From Saprospiraceae bacterium (GTDB lineage: Bacteria; Bacteroidota; Bacteroidia; Chitinophagales; Saprospiraceae): DNA of 64,000 nucleotides. The stretch spans positions 1-64,000 of the forward strand of contig JALHQW010000007.1 of assembly GCA_022841745.1 (NCBI GenBank). Direction: 5' to 3'. A model generated the notes under the pieces. It was given only the letters and a program-made list of their open reading frames with translations, had not been told where the DNA came from and searched no databases. Both the position numbers and the translations under genes were made by a program. This document shows, piece after piece, positions 1 through 64,000 of the stretch. The first letter of the stretch is position 1. The number at the start of each line of letters is the position of its first letter.

Positions 1-117
1 TGCTTTTTCCGTTGTTTTGAGTTGCCATCGGGTATTGCTCGTTTTTTGTTTCGCAACTCAAACATCGCAAGATTCGATGGCTTTCTTTTTTCCGTCACTA
101 CAATCCGTTATAGTCAG

Positions 118-125
118 TATTTTTG
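118..125 (+). promoter_or_regulatory. Bacteroidota -7 box (TATTTTTG)
   Basis: TATTTTTG fits the Bacteroidota -7 consensus TAnnTTTG. It lies just before the MITE insertion site and may have driven the gene whose 3' part begins at 411. No clear -33 box is seen. Confidence 0.35.
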
Positions 126-139
126 TATTTAAAAAATTT

Positions 140-402
140 GGTTCTTCGTGGTTTTGTATGGGTAAACATCTATCATATTGTAACCCCTCGTTTCAACGAG
201 GGGAGCATGAGTTCCCTCTCGCACATCTATCTTCTTTTCTAAACATCAACATCAAGCATTTGACGAAAGATAGTAAATGCTGATGTTCTGTAAAGAAGAA
301 AGATGTTGTTGGTGGGTATTTGCCAAATTCCCGCCATTAAAATAGCGGGTTACAAGATGATAGATGTTAAGTGAAATTACCCACAAGAAGACACGAAGAA
401 CC
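140..402 (+). mobile_element. 263-bp MITE, copy A
   Basis: The element runs from GGTTCTTCGTG to CACGAAGAACC, a perfect 11-bp terminal inverted repeat. It is flanked by a perfect 8-bp direct repeat AAAAATTT (132-139 and 403-410), the signature of a target-site duplication. The two halves pair imperfectly end to end, with a 9-bp subterminal hairpin (CCCCTCGTT/AACGAGGGG), a second hairpin with CCCGC/GCGGG arms, and a central stem around 246-293. There is no transposase gene. It matches copy B at 44003-44265 in inverse orientation with a single difference (position 303 versus 44102). The 8-bp duplication fits families such as IS1, IS256 or ISAs1, but the mobilising transposase is not in the window. 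Confidence 0.92.
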
Positions 403-410
403 AAAAATTT

Positions 411-797
411 GAAGAGATTGGGTACGAAGAAACACAAAAATGGATTAGACTAACATTAATAGACAGGAAATGGACTGAATATGAGACAATTAAAAATTAT
501 CTCACACAAAGGGTGCTTGAAAATGAGCATTTTGAGCCAAATAAGGATTATTTATTCGCAATCATTCAAAAAACAAGTCTTAAAGAATTGGTTGATTGGG
601 TTCACCAAGTGCACGGTAATGGCGTCACCAAACAATCCATTTATGATATTTTGGGAGAGTTGTTTATTTATATTCAGTACAACCCAATTACGAAAAATGA
701 TGAAACCTATTATGACTTGTTGGCAGATTTTTTAGACAGCTTTACAGCTTGGGGTAAAAACTTTAGAATATTACCAGATGAACCAGACTGTAAATAA
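411..797 (+). pseudogene. Hypothetical gene, 5' end separated by MITE copy A
   Basis: The frame is open from just inside the MITE (375) to the TAA at 795-797, and residues from 411 on look like real soluble protein (EEIGYEETQKWIRL near the start, DSFTAWGKNFRILPDEPDC at the end). The only internal start candidate is GTG at 513. Removing the MITE and one copy of the 8-bp duplication (271 bp) joins this frame to the open frame that runs through 17-139, so the insertion both separates and frameshifts the gene. The true 5' end is uncertain because the upstream bases are AT-rich and not convincingly coding. I do not recognise the family. Expression of the 3' part would have to start at the GTG. Confidence 0.55.
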
Positions 798-834
798 TAT
801 ATTATTGACAAGGTTAGAACGACATAAATACCTC

Positions 835-2736
835 TCACAACCTCCCCAACCCCTCCCTCGCCTGTCCGTTCCCAGGATTTAACCGCAGCACCCTTTCCAG
901 CAACCCCTTTGCCTCCGCCTTCTTCCCTTGAAAATTAAGCACCGCTGCCTTGTTAACCATCGCCTGCTCATAGTCGGGGTCGAGGGCGAGGGCTTGGTCG
1001 TAGCGTCGGAGGGCTTCGGGCAGGTTGTTGGTCAGGGCATGCGCAAAGCCGAGGTTGAGTAGGGCCACAGGGCGCTTGGCATTCTCCCGTAGCAGGGCTT
1101 CCAGCAGTTTTTTTGCTTCCGCTATGCGCTTCAGGGCGATGAGCGTCCCCGCTTTTTTCTCCTGAAAATCAAGGTGTTGTGGATAAACGGCCAACGCTTG
1201 GTCGAAGTGGCGCAGGGCGTTCTCATAATCGCCTGTATTGTAATTCGCTTCGGCTATGTGATAGGCCGTCCATCCATTTTTGGGGATGGTTGCCAACTGT
1301 TGCGCAGCAGCCAAAATCCCTTTCCAATCTTGTTTTAAAAACAATAAATGGATGCGCACTGGGAGCAATTCTGCCGAGTTTCCTTTTGCTTTACCGAGGT
1401 AAAACGCCGCACTGTCCAGCATGACGGGCATTTGAATATACTTGTCGTGCATGGCGAGGTAGCCCTTTGCCATTTCCAGCGGCGAGGGGTTTGGCTTAGT
1501 CAGGTTTTGGATGCCGAGGAACGCCTTTTTTTGCGAAGCAGCAGCCACGTTTTTTGCCATAGGCAAGCCAATGCGGTGGTCGGTGATTCGCACGTGCGGA
1601 ATGTCCACGCTGCCAGACTTGGGCATGTGGCAAGTCACACAATTATCTGATTTTGAAGCCCTTGCGTCAGCCTTTTCCGTGCAGGCCTCCAATTTATGGC
1701 ATTTCAAACAAGCGTTGTTGTACTGGCTGGCCGGGGTGATTTCCACGCTGCGGTGCGGCTGGTGGCAGGTGATGCAGCTCAGTTCCTCTGACTTTGCGAA
1801 GCACTCGCTCATGCGCAGCCTGTCCGCCTGCGAGGCCATGATAAAGCGCTCGTGCGAGTCGGTGTAGCGGGGCAAATAGACGTTCAGCACCTCGCTCAAT
1901 TGCATGCCCGGCTTGAAATCGTAGAAGGTCTTGCCCTCGTTCAGCACGGCCACGCCTTGGAGGTGGCAGCGTTGGCAGAGGTCCATTTGGAGATCACGGG
2001 GCAGGCGGCGGGGGTTCACGATGGAGTAGTCGGCCTGCTTCGAGGTGTCAACGATGATTCCTTTCAGCTTTTCCTCCACATGCAGCTTGCCGGGGCCGTG
2101 GCAGCGCTCGCATTCAATGCCCTTTGGCATGTGGGAGAAGCGGTTGAGGGAGCCGGGCACCTGTTCCGGCAGGTGGTTGTGGCAAGTGATGCACTCGTCG
2201 GTGAGCCAGCGCCCGAAGCGGCTGTTGATTTCCTTGAAGCCGGGGGCCATGTCCCAGCGCTGCTCCTGCGTGTACCAGGTGATGGGCGCTTGGTAAATGT
2301 ACCCGTTTTCGTTGATAATGTGCGAGTTGGTGTGCTGCCCAGAGCCGACGATATAGCTGATTTTCTCCAATCGGTGGTGGGTGGTATCGCCGTTTTCGAG
2401 GCGGTATTCAAGGACATACATGACCGAGTCCTTGAAGAAGGGGTGGTAGTAGAAATTGCGGAGCGAATCATAAACCACTGCTTGCGGGCCGAACTTGGCG
2501 ATGGTTTTTTGAAGGGTCGCAAGGTCGAAGGAGCGCCCCATGCCCGTGTGCTGGAAGGTCTCATGTACATTGGCGTGGCAGGAGGCACAGGTGGCCATGC
2601 CCACGTAGGCGATGCTGTCCCGGACGTTGCGGAAGGGGGAGTCGGTGGTGGTGATGGACGTTTTTTTACAAAAAGAGAAGAGCCAGATGAGGAGCAGGGC
2701 GAGGAAGATTACGTTAGCTATTCGGGTAAATTTCAT
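835..2736 (-). CDS. Multiheme cytochrome c with C-terminal TPR repeats
   Basis: This exported protein of about 633 residues carries seven CxxCH haem c sites: CASCH (~50), CITCH (~182), CERCH (~209), CQRCH (~254), CITCH (~321), CLKCH (~343) and CVTCH (~366). Several other His residues could be axial ligands. From about residue 480 to the end there are tetratricopeptide repeats. The N-terminus has one hydrophobic segment ending in a Cys (FSFCKK), so it is either a lipoprotein or a signal anchor. I chose ATG at 2736 over the upstream TTG at 2754. The family (cytochrome c554-like doxx/TPR proteins) usually acts in periplasmic electron transfer; the redox partner cannot be told from the neighbours. 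It faces the MITE-broken gene tail to tail. Confidence 0.85.
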   Translation of the reverse strand: MKFTRIANVIFLALLLIWLFSFCKKTSITTTDSPFRNVRDSIAYVGMATCASCHANVHETFQHTGMGRSFDLATLQKTIAKFGPQAVVYDSLRNFYYHPFFKDSVMYVLEYRLENGDTTHHRLEKISYIVGSGQHTNSHIINENGYIYQAPITWYTQEQRWDMAPGFKEINSRFGRWLTDECITCHNHLPEQVPGSLNRFSHMPKGIECERCHGPGKLHVEEKLKGIIVDTSKQADYSIVNPRRLPRDLQMDLCQRCHLQGVAVLNEGKTFYDFKPGMQLSEVLNVYLPRYTDSHERFIMASQADRLRMSECFAKSEELSCITCHQPHRSVEITPASQYNNACLKCHKLEACTEKADARASKSDNCVTCHMPKSGSVDIPHVRITDHRIGLPMAKNVAAASQKKAFLGIQNLTKPNPSPLEMAKGYLAMHDKYIQMPVMLDSAAFYLGKAKGNSAELLPVRIHLLFLKQDWKGILAAAQQLATIPKNGWTAYHIAEANYNTGDYENALRHFDQALAVYPQHLDFQEKKAGTLIALKRIAEAKKLLEALLRENAKRPVALLNLGFAHALTNNLPEALRRYDQALALDPDYEQAMVNKAAVLNFQGKKAEAKGLLERVLRLNPGNGQAREGLGRL

Positions 2737-2765
2737 GGCAAAAAAGTCAGGCAAAAAATCAAAAA

Positions 2766-3062
2766 TCAGTACGGTGCATTATCAGGGTGTTGCCTTGCAT
2801 CAAAAAAGGCCAGAATCGTGAGCGTTTTGCTCGTGTGACGATAGTACATCCTGCGGTGTTTATCAATCAAAATATACCTGAGGTTTCGACGCTTGGAAGT
2901 GAGCCGGCCAGCTCCGGGAAACTTCGAGATGAAGTCAATTTTATTAACCAATTTTTCACGAAAGTCGAACGCTGCTTGAATTGCTCCTTCTGATTCAAAA
3001 TAGTCAATTATTTCCGTTAAATCATGGAGCGCATCGTTGTGCCATTGGACATTAATTGCCAT
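2766..3062 (-). CDS. ParE/RelE-family toxin
   Basis: A 98-residue protein with the RelE/ParE fold pattern: an N-terminal helical part (HNDALHDLTEIIDYFE), the central FPGAGR and LRYILID strands, and a C-terminal RMYYRH and ILAFFDARQHP strand pair. Known members inhibit gyrase (ParE) or cleave mRNA (RelE); the sequence alone does not decide which. It follows its probable antitoxin with an 11-nt overlap, the usual arrangement of a type II toxin-antitoxin operon. Length is normal for the family and no lesion is visible, so it is probably functional. Confidence 0.85.
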   Translation of the reverse strand: MAINVQWHNDALHDLTEIIDYFESEGAIQAAFDFREKLVNKIDFISKFPGAGRLTSKRRNLRYILIDKHRRMYYRHTSKTLTILAFFDARQHPDNAPY

Positions 3063-3324
3063 CGCCCAACTTTTTTAGCCTTGCATCAAAATCTGCCATC
3101 GCTGCCTCATGAGATACCAAGTTTCTGCCAGCTTTTGCATCAGCCATAGCCTTGTCCAACCTCGATTGCTGCTGCGGGGAAAGCTCCTCCCACCAATCGG
3201 CTTCGTCTTTTTGGGCTTTGCCCAAAAGCTCCAAAACTACTTCCCGAACTTTGAGCAATGTCTGCGGGTCATCCACGCTCCAAAGCAGGTCGAACAGGCT
3301 GCCTTTTATTTCTAAGGTATTCAT
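3052..3324 (-). CDS. Antitoxin of the ParE-like pair
   Basis: A 90-residue acidic, helical protein directly upstream of and overlapping the ParE-like toxin by 11 nt. It contains LSPQQQSRLDKAMADAKAG, the type of amphipathic C-terminal helix that antitoxins wrap around the toxin, while the first half (SLFDLLWSVDDPQTL) resembles small helical antitoxins of Bacteroidota. No clear DNA-binding motif is visible. The role is inferred mainly from position, size and overlap. The 188-bp gap upstream is divergent from the lipoprotein gene at 3513 and probably holds both promoters. Confidence 0.75.
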   Translation of the reverse strand: MNTLEIKGSLFDLLWSVDDPQTLLKVREVVLELLGKAQKDEADWWEELSPQQQSRLDKAMADAKAGRNLVSHEAAMADFDARLKKLGDGN

Positions 3325-3512
3325 AATCTAAGGTATTAACTCGTGATTGACAAAGCAAATTTAGGTGATTAGCTCGTAAGTTCTGTGTGTTAATTTTCAG
3401 CAAATACCGCTAAAACTGGCGGGCCTCGGCTGTTTTATGAACAGATATTGGCAAGGTAAGTCTCCTTGTCCGCCACCATCACGCTCGGTTCACCATCAAA
3501 ACACATCTCAGC

Positions 3513-4218
3513 ATGAATTCAAACCACCATTCAATTTTATTCCTCGCAATCCTACTCATCGGCTGCTCCCGCAGTGCTGTTTACAGCCCATCCCTACTGC
3601 TCGGCAAGGCCCCGCTCAAAGAAAAAGAGGTAGATGTTCAAGGTAGTATAGAATTAATGCCAGAAGCTGTTCCAGGGGCCTACGCCGGGAAACAGACGAC
3701 TGTTGGCTTCGTTGGCCAGCTGGGTTATGGGGTTCAGCGAACGGTTCAACATGAGCCTGAAAGGCTGGTACGACCTCGAAGGCAGAGCCGATACCCTTCG
3801 TTCGGGGTACTCGCTGGCCGCCCATTTCATTAAAAGAAAGACCCCTGCAAGCCGGGTGATTATTGTGCCCAAAATCGGCATCACCCTTCGGGCCAATGTT
3901 ATCAATGGCTATGGGGCCACCACAGCGGTTGTTTACCACCGCACGGTCGGGAACAAGGTCGGTTGGTACGGTGGGCTTGAGCTGGGATGGGGCACCCATG
4001 ACTTTTTTAAAGAATGGCACCATGACCGACAAAAAGACATCATGCCGATGGGCTTTGCGGCTTTGGCGCATCTTGGAATTGCGGGTGAATTATTTGGAGG
4101 GCTCAGGGTAAATGCCGAGATTACGCCTGTTTATCAGTTCAATTATTTTGATGATAATCAGCAGTTTATGGTTTCACCTCAAATCGGCATTGGTTATGTG
4201 CTCAACAGTAAAGATTAA
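3513..4218 (+). pseudogene. Lipoprotein/outer-membrane-like protein, frameshifted
   Basis: Two overlapping frames make one protein. The first (from ATG 3513) starts with a lipoprotein signal (LFLAILLIGCSRS) and reads to about residue 70 as sensible protein ending near VGFVGQLGYG. The continuation is in the next frame from about 3725 (FSERFNMSLKGWYDLEGRAD) to the TAA at 4216-4218. The shift falls in the GGGG run near 3729, so it is either a one-base indel mutation or a sequencing error. The second half has alternating short strands with aromatic residues (GWYGGLELGWG, MVSPQIGIGYVL), like a small beta-barrel. Function is unknown. The downstream lipoprotein gene overlaps its end by 23 nt. Confidence 0.6.
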
Positions 4219-4669
4219 AAACAGCAACCTAATCCAAATATGCTTTTACTTGGCTGTATTGGCTTGTACTGTATTGGCTTGTAAAGCTGACAAGGTTAAA
4301 CCTTCTCTTTCCGACCTCCTCATCAATGAAAAAGGCTGGGACACTTATGAATTCAAACGGCCTGATATTGGGCTAGGCGGCGTATTTACTGGTGGTAACC
4401 CCTATTTGATTTTCAACCAATATGGAAGCGGATGCAAGTTTTCTTCAACTGGTGAATTATTTATCAGTTATACCTTCGAGGGAAGTGAAATATCGGAAGA
4501 ATCAAGTATAAAACGCACTTGGAAAATGGTTGCCGAAAACGAAATCCTTGTTCTTTCCCCAAGCTCGGACAGCATTTTTGTACAAGTCGTTGAATTATCC
4601 GCATCCAACTTTCACCTTAAATACGAGCTCAAAGGGGATTTATATGAATACAAACTGGGGCCACTCTGA
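4196..4669 (+). CDS. Hypothetical lipoprotein
   Basis: The start at 4196 overlaps the end of the preceding gene by 23 nt and puts a lipoprotein signal at the N-terminus (FYLAVLACTVLAC), which is why I prefer it to the upstream ATG at 4112. The mature part, about 130 residues, has alternating polar and hydrophobic strands (ELFISYTFEGSE, EILVLSPSSDSIFVQVVEL), like a small lipocalin-type beta-sandwich. I do not recognise a family. The overlap suggests translation coupled to the upstream gene, so the upstream frameshift would matter to it. Confidence 0.7.
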   Translation: MCSTVKIKNSNLIQICFYLAVLACTVLACKADKVKPSLSDLLINEKGWDTYEFKRPDIGLGGVFTGGNPYLIFNQYGSGCKFSSTGELFISYTFEGSEISEESSIKRTWKMVAENEILVLSPSSDSIFVQVVELSASNFHLKYELKGDLYEYKLGPL

Positions 4670-4771
4670 ACCTCAATTTTGTTTCCCAAGCAAATTAGAA
4701 GAAAAAGAAATTCCTTATCCCATACTCGTTTCCATCCCTACCTTTGCCGCTTCGCAAATCGCAAATTTCAC

Positions 4772-5884
4772 ATGAAAAAAATAATCGTCCTCGGCGCCGG
4801 ACTCGTCGGCAGCGCCATCGCCATTGACCTCAAAAAACAGCATGACGTCACCAGCGCCGACGCCAGCGCCGAATCACTGAAAAAGCCTGCTGCTGCTGGC
4901 GTCCCAACCATCCAGGCCGACCTTTCCAATTGGGAAAAACTGAAGGAACTCGTGCAGCCTTTTGACCTCGTCATCGGCGCATTGCCGGGCTTCTTGGGCT
5001 ACGAGGCATTGAAAACCTGCATCGAAGTGGGCAAGAACGTGGTGGACATCTCCTTCTTCCCCGAAGACGCTTTCGGCCTCGACGAACTGGCCAAACAGCA
5101 CAACGTCACCGCCGTGGTGGACTGCGGCGTGGCGCCCGGCATGGGCAATATCATTTTTGGCCATCACCATAAACGCCAGAAAATCAACAGTTTCCGCTGC
5201 CTCGTGGGTGGCTTGCCGCAAGTGCGGCAATGGCCTTGGGAGTATCGGGCAGTCTTCTCCCCGATTGACGTAATTGAGGAGTACATCCGCCCTGCAAGGT
5301 ACGTGGAAGGCGGCAGGCTCGTGACCCGTGAGGCGCTCTCCGACCCAGAGCTGATTGATTTTCAGGGCGTCGGCACCTTGGAGGCATTCAACACCGACGG
5401 CCTTCGCTCGCTCATCCACACCATGCCCGACGTGCCGGACATGATTGAAAAGACCCTGCGCTACCCCGGCTGTATCGAATACCTGCGGGTGCTGCGGGCG
5501 GGCGGCTTTTTTAGCTACGATGAAGTAGAGGTGAAGGGCCAGCGCATCCGCCCCGTTGACCTGACGGCTCGGCTGCTGTTCCCCCAGTGGAAATTGGCCC
5601 CCGGCGAGGGCGATTTCACCATAATGCGCATCAGCCTCGGCACTGACGAGGGAACCATCACCTACGACCTCCTCGACCGCTACGACACCGCCACGGACAC
5701 CATCAGCATGGCCCGCACGACGGGCTATACCTGCACGGCAGTGGCCAATTTGGTGCTGGATGGGAAGTATGATAGGAAAGGGATTAATCCGCCGGAGTAT
5801 GTTGGGGAGGTGGATGGAGCGTTGGAGTTTGTGTTGGGGTATTTGAAGGAGCGAGGGGTGGTATATTCAAAGTCCGAACTTTAA
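4772..5884 (+). CDS. Saccharopine dehydrogenase-family oxidoreductase
   Basis: A 370-residue protein with an N-terminal Rossmann nucleotide-binding motif (IIVLGAGLVGSAIAIDL) and the two-domain pattern of saccharopine/lysine dehydrogenases, including DISFFPEDAFGLDELA and VVDCGVAPGMGN. Family members catalyse NAD(P)-dependent reactions on lysine-derived imines; the closest known relatives act as L-lysine 6-dehydrogenase or carboxynorspermidine-type enzymes. The exact substrate is not readable here. I chose ATG 4772 over the upstream in-frame ATG at 4679 because the Rossmann strand starts immediately after it. It stands alone, about 100 bp after the lipoprotein. Confidence 0.85.
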   Translation: MKKIIVLGAGLVGSAIAIDLKKQHDVTSADASAESLKKPAAAGVPTIQADLSNWEKLKELVQPFDLVIGALPGFLGYEALKTCIEVGKNVVDISFFPEDAFGLDELAKQHNVTAVVDCGVAPGMGNIIFGHHHKRQKINSFRCLVGGLPQVRQWPWEYRAVFSPIDVIEEYIRPARYVEGGRLVTREALSDPELIDFQGVGTLEAFNTDGLRSLIHTMPDVPDMIEKTLRYPGCIEYLRVLRAGGFFSYDEVEVKGQRIRPVDLTARLLFPQWKLAPGEGDFTIMRISLGTDEGTITYDLLDRYDTATDTISMARTTGYTCTAVANLVLDGKYDRKGINPPEYVGEVDGALEFVLGYLKERGVVYSKSEL

Positions 5885-5901
5885 CCAACCCTTTTGGCGC
5901 T

Positions 5902-6003
5902 ATGTTGTTTTTTGATGAAAATGGATACCTGACGCCCCACGACATTATCGAGTCGTCTTGGGATGATTTTTTGTCAACGTTCGTTCAAGGATTATTAAAC
6001 TGA
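5902..6003 (+). CDS. 33-residue ORF, DUF6932-like N-terminus
   Basis: ATG at 5902 to TGA at 6001-6003 encodes 33 residues beginning MLFFDENGYLTPHDII and continuing SSWDDFL. The pattern FDENGYLTP followed by a Trp/Asp-rich helix resembles the N-terminus of DUF6932-type proteins as I remember them, which are several times longer. It is therefore either a remnant or a real small protein coupled to the next gene, whose ATG starts 11 nt after this stop. The assignment rests on short similarity only. Confidence 0.4.
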   Translation: MLFFDENGYLTPHDIIESSWDDFLSTFVQGLLN

Positions 6004-6013
6004 ATTTTGAATT

Positions 6014-6316
6014 ATGACCATAGCCAAAATATCCACCATCACCAACGACCTAAAAATCGCCGAAACTGCCCTTCGTGAGTGGCAAACCAAAGACGAACCC
6101 TTGGCAAAGACAATGATAATGCAGTACGAACTTTTGAAAAAAGAACTGCTCAAAGACCTTCTAATTGAACTGGTAGAAAGCGGCATCAATTTCAACAGCG
6201 CAGGTGATTTTATTCAACGATTGACGGCCTACCTTAAGAGCAAGGAGAAACTGGAAAAATTGCCGAAGGCAATAACTGCGAAACTGGCGGAGGTGGAGAA
6301 GTTGTTGGTGGCATGA
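6014..6316 (+). CDS. Small helical hypothetical protein
   Basis: A 100-residue, Lys/Glu/Leu-rich protein predicted to be almost entirely helical (LLKKELLKDLLIELVESG, AITAKLAEVEKLLVA). It follows the 33-residue ORF by 10 nt and probably shares its transcript. No family is recognised. The middle part (GINFNSAGDFIQRLTAYL) looks like a folded core rather than low-complexity coil. Composition is poorer in GC than the metabolic genes nearby. Confidence 0.6.
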   Translation: MTIAKISTITNDLKIAETALREWQTKDEPLAKTMIMQYELLKKELLKDLLIELVESGINFNSAGDFIQRLTAYLKSKEKLEKLPKAITAKLAEVEKLLVA

Positions 6317-6459
6317 CCTATCACAGTCTGTGATACCAGTCAATTTGACAATAAACATCAGATTAACTACGACCACCTTTGACCAAAATAGCCCCTCCAC
6401 CAACACCATTATCGTGCCCCGCTTTCAAAATAGGGCATGAACTTATTTACGGAAAAATG

Positions 6460-6467
6460 TAGTTTTG
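6460..6467 (+). promoter_or_regulatory. -7 box for the PIN antitoxin operon
   Basis: TAGTTTTG is an exact TAnnTTTG match 19 nt before the antitoxin ATG at 6487. No convincing -33 TTTG is seen at the usual distance. Confidence 0.5.
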
Positions 6468-6486
6468 TAAGGCAAAAATAACCGCC

Positions 6487-6759
6487 ATGTTTGAAGTAAC
6501 CATCCGTACCGATAATCAGGCTGCTTTAGAGCAGTTGTTGGAGTTTATGAAGAGGCTGAACTTACAAATTGTCAAGCCCTCCATGGAAAAGACTACAAGG
6601 AAGGCAAAGACCATCAAAGTCATGGCAGCTAATGAGGTAACTGTTCCTGAGCCAAGTGAAGGCAACCCCAAAACTGGGTTTGGTTGCCTAAAGGGCATGA
6701 TTCATCTTGCACCAGATTGGGACGAGCCGTTGGAGGACTTCAAAGAATACATGTACTGA
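6487..6759 (+). CDS. Antitoxin of a PIN toxin pair (DUF2281/VapB-like)
   Basis: A 90-residue protein whose N-terminus (MFEVTIRTDNQAALEQLLEF) forms a strand and helix suited to dimerisation. Its C-terminus (GCLKGMIHLAPDWDEPLEDF) has the GxxKGxxxxxxDFDEPLxDF pattern found in DUF2281-type antitoxins, where it occupies the active site of a PIN toxin. The stop and the toxin ATG overlap as TGATG, so the two are translationally coupled. The toxin is broken by a nonsense codon, so this antitoxin may now be an orphan able only to repress its own promoter or neutralise related toxins. Confidence 0.8.
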   Translation: MFEVTIRTDNQAALEQLLEFMKRLNLQIVKPSMEKTTRKAKTIKVMAANEVTVPEPSEGNPKTGFGCLKGMIHLAPDWDEPLEDFKEYMY

Positions 6760-7142
6760 TGAGTTTACTCCTCGATTCCCACGCCCTGATTTGGTACTTG
6801 AAGGGCGGTACAAGCCTATCTGATGCTGCTCGAACAGCTATGGAAGATAGCGAAAACCTTCGGTATGTTAGCGCTGCCTCATTTTGGGAGATTGCCATCA
6901 AGGTCTCACTTGGGAAAATCCAACTTGACTACCCCTTCCCAGCATTGAAAAAATTGGGAATGGATTTAGGTTTTCAAATTCTTCCGATTGAGTTTGAACA
7001 CACGATTCAAGTCGCTGCTTTGCCCATGCACCACCGTGACCCCTTCGACCGGATGCTCGTCGCATAAGCATTGACCGAAAACCTGACGGTTGTTACCAAA
7101 GACCCGAACTTTCCGCTTTACGGGGTGGAGGTGGTGTGGTGA
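6759..7142 (+). pseudogene. PIN-domain (VapC-like) toxin with internal TAA
   Basis: The frame reads MSLLLDSHALIWYL at the start, ASFWEIAIK in the middle and DPFDRMLVA, all PIN-domain motifs with acidic residues D6, E44, D94 and D97. Then TAA at 7065-7067 ends it at 102 residues. The same frame continues 24 more codons (ALTENLTVVTKDP, then FPLYGVEVVW) to TGA at 7140-7142, which is exactly the usual PIN C-terminus (QALxxxLxLVTxD). A CAA to TAA change at codon 103 explains it. The lost tail holds the fourth conserved Asp (TKD), so nuclease activity is doubtful. Known relatives cleave RNA. Confidence 0.85.
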
Positions 7143-7687
7143 ATAAATTCTATTCAAATTTATCCCAATCCCAATTGAGTAGTTTCAGAAAACTTTTGCT
7201 CTGTGTCTTGGCCACCCTCCTCATCGGCCTCCTCCTCCCCCAGTCCTTCACCATGCCCGTCTCCGGCGCCACCGCCAAAGACTACAACCCCAACTCCTTC
7301 TGGTACTACCCCTGGGGCAAGTCCGTCACCCACAAGGGCGTGGATATTTTTGCGAAGAAAGGCACTCCCATCGTGGCGGCCACCAGTGGTCTCGTGGTGC
7401 GTTGCGGAAATGTCCCGATGGGCGGCAACATCGTCCTCGTGCTCGGTCCGAAATGGCGGCTGCACTACTATGCTCATTTACAGGACATTACGGCGGGCAG
7501 TTTCTCATGGGTGAGCCGGGGCGAGGCCATCGGTACAGTGGGCGATACGGGCAATGCTTTGGGTAAACCGCCGCACCTGCACTACGCCATCGTGACCGCC
7601 CTACCCTACCCTTGGCGCTGGGACGGTGATAGACAGGGCTGGAAGAAGATGTTTTACCTGAACCCGATTGATTTTTTGAAGCGTTGA
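7136..7687 (+). CDS. M23 (LytM) peptidase
   Basis: A 183-residue exported protein with an N-terminal membrane segment (residues 19-36) and an M23 domain. The zinc and catalytic residues are all present: H66 and D70 in HKGVD, H114 in YAHL, and H147/H149 in HLHYA. M23 enzymes cut peptide cross-links in peptidoglycan in the periplasm, or act on the cell surface. The start is one of two adjacent GTG codons (7136 or 7139) overlapping the end of the PIN frame. Its position in the same orientation suggests read-through from that operon rather than a shared function. Confidence 0.85.
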   Translation: MVNKFYSNLSQSQLSSFRKLLLCVLATLLIGLLLPQSFTMPVSGATAKDYNPNSFWYYPWGKSVTHKGVDIFAKKGTPIVAATSGLVVRCGNVPMGGNIVLVLGPKWRLHYYAHLQDITAGSFSWVSRGEAIGTVGDTGNALGKPPHLHYAIVTALPYPWRWDGDRQGWKKMFYLNPIDFLKR

Positions 7688-8054
7688 AAAACCCTAAGCA
7701 TTTAGTGGTACGTTGCTCCACCACTATGCCAACAAAGGTTGATTGCATAAATAAGTTTTCAAACCCACAAGCTGGCCAAAAGGGCTGCCCCCCTAATTTT
7801 TCTTCCCTTGCCCGTGTTTCTTTTATTTCCTCCTCTCATTATTTAATCGTCTCCCACACGTCAAAAATAAATGATAAAACGCTGGAAGGTAGGGGAACGC
7901 CAACCATTCAGTGTCCTTCAAACGTTAAACTTCTATACATCCCATCTTGATTGAATCTTTCCAAAGTTTATTAAGGCTTACAAGACCTACCGAATAGAAC
8001 CAACAAGGAAGCTGTTGTTGAACGACCTATTTCATTGATTTAAAACTATGCGTT
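7688..8054 (+). other. Intergenic, no gene supported
   Basis: The 367-bp AT-richer stretch contains an open frame (7684-7950) with Ser/Pro-rich, low-plausibility sequence and no start context. I see no repeat, hairpin or clear promoter apart from AT-rich DNA before 8055. Confidence 0.5.
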
Positions 8055-9224
8055 ATGAAAAAAGCTGCTGCACTACTCATGATGCCTGCTTGGCTATTGT
8101 TTGCCGTTCCGGCAAATGCAGGCACTGCCACCGACACCTTGGCCTTTGGACGGATTCTGGTTGACTTTCAAGTGGAATCAAACTTGGCCATACGATGGTA
8201 TGAAAAAAAGGCCACTGAACTGAAATTGCAGATGGAAGTCGTGAACCGAACTTTGAAGGCTAAGGCAGGCCGACAAAACGCACGGCGAACCCAGAAGGTG
8301 CTATTGGAAAAACTGCGGCTCATGGAACAACTCGACCTGCTGGAATCGCAGTCCGACATGACCCAGCTGAAAATCCGCTACCGTAAGGGGATTGACCTCA
8401 TCCGGGTGATTTACGAGAAGATATTGGGCCTCGACCACCATTTCACCGGGCTGCACACCTACCAGTACATCGGCAGCCTGTCGAACCCGCATACCTATCC
8501 CGAATTTGCCAAGGCCAAGGAGACCATCGAGCAGAACCAAAACCGCCGCTACGCCATGCGCTTGCCTGCCCTGTTGGATTCCAACCCGCTGGTTTCCGGC
8601 ACCTTCACCTTGGTCTCAATGCTCTTGGGCGAAAATGGCCAGAAGGCAAAGGAGGAGGAAGTGGACAAGATAGCCTGCATCCTCGATTTCACGGTGCGCA
8701 TGAATGGTGAACTGAACACCATCCGCAACGAGACCGAGTTTTTGAAGAACGCCAACCAACAACTCAAAGAAGACTGCCAGCGTCTTTTTGCAGAGTATGC
8801 AAAGGCGGCTGGGTATTTTGTCCCCCTGGAGGAGTGCCGAAAAAACGATGACTGGGAAACGCTGCTCGCAAAGCTGGAAGAAAAAATGGACGCCATCGAA
8901 AATGGCTTGGTCGGTGAGGATGGCCCTGTGATTTCACTAAGTCGGGAGTTGGTGAACATCGAGTTCGCTACGCAACGGGTGGCGGAGTTCATCGGGGGCT
9001 ACTCCAGTTTCATTGGCCAAGGCCAACAGTACTACCAAAAATTCGATGGCATCATGTCCGCCTATCAGCATGAGCAAACCTGCCGCTCCCAACTGCCACG
9101 CAGTTTTGATGACCTGAAGCAGGACATTAATTCGACCATTGACAAGTTTCAGAACACGTACGCCTTGCCCGAAATTCAAGGTTCAAGGCTGAAAGACCTG
9201 ATGTACGGCACGGTTTCCGATTGA
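8055..9224 (+). CDS. Exported coiled-coil protein, unknown function
   Basis: 389 residues with a clean signal peptide (MKKAAALLMMPAWLLFAVPANA, cleavage after NA). The mature part is mostly helical: a Lys/Arg/Glu-rich coiled coil at about 45-110 and another at about 215-290. Three Cys residues occur in the second half. I recognise no family. It precedes the giant T9SS gene by 105 bp on the same strand, and that gap holds a strong hairpin, so it could be an accessory of that surface protein; this is inference from position only. Confidence 0.65.
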   Translation: MKKAAALLMMPAWLLFAVPANAGTATDTLAFGRILVDFQVESNLAIRWYEKKATELKLQMEVVNRTLKAKAGRQNARRTQKVLLEKLRLMEQLDLLESQSDMTQLKIRYRKGIDLIRVIYEKILGLDHHFTGLHTYQYIGSLSNPHTYPEFAKAKETIEQNQNRRYAMRLPALLDSNPLVSGTFTLVSMLLGENGQKAKEEEVDKIACILDFTVRMNGELNTIRNETEFLKNANQQLKEDCQRLFAEYAKAAGYFVPLEECRKNDDWETLLAKLEEKMDAIENGLVGEDGPVISLSRELVNIEFATQRVAEFIGGYSSFIGQGQQYYQKFDGIMSAYQHEQTCRSQLPRSFDDLKQDINSTIDKFQNTYALPEIQGSRLKDLMYGTVSD

Positions 9225-9285
9225 GCGTTTTGATAAAAAAATGGCAAAATGGAAGTTTGATGTTTCTAAGGAAACATTAGTGCTT

Positions 9286-9322
9286 AGGTTTGGTGGTGAA
9301 AAGAGTAATCACCACCAAACCT
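9286..9322 (+). promoter_or_regulatory. 14-bp perfect hairpin abutting a start codon
   Basis: AGGTTTGGTGGTGA (9286-9299) pairs perfectly with TCACCACCAAACCT (9309-9322) around a 9-nt loop. It ends 7 nt before the ATG at 9330, so in RNA it would cover or sit directly beside the ribosome landing site; as DNA it could be an operator. There is no T run, which argues against an ordinary terminator. Confidence 0.7.
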
Positions 9323-9329
9323 CCCTTTT

Positions 9330-12300
9330 ATGAAAAAACGCTTTACTTCCGCACTAGTAGCTGCTTCATTTTTTTTGATTGCGCTTGATGCCGCTTCGCA
9401 ATGCAACACTACTCCCTGTCCTTTTCCGCAACCTGCTTTTGATGCTACTGAGGCTTGCATACTACCCAATGAACATGCCCTGAGCTGCTACCACGGGTCA
9501 ACAGAAGCCTCTACTCCCTACACCGTTCCACCCTTCTGGTGTACCACGGTGGAAAACAACCAATGGTTTGCCTTTACAGCAAGTCAACCAAATGTTTCAT
9601 TTGATTTCTCGGTGGGGCAGTGCGATTGGGGGGGAGCTTTGCAGGCTGCTTTGCTTTCGACTTGGGATTGTGTCAATTTCAACTTTGTTTCAGACTGTTT
9701 CGGGAGTATCCTATCCGGCTCTTCGATTACGATTCAAAATAATGTGCCACTGATTCCGGGCGAGGTTTATTATTTGATGATTGATGGCTCGGCAGGCGCA
9801 AAATGCGATTTCAGCATCAATGACCTATCGGCCTTAATAAACGGCCCAACACAGCTCTGCCTGCCTTCTATGCCGGTCACCTATTACAATGGCTCGGCTT
9901 CAAACTGGTCTATCGTTCCACCAACAGCAGGCACTATTTTGAACCAGATGCCAGACAATTTTGCCATCATAGAATGGTTGCAACCTGGCTTTGCGCAAAT
10001 CTGTGCAAAGAGTGCCACCTGCCTTGCAAGCCCACAATATTGTATGGATGTTCAAATCGGGCAAACGTACACTGATACAATTACGCAATACCTCTGCGCT
10101 GGTGGCACCGTGCAATGTGGCACACTTACCATTGATAACCCGGGCTTTTACACGAGTTATGAACCCACTTACCTAAGTTGCGACAGCATCCTCTATTGCG
10201 AAGTGTTACAAATACCGCCCATCCAGACCAACCTCGGACTTATCACCTTGCCTTGCGAAGGCTATTATCTATCCTGTGGTGACTCCATCACTGAACTTGG
10301 CTTTTTTGAAACCTACTGCCAAAACTGGCAAGGCTGCGACAGTGTCGTTTCATTCATATTACAGGAGGGCGATGTACTCGCCAATGCAGGCCAAAATGCA
10401 CTGCTGCCTTGCCAAGGTGGCACCGTCCAGCTAAGTGGCTCGGCCTCCTCGCAGGGTGCCAATTTCACCTACCTATGGACGACTACCAACGGCAATATCG
10501 TAAGCGGTGCAACGATGCCATCAGCCATTGTTGATCAAGAGGGAACCTACTGCCTGACCGTTACGAACCTAACATCTGGCTGCTTAATGTCGGATTGCAT
10601 TGTGGTTTACAACCAAATTTCCTTGAATGTAAACGGCCCCGACCTATTCTGCCCTGGCCAAGGCAACAACCTCACGTATCAAGTTCAGGCCACATCGAGC
10701 ACCGCTGCCACCTTGTTCTTCCAAGCTGGCAACGCACCCTTGCAAACGGCTACTATCGCAGCAGGTGCAACCAATACCAGTTTCATCGCAAATCTGGACA
10801 CCACGACAATCACAAAAGTTTGGGGAGTTGACAACAGCAACTGTACCCCTGATACCACTACCTTCTTGGTAAATGAAAACAGCGCCCGTATAGAATTCGA
10901 GCTGACGCAAACGAGTTGCAACCAGGGTCAACTGGAGGCCTCGCTGGTCGGCAATTTCCAGAATACAGCAGTGTCCCTTAATTGGGGGAGCGGCTCCTCT
11001 TCAGCGCCCGTCATCAACGTCTCACAAAACGGGATTAAGACCGTTACCATTCAGGACAATTACAACTGCTTTTGGACAGCGAGCTACGATGTCGTGTTTG
11101 ACCATACAGGCGTATGTGCCTACCTCCAAGGCACAGTGCGCAACGACCTTTCAACCAACTGTGCGCTTAGCACCGACGATTTGCCCTTAGAAGGCTGGAT
11201 AGTGGAGGCAATAGGTACAGCAGGCGCCTTTTTCGGCACGACGGACAGTGATGGCCAATATTGGATACCAGTACCGCCAGGCAGTTACACGCTGACAGTC
11301 CTATTGCCTTCCGGCAATGGTTTTGCTGCCTGCGGCAATGATTTTCCTGCAACGGTCGGCAGTGTAGGAGCGAATTTCACGCAGGACTTTTTAGTGTTCC
11401 AAATCGCTGATTGCCCCTACATGACCGTGGACATTGCCAACAACTTGCTCCGACGGTGCTTCAACAATACGTATTCCGTGCATTACTGCAACGAAGGCTC
11501 GGCCATCGCCGAAGACGCCTATGTGGTCGTGACGCTTGACCAATACTTGACCTTTAACTCATCACCGCTGCCCAGCATCGCCCTCGGCAACAACACCTAC
11601 CAGTTCAACCTTAGCGACCTGCAGCCTGGCCAGTGCGGCAATTTCCTCATCAATGTTTACCTGACCTGCAATGTGCCACTTGGTCAAGTACATTGTGCTT
11701 CTGCCACGATTTATCCACAAACGCTCTGCCCCGGCTACGGACCCAATGATTTCACGGACGAAACCTGCCGCCCCAATATTGGCAGCTACGACCCCAACGT
11801 AAAATCAGCAGAGCCGCGGGGCACTGGCAACGAACATTACTTGGCAGCAGGCACAGAACTCGATTACCTGATTCGGTTCCAGAACACTGGGACCGACACC
11901 GCTTTCAACGTCATAGTGCGGGACACACTCATGGACAAGTTCGACTTTGCAAGCCTGCGCCCAGGGGCAAGCAGCCATCCGTACTCGATGGAGTTTTATG
12001 GCCAGCGGGTGCTCAAATTCACCTTCGACGACATCAATTTGCCACCCGTAGGCACGAACGAGGAAGGTTCCATCGGCTTCCTGCAGTTCAAGGTGAAACT
12101 GCGGGATGACCTGCCCCAACTCGACAGGATTGAAAACCAGGCCTCCATCTATTTCGACTACAACGAGCCAGTGGCCACCAATGCCTATTTCCACACTATC
12201 CGACCCGATGCGGTGTACACCAATCTCAATGGATCATTCTGCGAAGGCGAAAGCTACACTTACAATGGGCTTTCATTTACCGAGGCTGGTGAGGCCACGT

Positions 12301-13562
12301 TCATATTCACCTCATCAACTGGCGCCGATAGCATTGTTAACTTGATTGTGACGGAATATCCAAATGCGGAAACCAATATAGCGGAAGAAATTTGCCAAGG
12401 CGAGTCCATCGTTTTCAATGGGGAAGTACTGACCGAAACAGGCGATGTAAAACTAGTGCTCCAAACCGTGCATGGCTGCGATAGCCTCGTCAACTTCTCA
12501 TTGGATGTTTGGCCGGTCTATGACCTCTACCCTACCGTGCAGATTTGCAACGGCACCAGTTATGCTTTCAATGGGCAAACCCTTTCGCAGGCCGGCACCT
12601 ACATCGCTGAAATGGTTTCCACGCATGGTTGCGACAGTACCGTCACCATGCAGTTGGAACTCGTGGACAGTTTCGACATTCAGCTAAACGAATCCATTTG
12701 CGAGGGAGAAGCCTATCTATTTGATGGTCAGTCGCTTACACAGCCAGGCGCTTATGTTGCGGAGTATGAAACAGCAGCAGGTTGCGACAGCACAGTGGCG
12801 CTGAATCTTTCTGTTTGGCCTAATTTCTTGCATACGATTAACATCTTTATTTGCGAAGGCAATGCCTTCGATTGGGAAGGCCAGGCTATCACCGAAGCTG
12901 GCATTTACGCCGATACCTTGCAAACGGTACATGGTTGCGACAGCATCATCATCCTCGTTGTTGAGGCACTGCCAAATTCTGAAACAACCATCAATGAGAC
13001 CATTTGCCAAGGCGGCACCTACCTATTCGAGGGGCAGCATTATGATATTGCTGGCACTTATACTGCCCTATTAATAAACAGCTATGGCTGCGATAGCCTG
13101 ATTACGCTCAACCTTTCGGTTAACCCTGCCCCAGTGGTTTATGATACTTTGTCGGTGGTGCAAGGCACGGTTCACAACGGTATAACCCTGCTTTCCGATA
13201 CGACCATTACAGAGGTACAAACGGATGATTTTGGGTGCGAGACCATCATTACAACCCATTTCATCGTGTTGCCCAATGCCACACAAGATGTACTGCAAGG
13301 AAGCAGTTTCGAGGTATTCCCGAACCCGGCCAGCGGGCAGTTCTTTGTCAGGTTTGATTTGATGCAGCAAAGCAATATCAGGTTGGAAGTGCTCGATGTG
13401 CTGGGAAGGGTCTTGTTCGCCAATTCAGCCGCCAATGAATTTCCAACAGGCAAACACCAATTGGCCATCCATGCAAAAGATTGGCCGAGCGGGGTTTATT
13501 TTGTCCGGCTGGGCGTTGGGGAAGCGGTTTTTGCGAAGAAAATAGTAGTGGAAAGGCTATGA
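9330..13562 (+). CDS. Giant T9SS surface protein with repeated Cys motifs
   Basis: 1410 residues with a signal peptide (FLIALDAASQ) and a type A sorting domain at the end (FEVFPNPASGQFFVRFD, later PSGVYFVRL and KKIVVERL). The N-terminal half has Ig-like and PKD-like strands and many Cys. Residues around 820-950 (DPNVKSAEPRG, LIRFQNTGTDTAFNVIVRDT, IYFDYNEPVATNAY) match the conserved DUF7619-type block of such proteins. Then come six copies, plus one decayed, of a unit of about 49 residues with the signatures ICxGxxYxFxG and HGCDS. It is most likely exported across the outer membrane and anchored at the surface, for adhesion or gliding. Its stop overlaps the convergent serine hydrolase gene by 6 nt. 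Confidence 0.85.
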   Translation: MKKRFTSALVAASFFLIALDAASQCNTTPCPFPQPAFDATEACILPNEHALSCYHGSTEASTPYTVPPFWCTTVENNQWFAFTASQPNVSFDFSVGQCDWGGALQAALLSTWDCVNFNFVSDCFGSILSGSSITIQNNVPLIPGEVYYLMIDGSAGAKCDFSINDLSALINGPTQLCLPSMPVTYYNGSASNWSIVPPTAGTILNQMPDNFAIIEWLQPGFAQICAKSATCLASPQYCMDVQIGQTYTDTITQYLCAGGTVQCGTLTIDNPGFYTSYEPTYLSCDSILYCEVLQIPPIQTNLGLITLPCEGYYLSCGDSITELGFFETYCQNWQGCDSVVSFILQEGDVLANAGQNALLPCQGGTVQLSGSASSQGANFTYLWTTTNGNIVSGATMPSAIVDQEGTYCLTVTNLTSGCLMSDCIVVYNQISLNVNGPDLFCPGQGNNLTYQVQATSSTAATLFFQAGNAPLQTATIAAGATNTSFIANLDTTTITKVWGVDNSNCTPDTTTFLVNENSARIEFELTQTSCNQGQLEASLVGNFQNTAVSLNWGSGSSSAPVINVSQNGIKTVTIQDNYNCFWTASYDVVFDHTGVCAYLQGTVRNDLSTNCALSTDDLPLEGWIVEAIGTAGAFFGTTDSDGQYWIPVPPGSYTLTVLLPSGNGFAACGNDFPATVGSVGANFTQDFLVFQIADCPYMTVDIANNLLRRCFNNTYSVHYCNEGSAIAEDAYVVVTLDQYLTFNSSPLPSIALGNNTYQFNLSDLQPGQCGNFLINVYLTCNVPLGQVHCASATIYPQTLCPGYGPNDFTDETCRPNIGSYDPNVKSAEPRGTGNEHYLAAGTELDYLIRFQNTGTDTAFNVIVRDTLMDKFDFASLRPGASSHPYSMEFYGQRVLKFTFDDINLPPVGTNEEGSIGFLQFKVKLRDDLPQLDRIENQASIYFDYNEPVATNAYFHTIRPDAVYTNLNGSFCEGESYTYNGLSFTEAGEATFIFTSSTGADSIVNLIVTEYPNAETNIAEEICQGESIVFNGEVLTETGDVKLVLQTVHGCDSLVNFSLDVWPVYDLYPTVQICNGTSYAFNGQTLSQAGTYIAEMVSTHGCDSTVTMQLELVDSFDIQLNESICEGEAYLFDGQSLTQPGAYVAEYETAAGCDSTVALNLSVWPNFLHTINIFICEGNAFDWEGQAITEAGIYADTLQTVHGCDSIIILVVEALPNSETTINETICQGGTYLFEGQHYDIAGTYTALLINSYGCDSLITLNLSVNPAPVVYDTLSVVQGTVHNGITLLSDTTITEVQTDDFGCETIITTHFIVLPNATQDVLQGSSFEVFPNPASGQFFVRFDLMQQSNIRLEVLDVLGRVLFANSAANEFPTGKHQLAIHAKDWPSGVYFVRLGVGEAVFAKKIVVERL

Positions 13563-14774
13563 TTGTGGGGGCTGTTTCATCAATTCCCGGACCGTCCGCC
13601 ACCGCCGGAAGAAGGTGGAAATGCACTGGCCGCCCATTTGCGAAGGTGCGTTGAAAAGCACGCAAATACCAATATCGTCGCTGGGTATAAAAGCGATTTC
13701 GCTGAGGTAATTGTTCACGAAGCCGGCGTGATACACCATCGTATCGCCCCAGTGGTGCAGTATGCGCCAGCCCTTGCCGTAATAGGCAGAGTCACGGTCA
13801 ATGAAGCCCCGCAACACAGGCCGCTCCCGCCCGGATGTGATATGTGGTGTGAAAACATCCCGCAGGACACTCGGCGGCACCACTTCTGGTTTATGCCCAA
13901 GCATTGCCTTTAACCATTCTGCCATGTCGCTGATGCTGGCATTCACACCGCCAGCCGCCACATAATTGTAATAGCGGTGCGTGATGGAATCAGGCGCCCA
14001 GCCCACGCCCCTGAACCGATGGGGCGATGCGTGGTTGGGACTGTTCACGATGGCATCATAGGTGGCGGAGGCGTTGTGCATCTGCAAAGGCTCGAAAAGT
14101 TCTGATGCAAGCAATTCGCTAAAGGACTTCCCCCCAGCGGCTTGCTCGATAACTGGCTCGATGAGGCTGTACGCAGCGTTTTGATAGCTGAAATATTCGC
14201 CCTCCTTACCCGCCAATCTTGCTAAGGCGAATTGGGAGAGGATATAATCATTGCTGAACCCTTGTTCAATCAAATTGGAAAAAGCATGGTAAGGCAATCC
14301 CGTGGTCTGTGTCACGATGTTCTTGACCTCCATGCGCTCGGCTTGGGCAGGGTCAACCAGGTTAAATTCGGGGACGTACTGCTGAACCTTGTCGTACCAA
14401 CGCAATTTGTTCTCGTCTTCCAATTTTGCCGCCAACACACTCGCAAATCCCTTCGACAACGAGCCAATCCGAAACACGGTGTTTTCGTCAATGGCCAACT
14501 GGCTGCCCTCCTCCCTCACACCATAGCCCTTGATGAAAACCACCTCACCATCCTTGACGACCACCACGGCAGCACCGGGCGTCATAGTCAGTATCATGGA
14601 ATCCTCGAAAAAACGGTTGTATTCCTTTAGCATGGCCTCGAAGGCAGGATCGAGTTGGGAAACTGTGGGGCGCAGGCTCGCTCCCATTTTTATGGGCTTG
14701 TCGCCACCATCGGTGCAGGCTGCAATTAACCAAATTACCAATAAAGGAAGTGTGAAACGTCGGATGTCTAACAT
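13557..14774 (-). CDS. Serine hydrolase, class C beta-lactamase/PBP4-like lipoprotein
   Basis: About 405 residues. A lipoprotein signal ends in LIAAC (C20), then comes a beta-lactamase-fold domain with the nucleophile motif S105-L-S-K108 (RIGSLSKGF), a Y197-x-N199 motif (YQNAAY) and a late HAG motif (YHAGFVNNY). Such enzymes act as D,D-peptidases, esterases or beta-lactamases in the periplasm; the substrate cannot be told. I chose ATG 14774 because upstream codons in the same frame translate the intergenic heptamer repeats. A TACCTTTG box ends 6 nt before this ATG, so the mRNA may have almost no leader. Confidence 0.85.
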   Translation of the reverse strand: MLDIRRFTLPLLVIWLIAACTDGGDKPIKMGASLRPTVSQLDPAFEAMLKEYNRFFEDSMILTMTPGAAVVVVKDGEVVFIKGYGVREEGSQLAIDENTVFRIGSLSKGFASVLAAKLEDENKLRWYDKVQQYVPEFNLVDPAQAERMEVKNIVTQTTGLPYHAFSNLIEQGFSNDYILSQFALARLAGKEGEYFSYQNAAYSLIEPVIEQAAGGKSFSELLASELFEPLQMHNASATYDAIVNSPNHASPHRFRGVGWAPDSITHRYYNYVAAGGVNASISDMAEWLKAMLGHKPEVVPPSVLRDVFTPHITSGRERPVLRGFIDRDSAYYGKGWRILHHWGDTMVYHAGFVNNYLSEIAFIPSDDIGICVLFNAPSQMGGQCISTFFRRWRTVRELMKQPPQS

Positions 14775-14779
14775 GCGGA

Positions 14780-14787
14780 CAAAGGTA
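14780..14787 (-). promoter_or_regulatory. -7 box (TACCTTTG) of the serine hydrolase
   Basis: On the minus strand TACCTTTG ends 5 bp before the ATG at 14774, which suggests a very short leader. The heptamer array begins about 14 bp further upstream, in the region where the -33 box would lie. Confidence 0.45.
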
Positions 14788-14800
14788 ATAAAACGGACAA

Positions 14801-14843
14801 CGATGGACGGTGGACGATAGACGGTGGACAGTGGACGGTGGAC
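14801..14843 (+). repeat. Heptamer array (CGGTGGA)n
   Basis: About six degenerate 7-bp units (CGGTGGA with CGATGGA, CGATAGA and CAGTGGA variants) lie just upstream of the serine hydrolase promoter. The inverted partner is at 14945-14993. Confidence 0.85.
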
Positions 14844-14944
14844 TGTTTCCATGCCCCTTTTTGTCTTCCCCTTAGGGAACTGCCACGCCACGAGGGTAAA
14901 AGGTGAACAAGTTGCGCTTAAGAGTTAGTGATAGAAAATGAGCT

Positions 14945-14993
14945 TCCACCGTCCATCGTCCACCGTCCACCGTCCACCGTCCACCGTCTATCG
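14945..14993 (-). repeat. Heptamer array, inverted partner
   Basis: About seven units of TCCACCG (variants TCCATCG and TCTATCG), the reverse complement of the array at 14801-14843. It ends inside the last codons and stop of the glycosyltransferase gene (stop at 14988). With its partner it could form a long stem around about 100 bp. Confidence 0.85.
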
Positions 14994-16586
14994 TTTTAAA
15001 ACGAAAACACTATCAACGCCAGGAGGCAGCCAACGGGTGTATGGGAAGCTGGACATTTTTTTGTAGCCATCCATATTGCCGAAGGTCACTACGTATTCGT
15101 CATCCACGACCCACCAGTCGCTTTTGGGGCCGTTCTGTTCTTTTTGCTGTGTGGGGCGGTACCAACCATTGAACTCGAAGCCGCCGTCAATGCGGTCGGG
15201 GGTGATGTTTTTTTCTTTGGTCAAAAAATCGAGAGCCTGCCAGCGGGCACGGTTCCAAGCCAAGTAGTCGTGGGTGGCAGTGATGGAGAAAATGGCCATC
15301 AGCAACAGGGCAGCAGTGGCAGCCCACCTTGTTTTTGGACTGGGATTTTGTTGCCCTTCGGGCAATAGCAAGGGCAGCAAGAACGGCAACAGCACGATGA
15401 AATAGCGGTCGAAGCAATGCACGTCGAGCATCAAAAAGCCGCCGTAAAGCAAGGCGCAAGTGCTGGAGAAAATGGCGATGGATCGGTTCGCCCCGCCATT
15501 GATCAAACGTTGTTTCGCATTTTTCATCAAAAGGAAGACAGCTGCCATTGCACCGCACAACCCAATAAAAATCAATATGTTGACAACCCATTTGGGAGCT
15601 ACCGGCTGCATGTTGATAAAAAAGTAGCCATCCTTTAGGAGCTTGGGGCCAAGGCCGAGGTTGTAGAGTATATTGGCCCACGGCAGGCGGGGCCAAGCCA
15701 GTACGCCCATTGCGGCAGCAGCCAATACGCCAAGCAAGGCTGGCCAGTTATTCTTAACAGAAAACCCGTTGCGGAGCGATGGAAAAAACAAAACTGCGAA
15801 GGGCAACAAGAACCCACCAAGATAAACGCTGATAACACCCAACCGCAGGGGGATTTGTGACCAGAAGCCTTTGCCCATTTGCCTCAGCAACCGCTGAAAA
15901 CTGCCGTAACCTTCTGGCAGCCCTTGCGAAGCAGCGAGCCAGTTTGAATACCAAGCAAACATCGCCACGATGACGGCAAGTGGCCCAAATGCAGTGAGCA
16001 AGTATTTTGGCCGCAAACCATACCTACATAAATAGGCAACTGCAAATGCCACGGGCAACAACAAGCCCAACTGTCGCACGAAGACCGACACCATTGCGAA
16101 GCAACTGCCCAGCAGCATCCATTTCAAATCTTCCTCTTTGAAAAAACGGACGTAGAACAAGACCGAAAGCAGACTGAAGGCAAAATAAGGAACGTCGGTC
16201 ATGTAGGTAAACGAGAGCGAAAAAAACAGGGGGTTGAAGGCGAGCATAGCCGCCAGCAGGAACGCCACCTGCCTGCCCTGCCCAAGATCCCTAACCAATT
16301 GATAACCAGCGATTACGCTCACCCAGCCAAGCACGAGCGTGGAGTATCGAAGCACCGTGAAAGAGAACCCGAACAGTTTGCAGAAGGCAGTGCCCCACAG
16401 CACTTGCGCCAGCAGGGTCATGGAAAGCCAAGGGTCATATCGAAGGATGCCCGCTTCGCTGAGGTTCATGGTGGAGCGGGCATAGGAGAAGTCGTCGTTG
16501 AGCGGGAAATCGCCAATGGGATTGACGAAAAGGATGGCGAGCAGCCAACTGGCTGTCAGCAATCCGATATATGACCAGTCTTTCAT
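14988..16586 (-). CDS. GT-C (GT39-like) membrane glycosyltransferase
   Basis: 532 residues with about ten or more membrane helices. The first periplasmic loop carries an acidic pair (FPLNDDFSYARS) at the place where ArnT/PMT-type enzymes hold their catalytic Asp. Known relatives transfer sugars from polyprenyl-phosphate donors to lipids or proteins on the outer face of the inner membrane. The C-terminal soluble part (residues about 440-532) is short. Neither acceptor nor donor can be read from the neighbours. The next gene upstream (SLC45-like carrier) is 46 bp away on the same strand, so they may be cotranscribed. Confidence 0.75.
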   Translation of the reverse strand: MKDWSYIGLLTASWLLAILFVNPIGDFPLNDDFSYARSTMNLSEAGILRYDPWLSMTLLAQVLWGTAFCKLFGFSFTVLRYSTLVLGWVSVIAGYQLVRDLGQGRQVAFLLAAMLAFNPLFFSLSFTYMTDVPYFAFSLLSVLFYVRFFKEEDLKWMLLGSCFAMVSVFVRQLGLLLPVAFAVAYLCRYGLRPKYLLTAFGPLAVIVAMFAWYSNWLAASQGLPEGYGSFQRLLRQMGKGFWSQIPLRLGVISVYLGGFLLPFAVLFFPSLRNGFSVKNNWPALLGVLAAAAMGVLAWPRLPWANILYNLGLGPKLLKDGYFFINMQPVAPKWVVNILIFIGLCGAMAAVFLLMKNAKQRLINGGANRSIAIFSSTCALLYGGFLMLDVHCFDRYFIVLLPFLLPLLLPEGQQNPSPKTRWAATAALLLMAIFSITATHDYLAWNRARWQALDFLTKEKNITPDRIDGGFEFNGWYRPTQQKEQNGPKSDWWVVDDEYVVTFGNMDGYKKMSSFPYTRWLPPGVDSVFVLKR

Positions 16587-16632
16587 CCCAATTTACTTGC
16601 GTGAATCTTCGATTTCCCAATTTCTCAATTTC

Positions 16633-17973
16633 CTAATGCCCACCTCCTTGCATGGTCACCTCACCGCCCAGGTTCCGTTTTTCCTGAATCCGCAGGGTCA
16701 TTACAGCGGCAATGAGCAACAGCACCCCGGCAAAGGTGACCGCATTTCGGGGGTCGTTGCCAAGGAAATGCTCCAAGATATAGCCAAAGGTCAGTGTCTG
16801 AATCAGCATGGGCACTACAATCATCATGTTGATGATGCCCATGTAAACGCCGTATCGTTCCTTGGGAATACCGCCCACGACCATCAGGTAAGGGATGCCC
16901 ATCATGCTCGCCCAGCCGATACCGAAGCCTGAAATAGCCACGAAAAGCAAGTATTTGTTGCCGATATGAGGGAATGCAAGGAACCCAATGCCAGCCAGTA
17001 CGAGGCAGAAGAAATGGACGTGCTTCGCAAAATACTTTCTGGCCAACCAAGCCAGGAAGAACGCCGTCAGGAAGGTGACAATATTGTACCAGCCGTTCAC
17101 GAGGCCCGTCCAACTGACGGCTTCTTCGTACAGCTTTGGGTCGCTCTGGGGGGTGGCGTTCCAGACCGACAAGGCCACGCTTTTCGATGAATTCTGCCAG
17201 TAGCAAAACAGCGCATACCATTGAAAAAGATAGACCAAGGCCAATTGCCACATCACCTTCGGCATGGCACGGATAGCGGCGGGCACTTCCTTGAACGGAA
17301 GCAAGAGGCCAAACGGCTCCTTGCGCAATTCCTTTAGTTCTTCCTCAGTTGGCGGTATTTCAGGGGTTGCCTTCATGCTCCACCAAACCGTAGCGATGGA
17401 GCAAACCGCACCGAGGAAAAATGAACCATATACCCAAGTTGGTAGTGAGCCGGTCCTGCCCACCAACAAGAGCGGAAAGATGAAAAGAGAGACGTTGGCG
17501 AGGGTCTGGCCCAAGCCCGTGAAGAAACTTTGAGCTTGAAACCCCAACCCTTTTTGCTCGTCCACCAGCTTGTCGGCGATAAAGGCACGGTAAGGCTCCA
17601 TGGCCGTGTTGTTGCCTGCATCCAAAATCCAAAGAAGGCCTGCGGCCATCCACAATGTACTGCTGAACGGGAAAAGGAATAGGCAAATACTGCACATGAT
17701 GGCACCAACCAAGAAATAAGGCTTGCGCCGTCCCCATTTTGGGCTCCAGGTCTTGTCGCTGAGTGCTCCAATGATGGGCTGCACCAACAGACCAGTCATA
17801 GGGCCAGCGAGGTTGAGGATGGGGATTTCATCGGGTGAGGCACCAAGCATGTCGTAAATGGGTGTAACGGCACTTTGTTGGAGGCCGAAACTGTACTGGA
17901 TTCCGAAGAACCCAACGTTCATGTTGATGATTTGCGAAAAGCTGAGCGGTACTTTTTTGATTCGGTCAAGCAT
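16633..17973 (-). CDS. SLC45/GPH-like MFS sugar transporter
   Basis: 446 residues from ATG 17973 ([19 protein letters not shown]), with 12 predicted membrane helices. Family marks include the [18 protein letters not shown] loop after helix 2-3, which is the GRRRPF-type motif of the sucrose/maltose SLC45-GPH group, and [15 protein letters not shown] near helix 10. Relatives move disaccharides with protons or Na+ across the inner membrane. It is about 2 kb from the HTCS gene of the fructan locus and could import sucrose or short fructans, but it is on the other strand and separated by unrelated genes. I rejected the upstream start at 18048 because it adds an atypical polar tail. Confidence 0.8.
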
Positions 17974-18350
17974 AGGTGTTGGTTTTGTATTGGCCGCCAA
18001 AATAGTCCAAAATTTGATGTATTCGATTGTTTCCAAATTTCTACCCAATGCATGGGTGTATCACCCTTAAAATTGGGTGTTTCAAGGTTAGTCTTAAAAT
18101 TTTCTTAAAAAAATTAGGAAGTTATTGTCAAAAGAACGTTTATTTGCTCCACAGAATAAAGAATCTGAGGAATGGCTTTGGAAGCGGAATGATTCTTCAA
18201 AATCCAGCAAAATACTTTGTTTTTATTTCGAGATTGACCTAGCATGTTTTTCAGTCTCAGGGTTAAATGGTTTAAGAATAAATGGTAGTACAATCTTTTT
18301 TACTGTGGGGGCCACTCTGGCCTTCATAATAACAGTCGGGTGATTTCTTA

Positions 18351-18387
18351 CAAGAGCGAGGCACGATGTGTCGTCGCTCTTTTTTAT
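18351..18387 (+). terminator. Rho-independent terminator-like hairpin
   Basis: AAGAGCGA and TCGCTCTT form the stem and are followed by a T-rich run. No confident gene ends just upstream on this strand, so it marks the end of a small or noncoding transcript. Confidence 0.6.
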
Positions 18388-18392
18388 TCTTC

Positions 18393-18400
18393 TACCTTTG
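18393..18400 (+). promoter_or_regulatory. -7 box (TACCTTTG) for the lolD-like gene
   Basis: Exact TAnnTTTG match about 88 bp upstream of the ATP-binding protein. The leader would contain the REP-like palindrome at 18448-18475. Confidence 0.45.
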
Positions 18401-18447
18401 CATGGGTTAGAGAAAGTGAATTAAGGTACTCGTTGCCGCAATCCGCA

Positions 18448-18475
18448 TTTGTCATTCCCGAAGGGAACCTAATCC
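18448..18475 (+). repeat. REP-like palindrome, copy 1
   Basis: TTTGTCATTCCCGAAGGGAA followed by CCTAATCC. The core TTCCCG-A-AGGGAA is palindromic. Other copies are at 19895-19925, 36698-36725 and 38835-38866. Confidence 0.75.
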
Positions 18476-18487
18476 GCAATCCGCAGC

Positions 18488-19141
18488 ATGATTCAAGCCA
18501 CAAACATCCATAAATCCTACGGCGACCTGCGGGTGCTCAAGGGGGTTGACATCCAAATACAAACCGGAGAAATTGTCAGCATTGTCGGAAAGTCAGGTGC
18601 CGGTAAAAGCACCTTGCTCCACATCCTTGGCACCCTCGACAAGGCCGACAAGGGCGAGGTCATTTTCGACGGCGTTAATGTCAATTCGCTGAATGTCAAT
18701 GATTTGGCGAAATTCAGGAACACACATATCGGTTTCGTGTTCCAGTTCCACCACCTGTTGCCGGAGTTCACGGCGGTGGAAAACGTCTGCATCCCGGCCT
18801 TCATCAAAGGCACCCCCGAAGCCCAAGCCCAGGCCCGTGCCAAGGAACTGCTCGACTACCTCGGCCTATCCGCCCGCCTCTCCCACAAGCCCACGCAACT
18901 ATCCGGTGGAGAGCAACAGCGGGTGGCCGTGGCCCGTGCCCTGATGAACCAGCCCGCCGTCATTTTTGCCGACGAGCCTACCGGCAACCTCGACACGGCT
19001 TCCTCGCAAGAGCTTCACCAACTTATTTTCCAGCTTCGCAAAGACCTGAACCAGACCTTCCTCATCGTCACCCACAACATGGAACTGGCTGCCATGAGTG
19101 ACCGGACTGTGGAAATGCAGGACGGTTTGTTGAAGGTATGA
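18488..19141 (+). CDS. lolD: LolD-like ABC transporter ATP-binding protein
   Basis: 217 residues with all ABC ATPase motifs: Walker [10 protein letters not shown] (34-42), Q-loop [12 protein letters not shown], signature LSGGEQQR (138-145), Walker B VIFADEP and the switch His in VTHN. The [13 protein letters not shown] stretch is typical of the LolD/MacB subgroup, which powers lipoprotein release or efflux through an FtsX/LolCE-type permease. No permease gene is adjacent, which is common for Bacteroidota lolD. The stop codon lies inside the first unit of a heptamer array that pairs with another at the end of the convergent ung gene. Confidence 0.85.
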
Positions 19142-19170
19142 AGGTATTGAGGTATGAAGGTATGAGGTAT
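19132..19170 (+). repeat. Heptamer array (AGGTATG)n
   Basis: Units of AGGTATG spaced by 7-9 bp start inside the final codons of the lolD-like gene and include its stop codon. The array pairs with 19183-19211. Confidence 0.85.
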
Positions 19171-19182
19171 GTCTTCGCCAAG

Positions 19183-19211
19183 CATACCTCCATACCTCAT
19201 ACCTCATACCT
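19183..19211 (-). repeat. Heptamer array, inverted partner; convergent terminator
   Basis: CATACCT units run up to the base next to the ung stop codon (19212-19214). With 19132-19170 it forms a hairpin that exactly fills the gap between two convergent stop codons, so a termination role is plausible. Confidence 0.85.
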
Positions 19212-19880
19212 CTACAAGCACCACTGTATCGCCATCTTCCCGTTGTTTTCCAAAAACTCGTTGGCCTTGCTGAAATGCTGGCAGCCGCCGAAGGCACCAC
19301 CTGCGAGGGGGGAAGGGTGCGCTGCTTCGAGCACGAGGTGCTTGAAGGGGTCAATCAGGGCGGCTTTTTGCTTCGCAAAATTGCCCCAGAGCATGAAGAC
19401 GAGGCCGTCACGTTTGTCGGAAAGGGTCTTGATGACAGCGTCGGTGAAATTATGCCAACCTATTTTGGCGTGGGAGTTGGAATTGCCTTTTTCAACCGTG
19501 AGCGCAGCATTGAGGAGGAAGACGCCTTGCGCTGCCCAAGCAGTCAGGTCGCCATGATTGGGTGGGGCACAACCAAGGTCTTCTTCGAGTTCCTTGTAAA
19601 TATTGCGCAGCGATGGTGGAATGGCCACGCCTTTGGGCACCGAAAACGACAGGCCCATTGCCTCGCCGGGTTTTATATAGGGGTCTTGCCCCAAGATGAC
19701 GACCTTCACCTCGTCGAATGGCGTAGTGTTGAAAGCATTGAAAATCAGCGGCCCAGGCGGGTAAATCGCCTTACCTGCCGTAATTTCCCTTTTTAAAAAA
19801 GCGGTGATCGCCTGAAAATAGGGCTGCTCAAACTCCCCGGCCAATGCTGCCTTCCAGCTTTCTTCGATTTTGACGCTCAT
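19212..19880 (-). CDS. ung: Uracil-DNA glycosylase, family 1
   Basis: 222 residues, normal length. It removes uracil from DNA as the first step of base excision repair. The water-activating Asp is D66 in GQDPY, the uracil-binding Asn is in LIFNAF, and the His of the minor-groove loop is H188 in HPSPL. After GQDPY the sequence is IKPGEAMGLSFSVP, whereas most enzymes have His directly after PY; this may be a subfamily trait. It is convergent with lolD. A REP-like palindrome lies 15 bp upstream of the start codon. Confidence 0.93.
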   Translation of the reverse strand: MSVKIEESWKAALAGEFEQPYFQAITAFLKREITAGKAIYPPGPLIFNAFNTTPFDEVKVVILGQDPYIKPGEAMGLSFSVPKGVAIPPSLRNIYKELEEDLGCAPPNHGDLTAWAAQGVFLLNAALTVEKGNSNSHAKIGWHNFTDAVIKTLSDKRDGLVFMLWGNFAKQKAALIDPFKHLVLEAAHPSPLAGGAFGGCQHFSKANEFLENNGKMAIQWCL

Positions 19881-19894
19881 CTGTTAAGGATTGA

Positions 19895-19925
19895 AGGATT
19901 AGGTTCCCTACGGGAATGACAAAAA
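19895..19925 (-). repeat. REP-like palindrome, copy 2
   Basis: On the minus strand it reads TTTGTCATTCCCGTAGGGAA then CCTAATCC, in the leader of ung. The core TTCCCGTAGGGAA is an almost exact palindrome. Confidence 0.75.
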
Positions 19926-20031
19926 AGGAGAGAAGCATTGAATGGGCAAGGTAAGGATTTTGATAAAAACGGGAACAATGCAGCAGTAAAATGCCGTTTA
20001 GGCTTGCGGCAGCAATTTTGACAAAAACCGC

Positions 20032-20039
20032 TACCTTTG
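20032..20039 (+). promoter_or_regulatory. -7 box (TACCTTTG) of the tRNA-Arg gene
   Basis: TACCTTTG lies 26 bp before the mature tRNA. TTTTGAC at 20016-20022 is nearby but closer than the normal -33 spacing. Confidence 0.5.
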
Positions 20040-20065
20040 CCGCCGCAAAAGTTCTTTACAAGTTT

Positions 20066-20138
20066 GGCCCCGTAGCTCAGCGGATAGAGCATTTGCCTTC
20101 TAAGCAAATGGCCCCTGGTTCGAGTCCAGGCGGGGTCA
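20066..20138 (+). tRNA. tRNA-Arg (anticodon TCT)
   Basis: A full cloverleaf is readable. The acceptor stem GGCCCCG pairs with CGGGGTC (one G-T pair), the D arm is GCTCAGCGGATAGAGC, the anticodon arm is TTTGCCTTCTAAGCAAA with anticodon TCT, and the T arm is CCTGGTTCGAGTCCAGG. The discriminator is A. The 3' CCA is not encoded. It reads AGA codons. Confidence 0.95.
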
Positions 20139-20148
20139 CTTTTCTACA

Positions 20149-20188
20149 GCCGCAAGTCATTGATATAAAATGGCTTGCGGCTTTTTTT
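20149..20188 (+). terminator. Rho-independent terminator of the tRNA
   Basis: GCCGCAAG (20149-20156) pairs with CTTGCGGC (20174-20181), followed by seven T. It starts 10 nt after the tRNA. Confidence 0.85.
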
Positions 20189-20235
20189 GTTTTCTAAATA
20201 CCTACCTTGTGCCATTTCCCGCTTAGTAGTTTACG

Positions 20236-23010
20236 ATGAAAAAAAGGCATTTCATGGAGGCATATTTGTTGACGGCAATAGGCATGGCACTCCTGCTTGG
20301 CTGCCAGCACACACCCCCGCCCAAGCACTACCGTATCGGCTTCTCACAGTGCTGCAACGACGCTTGGCGGGATGTGATGAACGGCGAAATGCGACGGGAA
20401 CTGGCCCTGCACCCGGAGCTGGAATTCGAGATGCGGGTAGCCGATGCCAACAACCAAAAACAGGTAGAACAGATACGGGAATTGGTAAAGTCCGGCATTG
20501 ACATTCTCCTCGTGACGCCCAACGAGTCGAAGCCGCTCACGCCCATCATCGAGGAGGTTCACAAGGCGGGAATACCCGTCATTCTGATGGATCGCAAGAT
20601 TGAGTCGGAGCTTTACACGGCCTTTGTGGGCGCCGACAACTATGAAATCGGCTTCACGGCTGCCAATTATGTTGCTTCGAAATTGGGCGGTCGGGGCAAT
20701 GTGCTTGAACTACAGATGTCTATGGCTATTTCCCCTGCCGTTGAGCGGCACCGTGGGTTCATGGATGGGCTGCGCAACTACCCCGCCATGAAGGTTGTGG
20801 GCACCTTGGAAATCCCAACGCTCCTCGAACAAAAAGAGGCCGATTTCAAGGCGTTCCTGAACAAATACCCCACGGCCAATATCGTCTACGCTCAAACCGA
20901 CCTGCTTGCAGAAACCGCTTTTGCCCTGGCTAAATCAATGGGGCGTGAAAAAGACTTTTTCTTCGTCGGCATTGACGGCATTCCCGGCACGGGCAAGGGC
21001 ATACAGGCCGTGGAGGACGGCATCCTCGACGCCTCCCTGCTTTACCCCACGGGCGGCGGCGAGGCCGTGCAATTGGCCTTGTCCATCCTCAACAAACTGC
21101 CCTTCGAGAAGCAAACCAAGCTGGAAACAACGGTCATCCACCCAGGCAATGCCCGCATCCTGCACAACCAGATGAAGAAGGTCTTCAGCATTGAAAAAAG
21201 CATTGACGAACAGACGGAAAACCTGAAAAAACTTGAAATAAAGGGCGCAAACCAGCGGTTTTACATCTTCGTGCTACTCTCCACACTGCTGTTGGCGGTG
21301 GTGCTCGGCGCTTTTTTATGGAAAAACCTCCGAGCAAAACAGGCGGCCTACCGAAGCTTGGAGGCGAAGAACGAGGAGATATTGGCACATGAGCGGCAGC
21401 TTGTCGAGATGGCTGACGAAGTGCGGGCCGCTACACAGGCCAAGGTGGATTTTTTCACCAATATCAGCCACGAGTTCCGCACGCCGCTCACGCTGATTTT
21501 GGGCTTCGCCGAGGATTTGTTGCCTTCGCAAAAACTGGGCAAGGAAGTACAACAGGGCATCGGTCATATCCGCCAGAACACCTACCGGCTGCTCCGTTTG
21601 GTGAACCAGTTGATGGATTTCCGAAAAATCGAGAGTGCGCAAATGCGGCTGCGGGCAAGCGAGGCGGACCTCGTCCTTTTCACCAAAAACATCATGGAAT
21701 CCTATGGGAAAAAGGCAAAAAACAGAGGCATTGAGTTCCAATTGCTCACCCGCCACGAGCAGTTGCTCGTGTGGTTCGACCCCGGCATGATGGACAAGGT
21801 GCTGTTCAACCTCCTCTCCAACGCCTTCAAGTTCACACCCGACGGCGGCAAAATCAACATCAGCATTACCGTGGATAATTTTGAAAAACGGGCGACCCTC
21901 ACTGTCGAGGACAGCGGCAAGGGCATGACCGAGGACGAGATGGCTCATGTCTTCGAAGCGTTTTTCCAGGGTGAGGAGTTGCAATTGAGCGGGACGGGCC
22001 TTGGTCTCAGCCTCTCCAAATCCCTTGTGGAACTGCACGGCGGCAGCCTCACCGCCCAAAGCACGAAGGGCCGAGGCAGCCGGTTCACAGTCTCGTTTCC
22101 ACTTGGCCGGGCGCACCTGACGGACGAACAAGTGGTGTCGGAACAGCCCCAGTACCATTCGGAGGAAGAAGTCCTGTTTGCCGCCGAGGCTATTTTACCG
22201 GAAGACGAAGCAGGAACAGTGGCCACAACCACCGCCATACAGCAAATCCTCGTCATTGAGGACAATGCCGACCTACAATCGTTTTTGAAGAAAAAACTCG
22301 GAAGCACCTACCAAATCGTGCCCGCCACGGACGGCAAAGACGGCCTCCAAAAAGCCTTTGACCTGACGCCCGACCTCATCCTTTGCGACATCATGCTGCC
22401 CGGCATGGACGGCCTCGACATCACTCGCTCCCTCAAGTCCGACCTGCGCACTTCGCACATCCCCATCGTGCTGTTATCGGCCCGGAGCATGGTGGAACAG
22501 CAGATAGAAGGTACGGAGGCCGGGGCGGACAGCTACGTGACGAAGCCATTCAACATCCATTTTTTGATGGCAAAAATCAAGTCGCTGCTACTCAATCGCC
22601 AAGTGCTGCGGGAGAGCTACGGGCGAGGCCTTACTAGTTTTTCGCCGCAGGCGGCAATGGCCGAACTGCCCGCTGGCACGAACCCGCTCGATGCCGAGTT
22701 CCTTAAACGGTTCACAGCCTATATCGAGCAGCACCATGCCCGACAGGACTTTCAGGTGAGCGACCTCTGCCGGGAGTTCGGCCTGAGCCGCTCGCAGCTT
22801 TACCGCAAAGTGAACGCCCTGCTCGGCGAGAGCATCAGCGACCATATCCAAAACGTTAGGCTGAAAAAAGCGGAGGCGCTGTTGCTGGAGGGAAAGCTAT
22901 CGGTTGCGGAAATCGCTTACCAGGTGGGCTACTCCTCGCCGGACTATTTTTCGACGGTGTTTAGGTCGAGGTATGGGGTGGCGCCGTCGGTGTTCAAAAG
23001 CAAGGGTTAA
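20236..23010 (+). CDS. Hybrid two-component sensor-regulator (HTCS), sugar-binding type
   Basis: 924 residues, all on one chain. The N-terminus has a hydrophobic segment with a lipobox-like end (LLLGC). Residues about 30-315 form a LacI/RbsB-type periplasmic sugar-binding domain, followed by a membrane helix (about 337-358). A histidine kinase follows with phospho-acceptor H412 in NISHEFRTPL, an N box (LLSNAFKFTPDGG) and G boxes (DSGKGM, GTGLGLSLS). The receiver has phospho-acceptor D718 in LCDIMLPGMDG, and the AraC-type HTH is at about 822-924. This architecture matches the fructose-sensing HTCS of Bacteroides thetaiotaomicron (BT1754). With the fructokinase and GH32 genes downstream, it most likely activates this fructan locus. 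Confidence 0.9.
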   Translation: MKKRHFMEAYLLTAIGMALLLGCQHTPPPKHYRIGFSQCCNDAWRDVMNGEMRRELALHPELEFEMRVADANNQKQVEQIRELVKSGIDILLVTPNESKPLTPIIEEVHKAGIPVILMDRKIESELYTAFVGADNYEIGFTAANYVASKLGGRGNVLELQMSMAISPAVERHRGFMDGLRNYPAMKVVGTLEIPTLLEQKEADFKAFLNKYPTANIVYAQTDLLAETAFALAKSMGREKDFFFVGIDGIPGTGKGIQAVEDGILDASLLYPTGGGEAVQLALSILNKLPFEKQTKLETTVIHPGNARILHNQMKKVFSIEKSIDEQTENLKKLEIKGANQRFYIFVLLSTLLLAVVLGAFLWKNLRAKQAAYRSLEAKNEEILAHERQLVEMADEVRAATQAKVDFFTNISHEFRTPLTLILGFAEDLLPSQKLGKEVQQGIGHIRQNTYRLLRLVNQLMDFRKIESAQMRLRASEADLVLFTKNIMESYGKKAKNRGIEFQLLTRHEQLLVWFDPGMMDKVLFNLLSNAFKFTPDGGKINISITVDNFEKRATLTVEDSGKGMTEDEMAHVFEAFFQGEELQLSGTGLGLSLSKSLVELHGGSLTAQSTKGRGSRFTVSFPLGRAHLTDEQVVSEQPQYHSEEEVLFAAEAILPEDEAGTVATTTAIQQILVIEDNADLQSFLKKKLGSTYQIVPATDGKDGLQKAFDLTPDLILCDIMLPGMDGLDITRSLKSDLRTSHIPIVLLSARSMVEQQIEGTEAGADSYVTKPFNIHFLMAKIKSLLLNRQVLRESYGRGLTSFSPQAAMAELPAGTNPLDAEFLKRFTAYIEQHHARQDFQVSDLCREFGLSRSQLYRKVNALLGESISDHIQNVRLKKAEALLLEGKLSVAEIAYQVGYSSPDYFSTVFRSRYGVAPSVFKSKG

Positions 23011-23114
23011 CACCCTAACTTTAGTTGCCCTCCCCATGCAACAAAACCTAAGCCCTTCCATTTCCCACCTTCTTTTTTACCTTCGCAAATCCTTGTTTTT
23101 CAACAGTTTAACCG

Positions 23115-23196
23115 GGCAAACCTGCCTGCAACAATCTTAAAGGTGCTTTTGGGAAAAATCTGAAGCCCCTGCCTGTTTGCTGCCCGTAGGTTTGCC
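23115..23196 (+). promoter_or_regulatory. Spaced inverted repeat before the sugar porter
   Basis: GGCAAACCT (23115-23123) and AGGTTTGCC (23188-23196) are perfect inverted copies 64 bp apart, the second ending 17 bp before the porter ATG. It is a candidate binding site for the HTCS AraC domain. The region also has a TACCTTCG -7-like box near 23080. Confidence 0.4.
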
Positions 23197-23213
23197 ACTA
23201 TCAAAACGAATAC

Positions 23214-24545
23214 ATGAACCACGGGAAAGTCATTTTTTGGTCAGTAACAGTCGCATTGGGCGGCTTTTTGTTCGGGCTTGACACGGCAGTCATCTCCGGC
23301 TGCGAGAAAACCATCCAATCCCTTTGGGGCCTTAGCGATGCCATGATAGGTCAGGTTGTGGCAATGGCACTGTATGGCACCATCGTTGGTGCTATTTTCG
23401 GTGGTATGCCCGCCGAAAAATTTGGCAGGAAAAAGACCTTATTATGGGTCGCTTTGTTGTACCTCGTTTCGGCAGTGGGTTGTGCGCTTGCGCCGGGGGT
23501 AGTCGCCTTGATGTTCTTCCGCTTCTTGGGAGGCTTGGCCATAGGTGCTTCCTCCGTGGTGGCACCGATGTACATTGCCGAAATTTCGCCAAGGGAAAAG
23601 CGTGGCCAGCTCACCGCCATGTTCCAGTTCAACATTGTGCTGGGCATCCTCATTGCCTATCTGTCCAACTGGCTTATCGGCACCGACGGCCCCAGCGATT
23701 GGCGCTGGATGCTTGGTGTGGTAGCCTTCCCTTCGCTGCTGTTCGTTATCCTACTGCCCTACGTGCCTGAAAGTCCCCGCTGGCTTGTGGTAAAACGGGG
23801 CAAAACGCTGGAGGCACTTGATATTCTAAAGCAAATCAACCCCGCAACGGCGGAAAGTTCGTTGAAGGAAATCGTGGAGAGTCAGCATGGTGAAGTGCGG
23901 GAATCGGGCCTTAAAGAGTTCCTGAACGGTCGCTACCGTACGCCCATTATTTTGGCATTCCTTATCGCATTTTTCAACCAAGTAAGTGGCATCAACGCCG
24001 TCATTTACTATGCCCCTCGCATTTTCGAAGATGCGGGAATGGCAGCTAGTTCGGCTCTGCTTTCCTCCGTTGGAATCGGCGTCGTCAACCTCGTTTTCAC
24101 CATGCTCGGCTTGGCAATGATTGACCGGATGGGTCGCAAGTTTCTTATGTATATTGGCTCCATCGGCTATATTATCTCGCTGTCGCTGGTGGCTTGGCTG
24201 TTCCATTCTGGCAATGCAACGGGCAGCATGCTGGTGCCGGGGCTGCTTTTCTTCTTCATTGCCGCACACGCCATCGGGCAAGGGGCCGTCATTTGGGTGT
24301 TCATTTCAGAGATATTCCCGAACAACGTCCGCTCGTGGGGCAATTCGCTCGGCAGTAGCACCCACTGGGTTTTTGCCGCCATTATTGCAGGCAATTTCCC
24401 TTGGTTTGCGGGCAAATTCGGCCAAGCACCCAGCTTCGCCTTCTTCGCTGTGATGATGGTACTACAGTTCCTTTGGGTCTGGCGCATGATGCCAGAAACA
24501 AAAGGCATCTCCTTAGAGGATTTGGAAAAGCAGATGATACGATAG
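23214..24545 (+). CDS. MFS sugar porter (fructose importer candidate)
   Basis: 443 residues, 12 membrane helices, with sugar-porter family marks: GFLFGLDTAVISG in helix 1, the loop KFGRKKTLL, RFLGGLAIGASSVVAPMYIA, then PESPRWLV at the central loop, QVSGINAVIYYAPRIF in helix 7 and a final PETKG. Family members carry monosaccharides with protons across the inner membrane. The position between a fructose-type HTCS and a fructokinase parallels BT1758 of the B. thetaiotaomicron fructan locus, so fructose is the likely substrate. The stop codon is followed by a single CGGTGGA heptamer remnant. Confidence 0.88.
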   Translation: MNHGKVIFWSVTVALGGFLFGLDTAVISGCEKTIQSLWGLSDAMIGQVVAMALYGTIVGAIFGGMPAEKFGRKKTLLWVALLYLVSAVGCALAPGVVALMFFRFLGGLAIGASSVVAPMYIAEISPREKRGQLTAMFQFNIVLGILIAYLSNWLIGTDGPSDWRWMLGVVAFPSLLFVILLPYVPESPRWLVVKRGKTLEALDILKQINPATAESSLKEIVESQHGEVRESGLKEFLNGRYRTPIILAFLIAFFNQVSGINAVIYYAPRIFEDAGMAASSALLSSVGIGVVNLVFTMLGLAMIDRMGRKFLMYIGSIGYIISLSLVAWLFHSGNATGSMLVPGLLFFFIAAHAIGQGAVIWVFISEIFPNNVRSWGNSLGSSTHWVFAAIIAGNFPWFAGKFGQAPSFAFFAVMMVLQFLWVWRMMPETKGISLEDLEKQMIR

Positions 24546-24565
24546 ACGGTGGATGAAAGCATTCA

Positions 24566-24958
24566 TCAAGGCTTGACAATTATACTAAAGGCAAACTCCC
24601 TAAAAAATTCAGCGGCTTCCAAGGCTTCCAAAACATCCGCATCGCTTGGATCGCCCATGGGGTCTGGGTAGCGAATTTGAACGCCATAATCATTGATGAT
24701 GCGGGCTTTTTCGTAAAAAAGCTCAACAATAGTAGGTTGCAACGGGGAAAGCACATCAAGCAAGTCTTCCAAATCATGTGTCCTACGGAGCAAAAGACCA
24801 TGATGGATGACCAGCGATTTCAGGTATTTCTCAGCTGCTTGCTGGCAATGGTAGCAAATCAGGTCGGGATATTCGGGCGTATGCTGGCTCGCATGCGTGG
24901 CAAGCCCAAGATCCCGGTCCGCTTTAAGCAGCCAATCGTGTGGGTTTGCTGGATTCAT
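24566..24958 (-). CDS. HEPN-domain protein (toxin of a HEPN/MNT pair)
   Basis: 130 residues with the minimal HEPN pattern: an N-terminal helix starting HDWLLKADRDL, the YPDLICYHCQQAAEKYLKS helix and the RRTHDLEDLL motif that carries the Arg/His pair. Many HEPN proteins of such pairs are RNases held inactive by AMP-transferring MNT partners. It overlaps the upstream nucleotidyltransferase gene by 35 nt, so the two are coupled. The pair lies on the opposite strand inside the fructan locus. Confidence 0.85.
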   Translation of the reverse strand: MNPANPHDWLLKADRDLGLATHASQHTPEYPDLICYHCQQAAEKYLKSLVIHHGLLLRRTHDLEDLLDVLSPLQPTIVELFYEKARIINDYGVQIRYPDPMGDPSDADVLEALEAAEFFREFAFSIIVKP

Positions 24959-25283
24959 AGAGGATTTTTCCAGTGGCCAAGATTTCGTGTACGAGGGAAT
25001 ACGGGTCGTTTTTGCCCGCTACCATTTCATCGGGCGTGTAAACGACTATATCCATCGGAAAAAGCCAGCGCCTGCCATTGGCCCGAAGGGCGCTACGGAT
25101 TTCCCGGCCCCGCTTGAAGCGGGGAAGTTTGGAAGGCTTTACAATCGCCAAATCGAGGTCGCTGTCATTCTTCGCTTGGTCGGATGCGTAGGAGCCGAAC
25201 AGGATTATCCTTTCCGGCTGGCACTCGGCAACAATGATTCGAACAATTTCGTCAATTTGATTTTGAGTAATCATGTAGGACAA
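24924..25283 (-). CDS. MNT-type nucleotidyltransferase (antitoxin)
   Basis: 119 residues with the minimal nucleotidyltransferase motif GSYASDQAKNDSDLDLAI, where the two Asp of DSDLD bind metal, and a third acidic residue at MDIVVY. Such proteins AMPylate or otherwise block HEPN toxins. The start is ATG 25283 or 25274. It precedes and overlaps the HEPN gene, forming a type VII-like toxin-antitoxin operon that transcribes against the surrounding sugar genes. Confidence 0.85.
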   Translation of the reverse strand: MSYMITQNQIDEIVRIIVAECQPERIILFGSYASDQAKNDSDLDLAIVKPSKLPRFKRGREIRSALRANGRRWLFPMDIVVYTPDEMVAGKNDPYSLVHEILATGKILYESSKPTRLAA

Positions 25284-25416
25284 AGTTATGGCAAAATCCT
25301 AAAACGTCACAAAGTTTAGTTTCATACAACCTTTATAATTAGTGAGAGTAACGGAAAGTCGGGGGAACTACTCCCGACTCCTTTTCTCGCTGAGTTTTAG
25401 ATTTCAACCAATTTCC

Positions 25417-26319
25417 ATGTCCAGACCCACCGTCATCTGCTTCGGCGAAGTCCTTTGGGACCTCCTGCCCACCGGCAAAATAGCTGGCGGGGCGCCCATG
25501 AACGTCGCTTTCCATGCCAACCAGCTTGGCATGAGGTCGCACATGATTAGCCGCATCGGAAACGATGCGCTGGGGCATGAACTGCTCGGTTTTTTGAATG
25601 AGAAAGGCGTCTCCACCCGCCTCGTTCAAGTGGACGAGACCTTCCCCACGGGCATCGTAAACGTGGTTTTAGATGAAAAAGGCTCGCCGAGCTATGAAAT
25701 CGTACAGCCCTCGGCCTGGGACTTCATCCACCCCATCACCGAAATGACCGACACGGTCAAGGAAGCCGACGCCCTCGTGTTTGGCAGCCTCGCTTGCCGC
25801 AACGAGCGCACCAAGCGCACCCTCTTCGAACTGCTCGACATCGCCCCGCTGCGGGTGCTCGATGTGAATCTACGTACCCCGTTTTTCACCAAAAACCTGC
25901 TGGAAGAACTGCTGCAAAAAGCCGACATCGTAAAGCTGAACGACGAAGAGCTGCACCTCCTGTGCGGCTACTGGTCGGGCTTGGAGGGCGAGCAATTGCA
26001 AATGTCTTTTTTGAAGGAAAAATTCAGGCTGGAAGCACTCGTCGTGACCAAAGGCCCCAACGGCGCTGCCTGCCTCGACGACAGTGGCTACCATGAGCAG
26101 CCTGGTTTCACGGTGCAGGTACAGGACACTATCGGTAGTGGGGATGCCTTCTTGGCCGCCTACCTGAGCAAGTTATTGGTGAACGCCAACGCCAATGACT
26201 GCCTCCGCTTTGCTTGCGCAATAGGGGCGCTGGCAGCCACGAAAGCTGGCGGTACGGCACGGTTGAGCGGGGAAGAAATTGAAGTGATTTTGAATTCAAA
26301 ACAATTGATAACGGATTGA
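25417..26319 (+). CDS. PfkB-family fructokinase
   Basis: 301 residues from ATG 25417; earlier codons in frame look non-coding. It phosphorylates fructose, feeding glycolysis. Family marks are CFGEVLWDLLP and the substrate loop GGAPMNVAFHANQLG at the N-terminus, and the ATP/anion-hole motif DTIGSGDAF near the C-terminus with catalytic D243. The FGEVLWD and GGAPxNVA forms are typical of sugar kinases acting on fructose (BT1757-like). It is followed 134 bp later by the GH32 gene in the same direction, consistent with one regulon. Confidence 0.9.
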   Translation: MSRPTVICFGEVLWDLLPTGKIAGGAPMNVAFHANQLGMRSHMISRIGNDALGHELLGFLNEKGVSTRLVQVDETFPTGIVNVVLDEKGSPSYEIVQPSAWDFIHPITEMTDTVKEADALVFGSLACRNERTKRTLFELLDIAPLRVLDVNLRTPFFTKNLLEELLQKADIVKLNDEELHLLCGYWSGLEGEQLQMSFLKEKFRLEALVVTKGPNGAACLDDSGYHEQPGFTVQVQDTIGSGDAFLAAYLSKLLVNANANDCLRFACAIGALAATKAGGTARLSGEEIEVILNSKQLITD

Positions 26320-26324
26320 TTAAC

Positions 26325-26436
26325 AACACAATTTTTTAAATATATCTACACATAGAAAACATAGGGGTGTGCTTTTTTAGAGATAAAAATCAAGCATAAA
26401 AAACTAAGACTCCTATGTGTCTATGTGTTTAAAAAT
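26325..26436 (+). repeat. Palindromic repeat upstream of the GH32 gene
   Basis: A left arm with CTACACATAGA and a right arm ending CTATGTGTCTATGTGTTT are roughly inverted. The right arm is nearly identical to that of the element at 28258-28376, so the GH32 gene sits between two direct copies of this repeat. Confidence 0.7.
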
Positions 26437-26452
26437 AACGCCCAACGTGTTT

Positions 26453-28081
26453 ATGACAAAACAAAACAACCTATTGAAAATGGCTTTGCTGATGGCTCTT
26501 GGCCTTCAACTCGCAGCCTGCGGCGGCAGCGAGCCAAACGCAATGACGGAACCTGAACCTGTGTCACCTACCGCCACGGCCACCTACACGGAACCGCACC
26601 GCCCGCAGTTCCACCATTCCCCGCCCATCGGCTGGACGAACGACCCCAATGGTATGGTCTATTTCGATGGCGAGTACCACCTGTTCTACCAGCACTACCC
26701 CGACTCCACGGTCTGGGGGCCGATGCACTGGGGCCATGCCGTGAGCAAAGACCTTGTACATTGGGAGAACCTGCCCATTGCACTATTCCCCGATTCGTTG
26801 GGATATATCTTCAGCGGCTCGGCAGTGGTGGACACCAAGAACAGCACGGGCTTCGGTAAAAATGGCCAGCCGCCGCTCGTGGCCATGTTCACCCTCCACG
26901 ACATGAAGCGGGAGAAGGACGGCACCAACAGCCACGAGTCGCAGGGCATCGCTTACAGCAACGACCGAGGCCGCACTTGGACGATGTACGAGGGCAACCC
27001 CGTGATGCCCAACCCGGGTGGTGTGAAGGACATCCGTGACCCCAAGCTCATCTGGCACGAGGCCACCAAGCAGTGGGTGGTGACGTTGGCCGTGGGCGAC
27101 CATATCGAGTTCTGGGCGGCACCTGACCTGAAAAAATGGACGAAACTCAGCGAATTCGGCAAGACCTACGGCGGCCACGGTGGCGTCTGGGAGTGCCCCG
27201 ACCTCTTTCCGATGACCGTCGCTGGCACGAGCGAAACCAAGTGGGTGCTCATCGTCAACATCAACCCCGGCGGGCCAAACGGTGGCTCGGTCGGCCAGTA
27301 TTTCGTTGGCGATTTCGATGGAAAGACCTACACGCTCGACCCTAGTTTTGCCAAGCAAGTACCCCTCGGCACGGGTGCCTGGATGGACTGGGGCAAGGAC
27401 AACTACGCTGCCGTCACCTGGAGCGACGCCCCAGATGGCCGCCGCCTGCTCATTGGTTGGATGAGCAATTGGGAATACGCCAATAAGGTGCCGACTGGCA
27501 TTTGGCGCAATGCAATGACCCTCGTTCGCTCCATGTCTTTGGCCAAAAATGCCAAGGGCTACTACCTCGTCGCCGAGCCGGTGCAGGAGCAGCAAGCCCT
27601 GCGAACCATGTTTGTTGGCCTTGAAAAAATGGAGCTTACTGCGCCCGTGGACTTGACGGCCAAGCTGGGTGCGCCCACGACCTTGTCAGAAATGGAACTG
27701 GAGTTCGAGCTTCCAAAGGATGCTGCTGGCTCGGTGGGTGTGGAGCTTTCCAATGCCAAGGGCGAGACCTACCGCATTGGCTACGATGCCAAGGCCAAGC
27801 AGTTTTTCAGCGACAGGACAAAGTCGGGGGATAGTTCTTTTTCCGAAAAATTTGCACCAAAGGCAAGCACGGCCCCCCGTTTTGCGGATGGCAACACCGT
27901 GAAAATGCACCTCTTCTTCGACGTAGCCAGCGCCGAGCTTTTCGCTGATGGCGGCTCGACGGTTATGACGGAGATTTTCTTCCCAACGGAGGATTTTACG
28001 CAGGCCAAGCTGTTTGCCGAAGGCGGCAAAGCGACGCTGACGGGCGGGAAGGTGCATCAGCTGAAAGGGATTTGGGAGTAA
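26453..28081 (+). CDS. GH32 levanase/inulinase/invertase lipoprotein
   Basis: 542 residues. The lipoprotein signal ends in LQLAACGG, so it is anchored to a membrane, probably surface-exposed. The five-bladed GH32 propeller has the three catalytic acids: nucleophile D64 in WTNDPNG, the transition-state stabiliser D196 in IRDPK, and the acid/base E247 in WECPDLF. A C-terminal beta-sandwich follows (from about 400). It hydrolyses beta-fructosidic bonds in sucrose, inulin or levan; linkage choice cannot be read. I chose ATG 26453 because it starts the lipoprotein signal directly. Gene order with kinase, porter and SusCD supports fructan use. Confidence 0.92.
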   Translation: MTKQNNLLKMALLMALGLQLAACGGSEPNAMTEPEPVSPTATATYTEPHRPQFHHSPPIGWTNDPNGMVYFDGEYHLFYQHYPDSTVWGPMHWGHAVSKDLVHWENLPIALFPDSLGYIFSGSAVVDTKNSTGFGKNGQPPLVAMFTLHDMKREKDGTNSHESQGIAYSNDRGRTWTMYEGNPVMPNPGGVKDIRDPKLIWHEATKQWVVTLAVGDHIEFWAAPDLKKWTKLSEFGKTYGGHGGVWECPDLFPMTVAGTSETKWVLIVNINPGGPNGGSVGQYFVGDFDGKTYTLDPSFAKQVPLGTGAWMDWGKDNYAAVTWSDAPDGRRLLIGWMSNWEYANKVPTGIWRNAMTLVRSMSLAKNAKGYYLVAEPVQEQQALRTMFVGLEKMELTAPVDLTAKLGAPTTLSEMELEFELPKDAAGSVGVELSNAKGETYRIGYDAKAKQFFSDRTKSGDSSFSEKFAPKASTAPRFADGNTVKMHLFFDVASAELFADGGSTVMTEIFFPTEDFTQAKLFAEGGKATLTGGKVHQLKGIWE

Positions 28082-28134
28082 AAAATTTGAAGGTGATTGT
28101 TGCCTTTGAAATGGATGAACGAAATGAGCCAACA

Positions 28135-28217
28135 GCAGTCACATGAGAGGAGGGGTTATCAAACCCCGGAGTTCGGAACTGAGGGGTTTGATAACCCCTC
28201 CTCTCGAAAGTGACTGC
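28135..28217 (+). promoter_or_regulatory. Long perfect hairpin after the GH32 gene
   Basis: A 23-bp arm at 28145-28167 pairs without mismatch with 28183-28205. The loop contains a further small stem (AGTTC/GAACT), and outside it GCAGTCAC (28135-28142) pairs with GTGACTGC (28210-28217). There is no T run. It lies 55 bp after the GH32 stop, 340 bp before susC, and could attenuate or stabilise the mRNA. Confidence 0.8.
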
Positions 28218-28257
28218 GGTTAAATTCAAATGTGTTCATTTATTGAGCAACACTTGA

Positions 28258-28376
28258 TTTTTTTAAACACATAGACACGTAGAAATTATAGCAGCAATCA
28301 TTTTTTTAAAAAAAATGATTGCTGCAAAACTATGATCCCTATGTGTCTATGTGTTTAAAAAAATAAAAAATCCAGC
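28258..28376 (+). repeat. Palindromic repeat with an 18-bp no-loop core
   Basis: Outer arms TTTAAACACATAGACAC and CTATGTGTCTATGTGTTT are inverted copies. The centre is GCAGCAATCATTTTTTT joined to AAAAAAATGATTGCTGC with almost no loop, which favours cruciform formation. It is related to the repeat at 26325-26436. Confidence 0.8.
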
Positions 28377-28454
28377 ATATAAAAGCGTTTCGGCGTGTTT
28401 AAATACCCCAATCATTAATTAAATATCCCGTTTATTTTCGAAATAACCAAGTGT

Positions 28455-28471
28455 GATATACGAAGTATATC
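28455..28471 (+). promoter_or_regulatory. 17-bp palindrome upstream of susC
   Basis: GATATAC-GAA-GTATATC is a perfect palindrome 90 bp before the SusC start codon and a candidate operator. No defined -7 box was found near it. Confidence 0.45.
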
Positions 28472-28560
28472 CTGGCATTGCCATATCCAAAAACAACCCC
28501 CAAAAACCCACGACACTTAATCGCAAACCATTTTTTTGTTTAACCTAAATCTGTTTCATC

Positions 28561-31500
28561 ATGAAATTGAAATTACTCTCGCTTTTCGTGCTGTTCCTGT
28601 CGGCGCAGTTGGCCATCGCCCAACGCACCATCTCAGGCACAGTGACGGACGCAGACACTGGTGAGCCGCTCATCGGGGCGAACATCCTCGGTATGGGCAC
28701 CTCCTCCGGTACGGTCTCCGACGTGGACGGTTCGTTCTCGTTCCAAGTGGGTAACGACGTCACCTCGCTCGAAATCTCGTTCACGGGCTACTCCTCGCAG
28801 ACCGTGAGTATCGTCGGCGTCAGCAAGGTTGACGTGAAGCTGTCCGCAGGAGCTATCCTCGATGCCGTTGTGGTGACGGGCTACTCCGTAGAGCGCAAGA
28901 AGGATCTCCTCGGTGCCGTGGCCGTCATGGACTTGGAGGACGTGAGTTCCAACGCTAACTCCAACATCCTCGAATCCATGCAGGGACGGGTGGCTGGCGT
29001 GAACGTTGACCTGAGCGGTGACCCCGGCCAAGGCGCCCGCATCCGGATACGGGGCACGAGCACGCTTGGCAAACTGAGCGACCCGCTCTACATCGTGGAC
29101 GGCGTGCCCATCCAGACTTACATCACCAACGAGAACGGCTCGGACGTGCCGCAGACTTGGGGCATGACCTGGCTCAACCCCGACGACATCGCCTCCGTGC
29201 AGGTGTTGAAGGATGCTTCTTCGGCCTCCATCTATGGTGCCAGGGCGAGCAACGGCGTCGTCATCATCACCACCAAGCAGCCGCAAAAAGGCAAGAGCCG
29301 GGTGGAACTGAACGTGCGCACCAGCGTGGATTCCTGGCGTGACTTCGACGACCTGACCAACAGCCGGGAGCGGGCCATCGTGGAGTGGCAGGGCGCCGTG
29401 AACGACGGGGCAGACCCCAACGCAACGGGCGTCTATACCTACGAATGGCACCTCGACCCAAGCCTCGGCGCTGGCATTCAAGGCACGGGTGTCCCAGTTT
29501 TGGATAAAGTTATTTACCCTGAATGGCTTGACGAGGACGACCAACTGCGACCCTCCGGCCACCCAAGCAGCGTCTATGGCGGCAATATTGAGGAGGGCAC
29601 CAACTTTTGGGACGAGATTTCGCAAAAGGGCGGCACCCAGAACTACAACCTGTCCTTCTCCAATGGCGGAGAGCGGGGCGGCGTGCATTTCGGCGCCAAC
29701 TATTTTGACCAAACGGGCGTCGTGATTGGCACGGGCTACACCCGTATGGGCCTCCGCATCAACTCCAACTACAACTTCCTGCAAGGTCGTGTGACCGTTG
29801 GTCAGAACTTGAACGTGAACCGGGGCAACCGTCTTTGGATGGACAATGGCTTCGGTGGCGTGCCCGCCGGTGGCCCGTACCGCTACAAGTCCATCCTGCC
29901 CGTGCGCACAGAGGACGGCAGGTTTTCCGGCCCTCCCGGCGGCGGCTTCTCCGACCGTGACAACCCCGTAGCCCTTACCCACGACAACCGGGACGACCGC
30001 ATCAAGAACGTGAAGGTTTTCGGCAACGTGTATGCGGACGTGAAGCTGCTGAAGGGCCTTAGTTTCCGCACCAATTTCGGCGTGGACTACGACGGACTGA
30101 ACTCCAAGGACATTTTCCGCACCTACTCCCGTGGATTCTTGGCCAACAACACGGCGGAGCTGACCATCCGCCAATCGCACCTGACGAACTGGGTGTTCAA
30201 CAACACCCTGACCTATACCAAGTCGGCTGGCCAGCATGAATTTACCGCCTTGGCTGGCACCGAGGCCGTCCGCAACTATATCAACATCTTCTCCAGCACG
30301 GGCAAAGACTTCGCCTTGGAGACCGCCGAGTACATGCAGTTGAGCGCAGCATCTGGCGAGCGCACCGCTTCCGGCAACAGTACGGGCTTCGCTTTGTTTT
30401 CTTATTTCGGTAAAATCAACTACGGCTTCGGCGGCAAGTACCTCGCATCGGCTACCCTCCGCCGGGATGGTTCCAGCCGTTTCGGAACGAAGAACCAGTA
30501 CGCCGTGTTCCCCGCCTTCTCTGTGGGCTGGCGCTTGAGCGAAGAGGCTTTCCTGAAAAACAGCGACGTGTTTTCCAACCTGAAACTGCGTGCCGCTTGG
30601 GGCCAAACTGGCAACCAGGACATCCTCAACGACGCTCGCTACGGCCTCTACCGGGCAGTATATGCGCCTTCTTCCAACATCCTGCCTTGGGATGGCGGCT
30701 GTGCCCAAACACCTTGCCCCGACGCTGCCACGTCTTATGATATTGGCAACAACGACTCCGGCATCCTGCCTTCGGGCTTCCTTGCTACGCAAACCGGCAA
30801 CGACGAACTCAAGTGGGAAACCACGACGGAGCGCAACCTCGGCCTCGACTTTGGCCTCTGGGAAAGCGCATTTGAGGGCACTTTGGAGTTTTACAAACGG
30901 GAGACCGAGGACATCCTTATCCAGCCCATTCAAATCGCCGCTGTGGGCGACGGTGCCCGCCAGTGGGTGAACGGTGCGGACATGGAAACTAAGGGTTGGG
31001 AGGCTTCTGTGCAGTACAACAGCCCCATCAAGATGGGTGGCGGCCTGACCTACTCCATTGGCGCTGTGTTGACGCACTACGAGTCCATCATCACGGGGCT
31101 GCCCGAAGACCTTTGGTCGAGCTACCCCGGCAACGCCGAGCAGAACATCATCGGCCAAGCGCCAAATGCACTTTTTGGATACCGCACGGACGGCATTTTC
31201 CAGAACCAAGCCGAGGTGGACGCCCATGCCGACCAAACGGGCAAGCGTATTGGCGCACTGCGTTATAAGGATCTGAACAAGGACGGCGTCATCAGCGCCC
31301 TCGACCAAGAGTACGGCGGCGCCAATGGCGTTCCAAAACTGGAGTTTGGCCTCAACTTCCAAGTGAACATCAAGGCTTTCGATTTCAGCCTCTACACTTG
31401 GGGCGCACTGGGCCGCAAGGTCACGCCCGATGTTTTCCGCATGGAACTTGGCTCGTTGGACAACGGTGAGAACGGTGGTGCTGCGCAATTGGACGCTTGG

Positions 31501-31821
31501 TCCCCCACCAACACGGGCAGCCATATCCCAGCTGTGAGCAACACGAACCGCCCCTTCGGGTTCTCCTTGGACTACAACGTGCGCAACGGCAACTTTTTCG
31601 CCTTCCGCCAGGCAACGATTGGCTTCACCTTGCCAAAGTCCATCAATTTGAAGGGCATCTCCGACCTGCGCCTCTACGTGACGGGCGAGAACCTCGGCTG
31701 GATTGTTGACCGCAAGGGCGCTGACCAATACGTGCAAACGGGCTGGTCGGTGGAGAACCGGGTGGTGGGCATTTACCCGAAGGCCATGCGCCTGTCCATT
31801 GGGGCAAATGTTGGGTTTTAA
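28561..31821 (+). CDS. susC: SusC-like TonB-dependent transporter
   Basis: 1086 residues with signal peptide (LFLSAQLAIAQ), an N-terminal carboxypeptidase-like domain (ISGTVTDADTGEPLIGANI), the TonB-box region (AVVVTGY), a plug domain (IRIRGTSTLG, PLYIVDGVPI) and a long beta-barrel to the end. It forms the outer-membrane channel of a SusCD glycan uptake complex. The SusD partner follows 74 bp later. As part of the fructan locus it probably imports fructo-oligosaccharides made by the GH32 enzyme. Codon use is GC-rich and regular, typical of a highly expressed gene. Confidence 0.93.
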   Translation: MKLKLLSLFVLFLSAQLAIAQRTISGTVTDADTGEPLIGANILGMGTSSGTVSDVDGSFSFQVGNDVTSLEISFTGYSSQTVSIVGVSKVDVKLSAGAILDAVVVTGYSVERKKDLLGAVAVMDLEDVSSNANSNILESMQGRVAGVNVDLSGDPGQGARIRIRGTSTLGKLSDPLYIVDGVPIQTYITNENGSDVPQTWGMTWLNPDDIASVQVLKDASSASIYGARASNGVVIITTKQPQKGKSRVELNVRTSVDSWRDFDDLTNSRERAIVEWQGAVNDGADPNATGVYTYEWHLDPSLGAGIQGTGVPVLDKVIYPEWLDEDDQLRPSGHPSSVYGGNIEEGTNFWDEISQKGGTQNYNLSFSNGGERGGVHFGANYFDQTGVVIGTGYTRMGLRINSNYNFLQGRVTVGQNLNVNRGNRLWMDNGFGGVPAGGPYRYKSILPVRTEDGRFSGPPGGGFSDRDNPVALTHDNRDDRIKNVKVFGNVYADVKLLKGLSFRTNFGVDYDGLNSKDIFRTYSRGFLANNTAELTIRQSHLTNWVFNNTLTYTKSAGQHEFTALAGTEAVRNYINIFSSTGKDFALETAEYMQLSAASGERTASGNSTGFALFSYFGKINYGFGGKYLASATLRRDGSSRFGTKNQYAVFPAFSVGWRLSEEAFLKNSDVFSNLKLRAAWGQTGNQDILNDARYGLYRAVYAPSSNILPWDGGCAQTPCPDAATSYDIGNNDSGILPSGFLATQTGNDELKWETTTERNLGLDFGLWESAFEGTLEFYKRETEDILIQPIQIAAVGDGARQWVNGADMETKGWEASVQYNSPIKMGGGLTYSIGAVLTHYESIITGLPEDLWSSYPGNAEQNIIGQAPNALFGYRTDGIFQNQAEVDAHADQTGKRIGALRYKDLNKDGVISALDQEYGGANGVPKLEFGLNFQVNIKAFDFSLYTWGALGRKVTPDVFRMELGSLDNGENGGAAQLDAWSPTNTGSHIPAVSNTNRPFGFSLDYNVRNGNFFAFRQATIGFTLPKSINLKGISDLRLYVTGENLGWIVDRKGADQYVQTGWSVENRVVGIYPKAMRLSIGANVGF

Positions 31822-31833
31822 TTAAACAAGCAC

Positions 31834-31882
31834 ACCTCACCCCCGGCCCCTCTCCTCGCAGGAGAGGGGTCGGGGGTGAGGT
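31834..31882 (+). promoter_or_regulatory. 22-bp hairpin between susC and susD
   Basis: The arm at 31834-31855 pairs with 31861-31882 with one G-T mismatch around a 5-nt loop (TCGCA). It ends 13 nt before the susD ATG. It could lower or separate SusD expression from SusC, or act as an RNA processing site. This CCTCACCCCC palindrome type recurs in Bacteroidota genomes as I recall. Confidence 0.75.
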
Positions 31883-31895
31883 AAAAACAATAAAA

Positions 31896-33644
31896 ATGAA
31901 AGGAATTTTCAATTTCAAAATAATGATGACGGTGGTCTTGGCCATTGTTGTCACCACCAGCTGCAAGAAGGACTTCCTGGACGTGAAGCCCACGGGCGTC
32001 GTCGCTGAAGCAGACCTCAGCACGGTGGAAAATGCCGAGAAAATGGTCATAGCAGCTTATGCCTCCCTCGGCAATGACGGGCTTTTGGCCCACCAGTACG
32101 AGGATATGTGGGCCTACGGTAGCGTCCGCTCCGATGATGCCTACAAGGGCGGTGGCGGTATCGGCGACCAGTTTGATACGCACATGGTGGAGGTGTTTAC
32201 GCTGAACACACCTGCCAACGGCAATGCCAACCTGATGTGGACCTACCTCTACGCAGGTATTTCGAGGGCAAACGACGCCATTCGTCGCATTCAGTTGCTC
32301 GACGATGCCGATTACCAGGCAAAGGCGGGGGTGAGCAAGGCACAACGCATTGCAGAAATGCGTTTCGTTCGTGGTCACTTCGAGTTTATCCTGAAAATAC
32401 TCTACAAGTTCCCGGTCTATATTGACGAGACCATTGCGAAGCCGGACATCATCAATGTCGGCAACCGGGAGAAGACCGACCAGGAGGGCTGGGCCTATAT
32501 TGCCGAGGAGTTCCGTGCCGGCGTGGCTACACTGCCCGACTCACAGGCCGAAGAAGGCCGCCCGACAAAGAACGCCGCCCGTGCCTACCTCGCCAAGGTG
32601 CTGCTTCACAAGGCTTATGTGCAGGACGATGCCCATCAAGTGGTGAGCATCACGCAGTCGGAGTTGACGGAGGTCGTTGACTTGATAACGACCATTGAAG
32701 GCACAGGCGAGTACGGCCTCCACGACGATGTGGCGAAGAACTTCCTGTGGGAATTCGAGAGCGGCACGGAGTCCGTTTGGGCCATCATGCGTTCCATTGA
32801 CGATGGTTCCAATGAAGGCCGGGGCAACTTCTCCACAGGCTTGACTTCGTCGCTCGGCCCAGGCTACGGCTGCTGCTCCTTCAACCATGGTTCGCAGAAC
32901 TTGGCCAATGCCTTTAAGACGGACGCCAATGGCCTGCCTCTTTTTGATAGCTTCGACGAAGGCCCACAAATAGAAACTGTAGCCGACGTGCAGGCCAACA
33001 ATATTGACCCTCGCATCGGTCATACGCTGGGCATCATAGGCATGCCGTTCAAGTACGACCCGAACCGCATCTACGACGAAACCTACTCAAGGGTGCCGGG
33101 CGTATATGGTTTCAAACTCGGCATGAAAGACCAGGAACTGCCCACTTCACCAGCCTTCCGGCAATACCAAGCTTTCTTTAGCATCAGCCGCAACACCGAC
33201 CAAATCCGCTACGGCGACCTGCTGCTGATGAAGGCCGAGGCGCTCATCGAACTGAACCGGGTGGGTGAGGCATTGCCCATCATTAATGCCATCCGGGAGC
33301 GGGCTGCAGCCAGCACAAGCCGCCTTGTGTTTGCCGATGGCAGCCCTACGGGCAAATGGAACATAGGCACTTATGCCAGCCTCGGCAGCCAAGATGAGGC
33401 TCGTGAGAAGCTGCGCTGGGAGCGCCGTATGGAGCTGGCTTTTGAGTCGAAGCGGTTCTTTGACCTCGTGCGCTGGGGCATTGCTGAGGAGACGCTGAAC
33501 AAGTATTTTGAGTCGGAAAAAACCAGGCGTGACTACTTGATTGATGCCAAGTTCACGGCGGGTCGGGACGAGTATTTGGCAATACCACAACAGCAGATTA
33601 CGATTAGCCGGGGGCTGTACCAACAGAATCCTGGCTATAATTGA
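31896..33644 (+). CDS. susD: SusD-like glycan-binding lipoprotein
   Basis: 582 residues with a lipoprotein signal (VVTTSCKKDFLDVKPTG), the CxKDFLDxxP start that is the hallmark of the family, TPR-like helices, and the conserved C-terminal LRWERRMELAFESKRFFDLVRWG. SusD proteins are lids on the SusC barrel that bind glycan on the cell surface. It belongs with the upstream SusC. It ends in a loop of typical length, and no lesion is visible. Confidence 0.93.
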   Translation: MKGIFNFKIMMTVVLAIVVTTSCKKDFLDVKPTGVVAEADLSTVENAEKMVIAAYASLGNDGLLAHQYEDMWAYGSVRSDDAYKGGGGIGDQFDTHMVEVFTLNTPANGNANLMWTYLYAGISRANDAIRRIQLLDDADYQAKAGVSKAQRIAEMRFVRGHFEFILKILYKFPVYIDETIAKPDIINVGNREKTDQEGWAYIAEEFRAGVATLPDSQAEEGRPTKNAARAYLAKVLLHKAYVQDDAHQVVSITQSELTEVVDLITTIEGTGEYGLHDDVAKNFLWEFESGTESVWAIMRSIDDGSNEGRGNFSTGLTSSLGPGYGCCSFNHGSQNLANAFKTDANGLPLFDSFDEGPQIETVADVQANNIDPRIGHTLGIIGMPFKYDPNRIYDETYSRVPGVYGFKLGMKDQELPTSPAFRQYQAFFSISRNTDQIRYGDLLLMKAEALIELNRVGEALPIINAIRERAAASTSRLVFADGSPTGKWNIGTYASLGSQDEAREKLRWERRMELAFESKRFFDLVRWGIAEETLNKYFESEKTRRDYLIDAKFTAGRDEYLAIPQQQITISRGLYQQNPGYN

Positions 33645-33653
33645 TAATGATGA

Positions 33654-33758
33654 TTTTTGACGCAGAAGGACGCTGATTTTTTATGATTTATTAGGAAGCG
33701 AGGCACGAAAAACATAAAGAATCATATAAAATCAGCGTCTTTCAGCGTCGAAAAAAAA
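33654..33758 (+). repeat. Inverted GACGCAG/CAGCGTC repeat
   Basis: The left arm (TTTTTGACGCAGAAGGACGC and TTTATGATTTA) and right arm (ATAAAATCAGCGTCTTTCAG and CGTCGAAAAA) are inverted. Related copies lie at 52637-52767 and 52826-52890. It fills the gap between susD and the FG-GAP gene. Confidence 0.7.
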
Positions 33759-33808
33759 GTGGCATCAGCCACTCATCCTACTCATAAAAGCCAAATAAAC
33801 CAGCGTCC

Positions 33809-35629
33809 ATGAAAAATACTATACTCTCACTGTTCGCACTAATATCACTACAAATCGCTCATGCTCAAACCTTTTCTCGCATCGAAGCCGAGGCAAACCT
33901 CGCCCATATCGCCAATACCAATGGTGTGGCCGTGGCCGATTATGACCAAGACGGCGACCTCGATATATTCTTTACAGGGTATAAAAATTTTAATTTAAAT
34001 TACCCTGATACATGGAGTCATTTAATGAAAAATAATGGGGATGGCACCTTCTCCAACGTGACCATTGAGGCTGGCTTTGACATACAATATATCAACGAGG
34101 GCCTGTACGCCCAACGGGGCGAGAAAATGGGCGCTGCATGGGGTGATTACGACAACGATGGATATCCCGACCTCTTCCTCGCCAACAGCCGCCTGGACCA
34201 GCTTTACCACAACAATGGTGACGGTACTTTCACCGATGTGACCGCACAGGCAGGTGTGGAGGGCTGCAATGTCTGCTATTCCTCCTCCGGCCTCTGGTGG
34301 GACCACGACCGAGACGGCGACCTTGATTTATATGTCTCCGTATTGAACAATGAAAATATCATGTACCAAAACAATGGTGATGGCACATTTACCAATATAA
34401 CGGAATTAACAGGGTTAAAAGGTGCGGACAATGCCATTACTTGGGCGGCAGTAGCCATAGATGCGGGCAGGGATAATATCCTTGATTTATATTGCATGAA
34501 CGATACGCAAGCCAATGAGTTTTTTGAAAACAGGAGTGGACAGAAATACAACGAATCCGCCCTCGCATATCGCATTGCAGATGAGGGTGCAAGCATGGGC
34601 ACGGCCATCGGGGATTGCAACAACGACGGGCGTTTTGATATTTATATCACCAATATTTACAACCATTTACCCAACCCATTATTTATTGACAAAGGCAACC
34701 GGCGATATGAGAATAAAGCCAAGGCATATGGCGTGGAAAATACCGGATGGGGCTGGGGCACTACCTTCCTCGATTATGACCACGATGGTGACGAGGATTT
34801 GGCAGCAGTTAATGGCCCGATTGACGAATTATATGGAGCGGTGCAGCCCGATATTGACAATGTTTTATTTAAAAATATGCTACTCGAAGAAGATATGCAC
34901 TTCAATGATGTCTCGGCAGAAACGGGCTTCCTTGGCAAGGCCAAAAGCAAGGGCTTGGAGGCTTTCGACTATGACCAAGACGGCGACCTTGACCTCGTTG
35001 TGGCCAATATGGAGGAAGGCTGCTATTTCTTTGAAAACGATGCCGTTGAAAATAATGCGGGGGGGTGGCTACAAGTGAAGTTACAAGGCACCACCTCCAA
35101 CCGTGACGCCTTTGGCACGACCGTCAAAATCCGAATGGGTGACCGATGGCTGCACCGCTACCACCACGGGGCGGCCATTTTTGGCGGCAGCATCAAGCCC
35201 GTGCATTTTGGCGTTGGAGCGGCGACCGTGATTGACGAAATCCGCTTCACCTGGCTCACGGGCATCACCGAGGCCATTTACGATGTGCCTGTAAATCAAA
35301 CAATTAGCTTCACAGAAGGCAGTGGCACGATGGTGGAGGAAACGCTGGATAGCATCCCCACGGGCGGTGCCATCGTGGAGCAGCATTTGGCGAAGCCGAA
35401 CCCATTTATGGAAGAAACGACGCTGCATTTTGAACTGGCAAGAGCAGGGACGCTGGAGCTGCGGGTGTTCTCTTCCATCGGGAAATTGGTCTATGAGGGC
35501 AACGCAGAACTGGTCGAACCGGGCGAGTTGGAACTGCCTTTTGGGGCGGGTTTTGCGGCGGGAGTGTATTTTTATGAGGCGAGCATGGGGGGGAAGGTGA
35601 TGACAGGGCGGGTGGTGAAGGGGCGGTAA
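33809..35629 (+). CDS. FG-GAP/ASPIC T9SS-exported protein
   Basis: 606 residues with signal peptide (SLQIAHAQ), then FG-GAP/VCBS propeller repeats with Ca-loop motifs (DYDQDGDLDIFF, DYDNDGYPDLFLA, DHDRDGDLDLYVS). An ASPIC/UnbV segment follows around residues 420-500 (NRDAFGTTVKIR, IKPVHFGVGAA), and a type A sorting domain closes the protein (AKPNPFMEETTLHFEL, AGVYFYEA). It should be exported by the type IX system. Its place right after susD suggests a surface role in glycan capture, though these propellers also occur in unrelated contexts. Confidence 0.88.
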   Translation: MKNTILSLFALISLQIAHAQTFSRIEAEANLAHIANTNGVAVADYDQDGDLDIFFTGYKNFNLNYPDTWSHLMKNNGDGTFSNVTIEAGFDIQYINEGLYAQRGEKMGAAWGDYDNDGYPDLFLANSRLDQLYHNNGDGTFTDVTAQAGVEGCNVCYSSSGLWWDHDRDGDLDLYVSVLNNENIMYQNNGDGTFTNITELTGLKGADNAITWAAVAIDAGRDNILDLYCMNDTQANEFFENRSGQKYNESALAYRIADEGASMGTAIGDCNNDGRFDIYITNIYNHLPNPLFIDKGNRRYENKAKAYGVENTGWGWGTTFLDYDHDGDEDLAAVNGPIDELYGAVQPDIDNVLFKNMLLEEDMHFNDVSAETGFLGKAKSKGLEAFDYDQDGDLDLVVANMEEGCYFFENDAVENNAGGWLQVKLQGTTSNRDAFGTTVKIRMGDRWLHRYHHGAAIFGGSIKPVHFGVGAATVIDEIRFTWLTGITEAIYDVPVNQTISFTEGSGTMVEETLDSIPTGGAIVEQHLAKPNPFMEETTLHFELARAGTLELRVFSSIGKLVYEGNAELVEPGELELPFGAGFAAGVYFYEASMGGKVMTGRVVKGR

Positions 35630-35661
35630 AGACAGCGATACAGCGATACAATTGCATTGAA

Positions 35662-35703
35662 AGCTGGCATTGAGGTGACTCCTTTGTCACCTCAACGCCA
35701 GCT
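35662..35703 (+). terminator. Hairpin between convergent genes
   Basis: An 18-bp stem with one mismatch (AGCTGGCATTGAGGTGAC with GTCACCTCAACGCCAGCT), loop TCCTTT, lies between the convergent FG-GAP and CHAT genes. It is probably a bidirectional terminator. Confidence 0.7.
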
Positions 35704-35708
35704 CTTGC

Positions 35709-36575
35709 CTACAAATCCAACTTCACGCCATCCTTCCAAACTTCAATGATGGGGGCTTGGTCGGTGCTGCGGGTCAGCACCACAATCATGGCGTCATTGA
35801 AGGCATCTTCGAAGCTTTTGCCTTCGCCAAACCCATTGTACAGTCCTTCGGAAAGGTCAAGCGCAGCAGGGTCGGTTATGGGGTTGTTGTTGCCGACGAC
35901 ATAGAAGCCAAGTTTAGAAATTTCCTGGGCTTGCTCAGCAGAGTAGCAGGCGTTCAATACCACGATTTGGGTGACGCCCTTCAAGGGTCGGAAAAGGCGC
36001 TGGAGGGCGGGCAGTGGGATGGGTTGCGACTTGTTGTCCTCGGTGGCGATGAGGATACCGTTGGTTTCGCCATGCCCCGAAAAATGCACGATATTGGGTT
36101 TGTCGTTCATGGCCCGCACCAGTTCGGTGATGGTTACGGCGAACTGTGGTGGCAGGAAGTCGAAGGCGTCTCGTTGGCTGCCCCGCTCCAGTTGTGCCCG
36201 CAGCAGTCGGTATTCCCGGTCGGTCTGTAGGCGGGTCTCGTTGTCGGGGTTGGCTGCGAGGAACAGGATTTTGGTTTTGGTGGGAGCATGGGGGACTGGG
36301 GTTGGCGGGCCAACGGGGCTTGTCGTGCCCGCACCTGGCTGGGCCTCAGCGTTAGCCATCCCATTCAATTTCAAGGTTGCGTCCACGATGTTGCGGCGTT
36401 CGATGCCTGCATCGTCATGCCGGAGCAGTCCGAGCATCTCGTTTTGTTCCAATCTCGATAATCTGGATTGAAGGTTTAACACATCGCTTTTCAAGTTGGC
36501 GGGTGCTTTGAGGGCTAATTCCTTCAGGGCTTCTTTAAGCCTGCCCTCGACAATAAGTTCTTCAATTGGGTTCAT
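35709..36575 (-). CDS. CHAT caspase-like protease with EAD11-like adaptor
   Basis: 288 residues. The C-terminal part is a CHAT protease domain with the caspase-type dyad H168 (VHFSGHGE) and C210 (VVLNACYS). The start is KILFLAANPDNETRLQTDREY, the usual opening of such domains. Residues about 3-72 are a separate helical module (IEELIVEGRLKEALKEL, ERRNIVDATLKLN) that resembles effector-associated domain 11, a homotypic adaptor of bacterial conflict systems. A Pro-rich linker (about 78-100) joins the two. No partner with the same adaptor is next to it, so how it is triggered is unknown. It probably cleaves proteins after sensing damage or infection (inference from relatives). Confidence 0.85.
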   Translation of the reverse strand: MNPIEELIVEGRLKEALKELALKAPANLKSDVLNLQSRLSRLEQNEMLGLLRHDDAGIERRNIVDATLKLNGMANAEAQPGAGTTSPVGPPTPVPHAPTKTKILFLAANPDNETRLQTDREYRLLRAQLERGSQRDAFDFLPPQFAVTITELVRAMNDKPNIVHFSGHGETNGILIATEDNKSQPIPLPALQRLFRPLKGVTQIVVLNACYSAEQAQEISKLGFYVVGNNNPITDPAALDLSEGLYNGFGEGKSFEDAFNDAMIVVLTRSTDQAPIIEVWKDGVKLDL

Positions 36576-36697
36576 GCTGTTTTTGATTTGGTTGTCGGGC
36601 GAAAGTAACTAGGTAAGTTTGAAGTTGGTGCATTTCATACCCAAAATCCGTAATTCCAAAATAGCGCTTATCATTCCTGCTGTGACCCAAACCCGCA

Positions 36698-36725
36698 TTT
36701 GTCATTCCCGAACGGAACCTAATCC
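36698..36725 (+). repeat. REP-like palindrome, copy 3
   Basis: TTTGTCATTCCCGAACGGAA then CCTAATCC, with one change in the palindromic core. It sits just beyond the 3' end of the LptF/G gene. Confidence 0.7.
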
Positions 36726-36728
36726 TCT

Positions 36729-38552
36729 TTACTTCCGCTTCAACCACCTCTTCCAACTCAGCGCCTCCACAATCTGCCCCCAGCCCATGTCCCGCATGGC
36801 CCAATAGGTGAGCGCAAGGCCCATCGGGAACACCACGATGCAATTCATCCAGGCGGCAGCTACGGCGTCTATGACGAAGCGCTCGGCGATGTTCTTGCTA
36901 AAAATGCTGATGACGATGAAGAGCATGAAGAACACGATGCTGATGAGCAGCGGCCAACCGAAACCACCCTTGCGCACAATGGCACCCATGGGGGCACCCA
37001 CAAACAGGAAGATAACGCAGGCCATTGCCAAACTGAACTTGGAATGGAACTCAAAGACGTGCTTCACCTTCGACTCCTTGGTCTTTTGCAGTGAGCGGAG
37101 GGTCGTCTCGGCTTGGTCTTGAATAACGCTCATGGGGTTGCGGGCTTTTTCCAGCAGCTCGCTGCGCTTTTGGCGCTCGAAGGTTTCGAGCATGGAGCTG
37201 TATTGCTCAATGGGCTTTTCCAACACCTGCTTGTAACCAATGGTTGCCGGATTTTTCAAGGGCACCTTTTTTTTGCCAGTCGTGTCTTGCTTGGCAGCTG
37301 GCAGGTTGCGGGGGGTAATAATGGGCTTTTGGCGGGGCAACGTCTTGGGTGGTTGGACGGGCGGTTGCTGGCCCTTTAGCCTTGCGAGGGCCGCAGAGTC
37401 CTGTGAGGTTGGGGCTGTCTGGGAAGGTTTGGGAACAGGTTTTGAGGCAGTTGAGTCTGGGGGGGTAGTCAACTGCTCGGCGTTCTTTCTTGCCAGGTAC
37501 TCGTTGTCCTTGGCGGTTGCACCGATTTCCTTCAGGGCTTTCTGGAGGACAGCAGAGTCGGGGTTTGCCTTGATAATGGAATCCATTTTGGCTCGTTTCT
37601 CCTCCGCCTCTTGCTCATGCTTTTCCTTGGTGCGTTCCAAATGCAGTTTGTTGAGGAAGTAAAAATGGCGGTTGTTGCCCTCGGCCATGCGACCTGCCCT
37701 CTCCACGATTTCCTGGTCAATGGAGTCAATGGCAACCAACAGTTGGCGGTTGGAGAGCATGGTGTGGTGTGATTTGAAGAGGTTTTCGTCCGTACGGTCA
37801 AGCTCGAACTGGTCGAGGTCAAACACTTTTGTCCACGATTGGAAGGTTGAGCGCATCATGGGGTAGTTGCGCCTGCCCGACTTGGTGATGGGTTTTGGCT
37901 CCGCAATCTGCTGGCCCTCAAACAGTTGCATCACAAAGTACTTATTGTCCTCTGAGCCAAACATCTGCCCGCTGTCGGCGGCGACCATGCTCAGGCGGCC
38001 TTGAGAAGCTTCTCCATTGTCGTAAACCAGCACACTTCGAATAGTGCTGTTGTCTGGCAATTTATCACCAATGCGAATGCTGAAGCCTTGAAAATCGGTG
38101 TTGAACAAGCTCTCCTCCAAACTCAGGGCGGGCTTCTGCTGCCGGATGTCGTAGAGCCGGCTCTTGAACTTCAAGTTGGAGACCGGTATGAAATAATTGG
38201 AACAAAAAAACGAAAGCACTGCCACGCCTCCCGTGAAAACCATCAATGGCATCATCGTGCGCCAAAGCGAGACGCCCGCCGATTTGATGCTCGACAGTTC
38301 ATAGCGTTCCGCCAAATTGCCCAGCACCATCACCGACGAAATCAGTACCGCCACGGGCAACGACATCGGTATCATGCTCACCGAAAGGTAACCAACCAAC
38401 TCCGTCAGCAGGAAGAAGCCGACGCCCTTGCCCGCTATCTCGTCTATGTACAGCCACAGCGTCTGCATCACAAACACGAAGAGTGCGATGAAGAACGTCA
38501 CCACAAATGGCCCCACGAACGAGGTGATAAGGAGTTTATCGAGTTTTTTCAT
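36729..38552 (-). CDS. LptF/LptG family permease with a long insert
   Basis: 607 residues, much longer than the usual 350-390. The N-terminal helices (residues about 10-120) and C-terminal helices (about 500-590) fit the YjgP/YjgQ fold, which drives lipopolysaccharide export from the inner membrane with LptB. The periplasmic part is extended by roughly 200 residues, including Lys/Glu-rich coiled coil (about 275-345) and a Pro/Thr-rich low-complexity stretch (about 360-430). Only one paralogue is seen here. A heptamer array directly abuts the start codon, and a REP-like palindrome follows the stop. Confidence 0.85.
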   Translation of the reverse strand: MKKLDKLLITSFVGPFVVTFFIALFVFVMQTLWLYIDEIAGKGVGFFLLTELVGYLSVSMIPMSLPVAVLISSVMVLGNLAERYELSSIKSAGVSLWRTMMPLMVFTGGVAVLSFFCSNYFIPVSNLKFKSRLYDIRQQKPALSLEESLFNTDFQGFSIRIGDKLPDNSTIRSVLVYDNGEASQGRLSMVAADSGQMFGSEDNKYFVMQLFEGQQIAEPKPITKSGRRNYPMMRSTFQSWTKVFDLDQFELDRTDENLFKSHHTMLSNRQLLVAIDSIDQEIVERAGRMAEGNNRHFYFLNKLHLERTKEKHEQEAEEKRAKMDSIIKANPDSAVLQKALKEIGATAKDNEYLARKNAEQLTTPPDSTASKPVPKPSQTAPTSQDSAALARLKGQQPPVQPPKTLPRQKPIITPRNLPAAKQDTTGKKKVPLKNPATIGYKQVLEKPIEQYSSMLETFERQKRSELLEKARNPMSVIQDQAETTLRSLQKTKESKVKHVFEFHSKFSLAMACVIFLFVGAPMGAIVRKGGFGWPLLISIVFFMLFIVISIFSKNIAERFVIDAVAAAWMNCIVVFPMGLALTYWAMRDMGWGQIVEALSWKRWLKRK

Positions 38553-38556
38553 TCAA

Positions 38557-38588
38557 ACGGTGGACGGTGGACGGTGGACGATGGACGG
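38557..38588 (+). repeat. Heptamer array (CGGTGGA)n at the LptF/G start
   Basis: Four CGGTGGA/CGATGGA units lie 4 bp upstream of the start codon of the minus-strand permease gene. A shorter inverted partner with TCCACCG, TCTATCG, TCTATCG is at 38647-38669. Confidence 0.85.
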
Positions 38589-38646
38589 CAAGCGGTGAAA
38601 AAGATGATTCGTTTATCCGTACACCGTTGGCCTTGGCCAGTTGACC

Positions 38647-38669
38647 GTCCACCGTCTATCGTCTATCGT
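38647..38669 (-). repeat. Heptamer array, inverted partner
   Basis: GTCCACC and two GTCTATC units mirror 38557-38588. Together they frame about 60 bp between the permease start and the YihY promoter. Confidence 0.8.
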
Positions 38670-38765
38670 TCCTAAGAACGGCAAAATTAGGGCTTCGGGT
38701 GCAAGTTTTGCTTTTTGATAAGTTTTCGATGAAATTAGGTTGACCCATCATAGAAATTAAAGTCA

Positions 38766-38798
38766 TTGGATGCAAACAACCAACCCGTATTAACTTTG
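38766..38798 (+). promoter_or_regulatory. Promoter of the yihY-like gene
   Basis: TTG at 38766 and TAACTTTG at 38791-38798, 22 bp apart, fit the -33/-7 pattern of Bacteroidota. Transcription would begin near 38805, which excludes TTG 38766 as the start codon. Confidence 0.6.
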
Positions 38799-38834
38799 CG
38801 GGGTCATTTCGACAGGGACGACCTTCAATCCTTT

Positions 38835-38866
38835 TTTGTCATTCCCGTAGGGAACCTAATTTCAAT
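38835..38866 (+). repeat. REP-like palindrome, copy 4, in the yihY leader
   Basis: TTTGTCATTCCCGTAGGGAA then CCTAATTTC. If the mRNA starts near 38805, the palindrome forms a hairpin in the 5' leader just before the probable start codon at 38874. Confidence 0.7.
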
Positions 38867-38873
38867 CCTTATT

Positions 38874-39830
38874 TTGCGTTTTCCGACCTATCAACAAATT
38901 GTAGAAGCCATCGAGCGACACCCTTGGGTGCAGCAGCTGCTGAATTGGTCGAAGACGCACTCCTTACCGGGTTTCTTTGGGGTGCCCGCCTATGATGTGG
39001 CCGTTTTCGTTTATGAAGAATCCCTTAAAAACACACTTTTTGCTAGGGCAAATTCAATGGCCTTCAGTTTTTTCCTATCCTTGTTCCCGGCCATTATCTT
39101 CCTGTTCACGGTGGCTACTTACCTGCCCATTTATTCCAGTTTCGAGCATGAAATCAACGGGTACATTAACCTCATCATGCCCAACGATGCGGGAAAAGAA
39201 TTGCAGGCCACCATCAAGGAGTTGGTGAAACCAAGTTCCCGGTTCTTGTCACTCGGTTTTTTCCTGGCCATATACTTTTCCTCCAATGGCATGATGGCCA
39301 TGATGCAGGGTTTTGAAAAATCACACGTTCGGGTATTCAACCAGCGACCAGCCTGGAAAAAACGGCTCGTCGCCATTGGCCTTACCATGCAATTGGGCTT
39401 GTTGCTGGCAGGCTCCGTGGTGCTCATCATCCTCGGCGACCTGTTGCTCAACTGGCTGGTGGACATTTTCCACATTGACATCGTGACCGAAACGGCCATC
39501 GAGGTTTTCCGTTGGATTGTCATCCTTTGCATGTTCTATTTTGGCATTGCCCTCATTTACCGTTACGGCACTTCGCTCAAACGAAAATTTAAATGGATAA
39601 CGCCCGGTGCCACGCTGGCTACCATTCTTTCTATTCTCACTTCTGTTGGCTTCTCCTTTTATGTCAACTCCTTTAACACCTACAACAAGGTCTATGGCTC
39701 CATTGGAACCATCATCGTGCTCATGCTTTGGATTCAATTGAACTGCCTCATCCTGCAAATCGGCTTCGAGTTGAACGCCAGCATCGCCGCCAACCGACAC
39801 ATCAGGACGGAGGTGCAGGAGGAAGCGTGA
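38874..39830 (+). CDS. YihY/RbN-like membrane protein
   Basis: About 318 residues from TTG 38874 (MRFPTYQQIVEAIERHPW). The frame is open further up to 38766, but that segment spans a promoter and a REP-like palindrome. Six membrane helices and the family pattern are clear: LARANSMAFSFFLSLFPAIIFLF, SNGMMAMMQGFEKSH, and GASYALLFG-like TYNKVYGSIGTIIVLMLWIQL. It was once called ribonuclease BN by mistake; the true role is unknown, perhaps transport. It is convergent with the 7TM gene, separated by paired heptamer arrays. Confidence 0.8.
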   Translation: MRFPTYQQIVEAIERHPWVQQLLNWSKTHSLPGFFGVPAYDVAVFVYEESLKNTLFARANSMAFSFFLSLFPAIIFLFTVATYLPIYSSFEHEINGYINLIMPNDAGKELQATIKELVKPSSRFLSLGFFLAIYFSSNGMMAMMQGFEKSHVRVFNQRPAWKKRLVAIGLTMQLGLLLAGSVVLIILGDLLLNWLVDIFHIDIVTETAIEVFRWIVILCMFYFGIALIYRYGTSLKRKFKWITPGATLATILSILTSVGFSFYVNSFNTYNKVYGSIGTIIVLMLWIQLNCLILQIGFELNASIAANRHIRTEVQEEA

Positions 39831-39917
39831 TTCGATTGCGGATTTTGGGATTGCGGATTGCGGATTGGGGGCCGAATTGATTGCGGATTTTGGGATTGCG
39901 GATTGCGGATTGGGGCC
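39831..39917 (+). repeat. Heptamer array (ATTGCGG)n
   Basis: Seven or so units of ATTGCGG with spacers (ATTTTGG, ATTGGGG) start at the base after the YihY stop codon. The partner is at 39973-40006. Confidence 0.85.
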
Positions 39918-39972
39918 GAATTGAGATTCAATTATGTGCTTTTTAGCTGAGAAAGACGGTTATCCTGCACGC

Positions 39973-40006
39973 CCAATCCGCAATCCGCAATCCGAATTCC
40001 GCAATC
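39973..40006 (-). repeat. Heptamer array, inverted partner
   Basis: AATCCGC units run into the stop codon of the convergent 7TM gene (40005-40007). The pair brackets the junction of two convergent genes. Confidence 0.85.
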
Positions 40007-40697
40007 AAACAATCGGTTTTTCCAGCATTTTTTTGCTTCCCAAATAGAAATACCAACAGGCCACCCCCATTAGTACGTGCGCCATGTCCATGTGGTTGAA
40101 ATAGATGCTGATGGCCCAGATATTTACGAAGAAAACCGCACCAATCGTAGCCCATAGCACGCCCACCAAGAAGAGACGGCTGCCCTCGTGCCTCGTTTTC
40201 AAATAAACATAACCATGAAACCCACCCGTCACGATGAGGATGCCATAGGCGGCATGGCTCATGACATATAAAAAGTTCATTGTAACCACTGAGATGATGA
40301 GGAAGAAAGCCAGTTCCAGCATGTTCAGCACGGCGAAGAACTTGGCTAACTTGGGTCGTATGAGGGGAAATGCATGAAAAATAGCGGCCCGTTCCAGAAA
40401 CGCCACAGAGAACATGGAGACGTACCAGCCCGGTATTTTCCAATGAATCGTAAGCGCATAGTTGAAGCTATGCCCGATGAGACCGCCGAGCAGCGTGGCC
40501 ATGCCCATGGTGAGGAAATAGCCCCGTGCCAGCCAGTGAATGCTGCCTTTTCGCTCCGGCTTTCCAAGTTTGTAAAAAGCGTACCAGCAGATGACCGTCA
40601 CCAGCACATCGGTGAGCATGGTGATGGGTTCGTCCACCCGTAGGCCGAAAGGATAGACAGCGGGGTTGTTGAAATAGGAATTTATGGGAGGGTTCAT
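40005..40697 (-). CDS. Seven-helix membrane protein, unknown
   Basis: 230 residues with about seven membrane helices and His/Trp-rich loops (GLIGHSFNYALTIHWKIPGW, HAAYGILIVTGGFHGYVY, NHMDMAHVLMG). The spread of His residues in the membrane resembles ceramidase or hemolysin-III type seven-helix hydrolases, but the order of motifs does not match well enough to name it. It occurs alone, with a putative promoter overlapping an imperfect palindrome at 40698-40740. Confidence 0.65.
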   Translation of the reverse strand: MNPPINSYFNNPAVYPFGLRVDEPITMLTDVLVTVICWYAFYKLGKPERKGSIHWLARGYFLTMGMATLLGGLIGHSFNYALTIHWKIPGWYVSMFSVAFLERAAIFHAFPLIRPKLAKFFAVLNMLELAFFLIISVVTMNFLYVMSHAAYGILIVTGGFHGYVYLKTRHEGSRLFLVGVLWATIGAVFFVNIWAISIYFNHMDMAHVLMGVACWYFYLGSKKMLEKPIV

Positions 40698-40762
40698 AAC
40701 TCAGCAGTATTGAATCACTGCCAAGTTATGAACTTTGGTCTTTGCTCCGCAATGATATTTCA

Positions 40763-41134
40763 TTAATCAGGCTTGATTTCAGCTAAATGAACCTGAAAGA
40801 TGCTCCCGCTCTCGATGGATTCATCGAAGAACGTGGGTGTGAGCTGGTTGCTGCGGTAAGCGGCACTGAACTCCACCGCCAGGCCTTCCACTTCCATTTG
40901 GTCGTCTAATTCATCCGGCAGTCCGTAGATGGGCTGGGCACCCGGCTCATTGGATAGCATGGATTTAATGGCAAACCTATCGAAGCAGTTCAAGTAGGTG
41001 ATGGTGCCTTTTGCCTTGGTCAATGCGAAAATGCAGTTGCCAGAGCAGGGCATTTGAGGGTCGGTGCTTAGCTTATTGCAAGCAGAGAGCGCAAACAATG
41101 TTGCGATGGCGGTAAGGAAGAGCGATTTTTTCAT
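40763..41134 (-). CDS. Small hypothetical lipoprotein
   Basis: 123 residues with a lipoprotein signal (ATLFALSAC). The mature domain has three further Cys (MPCSGNCIF, LNCFDRF) and strands that look like a compact beta-sandwich (AVEFSAAYRSNQ, FQVHLAEI). I do not recognise the family. It lies between the 7TM gene and the symporter on the same strand. An intrinsic terminator 60 bp upstream separates it from the symporter. Confidence 0.7.
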   Translation of the reverse strand: MKKSLFLTAIATLFALSACNKLSTDPQMPCSGNCIFALTKAKGTITYLNCFDRFAIKSMLSNEPGAQPIYGLPDELDDQMEVEGLAVEFSAAYRSNQLTPTFFDESIESGSIFQVHLAEIKPD

Positions 41135-41188
41135 GGCTTTATGTTTTATTATTTGACACTATATTTCACCAATTCCCCCTATAAGCAA

Positions 41189-41229
41189 AATCGCCTTTGC
41201 AAGGTAACTTGCAAAGGCGATTATTTTTT
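41189..41229 (-). terminator. Strong intrinsic terminator
   Basis: AATCGCCTTTGCAAG pairs perfectly with CTTGCAAAGGCGATT (loop GTAA). An A/T run follows on both sides, so it can end the symporter mRNA, which stops at 41248. Confidence 0.85.
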
Positions 41230-41247
41230 GCTGTGTCAAATTCTCGC

Positions 41248-42912
41248 TTACCAAAAAGCAATGTAAAGCCATGCCAACACGCCCATCACGATGAGGGTGC
41301 CTACGGCAAACGAGCCGCCAATTCTGAAGTCCTCGAAATCCACTTTCATGGCCTTAGGATTGTCCTTGCTCTTCGGGTCGGCGAGGCTGATGATGACCAT
41401 CAGTGCCACAAGGATTAGGAACACCCAGCCCATACGGTCGAGGAAGGGGATATCCGGTGTAAGGAACTTGAAGGCTGTGGACAATGGAATAGTAAGCAAT
41501 GCCGCTACCAATGCGGCCATGGAATTGGTACGTTTCCAGAAGAAGCCCAACAGGAAGATGGCCACCACGCCCGGCGAGATAAAGCCGGTGTATTCTTGGA
41601 TGTATTGAAAGGCCTGGTCGAGGTTGCGCAATTGCGGAGCAACCAGAATTGCTACAATCATGGCCACTACAATGGTGATGCGTCCAATGCGCACCAATTG
41701 TTGCTCGCTAGCATTTTGCCCCCAAAATTTCTTGTATATGTCAAGTGTGAAAATGGTGGAAATCGAGTTGGCCTTACCAGCAAGGGAAGCCACGATGGCC
41801 GCAGTTAGCGCCGCAAAGGATAGCCCCATGAGGCCATGGGGCAGCAGGTTGATGAGCACCCCGTAGCTTTTATCTGGCTTGATGACTTCCTTCGCCACAC
41901 CGTCCACCATCACAGTACCGAGCATTTCCGTTTGGAACATACCGTTCTTGTGCAGCACATAAGCTGCAATGCCGGGCAATACCACGATGACGGGCATGAG
42001 TAATTTCAGGAAGGCAGCGAAAAGGATGCCTTTCCGAGCCGTTGGCAAGGAGGCACCGAGTGCCCGTTGGGTGATGTACTGGTTGCAGCCCCAGTAGTTG
42101 AGGTTGGCTATCCACATGCCACCGATGAGCACGGTGAGGCCGGGCAAATCCATATAGGCGTCCCGTTGGCCGCCCTGCCCGTCAGGCATGGACATTTGCC
42201 CTTCCGAAAATATCATGTGTAAATGTTCTGGCGCTTTTTCTTTCAAAAGGCCGAGGCCCGCCCATGCGCCGCTGCTACCGAAATGCGTAGCAACCAAGTC
42301 CAATGCCAAGTAAGTGGTAGCCAAGCCGCCTAACACCAATACGAATACCTGTATTACGTCCGTGTAGCCGATGACCTTCATGCCACCGAGGGTGATAATG
42401 ACGGCAAAAATGGCGCAGAACAGCACACACGCCATGAAACTAAAGCCCGAAATGGTGCTGATGGCCAGCGCCCCCAAGTAAAGTATAGCAGAAAGGTTGA
42501 CAAAGACATAAACGAAAAGCCAGAACACGGCCATGAGCGTGGCCACCGTACCACTGTACCGCTGTTGGAGGAACTGCGGCATGGTGAAAATCTTGTTCTT
42601 CAGGTAGCCGGGCATGAGGAAAATGGCAACGAATAGCAAGGTCAGCGCAGCCATCCACTCGTAGGTGGAGATGGCGAGGCCCATTGCAAAGCCGGAGCCA
42701 GACATACCGATGAACTGCTCGGCGCTGATGTTGGAGGCGATAAGCGATGCACCGATAGCCCACCAAGTCAGAGCGCCTTCTGCGAGGAAATAGTCGGCGG
42801 AGGAGGCATCTTTTGATTGTTTTTTCTTGTAAATCCAATAGCCGTAGCCTGCCACGACAATGAAGTAAACGAGGAAAACGAGGTAGTCTAAAGTTTGTAG
42901 TTCGTTTTGCAT
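41248..42912 (-). CDS. SSS-family sodium:solute (sugar) symporter
   Basis: 554 residues from ATG 42912 (MQNELQTLDYLVF), about 14 membrane helices. Family marks include the ADYFLAEGALTWWAIGASLIASNISAEQFIG region of helix 1-2 and GLSFAALTAAIVASLAGKANSISTIFTLDIYKKF in helix 8, with the Ser residues that bind Na+. The NISAEQFIGMSGSGFAMGL form is typical of the SGLT branch that moves glucose, galactose or inositol. No sugar genes lie next to it, so the substrate is open. Confidence 0.88.
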   Translation of the reverse strand: MQNELQTLDYLVFLVYFIVVAGYGYWIYKKKQSKDASSADYFLAEGALTWWAIGASLIASNISAEQFIGMSGSGFAMGLAISTYEWMAALTLLFVAIFLMPGYLKNKIFTMPQFLQQRYSGTVATLMAVFWLFVYVFVNLSAILYLGALAISTISGFSFMACVLFCAIFAVIITLGGMKVIGYTDVIQVFVLVLGGLATTYLALDLVATHFGSSGAWAGLGLLKEKAPEHLHMIFSEGQMSMPDGQGGQRDAYMDLPGLTVLIGGMWIANLNYWGCNQYITQRALGASLPTARKGILFAAFLKLLMPVIVVLPGIAAYVLHKNGMFQTEMLGTVMVDGVAKEVIKPDKSYGVLINLLPHGLMGLSFAALTAAIVASLAGKANSISTIFTLDIYKKFWGQNASEQQLVRIGRITIVVAMIVAILVAPQLRNLDQAFQYIQEYTGFISPGVVAIFLLGFFWKRTNSMAALVAALLTIPLSTAFKFLTPDIPFLDRMGWVFLILVALMVIISLADPKSKDNPKAMKVDFEDFRIGGSFAVGTLIVMGVLAWLYIAFW

Positions 42913-42985
42913 GTATTGAAATTTTGCCCGAAAGAAAGGGAAAAGGAAGGGAATGGGCAAAATTTATTTCAGACCTGTCTTTGGC

Positions 42986-43606
42986 TCAGAAGTTTTTGAC
43001 GATTTCTGCCACATTGAAACTGATGCCTTCCATCACTTCCACCTCCGCTGACCAATCGTCCATTATCCAAGGCTGACCTGCATTGGCCACTATCACCTTC
43101 TTTGCTTTTGTAAAAATCCAAATGATTCGCTTCACACCAAAGCGGTGGTAGTCGTCCGTTTTTTCGGCCACATAGTCCAGTTCGATGCCTTCTTCAATCT
43201 CTGCCCGAACGTCAATTTCGATGATGATTTCGGGGGGGAAATCGGCATATTTGTCAACTGGTTTATAATTTTCCTTGCTGAAAATAGAGATGTCAGCCCC
43301 TCTTTTGTCTTGCCGTGAGAGGTTAATGCCCATTTCACCAACAGTGACTTGGAATCCCCGCTTCTGCATTTCATAGTAAAGCATTGCAGTTATTACTGCT
43401 TTGAGGGTTGATTGAAGTATGCTTTCCATCGTGATTTCTTCAAAGGTTTTTGTGCCGTTCAATACATCCTTATAGCCCTTGTAGTAAATGGGTTTTCCCT
43501 TCGCCACTTCGTAGATGAGGTAGTCGGGGATTTTTGCGGCAACCTTTTTGGGGCGTTTCGGCGCTGCCGGTTTGCGCTTCGGCGCTTCGGCTATTGCTGT
43601 TGACAT
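42986..43606 (-). CDS. Uma2-family (DUF820) putative nuclease
   Basis: 206 residues. After a Lys/Pro/Ala-rich tail (about 1-27) comes a Uma2 domain of the PD-(D/E)xK fold with G-A-D-I-S at about 128-132, EIIIEIDVRAEIEEGIE and a later KR/K patch. Such proteins are abundant in filamentous bacteria and cyanobacteria and are predicted, not proven, endonucleases. It stands alone. The 5' side faces the fragment of a T9SS gene, divergently arranged. Confidence 0.75.
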   Translation of the reverse strand: MSTAIAEAPKRKPAAPKRPKKVAAKIPDYLIYEVAKGKPIYYKGYKDVLNGTKTFEEITMESILQSTLKAVITAMLYYEMQKRGFQVTVGEMGINLSRQDKRGADISIFSKENYKPVDKYADFPPEIIIEIDVRAEIEEGIELDYVAEKTDDYHRFGVKRIIWIFTKAKKVIVANAGQPWIMDDWSAEVEVMEGISFNVAEIVKNF

Positions 43607-43629
43607 AAGCGATTTTTTTTCAAAAATAA

Positions 43630-43881
43630 GCTTTTTATGAAAACGTCACGGATTTTTCAGCCTTTTGGAACCAGGCCGCACGGTCGTTATGTCGAGCATG
43701 CTTGCAGTTCAAGCAAGGGCAACTTGCGCTCTTCGATGCAAACGGGAAGCTGCTCCGGATGGTCAATTTCGACACGCCGAGGTTCGTGCTGAACCGCAAC
43801 GGCTTGCCTGCTGGCAATTTGATTTTCAAATTGTCGGTTGATGGCGGGCTTGCGGCCACGGGCAGCGTATTGTTGAAATAA
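43630..43881 (+). pseudogene. Orphan T9SS sorting domain (3' gene fragment)
   Basis: The frame ending with TAA at 43879-43881 reads GQLALFDANGKLLRMV, then NRNGLPAGNLIFKLS, and ends GGLAATGSVLLK, a standard type A T9SS C-terminal domain. It is open only from 43630 (after TAA at 43627), has no start codon, and nothing upstream encodes a cargo body; the Uma2 gene begins 24 bp away on the other strand. So this is the tail of a lost surface-protein gene. It still has its terminator. Confidence 0.75.
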
Positions 43882-43901
43882 CGACTAACAAATTTGCCAA
43901 T

Positions 43902-43939
43902 AAAAAAGCTTCCAATAGAAACCTATTGGAGGCTTTTTT
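43902..43939 (+). terminator. Bidirectional intrinsic terminator
   Basis: AAAAAAGCTTCCAATAG and CTATTGGAGGCTTTTTT form a stem with one bulge, with A and T runs outside. It serves the orphan fragment on the plus strand and, before the MITE arrived, the propeller gene on the minus strand, whose old stop was at 43962-43964. Confidence 0.8.
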
Positions 43940-44002
43940 ATAGCTGATTACCAATATTCTTTCAATCGTGAAGGACAATCTTACCAGTGTGAAGAATTTT
44001 TT

Positions 44003-44265
44003 GGTTCTTCGTGTCTTCTTGTGGGTAATTTCACTTAACATCTATCATCTTGTAACCCGCTATTTTAATGGCGGGAATTTGGCAAATACCCACCAACAAC
44101 AGCTTTCTTCTTTACAGAACATCAGCATTTACTATCTTTCGTCAAATGCTTGATGTTGATGTTTAGAAAAGAAGATAGATGTGCGAGAGGGAACTCATGC
44201 TCCCCTCGTTGAAACGAGGGGTTACAATATGATAGATGTTTACCCATACAAAACCACGAAGAACC
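44003..44265 (-). mobile_element. 263-bp MITE, copy B
   Basis: Same length and sequence as copy A but inverted, differing at one base (44102). It is bounded by a perfect 8-bp direct repeat AATTTTTT (43995-44002 and 44266-44273), a different target from copy A, as expected for independent insertion. It lies in the last 11 codons of a T9SS cargo gene. Removing it with one repeat copy (271 bp) restores a normal C-terminus, which confirms the ends of the element to the base. Confidence 0.95.
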
Positions 44266-45771
44266 AATTTTTTTTCCCTTCTCTAACCGGAAATAATAAA
44301 TGCCATTTGGCAATCCCTCTGTTGCCCAACCTATTTTTGTTGAATGCAGCGGAACATGATTTGACCATACTGCCCTGCCCATGAAATCCGTGACAGTGAT
44401 AACACCATCGTCAACAGGTTGTGCAAGTTCGAAGGTTACAGAAGTCGTAGCTGGATTCGGATACACCAGCACCGCCTGCCCCCTGCCCTGCTCCAAGTCT
44501 TCCACACCGCTCACCTTGCACAGCTCCTCCAAGCAACCGTCTTTGTCCACCTTCACCACCCAGCCGTGCGACTTGCCGTCGCCGAGGAAACTGCCCACCA
44601 CGACTAGGCTGCCGCTGGGCAGCACCACCATGCCGTTGTAGTAGTGCTCGAAGGTCTCGTAGGGCATGGCCACGGTATCGCAGCGTGACCAGATGCTGTC
44701 CCCATCGGCGGAGAGCTTGTAGATGCAGCCAGCTATCCACCTATAATCCGTGTCAATGGCGGTGGGCGTGGTGGGCAGCACCCAGCGACCGGAGGCCACC
44801 CAGCCGCCATCGGGGGTAGCGGCTATGTTGGGCAGGTAGTTCACTTCCCAGGAAGTGGGACTGACCTCCTTTGACCATACCTCATTGAAGTTGGCGTCTC
44901 GCCTAATGACCTTGCAGGTACTGCCGAACACGTTGTTGAAGTATTCGGGGATTATCTCGGCCCGGCTGGTCGGGTATATCCAGCCGCCATCTGCGGTTTG
45001 TACCAGTTCCCAGACTGCGCAGTCCTCGTATTTCTCCGCTTGGAATTCCCATTTTGTGTTGCCAAGACTGTCAATGGCAAATAGCCAGGCTCGGCACCAT
45101 GTAGTGGTGCTATCATAAGGGGACGGGGTTCCGATGCCTTTGTGTGCGCCGATGACAAATGTATTGTCATCCACTTGGACGCATTTACCGAGGTTTTCAC
45201 TTATGGCATATTCTCCATATAGCTTTGTCCAGATTTCGCTGCCTTCTTTGTCCACTTTCATCACATACACATCATTGTGGCCGTTTAACTGTTGTTTTGT
45301 GCCTGAAATCAAATATCCATCTGTTAGTTCAATGATTCCCAACTGAAAAGTGGTCAAGACCGAAGAATCAACAAATTCTTTCAAGAATTCAACATCACCA
45401 TTTACATCTAATTTCATCAATATGTTGCTTCTTGCAGTAAAACGAAAACAATTCATGGCATAACCCCCGTCCATTGTTGGGATAATTGCGTATTTGTTAT
45501 TGAACGCATAATGGTCGCCTTCAGGGTCAAGATGAAAGCGGTAATCAAGGATATTCCCCAATGTATCCATTTTAACAAAAAGCGCCACCTGCCTGTCTTC
45601 CAATGAATCGAATGCTTTCCCCGCAATAATCAAGGTATCGTCTTTGAGCAGCATGTAATGGAATCCTGTGCTTTTTTCCAGTAAATAGTCTTTAGAAAAA
45701 CCCGGTTGACCATATGAATCGACTACAAGAATTTTAAAGCAGAATAACAGAAGAACAATTTTTTTCATCAT
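44122..45771 (-). CDS. T9SS propeller protein, sorting domain cut by MITE
   Basis: 549 residues as it stands. Signal peptide (VLLLFCFKILVVDSYGQ), then propeller repeats with TMDGGYAMN and TPDGGWVASG motifs, and a sorting domain (VYPNPATTSVTFELAQPVDD, GLPNGIYYFRLEKGKKI). At residue 503 the frame enters the MITE and ends after 47 foreign residues (GSSWFCMGKHLSYC...). Without the MITE and one target copy the frame would run LHTGKIVLHD to a TGA at 43962-43964, giving 512 residues with a normal ending. The sorting domain must be intact for export and surface attachment, so the product is probably trapped in the periplasm. Confidence 0.85.
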   Translation of the reverse strand: MMKKIVLLLFCFKILVVDSYGQPGFSKDYLLEKSTGFHYMLLKDDTLIIAGKAFDSLEDRQVALFVKMDTLGNILDYRFHLDPEGDHYAFNNKYAIIPTMDGGYAMNCFRFTARSNILMKLDVNGDVEFLKEFVDSSVLTTFQLGIIELTDGYLISGTKQQLNGHNDVYVMKVDKEGSEIWTKLYGEYAISENLGKCVQVDDNTFVIGAHKGIGTPSPYDSTTTWCRAWLFAIDSLGNTKWEFQAEKYEDCAVWELVQTADGGWIYPTSRAEIIPEYFNNVFGSTCKVIRRDANFNEVWSKEVSPTSWEVNYLPNIAATPDGGWVASGRWVLPTTPTAIDTDYRWIAGCIYKLSADGDSIWSRCDTVAMPYETFEHYYNGMVVLPSGSLVVVGSFLGDGKSHGWVVKVDKDGCLEELCKVSGVEDLEQGRGQAVLVYPNPATTSVTFELAQPVDDGVITVTDFMGRAVWSNHVPLHSTKIGWATEGLPNGIYYFRLEKGKKIGSSWFCMGKHLSYCNPSFQRGEHEFPLAHLSSFLNINIKHLTKDSKC

Positions 45772-45783
45772 TGCTTAATTGTA

Positions 45784-45817
45784 GAAGCCTTGGCACTTCT
45801 TCAAGTGCCAAGGCTTC
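45784..45817 (-). terminator. 15-bp perfect hairpin between two T9SS genes
   Basis: GAAGCCTTGGCACTT pairs fully with AAGTGCCAAGGCTTC around CTTC. It sits after the metalloprotease stop (45824) and 12 bp before the ATG of the propeller gene (45771). It has no clear T run, so it may be a terminator or a processing hairpin. Confidence 0.65.
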
Positions 45818-45823
45818 AATCGT

Positions 45824-48800
45824 TTAATTTTGTACCACTATTTTACCAACCTGCAAGGTAGTTTTACTATCTTTCAACTGGTAGTAGTAAATCCCATTAG
45901 GCAATCCTGCCGTTGTCCATATCAATTTTGTTGTTTGCTGTGTAAAGGTGAACAACCAAACGACCCTCCCCGTGAAATCAGTGACAATGATGCTGCCATC
46001 CTCAATAGGTTGCGAGACTTCAAAAACAACTGGGGTCGAGGCTGGGTTGGGATAGGCAATCAGCTTAGTTTTGATTGCATCTCCATTGTTTTTACCAATT
46101 CCCTCTCGAAGCAAAGGCGTATGCACGCAGTTTTCAGGTGGGAATTCCTCGCCATTCTTTATCAAGATGTTTTTGGCCAAGCTTGGCGCAAATTCTCCGC
46201 CAGTTGCGGCAATGGCATTGAGTTGGATTTGGGCATTGAGCGGCAACTCGTACACCGATAGCCCGGCTATAGCGTCGAAAAGGGCTTCTACCTGCACGAG
46301 GTCGGCAGCCTGTTCGGGCAACAGGTCGAGCTTGGTAGGTGCATTGTTGAGAATGCTGTATGCAGCAGCCGTATTCCCACTACCGAGGTAATCGGTAGCT
46401 AAGAGCATTTCTGCCCCATAATTGTCCATCCTTGCAAGCCAAGCCCGCACGCTGTCCAAGCTATAGGTCAGCGTATCATAAACAGCATGGATATAGGCCA
46501 TTTGCGAGCGCTCGTCCATGGCCTGTCGGTACAGGGTGGTCTCCAATAGTTTTTGGGCGGCAAGCGTCGTGTTCCCGTTGCTCACAGCCAATTGCCAGGC
46601 CGATTTGGCGGCAAGGTAGCTGCCTTTGTTGGTATAGTACTCCTGTTCGATTTGGGCAAGTTGTGAGGGTGTTTTGCAGGGTGGCTCGCAATGAGACACA
46701 ACACAAGTATTTTCAGCATTAGGAACAAAATCTTCTATACCTGAAAACTCATCCGGCATTTGCTGCGTTCCGGCGATATGGTGGTAGATGACCTGTAGTG
46801 TACCTGCCCCGTTGGAGAAGTCACGGTCGGGTGGCGTTAGAGGAAATGTATTGGAAAATCGGTTGCCAGTGGCTGCTTGGGAAGTACCACTAGAACCAAT
46901 ATTTCCCCCAATCTGCGTTTTGCGGATTTGGTTTGAGCTGGCCCCGGAGCCACAAATGAGGAAGTCATAGTCTTTGACGAGGGAGTTGAAATTGCATTCA
47001 TAGACGAGGCCAGCCAAGGTACTGCCGCAGCCTCCACCCGCTTCGTTTCCCACGTGCAGGCCGGAGAAGAAGTTCCTGCGGATGCGGTTGTTGGCTGTGC
47101 CAATATTGTAGGAACTGATGCCGTAGGTGCGCACGGTGGGGTCGGCATCCTGCACTTGGGAAAAGGAGTTTTCTTGGAGCGTCATGGTGGCTATCGTGCC
47201 GTTCAGGTTGATGCCAAGCTGGTGGGTGGCAAGGCCCGTGTTGGGGAGCTTGCCCATAAAGAAGTCATTGAACAGCATGGTGCCCCCGCTCACGCCCCTG
47301 TTGAATATGCCGATATAGCAATCCCTGAAATTGGATTTCTGTACCGAGTAGGCGACCGTAGAAGCCAGCGAAATGCCCGAAATTACGGAAACCCCATAGC
47401 CGAGCCGCCGGAATTCATTGTGGGTATAGCCAGGGCAAGGGAGCGGTTCAGGGTTCAGGTTGCAAGCGCCGCCCACCGTGAACCTCGCATTGTCGGCGTA
47501 GATGCCATAGCCATAGTCGCCAATGCTATTCACTTTGCTTGGGGGAACATAGCTGACGTCATTGACAAAACTGCAGCCCGAAAACCTTGGCCCTACGACC
47601 TTGGCAAGGCTTGCAAACGCAATGAAATTGCCATCATGGGGATAGTTGCCGTCGTTCAGGAAACTGCATTTGTAAAAACTTGCATTGTAGTTTTGGTTGG
47701 GGATGGGTGATTGATAGTCAAATATGTCTATGCCCAATTGGTTGTTCTTGAAACTGACCTGACTGCAACTGATCATGCCACCCGACCCCATGCTCCAGTC
47801 CGGTCCCCATAGCTGAACTGCAACTTCTGCGTTTTCAATCAAGGCGCCAGCTTGTCCTGTTAAACGACCTTGGTTGGCGGATGTTTGGGAAGCGCCGCTG
47901 TCTCCACGCACCTCAACACCGCCCCAGGTTTTGCCACAATTTGCGAATTCGCAACCATTGCCACAGGGATTGTTCGTCAGCGTGCCCCTTAAAAAAAGCC
48001 GAGCGCCAGGCTTTACGATCAGTTTGCTGTGCTGTCCGAACCGAACGGTAACACCTGGTTGAATGGTAAGTGTGTCTGGCTTCTCGATTTCAAGCGTACC
48101 GCTTATTATCCTTACGCCACCAGGGGTATTGTTCACGTCCCAAGTCGTGTTCGTGGTGATGACAACTTTGTCTTGAACTTGTGCCAATACTGGATGCGAT
48201 GCAATGGCGTTACGCATCCGTTTTCCTTGTTCAGTAGTAAAGCCTTCATAGCATTCATCATGGGTATAGGACATGATGTTGGATAAACTGGGCATGTAGG
48301 GATTACCTTGAGCATCTGCTATGGGGTTCAACCATTCACAATTAGGATAACTTTCATTATAACTCAAATTAGGGTCAGCAGGCGTATCACAAATGCAATC
48401 GCCAGCAGTCAAACAGTTGCCTGGATTATTGAGTTGGTTGACGAATTCATCGGCAGTGGCAACTTCGCCAGAAGATGAACTGTTATGGGTATGAAGCAAC
48501 CCGAGACAATGCCCCATTTCATGTGAAATTAAATGTGAGCGCACCCTTGATTCATAAGGTGGCAGGGAATAGTTTCCAGTAACATAAAGTTTTTTCCACC
48601 GATATTTTCGGCTAAGCCAGCCCCATTTGCCGAGGGAGAAGGATGGTCCCGAAAAAAGTAAATGTCAATGCCATCAGTATTTGAATGTGGAGGAGTTGTG
48701 AAAGGAGGATCAGTGAATACCGTTTCACCTGGGTCGATGTTGTCATAGATAGCATTCTGCACATCCACATAGTCAATCTCGCAATCCCAGATGAAATAAA

Positions 48801-49095
48801 TTTTATGTTCATTGAAGGCTTCGTTGAGCAATCCGATGGCTTCTTCTACGGCACTTACTGGCTGCCCGCCGGTTCCATCTAACCGCCTTAAGATATGCGG
48901 GTAGATTTTGACGAAGAATGGCCCTTTTTCGTTCATCGTCTACAGATGGGTTTCAAATAACAACGCTGCGCTACTGCCAATGGTAGAGCAAAAAGGGGTA
49001 GAACTTTGGGGAAATGACTCGCTCCAAGTGAAAACGAGCAGCCATCCTACCATAAGGTGTAGCGAGAAGAAATGCTTTCGGTGCGTCTTTTCCAT
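45824..49095 (-). pseudogene. M43-type T9SS metalloprotease, amber codon plus frameshift
   Basis: The three parts form one gene. From ATG 49095 a signal peptide (MVGWLLVFTWSESFPQ) leads to a TAG at 48940-48942. The same frame then goes on (MNEKGPFFVKIYPHILRRLD) to about 48565, where a one-base shift near 48553-48566 is needed to enter the frame with HEMGHCLGLLHTH (HExxHxxGxxH zinc site, about 48523) and the Met-turn (NIMSYTHDE). Downstream are Cys-rich right-handed beta-helix repeats and a type A sorting domain (ending QVGKIVVQN). M43 peptidases (pappalysin-like) are secreted proteases. Two lesions make sequencing error alone unlikely. The sorting domain is very similar to that of the next gene. 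Confidence 0.75.
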
Positions 49096-49738
49096 AATTT
49101 TGTAAAGTTTAGAATTGAACAATAGGTGCCTTTGCTGACTCCCGGGAAAGTTGTTCAGCATTGGCCCCTTTATTTTTCTATTGAAATCGCATAATAGCAA
49201 GAATTGGGAAACACCCACACCGCTGATACATCCAATTGGGTTCTTTGCCACGCTTACCTCTTCACAAAACTTTAGGTGACTTTTTCAAGCAGTTGTTGAA
49301 TGTTCTTGACTAGAAGAACGAAGGCTTGGTAATATTCTGTTACCCTACCGTATATGCAAAGGAAACTTCATTTTTGCAAACTTACAAGAAGCATAGTTTT
49401 ATTCTTTCATGTTCAAACCAACTTTAACACTTTCTGCCCGCCAGCTCTATTGCTCCCATTTTTCTCAAATTTTGATTTTCTATGCCAACCCAAACCACCA
49501 CCCTGCACTACTTGACCCTTTCCCCTTCCAACTCAGCTCCTTTCTCGCTATAAAGGGCTTTCCTATAAAGAATTTTGAAGGTTTCCGCATCCCTTTTGTC
49601 GTGGCCTCCCATCCATTGAAAGTGCATAGCCCTTACTTTTAAGCACCAAACAAAGAAAGCATTAACCAAACAAGATTATGTCCAAGTTTTATGTAAAACT
49701 TGCCCCTACTGCTACATTTGCCCCAAATTCAAGGCAAA
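49096..49738 (+). other. Intergenic, 643 bp
   Basis: It is AT-rich and divergent between the metalloprotease remnant and the epimerase. I see one -7 box (49713-49720) for the epimerase and no supported gene. The open frame 49409-49642 has no coding character. Confidence 0.5.
49713..49720 (+). promoter_or_regulatory. -7 box (TACATTTG) of the epimerase gene
   Basis: Exact TAnnTTTG match, 18 bp before ATG 49739. The leader would be about 12 nt. Confidence 0.5.
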
Positions 49739-50728
49739 ATGAAATACTTCCTCACAGGCGGAACTGGGTTTGTCGGCGGCTATTTGGCCAAATTATTAAG
49801 GAAAGAAGGCCACGAAGTCGTTGCACTGGTAAGAAATCCCAACGCAGCCAATGATTTGGCTGCCATCGGATGTACCTTGGTCAAAGGCGATGTAACAGAA
49901 AAGGAAAGCATGAGGGCTGACATGACAGGTTGCGACGGTGTTTTCCATGTAGCGGGTTGGTACAAGGTAGGCACAAGAACCCGCAAGCAAAGGAAGGAAG
50001 GCACCCGAATCAACATAGACGGAACCCGCAATGTGCTGGAACTCATGCGGGACCTTGGCATCAAAAAAGGCGTCTATACCAGTACCCTTGCCGTCAACTC
50101 CGATACCAAGGGCGAACAGGTGGATGAGAACTACCATTTCGAAGGAAAGCACATCAGCCACTACGACCACACCAAGGCGGAGGCCCATAAGATTGCGCTC
50201 GATTTTATCAAAAAAGGATTGCCGCTCGTCGTGGTCATGCCCGGCCTCATCTATGGCCCCGGTGATACGAGCAGCGTCCGCACCACTTTGATTCAGTACC
50301 TGAAAGGAAAGTTGCCCATACTTCCCCGCAAAACGGCCTATAGTTGGGCGCATGTCGAGGATATTGCGCAAGCACACTATGACGCCATGCTAAAGGGCAA
50401 AACTGGCGAAAAATACATTATCGCTGGCCCAACCCACTCTATTCTTGATGCTATTGGTATAGCGCACCGCATCACAGGCAAGCGCCAGCCTCGTGCCGTA
50501 AATCCCGGCGTGATGAGGTTTATGTCCTATTTTATGTCGTTGTTCGATTGGCTGCTACCCATCCCTGCCGACTATACCTCCGAGAACCTACGGATATTGT
50601 CCGGAGCAACTTATATCGGGGCCAACACCAAAGCCAAAGAAGAATTGGGCTATGACCCAAGGTCATTGAAAGAGGGCTTATCCACCACCTTATGGCATGA
50701 AATGCGGTTGCTGGGAATGGTTAAATAG
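49739..50728 (+). CDS. NAD-dependent epimerase/dehydratase (extended SDR)
   Basis: 329 residues from ATG 49739. The Rossmann motif is TGGTGFVGGYLAKLL and the catalytic pair is YDHTK (Tyr and Lys). The remaining marks HVAGWYKVG, INIDGTRNVLEL and YGPGDTSSV fit the dihydroflavonol reductase/NAD-dependent epimerase branch. Substrates in this branch range from nucleotide sugars to hopanoid or flavonol intermediates and cannot be read here. The stop codon overlaps the first AGGTATG heptamer of a hairpin array. Confidence 0.85.
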   Translation: MKYFLTGGTGFVGGYLAKLLRKEGHEVVALVRNPNAANDLAAIGCTLVKGDVTEKESMRADMTGCDGVFHVAGWYKVGTRTRKQRKEGTRINIDGTRNVLELMRDLGIKKGVYTSTLAVNSDTKGEQVDENYHFEGKHISHYDHTKAEAHKIALDFIKKGLPLVVVMPGLIYGPGDTSSVRTTLIQYLKGKLPILPRKTAYSWAHVEDIAQAHYDAMLKGKTGEKYIIAGPTHSILDAIGIAHRITGKRQPRAVNPGVMRFMSYFMSLFDWLLPIPADYTSENLRILSGATYIGANTKAKEELGYDPRSLKEGLSTTLWHEMRLLGMVK

Positions 50729-50756
50729 GTATGGAGGTATGAGGTATGGAGGTATG
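50727..50756 (+). repeat. Heptamer array (AGGTATG)n
   Basis: Four units start in the stop codon of the epimerase gene. The same unit as at 19132-19170, but at an unrelated locus. Its partner is 50763-50793. Confidence 0.88.
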
Positions 50757-50762
50757 TGAGGC

Positions 50763-50793
50763 CATACCTCCATACCTCATACCTCCATACCTC
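50763..50793 (-). repeat. Heptamer array, inverted partner; convergent hairpin
   Basis: CATACCT units reach into the stop codon of the DUF3299-like gene (50792-50794). With its partner it forms a near-perfect stem of about 30 bp with a 6-nt loop. Confidence 0.88.
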
Positions 50794-51232
50794 AAATCGG
50801 TTCCGCTTCCAAAAGCACGTAGGTCATCTGATTTAAATTGCTCTTGTTCATTTGCAGGATGCCCTTGAAGGTCATGCGGTCGTCGAGTTTGTAGCGTCTG
50901 AGTGCGGATGGTTTGAGCCTTAGTTCAATCACCGTTTCAGGGCCAGCGCCGCCGCAAAAAAAGCAGGTGGCATTGGGGTTTCTTGAAAGCACGTAGGTGA
51001 CGCCCATCCCATCCAAGGGGATGATATAGCCGGAGATTTTTACTTCTTTTCCATTGAATGGCAGGAGCCATCGGCCAAAGGTCGCTTCATCGTAGTTCAG
51101 ACCGGTTTCCTCTGAAAATTTTTGGGTGAATCTCACGTCGGCAAGGGTCGTCCAGTCAATTTGCGTCTGGCCATAGGCCGACTGGAGCGAGGCGAAGAGG
51201 GCAAGGAGTAATGGGATCAGGTTATTTTTCAC
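50792..51232 (-). CDS. Secreted DUF3299-like protein
   Basis: 146 residues with a signal peptide (ALFASLQSAYGQ). The mature part has the DUF3299 pattern: KEVKISGYIIPLDG, an FFCGGAG Cys pair around residue 93 (CFFCGG), and RMTFKGILQMN. Family members are periplasmic and of unknown function; the Cys pair and the neighbouring His-poor sequence hint at metal binding or a redox role, but this is a guess. It is convergent with the epimerase through the hairpin array. Confidence 0.65.
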   Translation of the reverse strand: MKNNLIPLLLALFASLQSAYGQTQIDWTTLADVRFTQKFSEETGLNYDEATFGRWLLPFNGKEVKISGYIIPLDGMGVTYVLSRNPNATCFFCGGAGPETVIELRLKPSALRRYKLDDRMTFKGILQMNKSNLNQMTYVLLEAEPI

Positions 51233-51252
51233 AGCTTGATTTAGTTCGCAAC

Positions 51253-51309
51253 TGGTGATTGGTGATTAGCAGGGCTACGCCGTTCACCAATCACCAATCA
51301 CGAATCACT
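51253..51309 (+). repeat. Heptamer pair (GGTGATT)n / (AATCACC)n
   Basis: Two GGTGATT units at 51253-51268 face three AATCACC/AATCACG units at 51285-51309, which run into the stop codon of the aminotransferase (51308-51310). It separates that gene from the start of the DUF3299-like gene. Confidence 0.8.
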
Positions 51310-52516
51310 ATTTCAATTTCACCACTGCTTCCGCAATGCGGCCAATGGCCTTGCGCAGCGACTCCTCGCTGGCAGCATAGGAGATGCGAAAGCAATCCGG
51401 CGCACCGAACGAGTCGCCACCGACCACGCCAACATGGGCATTCAACAGCAGGAACTCACAGAAATCATCGGCGGTATGGATGGTCACGTTTCCGTCCGAT
51501 TTGCCGAAGTAATGACTGATGTCGGGGAAAACATAGAACGCACCTTCCGGCTTATTGACGATAAAACCGGGGATTTTCTCCAAAAGCTCAATCACGATAT
51601 TGCGGCGTTGCAGGAACTCATCCCGCATTTTATAAGTCGGCGTCATATCAGCTTCGAGGGCGTAGGCTGCGGCCTTTTGGCTAAACGCATTTGCCCCGCT
51701 GGTAAACTGCCCTTGGATTTTTGCGCAAGCAGCCGCCAAATAGGCTGGGCCGCCCATGTAGCCGAGGCGCCAGCCCGTCATGGCATAGCCTTTTGCAAAG
51801 CCGTTCACGGTCACGGTGCGGTTTTTTACGCTTGCCACTGCGCCAATGCTGGCATGTTTGCCCGTGAAGTTGATATACTCATATATTTCATCGGAAATGA
51901 TGACGATTTGCTCATGTGGTGCAATGACCTCGGCGATGGCCTCCAATTCTTCCTTGCTGTAAACGGAGCCAGTCGGGTTGCATGGCGAGCTGAAGAGCAC
52001 AATCTTCGTTTTATCAGTGATGGCAGCAGCCACCTGTTCGGCGCTCACCTTGAAATCGTCTTCAATGCCAGCACCCACTTCCACAGGCACAGCTTGGCAC
52101 ATACGCACGATTTCAGCGTAGCTGACCCAATAGGGCGCAAAAATGATGGCCTCGTCGCCGGGGTCGAGGATGGCAAGGCAGAGGTTGGCGATGGTCTGCT
52201 TGGCCCCGTTGGAAACCACGATTTGGTTCAAGGCGAACTCCAGCCCATTGTCCCGCTTGAACTTGTTGATGATGGCTTGGCGCAATTCCACAAGGCCCGG
52301 CACAGGAGTGTATTTGGTAAACCCAGCATCGAGCGCCTGCTTTGCAGCTTCCTTTATATGGGCAGGCGTATCGAAATCGGGTTCGCCAAGGCTTAGGTCT
52401 ATCACATCGTGGCCTTTTGCCTTGAGGTCACGGGCCATCTGTGCCATCTTGATGGTGGCGCTTTCGTTCATTTCCAAAACCAAACGGGAAAGCGGTTGCG
52501 CTGCTACTGCTGACAT
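51308..52516 (-). CDS. Aspartate/aromatic aminotransferase, class I
   Basis: 402 residues, a fold-type I PLP enzyme. The lysine that binds PLP is in NGFAKGYAMTGWRLGY. Other contacts are SNGAKQTIANL near residue 105, SPCNPTGSVY and ISDEIYEYI (Asp and Tyr at the cofactor ring), and the substrate Arg in FRISYAAS. The pattern matches AspC-type enzymes of the I-gamma subgroup, which interconvert aspartate and oxaloacetate and can accept aromatic substrates. It is flanked downstream by heptamer repeats that abut its stop. Confidence 0.9.
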   Translation of the reverse strand: MSAVAAQPLSRLVLEMNESATIKMAQMARDLKAKGHDVIDLSLGEPDFDTPAHIKEAAKQALDAGFTKYTPVPGLVELRQAIINKFKRDNGLEFALNQIVVSNGAKQTIANLCLAILDPGDEAIIFAPYWVSYAEIVRMCQAVPVEVGAGIEDDFKVSAEQVAAAITDKTKIVLFSSPCNPTGSVYSKEELEAIAEVIAPHEQIVIISDEIYEYINFTGKHASIGAVASVKNRTVTVNGFAKGYAMTGWRLGYMGGPAYLAAACAKIQGQFTSGANAFSQKAAAYALEADMTPTYKMRDEFLQRRNIVIELLEKIPGFIVNKPEGAFYVFPDISHYFGKSDGNVTIHTADDFCEFLLLNAHVGVVGGDSFGAPDCFRISYAASEESLRKAIGRIAEAVVKLK

Positions 52517-52587
52517 GCTGCTATTCTGTTTTTAAATGTGATGGTTGATTAACTTGGTGCTTAACGGCAGGGCGGGTATTTCGGTTG

Positions 52588-52595
52588 CAAAGATA
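52588..52595 (-). promoter_or_regulatory. -7 box (TATCTTTG) of the aminotransferase gene
   Basis: Exact TAnnTTTG match on the minus strand, 72 bp upstream of the start codon at 52516, next to a GGTGATT heptamer pair. No -33 box at normal spacing was found. Confidence 0.4.
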
Positions 52596-52636
52596 GGCAA
52601 TTGGTGATTCGTGATAAGGGGCGTTAAGAAAAAATC

Positions 52637-52767
52637 CTGACGCAGTTTTTTTGACGCAGAAAGATGCAGATGATTATGATTTTTTATGTTTTTCAGGTTT
52701 TTGCTACGCAAAAACAAAGCATAATCAATCATAAAAAATCATAAAAACCTGCGTCGAAAAATTTTCT
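52637..52767 (+). repeat. Inverted GACGCAG repeat, copy 2
   Basis: TTTGACGCAGAAAGATGCAG at the left and AAAAACCTGCGTCGAAAAA at the right are inverted arms around an AT-rich centre with ATGATTTTTTATG and its mirror. Related to 33654-33758. Confidence 0.7.
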
Positions 52768-53008
52768 TAACATCCCTAATTCGTGATTGGTGATTCGTGA
52801 TGGGGCTGGCAAGAAAAAATTGACGGTGGTTTTTTGAAGCAGCTCCAAAGGAGTCCCTATGGGAAAAGACGCAGATTCTTTATGATTTATTATGAAAATG
52901 CTGCCTTTAGCAGCCTAAACGGCTACGAGAAATAACACTTCAGGAAAATTTCCTTAACAACCCTGCCTCGTCATTTGTGATTATTGAATCCAATTTAACA
53001 GCCGAATT

Positions 53009-53046
53009 ACCAATCACGAATAACGAGTCACGAATCACCAATCACT
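53009..53046 (-). repeat. Heptamer array (AATCACG/AATCACC)
   Basis: About five units of period 7 end in the stop codon (53045-53047) of the nucleoside phosphorylase gene. The inverted partners GGTGATT are at 52600-52617 and 52779-52802. Confidence 0.8.
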
Positions 53047-53911
53047 AAAACTGTCCCAGCACCTCCGCTATCACCTTCTCCTCCACCTTCTTTGGGTCTT
53101 TTGAAAACTCGCCCGTGACTCGGTTGGCGATGATGGCATTGCAGGCCGTGGCTTGGTGGCCGAGCATCCTTGAAAGCCCTAGTATGGCCGATGTTTCCAT
53201 TTCAAAATTGGTGACGTGAAGTCCCTCAAAACTGAATTGGGGGATTGCTTCGAAAAAGCTGCGTTCAATGGTGCTGCCCAATCGGAGCCGCCTTCCTTGA
53301 GGCGCATAGAACCCAGGACAAGTAAGCGTAATGCCCTTTTTCATCACCCGTTCAAACCGCCTGACCAAGCCGTGGTCAGCCTCGGCAGCAATGGGGCTTA
53401 TATTGGTTCCGATACCTGCGGCAAAGGAGGTGAATGCCTGCCGCAAGTACTCCTCACGAGGGCTGGCAGGATAGTCGTAATAATGCAAGAGGTTATCCAA
53501 GCCCATGCCGAATGCCGACACCACCAAGCTGTCAGGTGGGATTTCAGATGATAGGCTGCCGCTCGTCCCGATGCGCACGATTTTGAGGGATGTGAGCGTA
53601 TCCTTCACCGTGCGGGATGGCAGGTCTATGTTCACAAGGGCATCCAGCTCGTTTACAACGATGTCAATATTGTCCGTACCGATGCCCGTGGAGAGTACGG
53701 TAAGCCGCTTACCGCCAAGTTCGCCCGTATGGGTCACGAACTCCCGCTTTTGCACCTTGTGGTCAATGCGGTCGAAATGCTGGGAAACCTTGGGCACCCG
53801 GTCGGGATCGCCCACGAAGAAAATGGTTTCGGCAATTTGCTCAGGCAACAGGTTCAGGTGATAAATGCTGCCACTGGGGTTGATGATGAGTTCGGATGCT
53901 GGGAATTTCAT
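53045..53911 (-). CDS. Nucleoside (uridine) phosphorylase
   Basis: 288 residues from ATG 53911, of the PNP/UDP family. Marks include the nucleobase and phosphate loops FFVGDPDRVPKVSQHF and STGIGTDN, IGTSGSLS (phosphate binding) and FEMETSAILGLSRML (ribose and base contacts with Glu-Met-Glu). It splits nucleosides with phosphate to a free base and ribose 1-phosphate, in salvage. The GDPxRV and GIGTDN forms favour uridine phosphorylase over adenosine types. Codons upstream of 53911 in the same frame translate the heptamer array and are non-coding. Confidence 0.85.
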   Translation of the reverse strand: MKFPASELIINPSGSIYHLNLLPEQIAETIFFVGDPDRVPKVSQHFDRIDHKVQKREFVTHTGELGGKRLTVLSTGIGTDNIDIVVNELDALVNIDLPSRTVKDTLTSLKIVRIGTSGSLSSEIPPDSLVVSAFGMGLDNLLHYYDYPASPREEYLRQAFTSFAAGIGTNISPIAAEADHGLVRRFERVMKKGITLTCPGFYAPQGRRLRLGSTIERSFFEAIPQFSFEGLHVTNFEMETSAILGLSRMLGHQATACNAIIANRVTGEFSKDPKKVEEKVIAEVLGQF

Positions 53912-53959
53912 GATGCTGGATGCTGGATGCTGGATGCTGGATGCTGGATGCTGGATGCT
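53911..53959 (+). repeat. Heptamer array (GATGCTG)n touching a start codon
   Basis: Seven units run from the start codon of the phosphorylase gene outward (minus-strand unit CATCCAG). The divergent ArsC-like gene has the same array against its own ATG (54129-54160). Confidence 0.9.
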
Positions 53960-53985
53960 CGTGCCCTTTACCAAATATCGTGCGG

Positions 53986-53993
53986 CAAAGGTA
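53986..53993 (-). promoter_or_regulatory. -7 box (TACCTTTG) of the phosphorylase gene
   Basis: TACCTTTG on the minus strand, with TTG about 17 bp upstream near 54012. The mRNA would start near 53979 and its leader would consist mainly of the heptamer array. Confidence 0.55.
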
Positions 53994-54128
53994 GCACCCC
54001 GTTGGCTTTTCAATAAGCCGAATATAATCTTGAACCGAATACCCCAAAGGTTGTTTATTCCAAGCGTTTTCAAGAATCAATTCAAACCTATTTTTGCCAT
54101 TAAATACACCTACTGTAAATGCTCGGCG

Positions 54129-54160
54129 CCATCCAGCATCCAGTATCCAGCATCCAGCAT
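54129..54160 (+). repeat. Heptamer array (CATCCAG)n touching a start codon
   Basis: Four units (one TATCCAG) end as CATCCAGC-ATG at the ArsC-like start codon. It mirrors 53911-53959. Confidence 0.9.
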
Positions 54161-54515
54161 GAAAAAAGTCTATCTTCTCAACAATTGTGGAACCTGCCAG
54201 CGCATTATGGGCGATTTGTGCGAATTGCCCGGCTTCGAGCGCCAGAACATCAAGGAACAGAACATTGAGCCGGAAGTATTGGACTGGTTAAAGGAAAAAG
54301 CAGGCTCTTACGAAGTGCTGTTCAGCAAGCAGGCCATGAAGTACAAGTCAATGGGCTTGAAGGAAAAGCACTTGACCGAGCAAGACTTCAGGAACCTCAT
54401 TTTGGAAGAATACACCTTCCTGAGAAGACCGGTCATTATTGATGGCGAGGCAGTATGGTTTGGCAATGCGCCAAAGACCGTCGAGGCAGCGAAGGCAGCC
54501 TTGGTGAAGTCATAA
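54159..54515 (+). CDS. ArsC/Spx-like thioredoxin-fold protein
   Basis: 118 residues from ATG 54159. The N-terminus MKKVYLLNNCGTCQRI carries a C-x-x-C pair (C10, C13) at the redox position of the ArsC/YffB/Spx group, and the KYKSMGLKEKHLTE and RRPVIIDGE strands fit the fold. True arsenate reductases have a CX5R-type site or a single Cys with Arg residues further on; here a conserved RRP is present. Both arsenate reduction and thiol-stress functions are known; the substrate is not proven. Confidence 0.75.
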   Translation: MKKVYLLNNCGTCQRIMGDLCELPGFERQNIKEQNIEPEVLDWLKEKAGSYEVLFSKQAMKYKSMGLKEKHLTEQDFRNLILEEYTFLRRPVIIDGEAVWFGNAPKTVEAAKAALVKS

Positions 54516-54518
54516 ATA

Positions 54519-54560
54519 CAAAACGGCTGTTCTCTGGGAATAACGGCCGTTTTGTATTTA
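54519..54560 (+). terminator. Bidirectional terminator
   Basis: TACAAAACGGC pairs with GCCGTTTTGTA, with A/T runs on both sides. It separates the convergent ArsC-like and FG-GAP genes. Confidence 0.7.
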
Positions 54561-54575
54561 GGGCGAATGAAATAC

Positions 54576-57311
54576 TTACCGCTCGACCACGACCCTATGT
54601 ACGCTGAGGCCGCCAACCGTCTCCACGAGTATCAGGTAAACCCCGGTCGAAAGCCCGTTGAGGTTGACTGGCAGTGATTCGTTGCCGCCAATTTCCATTT
54701 TTTGAACTTCCCTCCCAGTTGCATCAAAGACCCGTAGCATTTCTGCCTTTACTTTAATGTTCACTACCACTTCGCCAGTGGTAGGGTTCGGGCTGATGCT
54801 TACTTTCCCGTTGGCGTTCAAGGTTTCACTACTTGCCGAAACGCCGACCGTTACGGCCACCCTTTCCGAAACACATTCTACGGTTGGCTTTTGCACCTGC
54901 CAGTTGTAGAAATAGTAATAGTACTCGTTGCCAAGGTAGTCGTTCGTGATTTCGCCCATCGTGCCAATGGCGTAGGGGAATTGGGTGGCGGCAGCGGTAT
55001 TCCTATACAGGCCATTTTCCAAGCAACGCAAGGAGAGGTTATTGCCGACAGGCACCTTAAAATTCAAGGGGAGCACGTGCGCACCCGCTGTTTCTAGGGT
55101 GAACTGGGCTTCCTCAAGCAGGGTGCCAGTACCATCAAAAAGCCGAACAGTACGCAATCCAATAGGTGCGGTTGCTGGCAAATAAACGGTCACTTCGTTT
55201 ATGGTGAAAGGTTCCCAAACATCGAAAACATTGTAAGACCCCAAGGACGGCTGGCCTCCTTGGCCTGAATTGTCCAACTTGCCCCCAGTTTGAATTTCTC
55301 CAGGGTAAATGTGCAAGTCCTCCACGTAATAGGTGGTGGTTTGGCCAAGCATGGGCGTTTGGAACTCAGTGCCATTGCCGATTACCAAGCCACCAACGGG
55401 TGCATCGTACCATGTGAGGTTTTCGCCAACCGCAGTCAGCAGCACCGAGTCGCCCGGAGCGATATTGGCACCAGTGACGATGGGCGGGTCGTTTTCCAAT
55501 ACCAAAACCTCCACGGAAACTGAGGTGATGGGGTCATCGTCGCAAACAGCGTCCGTCGAGACGTTGTATTCCCCCGAAGCATTGACGGTAATGCTGGCGC
55601 CAGTTGCACCAGTTGACCAAACGGGATTCGGGCCGCCCGTCATGTTCAGCACCAATTCACCTCCTTCGCAGAATTTGGTGGGGCCTTGGGGTTCGATAAA
55701 AGGAACCACCTCTACCGCCTCCAATACGGGAATTGAATTGGTAAATGAGATGCAACCAGTGCCGTCGGTCAGGATGGCGTTGTAGGTGCCTGGTTGGGTG
55801 ACAGTCAGCATATCCCCCGTAGCCCCATTGTTCCATTCAACCGTGGCAGCTGCCGGATTGGGCACCAATAGTTCCAAGGTTTCGCCGGGGCAAAGCTGAA
55901 GGTCTCCGTTTACGATGATTTCGGTTTGAGGCAGCAGGCAGCTTGCTTCTGCCATTGTCAAGGTCGAGTTGATGGTTGGATTCAACATCACCGTACGGAT
56001 GCCAGACGGCCATTCTACTATCACGGAATCAACTGATGTGGCCGCTCCAAGCCCGAAATGGGTGTTCAGTGAGCTCATCGGGGCGAACCCCCCGCTGGAG
56101 CGCACTTCACGTATTTGCCTGCCCCAAGCACCATAAATTTCTATCCTCGAACCGATGCCGTTGCGGTTGCTAACGGTTCCTAAAGTGTTTATTTTCAACC
56201 AATTATAACCACTGGTCGTATTCAGGTAAATGGTGTTGTTTTTGAGTATGTCCAAATACCCATCGTTGTTCAGGTCGCCAATGCCGCCACCATCAACGGG
56301 CAGGTTTTGGCCCGTGAAGGTAAGGTCACCTTTGTTTAAATATAACTGTGTGAACATCTCGGAGAGGATATCAACCCAACCATCGTTGTTGAAATCCGCC
56401 GCTGCGTTTTCCCAAGCCCCAAGGTCATGGGGTGTTATGCCCGTATTGACAATGATGTCCGTAAAGGTGCCATTGCCATTGTTCAGGAAAAAGCGGTTGG
56501 CGAAGTCATGGTTGACGATAAAGGCGTCGAAATCGCCATCGTTGTCAAAATCCTCAAAAACCGTGGTCCATGATTGCGCATTGTCGTCAATTCCGGCCTC
56601 GGTGCCAGACTCGGTGAAGGTGCCGTCCCCGTTATTCTTATACAGGAGGTTGGTTCGGTTGATGTTTCCGGGTTGTGAGCCACCTACGCATTTGGTGATA
56701 TAGAGGTCATCGTCACCGTCATTATCGTAATCCGTCCAGATGGCAGCATAGTTGCCGGGGCGGTCGGCGGTTGGGATGAGCGTTTGGTCGAGCGCCATCG
56801 TTCCGGTTCCATCGTTCCGATAAGGATGCGATTGGTCAACATCATGGCATACAAATGCATCCAAATCGCCGTCGTTGTCAATATCGGCCAACGTTGAACG
56901 CTGGCTGAAGATGTACTCGGGCATAGCGTATTCTGCATACGAGGTGCCGGTGGGGTTTGACATCACGAATGAAACCGCATCGCCATCGCCAAAAAGCAGG
57001 TCGTTATAGCCGTTGTTGTCGAGGTCGCCAGCACAGATGCTCCACGATGGGAAGCTCTGGAAGGAAATCGGGAAAAAGCCCTGTTGAAATCCGCCGCCAA
57101 CCTTTTGATAGTCAATGTACATCCCATTCTGCGTAACCCTTACCACGTCGTCAAGTTGGTCATTGTTCATGTCCACCACGCAATTGCCAAAGTTGAATCC
57201 GATGATGGGGTTCAGCAGGCTGTTGTTGGGTACCATGCTGACGGGCACTTGGGTACTGGCTTCAAAAGCCAATACAAGGAAAAAAAAAGCAACAAGCAGG
57301 TAGATCTTCAT
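54576..57311 (-). CDS. FG-GAP/ASPIC T9SS-exported protein
   Basis: 911 residues. Signal peptide (FFLVLAFEASTQ), then at least six FG-GAP repeats with Ca loops (DIDNDGDLDAF, DYDNDGDDDLYI, DFDNDGDFDAFIV, DLNNDGYLDIL), an ASPIC/UnbV block (NRNGIGSRIEIYG, HFGLGAA), Ig-like repeats with PGTYN and SGEYNV, a unique domain from about 650 to 830, and a type A sorting domain (SISPNPTTGEVVVNI, STGVYLIL). It is an outer-membrane-exported or surface protein, a paralogue in build of the one at 33809. Its role is unknown. Confidence 0.87.
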   Translation of the reverse strand: MKIYLLVAFFFLVLAFEASTQVPVSMVPNNSLLNPIIGFNFGNCVVDMNNDQLDDVVRVTQNGMYIDYQKVGGGFQQGFFPISFQSFPSWSICAGDLDNNGYNDLLFGDGDAVSFVMSNPTGTSYAEYAMPEYIFSQRSTLADIDNDGDLDAFVCHDVDQSHPYRNDGTGTMALDQTLIPTADRPGNYAAIWTDYDNDGDDDLYITKCVGGSQPGNINRTNLLYKNNGDGTFTESGTEAGIDDNAQSWTTVFEDFDNDGDFDAFIVNHDFANRFFLNNGNGTFTDIIVNTGITPHDLGAWENAAADFNNDGWVDILSEMFTQLYLNKGDLTFTGQNLPVDGGGIGDLNNDGYLDILKNNTIYLNTTSGYNWLKINTLGTVSNRNGIGSRIEIYGAWGRQIREVRSSGGFAPMSSLNTHFGLGAATSVDSVIVEWPSGIRTVMLNPTINSTLTMAEASCLLPQTEIIVNGDLQLCPGETLELLVPNPAAATVEWNNGATGDMLTVTQPGTYNAILTDGTGCISFTNSIPVLEAVEVVPFIEPQGPTKFCEGGELVLNMTGGPNPVWSTGATGASITVNASGEYNVSTDAVCDDDPITSVSVEVLVLENDPPIVTGANIAPGDSVLLTAVGENLTWYDAPVGGLVIGNGTEFQTPMLGQTTTYYVEDLHIYPGEIQTGGKLDNSGQGGQPSLGSYNVFDVWEPFTINEVTVYLPATAPIGLRTVRLFDGTGTLLEEAQFTLETAGAHVLPLNFKVPVGNNLSLRCLENGLYRNTAAATQFPYAIGTMGEITNDYLGNEYYYYFYNWQVQKPTVECVSERVAVTVGVSASSETLNANGKVSISPNPTTGEVVVNIKVKAEMLRVFDATGREVQKMEIGGNESLPVNLNGLSTGVYLILVETVGGLSVHRVVVER

Positions 57312-57440
57312 AATAATCCTATTTTAAAATGCTGCGCAAGGTATAAGCTAACAGCAACGAATAGACTGTTAAAGGAGTTGTTTTGTCTTTTTTTGGACTT
57401 AAAAAAATGAACCTGCTAGGTAAAGTGTGAATAATTGAAA

Positions 57441-58925
57441 TTAATCATCAACAGCTTCATCCCATTTTGCTTCCCCTTCCCATCGAGCCATCACGGCCGT
57501 TGCAAGGCAGTTACCAATCAGGTTGACGGAAGTGCGCCCCATGTCCATCAGCACATCCACGCCAAGTATGAGTGCAATCGGCCAATCGGGTAGGTCAAAT
57601 TGGGCACAGGTACCTGCAAGTATGACCAACGACGCCCGGCTCACCCCTGCGACGCCTTTACTTGTGAGCATCAGCGTGAACACGATAATGATTTGCTGGC
57701 CGATACTCAACTCAATACCCGCTGCTTGTGCCACGAAGATAGTCGCTAAGGAAAGGTAAAGGGTGGAGCCATCAAGGTTGAAGCTGTAACCGGTTGGAAG
57801 CACGAAGGCCACTATTTTGCGGGGAACCCCGAATTTTTCCATGTTCTTCAACGCCAATGGCAATGCCGACTCGCTACTGCTGGTAGCAAAGGCCAACGTC
57901 GCAGGCTCGCTAACGTAGTTGATGAATCGTTTTATTGGAATTTTTAACCAAATCATCAAAGGAACAAACACAAGTAAGATGAAAACAATAAGTGCCCCAT
58001 ATAGCGTCAGTACCAGTATCCCAAGGTTCTTCAAAATATCAATGCCCTTGTCGCCTACGGTATGCGCTATGGCACCGCCGACAGCAATAGGCGCAAGTTT
58101 CATAACGAAATTCGTAAACTGAAACATGACGTGCGCCAGCGAATCGCAAAAGTCGAGCATGGTGGCCTTATGCTTGTCCTCCACGAACATGAGGCCCATG
58201 GCAAACAAAATGGAAAATACCACGATTTGGAGCACCTGCCCCTCTGCCACCGACTTGGCGATGTTGGAAGGGAAAATGTGCAATACAACCTCTTTCCAGT
58301 TTTCTTTTTTCTTCGGTGAAATAAATTCCACGTCTTTGTCGCCATATTTGATGGTCAGTTTTCCATTGGCAGCGTTTGTGTCGAGCTTCATGCTCAAGTC
58401 TGCTGGATTAACGGTCAATTTCTCGGCAACTGCTTCTTTCTTGATGCCATAACCCGCCTTGGACAAATTAATGGCGCCAAGCCCCACGAACAACGCAATA
58501 GTGGTGACGATTTCAAAATAAACAATTGTTTTCAGGCCAAGCCGCCCCATGTCCTTGAGGTTGGCATGGCCAGCAATGCCTATGACCAGCGTTGCGAACA
58601 ACAGCGGTGCAATAATGGTCTTGATGAGGTGAATAAAAATGCTGGAAAAAATGTCCAACTCTTTTCCGAATGCTGGGAAATCATACCCAACCTCCACACC
58701 AATCACCATGCTGAAAAGAATCCATAGAGTAAGGTTGTTGCGTTGCCAGCAGATTGCAAACAAGAGTGCTATCGCTGCCCAACGAGCAACGGTCGGCACT
58801 AAGGTTGGAAGGCTAACCAGGTCCATTGCGTAAGCTGCGGTAAGCAAGATGGCGATGGTGCTTACCAGCCAGGCTCCCATGCGGAGGTTGGCGTTGACGA
58901 GTGTGGGAGTTTTTTTCTTGGTCAT
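57441..58925 (-). CDS. DAACS dicarboxylate/amino acid:cation symporter
   Basis: 494 residues, somewhat long. Eight membrane helices and the two re-entrant loops are visible: ATSSSESALPLAL (the serine-rich HP1 motif, normally SSxATLP), PTGYSFNLDGSTLY (the NMDGT helix 7 motif, here NLDGS), and LTSKGVAGVSRASLVIL (HP2), then LGVDVLMDMGRTSVNLIGN. It takes up glutamate, aspartate or C4-dicarboxylates with Na+ or H+. A loop of about 70 residues (about 165-235) between helices 3 and 4 explains the extra length. Confidence 0.9.
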   Translation of the reverse strand: MTKKKTPTLVNANLRMGAWLVSTIAILLTAAYAMDLVSLPTLVPTVARWAAIALLFAICWQRNNLTLWILFSMVIGVEVGYDFPAFGKELDIFSSIFIHLIKTIIAPLLFATLVIGIAGHANLKDMGRLGLKTIVYFEIVTTIALFVGLGAINLSKAGYGIKKEAVAEKLTVNPADLSMKLDTNAANGKLTIKYGDKDVEFISPKKKENWKEVVLHIFPSNIAKSVAEGQVLQIVVFSILFAMGLMFVEDKHKATMLDFCDSLAHVMFQFTNFVMKLAPIAVGGAIAHTVGDKGIDILKNLGILVLTLYGALIVFILLVFVPLMIWLKIPIKRFINYVSEPATLAFATSSSESALPLALKNMEKFGVPRKIVAFVLPTGYSFNLDGSTLYLSLATIFVAQAAGIELSIGQQIIIVFTLMLTSKGVAGVSRASLVILAGTCAQFDLPDWPIALILGVDVLMDMGRTSVNLIGNCLATAVMARWEGEAKWDEAVDD

Positions 58926-58954
58926 GCTAAAAGATTATTTCGTCAAAAAACACA

Positions 58955-58982
58955 AAGGCCGGAAGCATATTGCCTCCGGCCT
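58955..58982 (-). terminator. Terminator of the PD40 gene
   Basis: AGGCCGGAGGCAATATGCTTCCGGCCT on the minus strand: 8-9 bp GC-rich stem, small loop, then TTTGTGTTTTTT. It ends the transcript from 59149-60117 before the symporter. Confidence 0.8.
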
Positions 58983-59148
58983 CTGTGCAGGAAATCAGAA
59001 ATCGTGAAATAGAAAATTCTTGCTTCAAAAAGGCCAATGCTCATTTTCTATATCTCAACTTGCCTAATTTCCTCGAAAGATTTACCGGAAAACGCCGGGC
59101 AAGTTAGGTAAGATTTTTTGCTGTGCAATGGGTATTCCAAGCACTGCT

Positions 59149-60117
59149 TTATTTGCCAGTGCCCTTTGCGATTTTCACCTCGTTACTTTTCGCCGTTTTG
59201 TTTATTTCATAGATATCGAAGCAGTTGAATCCTTCAATGTTACCGCTGCACTGCGAACCGGGCCGGTCGCTGGCGAGGTAACCCGTTTGGGATGGTTCGT
59301 GGTAGGAAAAAAACAGGTCGTCGTAAGCGGTATTGAAGGGTTTTCCCATGTTCTTGGGAGCTTGCCAATTGCCAGACTTGTCCCTTTTTACGGAAAAAAC
59401 ATCAAAACGTCCAGCCCCTTGCATGCCGTTCGAGCTAAAATAAAGGGTTTGGGCCGTCTGGTTATAGCTTGGCGTCACTTCGTCGCTGGCTGAGTTGAAG
59501 GGCAGGCAGTATGGCGTTTCAAACTTACCGTCAAATGTGATGGGGCTTGCCCAAATATCCATCATCCCCTTGCCGCCCGACCTGTTGGAAGCAAAATAGA
59601 GGATGTACTTTTTTTGCGAAGCATCAAAACCGATGGCTGGCTGGGTATTGTTGGAGCCACGAAGGTTGATTTGGTCTGGCAGTTTTACAGCGGCACCCCA
59701 AGTGCCATCGAAGGCCCGGTCACGGTACCATAGTTCACATTTCTGCATGGCCTCGTCGCTGCACATCGTGAAATACATGCGACTGGCGTCTGGCATTAGG
59801 GTAGGGCAAGCTACGTGCTTGTTGTTCTTTTTTAGATTGAATTCGTCGTCGGCCTTTGGTTGCTCGCCGGGCTTGAAGGAAAAAATACGGCTAACGGCCG
59901 TTTCGCCTTGCTTTGGATCCCTGGTGCTTGAAAAATAAATTCTGTCGGCGTATCGCACAGGTGCAAAATCGGCAACCTGCGCATTGATGGTGGAGGAATA
60001 GCGTTGAGCGCCATACTCGAAAGTGGTGATGGTGGAAGGTTTTGGCGAGACTTGGGTACTTGAACGTGCAATGCACAGCAATCCCAACAAGGAGGTAAAG
60101 ATTATTTTGGCAGTCAT
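59149..60117 (-). CDS. PD40 beta-propeller protein (shorter paralogue)
   Basis: 322 residues with a signal peptide (LLGLLCIARSSTQ). The body is a WD40-like PD40 propeller with blades marked DASRMYFTMC, KKYILYFASNRSGGKGMMDIW, TLYFSSNGMQGAGRFDVF and TGYLASDRPGS. It is a paralogue of the propeller in the next gene upstream (60466), sharing motif order and spacing, but lacks its TPR region. Such propellers occur in T9SS component PorE and in TolB; there is no OmpA domain, so it may be a partner or an independent protein. Confidence 0.8.
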   Translation of the reverse strand: MTAKIIFTSLLGLLCIARSSTQVSPKPSTITTFEYGAQRYSSTINAQVADFAPVRYADRIYFSSTRDPKQGETAVSRIFSFKPGEQPKADDEFNLKKNNKHVACPTLMPDASRMYFTMCSDEAMQKCELWYRDRAFDGTWGAAVKLPDQINLRGSNNTQPAIGFDASQKKYILYFASNRSGGKGMMDIWASPITFDGKFETPYCLPFNSASDEVTPSYNQTAQTLYFSSNGMQGAGRFDVFSVKRDKSGNWQAPKNMGKPFNTAYDDLFFSYHEPSQTGYLASDRPGSQCSGNIEGFNCFDIYEINKTAKSNEVKIAKGTGK

Positions 60118-60409
60118 TACTTAAGTAAGTTTTGGTGTATGGTTAATGCAGATGAAATGGACACGAAAGCCCTTGGACGTTTTCAGTAGATTGTTCTAGT
60201 ATTGGCGGTGAGTAGGCCAGGTGAGCTAAGTGTAAACCGATTTATGAGAAGGGAAAATGTAAGAATTGTGGTGCAAATATAGGCTGTAAAAAAGCGGTTG
60301 GCAAGGGGCAGGCACGACGGCAGACGACAATAAATATAGTAAAAAATAAACCATTAAATAATTTCATAACTATTATAAGGCTGACTTAAAACCCATTGAG
60401 GCATCAAAT

Positions 60410-60445
60410 AAAAAAGCGATTGAAACTGTTTTCAATCGCTTTTTT
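60410..60445 (-). terminator. Terminator of the TPR-PD40 gene
   Basis: AAAAAAGCGATTGAAA pairs with TTTTCAATCGCTTTTTT, loop CTG. This is a strong bidirectional terminator 20 bp after the stop of 60466-62037. The rest of the 348-bp gap (60118-60465) shows nothing else. Confidence 0.9.
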
Positions 60446-60465
60446 ATTGATTATTTTTTGAAAAA

Positions 60466-62037
60466 TTATGGGTCGAGAGGGCGGCGGAGGTAAATCTGCC
60501 TGCTCAATTCGATGAAATAGCTGAAACCTTCCGTGCTGAACTCAAAAGAATATGGCTCGTAGCCTTCGGCAATGACCGTCAATTGGTAGCGCTTTCCAGT
60601 GTCAAGCCTGACGGGCACATTGTTTTGGTCGTTACGGGCCTTAAAGGCACCTGTTTCACTGCTGCCAATCTCTTTTATTTCCACTTTTGGCGCATAGACC
60701 GGGTTGTTGTCCAAGGAGCGAAAGACCTTTAGGTCAACCTCTGCAAAAACCCTTGCCGAATAAATGTCCAAGTTTGTGATGGTTTGGTCACTGCCCGCCG
60801 AATTGGGTTTAGGCCTGTTGGAAACCAAATAAGCATTTTGGCTCTGACCGTGGTAGGTATAATAGGTGTCGTCGTAGCTGCTGTTGAGCATGCCGCCAAG
60901 GTTTTCAGGTGCCCGCCATTCGCCGTCCTTGTTTTTTTGGCCCCGATAAATGTCGAATCCACCCATGCCCGGCCAACCATTTGAACTGAAGAATAAAGTC
61001 TGTGTTGGTTGATGAAAAAACGGTGTGATATCGTCTTCTGCTGTATTGAATGGCAAGGAAACAGCCTCTGAAAAACTGCCGTTCGGTTGAATGACACTGC
61101 ACCAAATATCCAGCCCTCCCCTACCATTGGGCCTGTCCGACGAAAAATATAGCACATATTTCTTGCTCTGCAAGTCCCAGGCTATGGAAGGCTGGGTCGT
61201 GCTTGCGCCCTTGAAATTCACCTGCTCTGGCAACCGCTTTGGTGGGCCCCATGTGCCCTCGTATTCCCGGTCACGGTACCATATCTCGCAACCCTCCGAT
61301 TCGATGAAGTCGCCTTTGCATAGGGTATAATAAACCCTGCTTGCATCTGGCGTCAAGGAGACATTGCCAGCACTCAAATTTTCTTTCTCAGGATTTGATA
61401 CAAACAGCCTTGGGGCATACTGCCCCCTTGCCTCGTAAATCCGGCTGACCGGTTTTTTTGCATTGCGCTTGCCGCCCTCAGTTTCGGCTATGGAAGTAAA
61501 ATAAATTTTGTCGGCATACCTAAGTGGAGCAAAATCGGGACGGGGCGTGTTGACGTTCTCAGCCAATGGCTGGACGTCCAGTGGATTCCCTTTTGACCTA
61601 ACTTCGTCGTCCATGGCCTTTATGGCTTCTGTGGCCAGATAGGCAAAAAGGTTGTCAGGAGCGTTGTGGGCATCAATATAGGCTTGATAGTAGCGCCTTG
61701 CCTCATCCTCTTTTTGCAAGTCCATCTTTACGGTTGCCAATTGGAAGTCAGTGACCGAGTAGTATCCAACCTTGGCTTCGTCTGGAATCCTTCCGAGGTA
61801 TTCCTCCGCTTTGTGCAAATCTCCGGAAAGCCTTGCAGCTTCGCCAGCAATGAACAAAGAAGCTACACTATTGGCATCAATTTCAAGCACTTTTTCGCTG
61901 AAGATCAATGCGGATGGATAATCCTTGGAATGAAAAGCGGTCAGTGCCTTTTTCTCATAGTTCTCCAAATATTGGCCGTAGGCCATATTTGAAAACAGCA
62001 TGAGTAAAGTGAATACAATAGTGTTCCAGTAGCTCAT
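60466..62037 (-). CDS. TPR-PD40 protein, PorE-like without OmpA domain
   Basis: 523 residues from ATG 62037 (signal peptide MSYWNTIVFTLLMLFSNMAYGQ). Residues about 22-150 are TPR repeats, about 165-430 a PD40 propeller (VYYTLCKGD, YVLYFSSDRPNGRGGLDIW, LFFSSNGWPGMGGFDIYRG, NAYLVSNRPK), and about 440-523 a CRD-like beta-sandwich (VRLDTGKRYQLTVIAEGYEP). This order is that of the T9SS-linked protein PorE, but the C-terminal OmpA peptidoglycan-binding domain is missing. It is probably exported to the periplasm or outer membrane; a structural or T9SS role is inference. Confidence 0.8.
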   Translation of the reverse strand: MSYWNTIVFTLLMLFSNMAYGQYLENYEKKALTAFHSKDYPSALIFSEKVLEIDANSVASLFIAGEAARLSGDLHKAEEYLGRIPDEAKVGYYSVTDFQLATVKMDLQKEDEARRYYQAYIDAHNAPDNLFAYLATEAIKAMDDEVRSKGNPLDVQPLAENVNTPRPDFAPLRYADKIYFTSIAETEGGKRNAKKPVSRIYEARGQYAPRLFVSNPEKENLSAGNVSLTPDASRVYYTLCKGDFIESEGCEIWYRDREYEGTWGPPKRLPEQVNFKGASTTQPSIAWDLQSKKYVLYFSSDRPNGRGGLDIWCSVIQPNGSFSEAVSLPFNTAEDDITPFFHQPTQTLFFSSNGWPGMGGFDIYRGQKNKDGEWRAPENLGGMLNSSYDDTYYTYHGQSQNAYLVSNRPKPNSAGSDQTITNLDIYSARVFAEVDLKVFRSLDNNPVYAPKVEIKEIGSSETGAFKARNDQNNVPVRLDTGKRYQLTVIAEGYEPYSFEFSTEGFSYFIELSRQIYLRRPLDP

Positions 62038-62274
62038 CTGATCAATGGTTTTAGTCTTTGCCAAAATCTTGAAATGCTGGCGAAGGCTAGGCTTCGCAAA
62101 AAGGGAGGGACTCGAGACGGAGCTTGGTCATGCAGATTTGAGAAGTTAGTGGAACAAATATTAAGCCATAGGTAAAAGCATTAATTTGATATTTACCTTA
62201 AAAAATAGGACCAGGAACTGAACGCTGACGGTCTGTGCGTGTATAACAGCATAAAAAATCAAGCAATTTGCCTT

Positions 62275-64000
62275 ATGAAAAAAATAGCAACCATCTTATC
62301 CGCCCTGTTTTTGTGGATAAATCTTTTTGCCACCAACGATGGCAGCTTGACCCTACCTGAGCGAATCAGGCCAATCTCGAAAATTGCCCGCAGCCAAGAA
62401 TACTATGCCGAGCAGGCTCATCTTTGGCAGCTTGAAACCACCAAAAACAGCAGCAATGCCGACGCATGGCTCAACTACTTCAGGGCCGCCCGGTATGCCA
62501 ATATGCTCGACCGAAGCGAAACCACCAGCTTCGACCTGGGGGCTATTGTGGCCAGTATTCCGGCCAACCTCACCAATAGCTTTGAGTACCAGTTCATCCG
62601 CTTCATGTCCGCCGAATGGAACGAAGATCGCTACAAATACCTGCTGAAAGCACACGAAATAGCGCCCCAGCGCATGGAGATTTACAATGACCTTGCAACC
62701 TACCACACCGTCAAAGGTGAACAGCCCGCTGCCTTACAATACCTGAACAAACTCTTCGAGGCTGGTGAGTTTCCCAGCGAACTATTGGCCTGGAACTACA
62801 ACCTGCTGGCCTCCGTGGAACAAAATGCCATCCTGCTCACCTATGGCGACAACGACACCTATCCGCTTTGGGTGCTGCAATCGGCGAGGGGCATCCGAAA
62901 AGATGTCAAGGTCTTGAATATCAACTTGTTGCTGATGGACAACTACCGTGAACAGGAGTTCAAGGTTTTTGGCCTACCAACCATTGCCCTGAACGACTGC
63001 AAGAGCACAGCAGAAATGTACAGTAAGGTGATGCGGCACTTGATGCAGGCCCAAAACCAAGTTGTTTACGTCGCAAACACGATGCCTGAAGAGGTCAGGC
63101 TGGCTTTTGGCGACAGCCTTTACCTGACTGGGCTAGCCCTGCGCTATGCCCCCAACAGCTTTGATAACCTGGCCCTTTTGAAGAACAACTACGAAAACCG
63201 CTTCCTACTCGACTACCTCAAGGTGGATTTCAGCCCAGACTCCATTACCTCCGTCATGTCCGCCATGAACCTCCAGTACCTGCCGGGGCTTGTCTTACTG
63301 CACCAACACTACATGAACAGTGGCGAAAACTACAAGGCAGTCAACCTCGAAGCGTTGATGGAAAGGGTTGCGAAAGAAGGCAACCGGATGGAGGTGCTGC
63401 GTAGTTATTTCAATGGGCTAAAGGCAAAAGCGGAAGCTCCAATTGAATCCACCATTTCGGTGCGCACATTGGACAAGGGGCTAAAGCCCATCCGTGGCGC
63501 CAGCAATCTCTATGCCTTTGAAACCGAAGTGACCAATGCGCAATACGAGGCGTTTTTAATGGACTTGGTGAAAAACAAGGAGTTCGAGCTGTTGGCGATT
63601 TGCCAAGCCCCCCGTACTGATTGGAAAAGCTTCCTACCCGAAAAATTCAGGCGACTGCCCGACAACGAACTGTTTAAGCATACCCATCCCGACGACCCTT
63701 CATGCCCGGTGGTGAATATCAGCCATGAGGCAGCACGGGCCTACTGCGATTGGATTACCAAGGTTTATAATGCCAGCAACGACAAGAAAAAGGAGTTCCA
63801 TAAAGTGCGTTTCAAGTTGCCAACCGAGCCTGAATGGATGTTGGCGGCACATGGCGGCTTCAGTGCCCCATACCCTTTTGGCAACTACTCCACTAGGAAC
63901 GACAAAGGCTGCTTCCTTGGCAATTACGACGTGAGCAACGAGGAGCCTTGCAAAGACTGCCCCACCGCCAACAAGGGCACCCCCGACGACGGCGGCTATT
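62275..64000 (+). CDS. FGE-sulfatase-domain protein with DUF2723-like part (3' end cut by window)
   Basis: The gene is open from ATG 62275 to the window end (575 residues so far). After a signal peptide (SALFLWINLFAT), residues about 20-140 are helical, TPR-like. Residues about 170-250 (LLTYGDNDTYPLWVLQSARG, RKDVKVLNINLLLMDNY) match the soluble C-terminal part of DUF2723 O-mannosyltransferase-like proteins. From about 400 a formylglycine-generating-enzyme-like fold starts (FETEVTNAQYEAFL, PVVNISHEAARAYCDWI, KLPTEPEWMLAAHGG). In Bacteroidota this fold is found in GldJ/GldK (PorK) of the gliding/T9SS machinery. Here it lacks a lipobox, so it is not those proteins. Confidence 0.75.
   Translation, partial: MKKIATILSALFLWINLFATNDGSLTLPERIRPISKIARSQEYYAEQAHLWQLETTKNSSNADAWLNYFRAARYANMLDRSETTSFDLGAIVASIPANLTNSFEYQFIRFMSAEWNEDRYKYLLKAHEIAPQRMEIYNDLATYHTVKGEQPAALQYLNKLFEAGEFPSELLAWNYNLLASVEQNAILLTYGDNDTYPLWVLQSARGIRKDVKVLNINLLLMDNYREQEFKVFGLPTIALNDCKSTAEMYSKVMRHLMQAQNQVVYVANTMPEEVRLAFGDSLYLTGLALRYAPNSFDNLALLKNNYENRFLLDYLKVDFSPDSITSVMSAMNLQYLPGLVLLHQHYMNSGENYKAVNLEALMERVAKEGNRMEVLRSYFNGLKAKAEAPIESTISVRTLDKGLKPIRGASNLYAFETEVTNAQYEAFLMDLVKNKEFELLAICQAPRTDWKSFLPEKFRRLPDNELFKHTHPDDPSCPVVNISHEAARAYCDWITKVYNASNDKKKEFHKVRFKLPTEPEWMLAAHGGFSAPYPFGNYSTRNDKGCFLGNYDVSNEEPCKDCPTANKGTPDDGGY

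What the first reader, a model, noticed from the sequence alone, without database searches (positions are those of the whole stretch)
14801..54160. Locus-specific heptamer arrays in inverted pairs, fitted to gene ends
At least eight sites have short tandem 7-bp repeats: CGGTGGA (14801/14945 and 38557/38647), AGGTATG (19132/19183 and 50727/50763), ATTGCGG (39831/39973), GGTGATT (51253/51285 and 52600-53046), CATCCAG (53911/54129). The unit differs between sites, but each has an inverted partner nearby and most begin or end inside, or within a few bases of, a stop or start codon. One process seems to create them. I know of short tandem heptamers (STRR) in cyanobacteria, but this paired, codon-abutting layout is not something I recognise.
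Basis: seen in the sequence. Interest (0 to 1): 0.8.

Follow-up and report, generated by a model that had tools for sequence, protein, structure and literature searches.

The report
Paired heptamer hairpins at gene ends
In a bacterium related to Saprospiraceae, many gaps between genes hold mirror-image pairs of short 7-base repeats fitted tightly against stop and start codons, and at several of the same gaps sister species have a mirror-image pair built from a different repeat.

Summary
All eight window sites hold period-7/8 arrays in inverted pairs; 12 of 16 outer edges overlap or lie within 5 nt of a start or stop codon. In 1.65 Mb of this genome (20%) I found 191 arrays, 0 in a shuffle; 154 are intergenic, 58/154 within 5 nt of a gene end (random 26.7), 89/154 with an inverted partner (permuted 7.1).

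Beyond the finding: (1) the sense strand is G-rich after stops (68:8), C-rich before starts (30:1) and C-rich inside genes (26:5); (2) arms are often four-unit modules, and identical 30-34-nt arms recur at 10-15 places; (3) where both species have detected arrays at an orthologous gap, the unit differs in 6 of 6.

Best reading: renewable hairpins at transcript boundaries, rewritten in both arms by template switching or ectopic copying, with selection setting edges and strand. Function is inferred; my terminator test was weak, and the convergent-gap excess was not seen in two sister genomes. Closest known: GGGAATC heptamers of Xanthomonas (PMC4692102), with the same strand placement and inverted pairs. 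Many units, unit replacement and independence from GG differ.

The parts
14800..14843 (+). S1 left arm, G-strand unit ACGGTGG (variants ACGATGG, ACGATAG, ACAGTGG)
   Evidence: TRF; sequence
14945..14988 (-). S1 right arm, inverted ACGGTGG; runs into the TAG stop (14990-14988) of gene 14988-16586(-), which continues the array as variant unit ACGATAG
19131..19171 (+). S2 left arm, AGGTATG; contains the last codons and the TGA of ABC transporter gene 18488-19141(+)
19183..19212 (-). S2 right arm, inverted AGGTATG, abuts the stop of uracil-DNA glycosylase-like gene 19212-19880(-)
38557..38588 (+). S3 left arm ACGGTGG, 4 nt from the start of gene 36729-38552(-)
38644..38669 (-). S3 right arm, inverted; not at a codon
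39834..39924 (+). S4 left arm, GGATTGC family, two 45-nt blocks, starts 4 nt after the end of 38766-39830(+)
39974..40006 (-). S4 right arm, inverted, reaches the stop of 40005-40697(-)
50727..50756 (+). S5 left arm, 30-nt four-unit AGGTATG module, begins inside the TAG stop of epimerase-family gene 49739-50728(+)
50763..50792 (-). S5 right arm, exact inverted copy, begins inside the stop of 50792-51232(-); 6-nt loop
   Evidence: (RNA MFE -61.4 kcal/mol, z -10.95)
51253..51267 (+). S6 left arm GTGATTS
51284..51308 (-). S6 right arm, inverted, begins inside the stop of aminotransferase gene 51308-52471(-)
52599..52615 (+). S7 left fragment, GGTGATTCGTGAT (end coordinates approximate)
52779..52801 (+). 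S7 inner copy, period-7 ATTCGTG array
53003..53045 (-). S7 right arm, inverted GTGATTS, at the stop of phosphorylase-family gene 53045-53911(-)
53912..53959 (+). S8 left arm GGATGCT (TRF 6.9 units), directly before the start of 53045-53911(-): on that gene's sense strand it is a C-rich leader
54130..54160 (-). S8 right arm, inverted; its last AT is part of the ATG of ArsC-family gene 54159-54515(+)

Best explanation
Each pair is a renewable hairpin that occupies the gap between two genes. Shown in this genome: arms are period-7/8 arrays, most often of 4-5 units. Near gene ends the G-rich strand reads away from the gene, so RNA is G-rich just after a stop and C-rich just before a start. Paired arms share a unit. 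Identical four-unit arms occur at many loci with different loops. At several orthologous gaps sister species have a pair of another unit. Inferred mechanism: (a) slippage lengthens arrays; (b) template switching between arms, plus ectopic copying from other arrays of the same genome, overwrites both arms, so a species' current unit 'dialect' spreads; (c) copying is stopped only by selection, so arm edges pile up at the last dispensable base: the stop codon on one side, a short A-rich stretch before ATG on the other; (d) only the orientation that makes G-rich RNA at transcript ends, not in leaders or coding sequence, is tolerated. Inferred role: a two-way boundary, a strong RNA hairpin at the 3' ends of convergent and tandem genes that helps to end transcription or protect the 3' end. 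Between divergent genes the arms would be tolerated leader sequence with no RNA hairpin role.
For: Arrays and partners far above controls. Strand rule at stops 68:8 against 298:263 in gaps without arrays (Fisher p 1.6e-10); at starts 30:1 against 538:173 (p 0.004). Rule holds for arrays without a 7-nt partner (32:4) and for arrays with no stop triplet on either strand (29:2). Inside genes 26 of 31 arrays are C-rich on the sense strand; coding baseline 4253 G>C to 4395 C>G windows. In the 24 gaps with exactly two arrays the order is G then C in 21, C-C in 2, C then G in 1. Sister genome G008: 15 of 15 gene-end arrays G-first, partner 10/18 against 1.6 permuted, near a gene end 10/18 against 4.2. 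Stop-side edges peak 1-2 nt inside the stop codon (24 of 59 edges at 9 nt or less) and start-side edges 4-9 nt before ATG (17 of 23). G000 gaps of 60 nt or more with arrays: convergent 27/114, tandem 76/525, divergent 10/173. Orthologous gaps: end-to-end inverted repeat z>=3 in 14/21 when G000 has an array, 4/16 when not (p 0.02); G000 arms closer to each other than to the orthologous gap in 15/21 against 2/16 (p 0.0007); 6 of 6 gaps with arrays detected in both species use different unit classes. Gap length is not increased (median ratio 1.18 against 1.17), which fits replacement better than insertion. The same 34-nt arm has 16 hits at 10 places in G000 and 1 in G006; the 30-nt AGGTATG arm (one position A or G) 18 hits at 15 places in G000, 2 in G011, 1 in G012; the loops printed differ. 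RNA folds z -7.3 to -11 at S2, S3, S5, S6. Template switching that makes and maintains hairpins is described (PMC8794818, abstract). In Xanthomonas transcripts start or stop more often at G4-forming heptamer repeats than at control repeats (PMC4692102 section 15).
Against: The terminator role is not shown: canonical terminators are only weakly rarer in convergent gaps with arrays (6/50 against 38/166, p 0.11) and not rarer in tandem gaps (8/68 against 49/432). The excess in convergent gaps is not seen in the sister genomes (G008: convergent 1/33, tandem 12/151, divergent 1/54; G004: 0/31, 5/154, 2/43). Divergent pairs cannot form an RNA hairpin if transcription starts between the arms. In 19 of 25 orthologous gaps where G000 has an array no array was detected in the sister species, so persistence rests on the weaker inverted-repeat score (7 of 21 fail it). 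At S2, G003, G005 and G010 have arrays with no partner in the stretch shown, and G002 and G007 none; at S8 in G001 the two arms have different units. Arms are not clearly closer to their partner than to same-family arms elsewhere: in six families, permutations reached the observed value in 23, 25, 68, 171, 500 and 500 of 500, which argues against purely local inverted copying. The strand rule fades more than 20 nt from gene ends (28 G-first, 19 C-first), and 8 stop-side and 1 start-side arrays break it. Stop triplets explain part of the bias inside genes: 14:5 among arrays whose other strand holds no stop triplet. The 4-5-unit peak is not seen among 18 arrays of G008. G004 has few arrays (9 in 0.45 Mb; near gene end 3/7 against 1.4, partner 3/7 against 0.8), so the system is dispensable. 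Orthologue comparisons reuse gaps (17 distinct gaps in 26 pairs) and dropped 5 of 26 and 15 of 31 pairs on length.
Confidence: 0.45

Rival explanations
1. A transposed element like a REPIN or MITE: the inverted pair is the mobile unit, moved by a transposase, and selection leaves copies mainly in gaps.
For: Discrete four-unit arms with fixed phase (25 AGGTATG arms: 16 with exactly four units, 21 with no partial unit at the inner end); identical arms at many loci; Y1_Tnp (IS200-type) domains in 12 of 14 genomes, most (9) in G000, the most array-rich of the three genomes I sampled. A MITE-like element with a core of about 127 bp near octamer arrays exists here.
Against: The loops printed differ, units are many (51 classes in 154 arrays), gaps are not longer than without arrays, and stop-side arms often leave no remnant between array and stop. 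G004 and G008 have 3 Y1_Tnp matches each with 20 and 62 arrays per Mb; array density was not measured in the other genomes, so the enzyme test is open.
Confidence: 0.22
2. Plain slippage microsatellites: arrays grow locally, selection removes most from genes, and hairpins arise because ancestral terminators were palindromes.
For: Period 7 is the most common short period in an initial 0.46 Mb (23 arrays; 11 for period 8); long expanded arrays and higher-order repeats exist; at the orthologous S6 gap G001 and G006 have terminator-like hairpins with A/T tracts.
Against: Identical 30-34-nt arms with the same internal order at unlinked places, peak at 4-5 units in G000 (86 of 154; short arrays are under-detected), and paired arrays of different units at orthologous gaps.
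Confidence: 0.18
3. G-quadruplex elements, as discussed for Xanthomonas: four G-tracts per arm form a quadruplex that acts on gene expression.
For: 82 of 107 gene-end arrays have GG in the G-strand unit; 4-5 units per arm is the peak in G000; four-unit preference and G4 folding in vitro are reported for GGGAATC (PMC4692102, abstract).
Against: Arrays with no GG follow the same strand rule (16:3 in G000, 5:0 in G008, 1:0 in G004) and AATGATG arrays also have four units (3 of 3).
Confidence: 0.15

Closest known systems
GGGAATC / GGGGA(C/T)T heptamer repeats of Xanthomonas and Nostoc (PMC4692102: abstract, passages, sections 10, 13-16 read)
   Same: Heptamers, mostly intergenic, few between divergent genes, G-rich strand sense after stops and antisense before starts, peak at four units, 70 and 75 inverted pairs in two Xanthomonas genomes, site mostly kept between close species while length and sequence vary.
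   Different: There one unit type with GGG (and few inverted pairs in Nostoc); here dozens of units, different units at orthologous gaps of sister species, edges often within 1-2 nt of stop codons, rule seen without GG, C-rich sense strand inside genes.
TAACTGA direct repeats of Beggiatoaceae, some cyanobacteria and Bacteroidetes (PMC4679880: abstract and passages)
   Same: Intergenic heptamers, many within a few nt of start codons.
   Different: One unit, direct repeats with a single inverted case in the main genome, mostly before starts.
STRR heptanucleotides of heterocystous cyanobacteria (recalled; only a search listing seen)
   Same: Tandem 7-mers (recalled).
   Different: Paired, codon-abutting layout not compared; no cyanobacterial sequence was reached here.
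REPINs (PMC3116915, abstract and passages)
   Same: Short dispersed inverted doublets with a spacer, extragenic, hairpin-forming.
   Different: REP halves are palindromic and tied to a RAYT gene; here arms are tandem heptamers, and units differ between sister species at one gap.

Membership tests
Heptameric intergenic repeats of the Xanthomonas GGGAATC type | Tandem heptamers, mostly intergenic | tested here: met
   154 of 191 intergenic in G000
Heptameric intergenic repeats of the Xanthomonas GGGAATC type | G-rich strand sense after stop, antisense before start | tested here: met
   68:8 and 30:1; G008 15 of 15
Heptameric intergenic repeats of the Xanthomonas GGGAATC type | Inverted pairs | tested here: met
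   89/154 against 7.1 permuted
Heptameric intergenic repeats of the Xanthomonas GGGAATC type | Preference for four units | tested here: inconclusive
   G000: 51 of 154 with four, 35 with five, 10 with three, short arrays under-detected; no such peak among 18 arrays of G008
Heptameric intergenic repeats of the Xanthomonas GGGAATC type | Unit GGGNATC with G3 tracts able to form a quadruplex | tested here: not met
   51 unit classes, 25 of 107 gene-end arrays without GG in the unit; folding into G4 not testable here
REPIN / REP | Inverted doublet able to form a hairpin in extragenic space | tested here: met
REPIN / REP | Each REP half is itself palindromic | tested here: inconclusive
   not tested arm by arm; arms after stops average G 40%, C 9% on the sense strand, which leaves little room for an internal stem
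REPIN / REP | RAYT transposase linked to the repeat family | tested here: inconclusive
   Y1_Tnp domain 0-9 matches per genome; neither linkage nor RAYT identity examined
Intrinsic terminators | GC-rich hairpin followed by a T-run | tested here: not met
   canonical form at 6/50 convergent and 8/68 tandem transcript ends in array gaps (my own simple scan)
Phase-variation repeats | Linked to surface or contingency genes | tested here: inconclusive
   only 10 flanking proteins scanned; 9 hit Pfam: ABC transporter, UDG, epimerase, aminotransferase, phosphorylase, ArsC, BrkB, DUF6962, PMT

The most novel reading that the evidence does not exclude
An undescribed copying process rewrites both arms of gap-filling palindromes at once: both gene-side 3' ends are extended with the same G-rich heptamer, primed by 1-2 nt of the stop codon, about four units at a time, then joined through a filler loop. 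It would work like telomere addition at a break, with the palindrome itself being the recurrent break site. This would explain the G-first order, the shared unit, the fixed outer phase, the four-unit peak, the differing loops and the species dialects together.
Probability: 0.15. Interest if true: 0.9.

Novelty: new variant of a known kind. Interest (0 to 1): 0.6.

Why it matters
It points to a non-coding feature whose paired layout can outlast its sequence: at several orthologous gaps both arms have changed unit together. That makes it a natural system for asking how hairpins are created and kept complementary. If arrays overwrite everything dispensable, their edges may mark, base by base, where functional sequence begins (the stop codon; a short A-rich stretch before ATG). 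The strand flip at the stop codon gives a testable hint that G-rich RNA arrays act as an end signal or are harmful inside messages.

Tried and rejected
Stop-codon supply as the whole cause of the strand rule: sense strands close one or more frames in 43 of 59 stop-side edge records, but arrays with no stop triplet on either strand still obey 29:2. Pure composition: no bias at stops in gaps without arrays (298:263); a milder C>G bias at starts (538:173) accounts for part of the start side. Pairing as the cause of the rule: arrays without a 7-nt partner obey it (32:4). Known RNA family: Rfam at gathering threshold finds only a tRNA in the window. RAYT link: Y1_Tnp counts taken but linkage not tested, so left open. 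Cyanobacterial comparison failed: accession not held and a repeat query gave nothing (the filter for simple sequence is on). Literature: ten searches in an open-licence library; the one naming Saprospiraceae with tandem repeats and intergenic gave 0 papers. The same analysis on 78 loci fetched (L139-L216; the script's label says 77; some may be of the same genus) gave 24 arrays, 17 intergenic, 9 G-first to 3 C-first, partner 9/17 against 0.7, but gene-end edges 5/17 against 2.4 (maximum 8 of 200 runs), not clearly above random.

Limits: genes were called by my own script, not an annotation; starts are less certain than stops, and the 31 arrays inside genes lie in 21 called genes. About 20% of the genome was read. 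Array detection needs exact 6-mers 7 or 8 nt apart, so old degenerate arrays are missed, visibly so in G004. The unit-order shuffle cuts blocks of 7 and is crude for 8-nt units. The bacterium itself is unnamed; Saprospiraceae is inferred from the nearest named records. The promoter motif at S8 is recalled, not tested.
Full report
WHAT WAS CHECKED. The window is contig C7:1-64000 of an 8.43-Mb, 178-contig genome (G000). The bacterium is unnamed; the nearest named records to a window protein are Bacteroidetes and Saprospiraceae metagenome assemblies. TRF and the raw sequence confirm the arrays of the finding. With my own gene calls, 12 of 16 outer arm edges at the eight sites overlap or lie within 5 nt of a start or stop codon.

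GENOME-WIDE TEST. I read 1,650,460 bases of the same genome (with the window). There are 191 period-7/8 arrays, none in one first-order shuffle. Of these, 154 are intergenic. Within 5 nt of a gene end: 58/154, random placement in the same gap 26.7 (sd 4.4, maximum 40 of 1000 runs). Inverted partner of 9 nt or more in the same gap: 89/154, permuted gaps 7.1 (maximum 14 of 200). Direct partner: 44/154 against 7.1 (maximum 15). The longest exact inverted repeat is 12 nt or more in 68/112 array gaps and 27/112 size-matched gaps. By gap type (60 nt or more): convergent 27/114, tandem 76/525, divergent 10/173.

STRAND RULE. For the 107 arrays within 20 nt of a gene end, the sense strand is G-rich after stops in 68 and C-rich in 8; before starts C-rich in 30 and G-rich in 1. 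Gaps without arrays show 298 G>C to 263 C>G at stops and 538 C>G to 173 G>C at starts. The rule holds without a partner (32:4) and without any stop triplet on either strand (29:2); the 47 arrays more than 20 nt from gene ends show 28:19 only. It does not need GG (16:3 without GG). Inside genes, 26 of 31 arrays at least 20 nt from the gene's ends are C-rich on the sense strand, against 4395 C>G and 4253 G>C among random coding windows; leaving out the 12 whose other strand holds a stop triplet, 14:5. So the sense strand tends to change from C-rich to G-rich at the stop codon.

EDGES. Stop-side edges peak at 1-2 nt inside the stop codon (24 of 59 edges at 9 nt or less), with a tail of arrays that reach further in and hold the stop. 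Start-side edges sit mostly 4-9 nt before ATG (17 of 23), often leaving an A-rich stretch. At the divergent site S8 the left arm lies between a GCAAAGGTA-like motif (a Bacteroidetes -7 box by recall, not tested) and the start codon in G000, G004 and G001; in G001 the two arms have different units.

MODULES. AGGTATG arms start and end in a nearly fixed phase: 16 of 25 have exactly four units and 21 of 25 have no partial unit at the inner end. Over all families 51 of 154 arrays have four units and 35 five; 18 arrays of G008 show no such peak. One 34-nt arm with its internal variant has 16 hits at 10 places in G000 and one in G006; the 30-nt AGGTATG arm 18 hits at 15 places in G000, two in G011 and one in G012. 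The loops printed differ. Unit dialects differ by species: AGGTATG 125 hits in G000 and at most 13 in any of 13 sister species; AGGGATG 457 in G003, 120 in G005 and 20 in G000; GGATTGC 66 in G000, 67 in G006 and 0 in six species. In G003 and G005 the backwards control of AGGGATG is common too (500 and 80), so those two counts are not specific.

ORTHOLOGOUS SITES. Downstream of gene 18488-19141, of 12 genomes shown: G000 has paired AGGTATG, G008 AGGGATG, G012 GGAAATT, G009 GAGAATT; G001, G013 and G004 short hairpins (AGGTATG-like in the first two); G003, G005 and G010 arrays without a partner in the stretch shown; G002 and G007 no clear array. Downstream of 51308-52471, G001 and G006 have terminator-like hairpins and G004 and G008 no array. 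Of 57 orthologous adjacent gene pairs in five sister genomes, 26 have an array in G000 (17 distinct gaps). Counting gaps of 45 nt or more in G000: array in both 6, G000 only 19, sister only 1, neither 25. Where both have detected arrays the unit class differs in 6 of 6. After length limits (21 and 16 pairs left), the orthologous gap is an end-to-end inverted repeat (z>=3) in 14/21 against 4/16, and G000 arms resemble each other more than the orthologous gap in 15/21 against 2/16. Gap length does not rise (1.18 against 1.17).

REPLICATION. G008: 27 arrays in 0.43 Mb, 18 intergenic, 15 of 15 at gene ends G-first, partner 10/18 against 1.6. G004: 9 arrays in 0.45 Mb, 5 of 6 G-first. Neither shows an excess in convergent gaps (1/33 and 0/31). 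Loci: 24 arrays in 0.52 Mb, 9 G-first to 3 C-first, partner 9/17 against 0.7, edges not clearly above random.

MECHANISM. Shown: layout, strand rule, module copies, and different units at orthologous gaps. Inferred: copying by template switching and ectopic conversion, and a boundary role. Template switching is known to create and keep hairpins (PMC8794818, abstract). Against a purely local copy, arms are hardly closer to their partner than to same-family arms elsewhere. The terminator test was weak (6/50 against 38/166, p 0.11; no difference in tandem gaps). RNA folds are strong at S2, S3, S5 and S6 (z -7.3 to -11); S4 was folded without its right arm and shows nothing (z 0.57). S1, S7 and S8 were not folded.

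KNOWN OR NEW. The Xanthomonas GGGAATC repeats have the same strand placement, inverted pairs and four-unit preference (PMC4692102). I therefore call this a new variant of a known kind. What I did not see in the papers read in part or in the ten searches is many units obeying one rule, different units in both arms at orthologous sites, and the flip inside coding sequence.

Noticed in passing
G000 gaps, e.g. C2:66816-67462, C3:172358-172844, C4:114138-114400 (loci L019-L048): A dispersed core of about 127 bp shared by eight array-bearing gaps, several with GTTTTCGG/GTTTTAGG octamer arrays: MITE-like, distinct from the heptamer pairs.
   Followed up: partly
window 52618-52780: A dispersed repeat of about 160 bp inside site S7, 94-95% identical to two places in sister genome G011.
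   Followed up: no
window 28095-28243: A dispersed repeat of about 150 bp with many copies in sister genome G006 and several in G011, on both strands.
   Followed up: no
window 31834-31887: A short gap sequence repeated at 88-100% identity in G001, G008 and G011, on both strands.
   Followed up: no
G000 C1:152067-163964 and others: In-frame heptamer arrays inside called genes encode 7-residue repeats such as NPQSAIR.
   Followed up: partly
L169:4165-4311 and L168:919-1155: Gaps with long mirror-image heptamer arms in other named assemblies.
   Followed up: no
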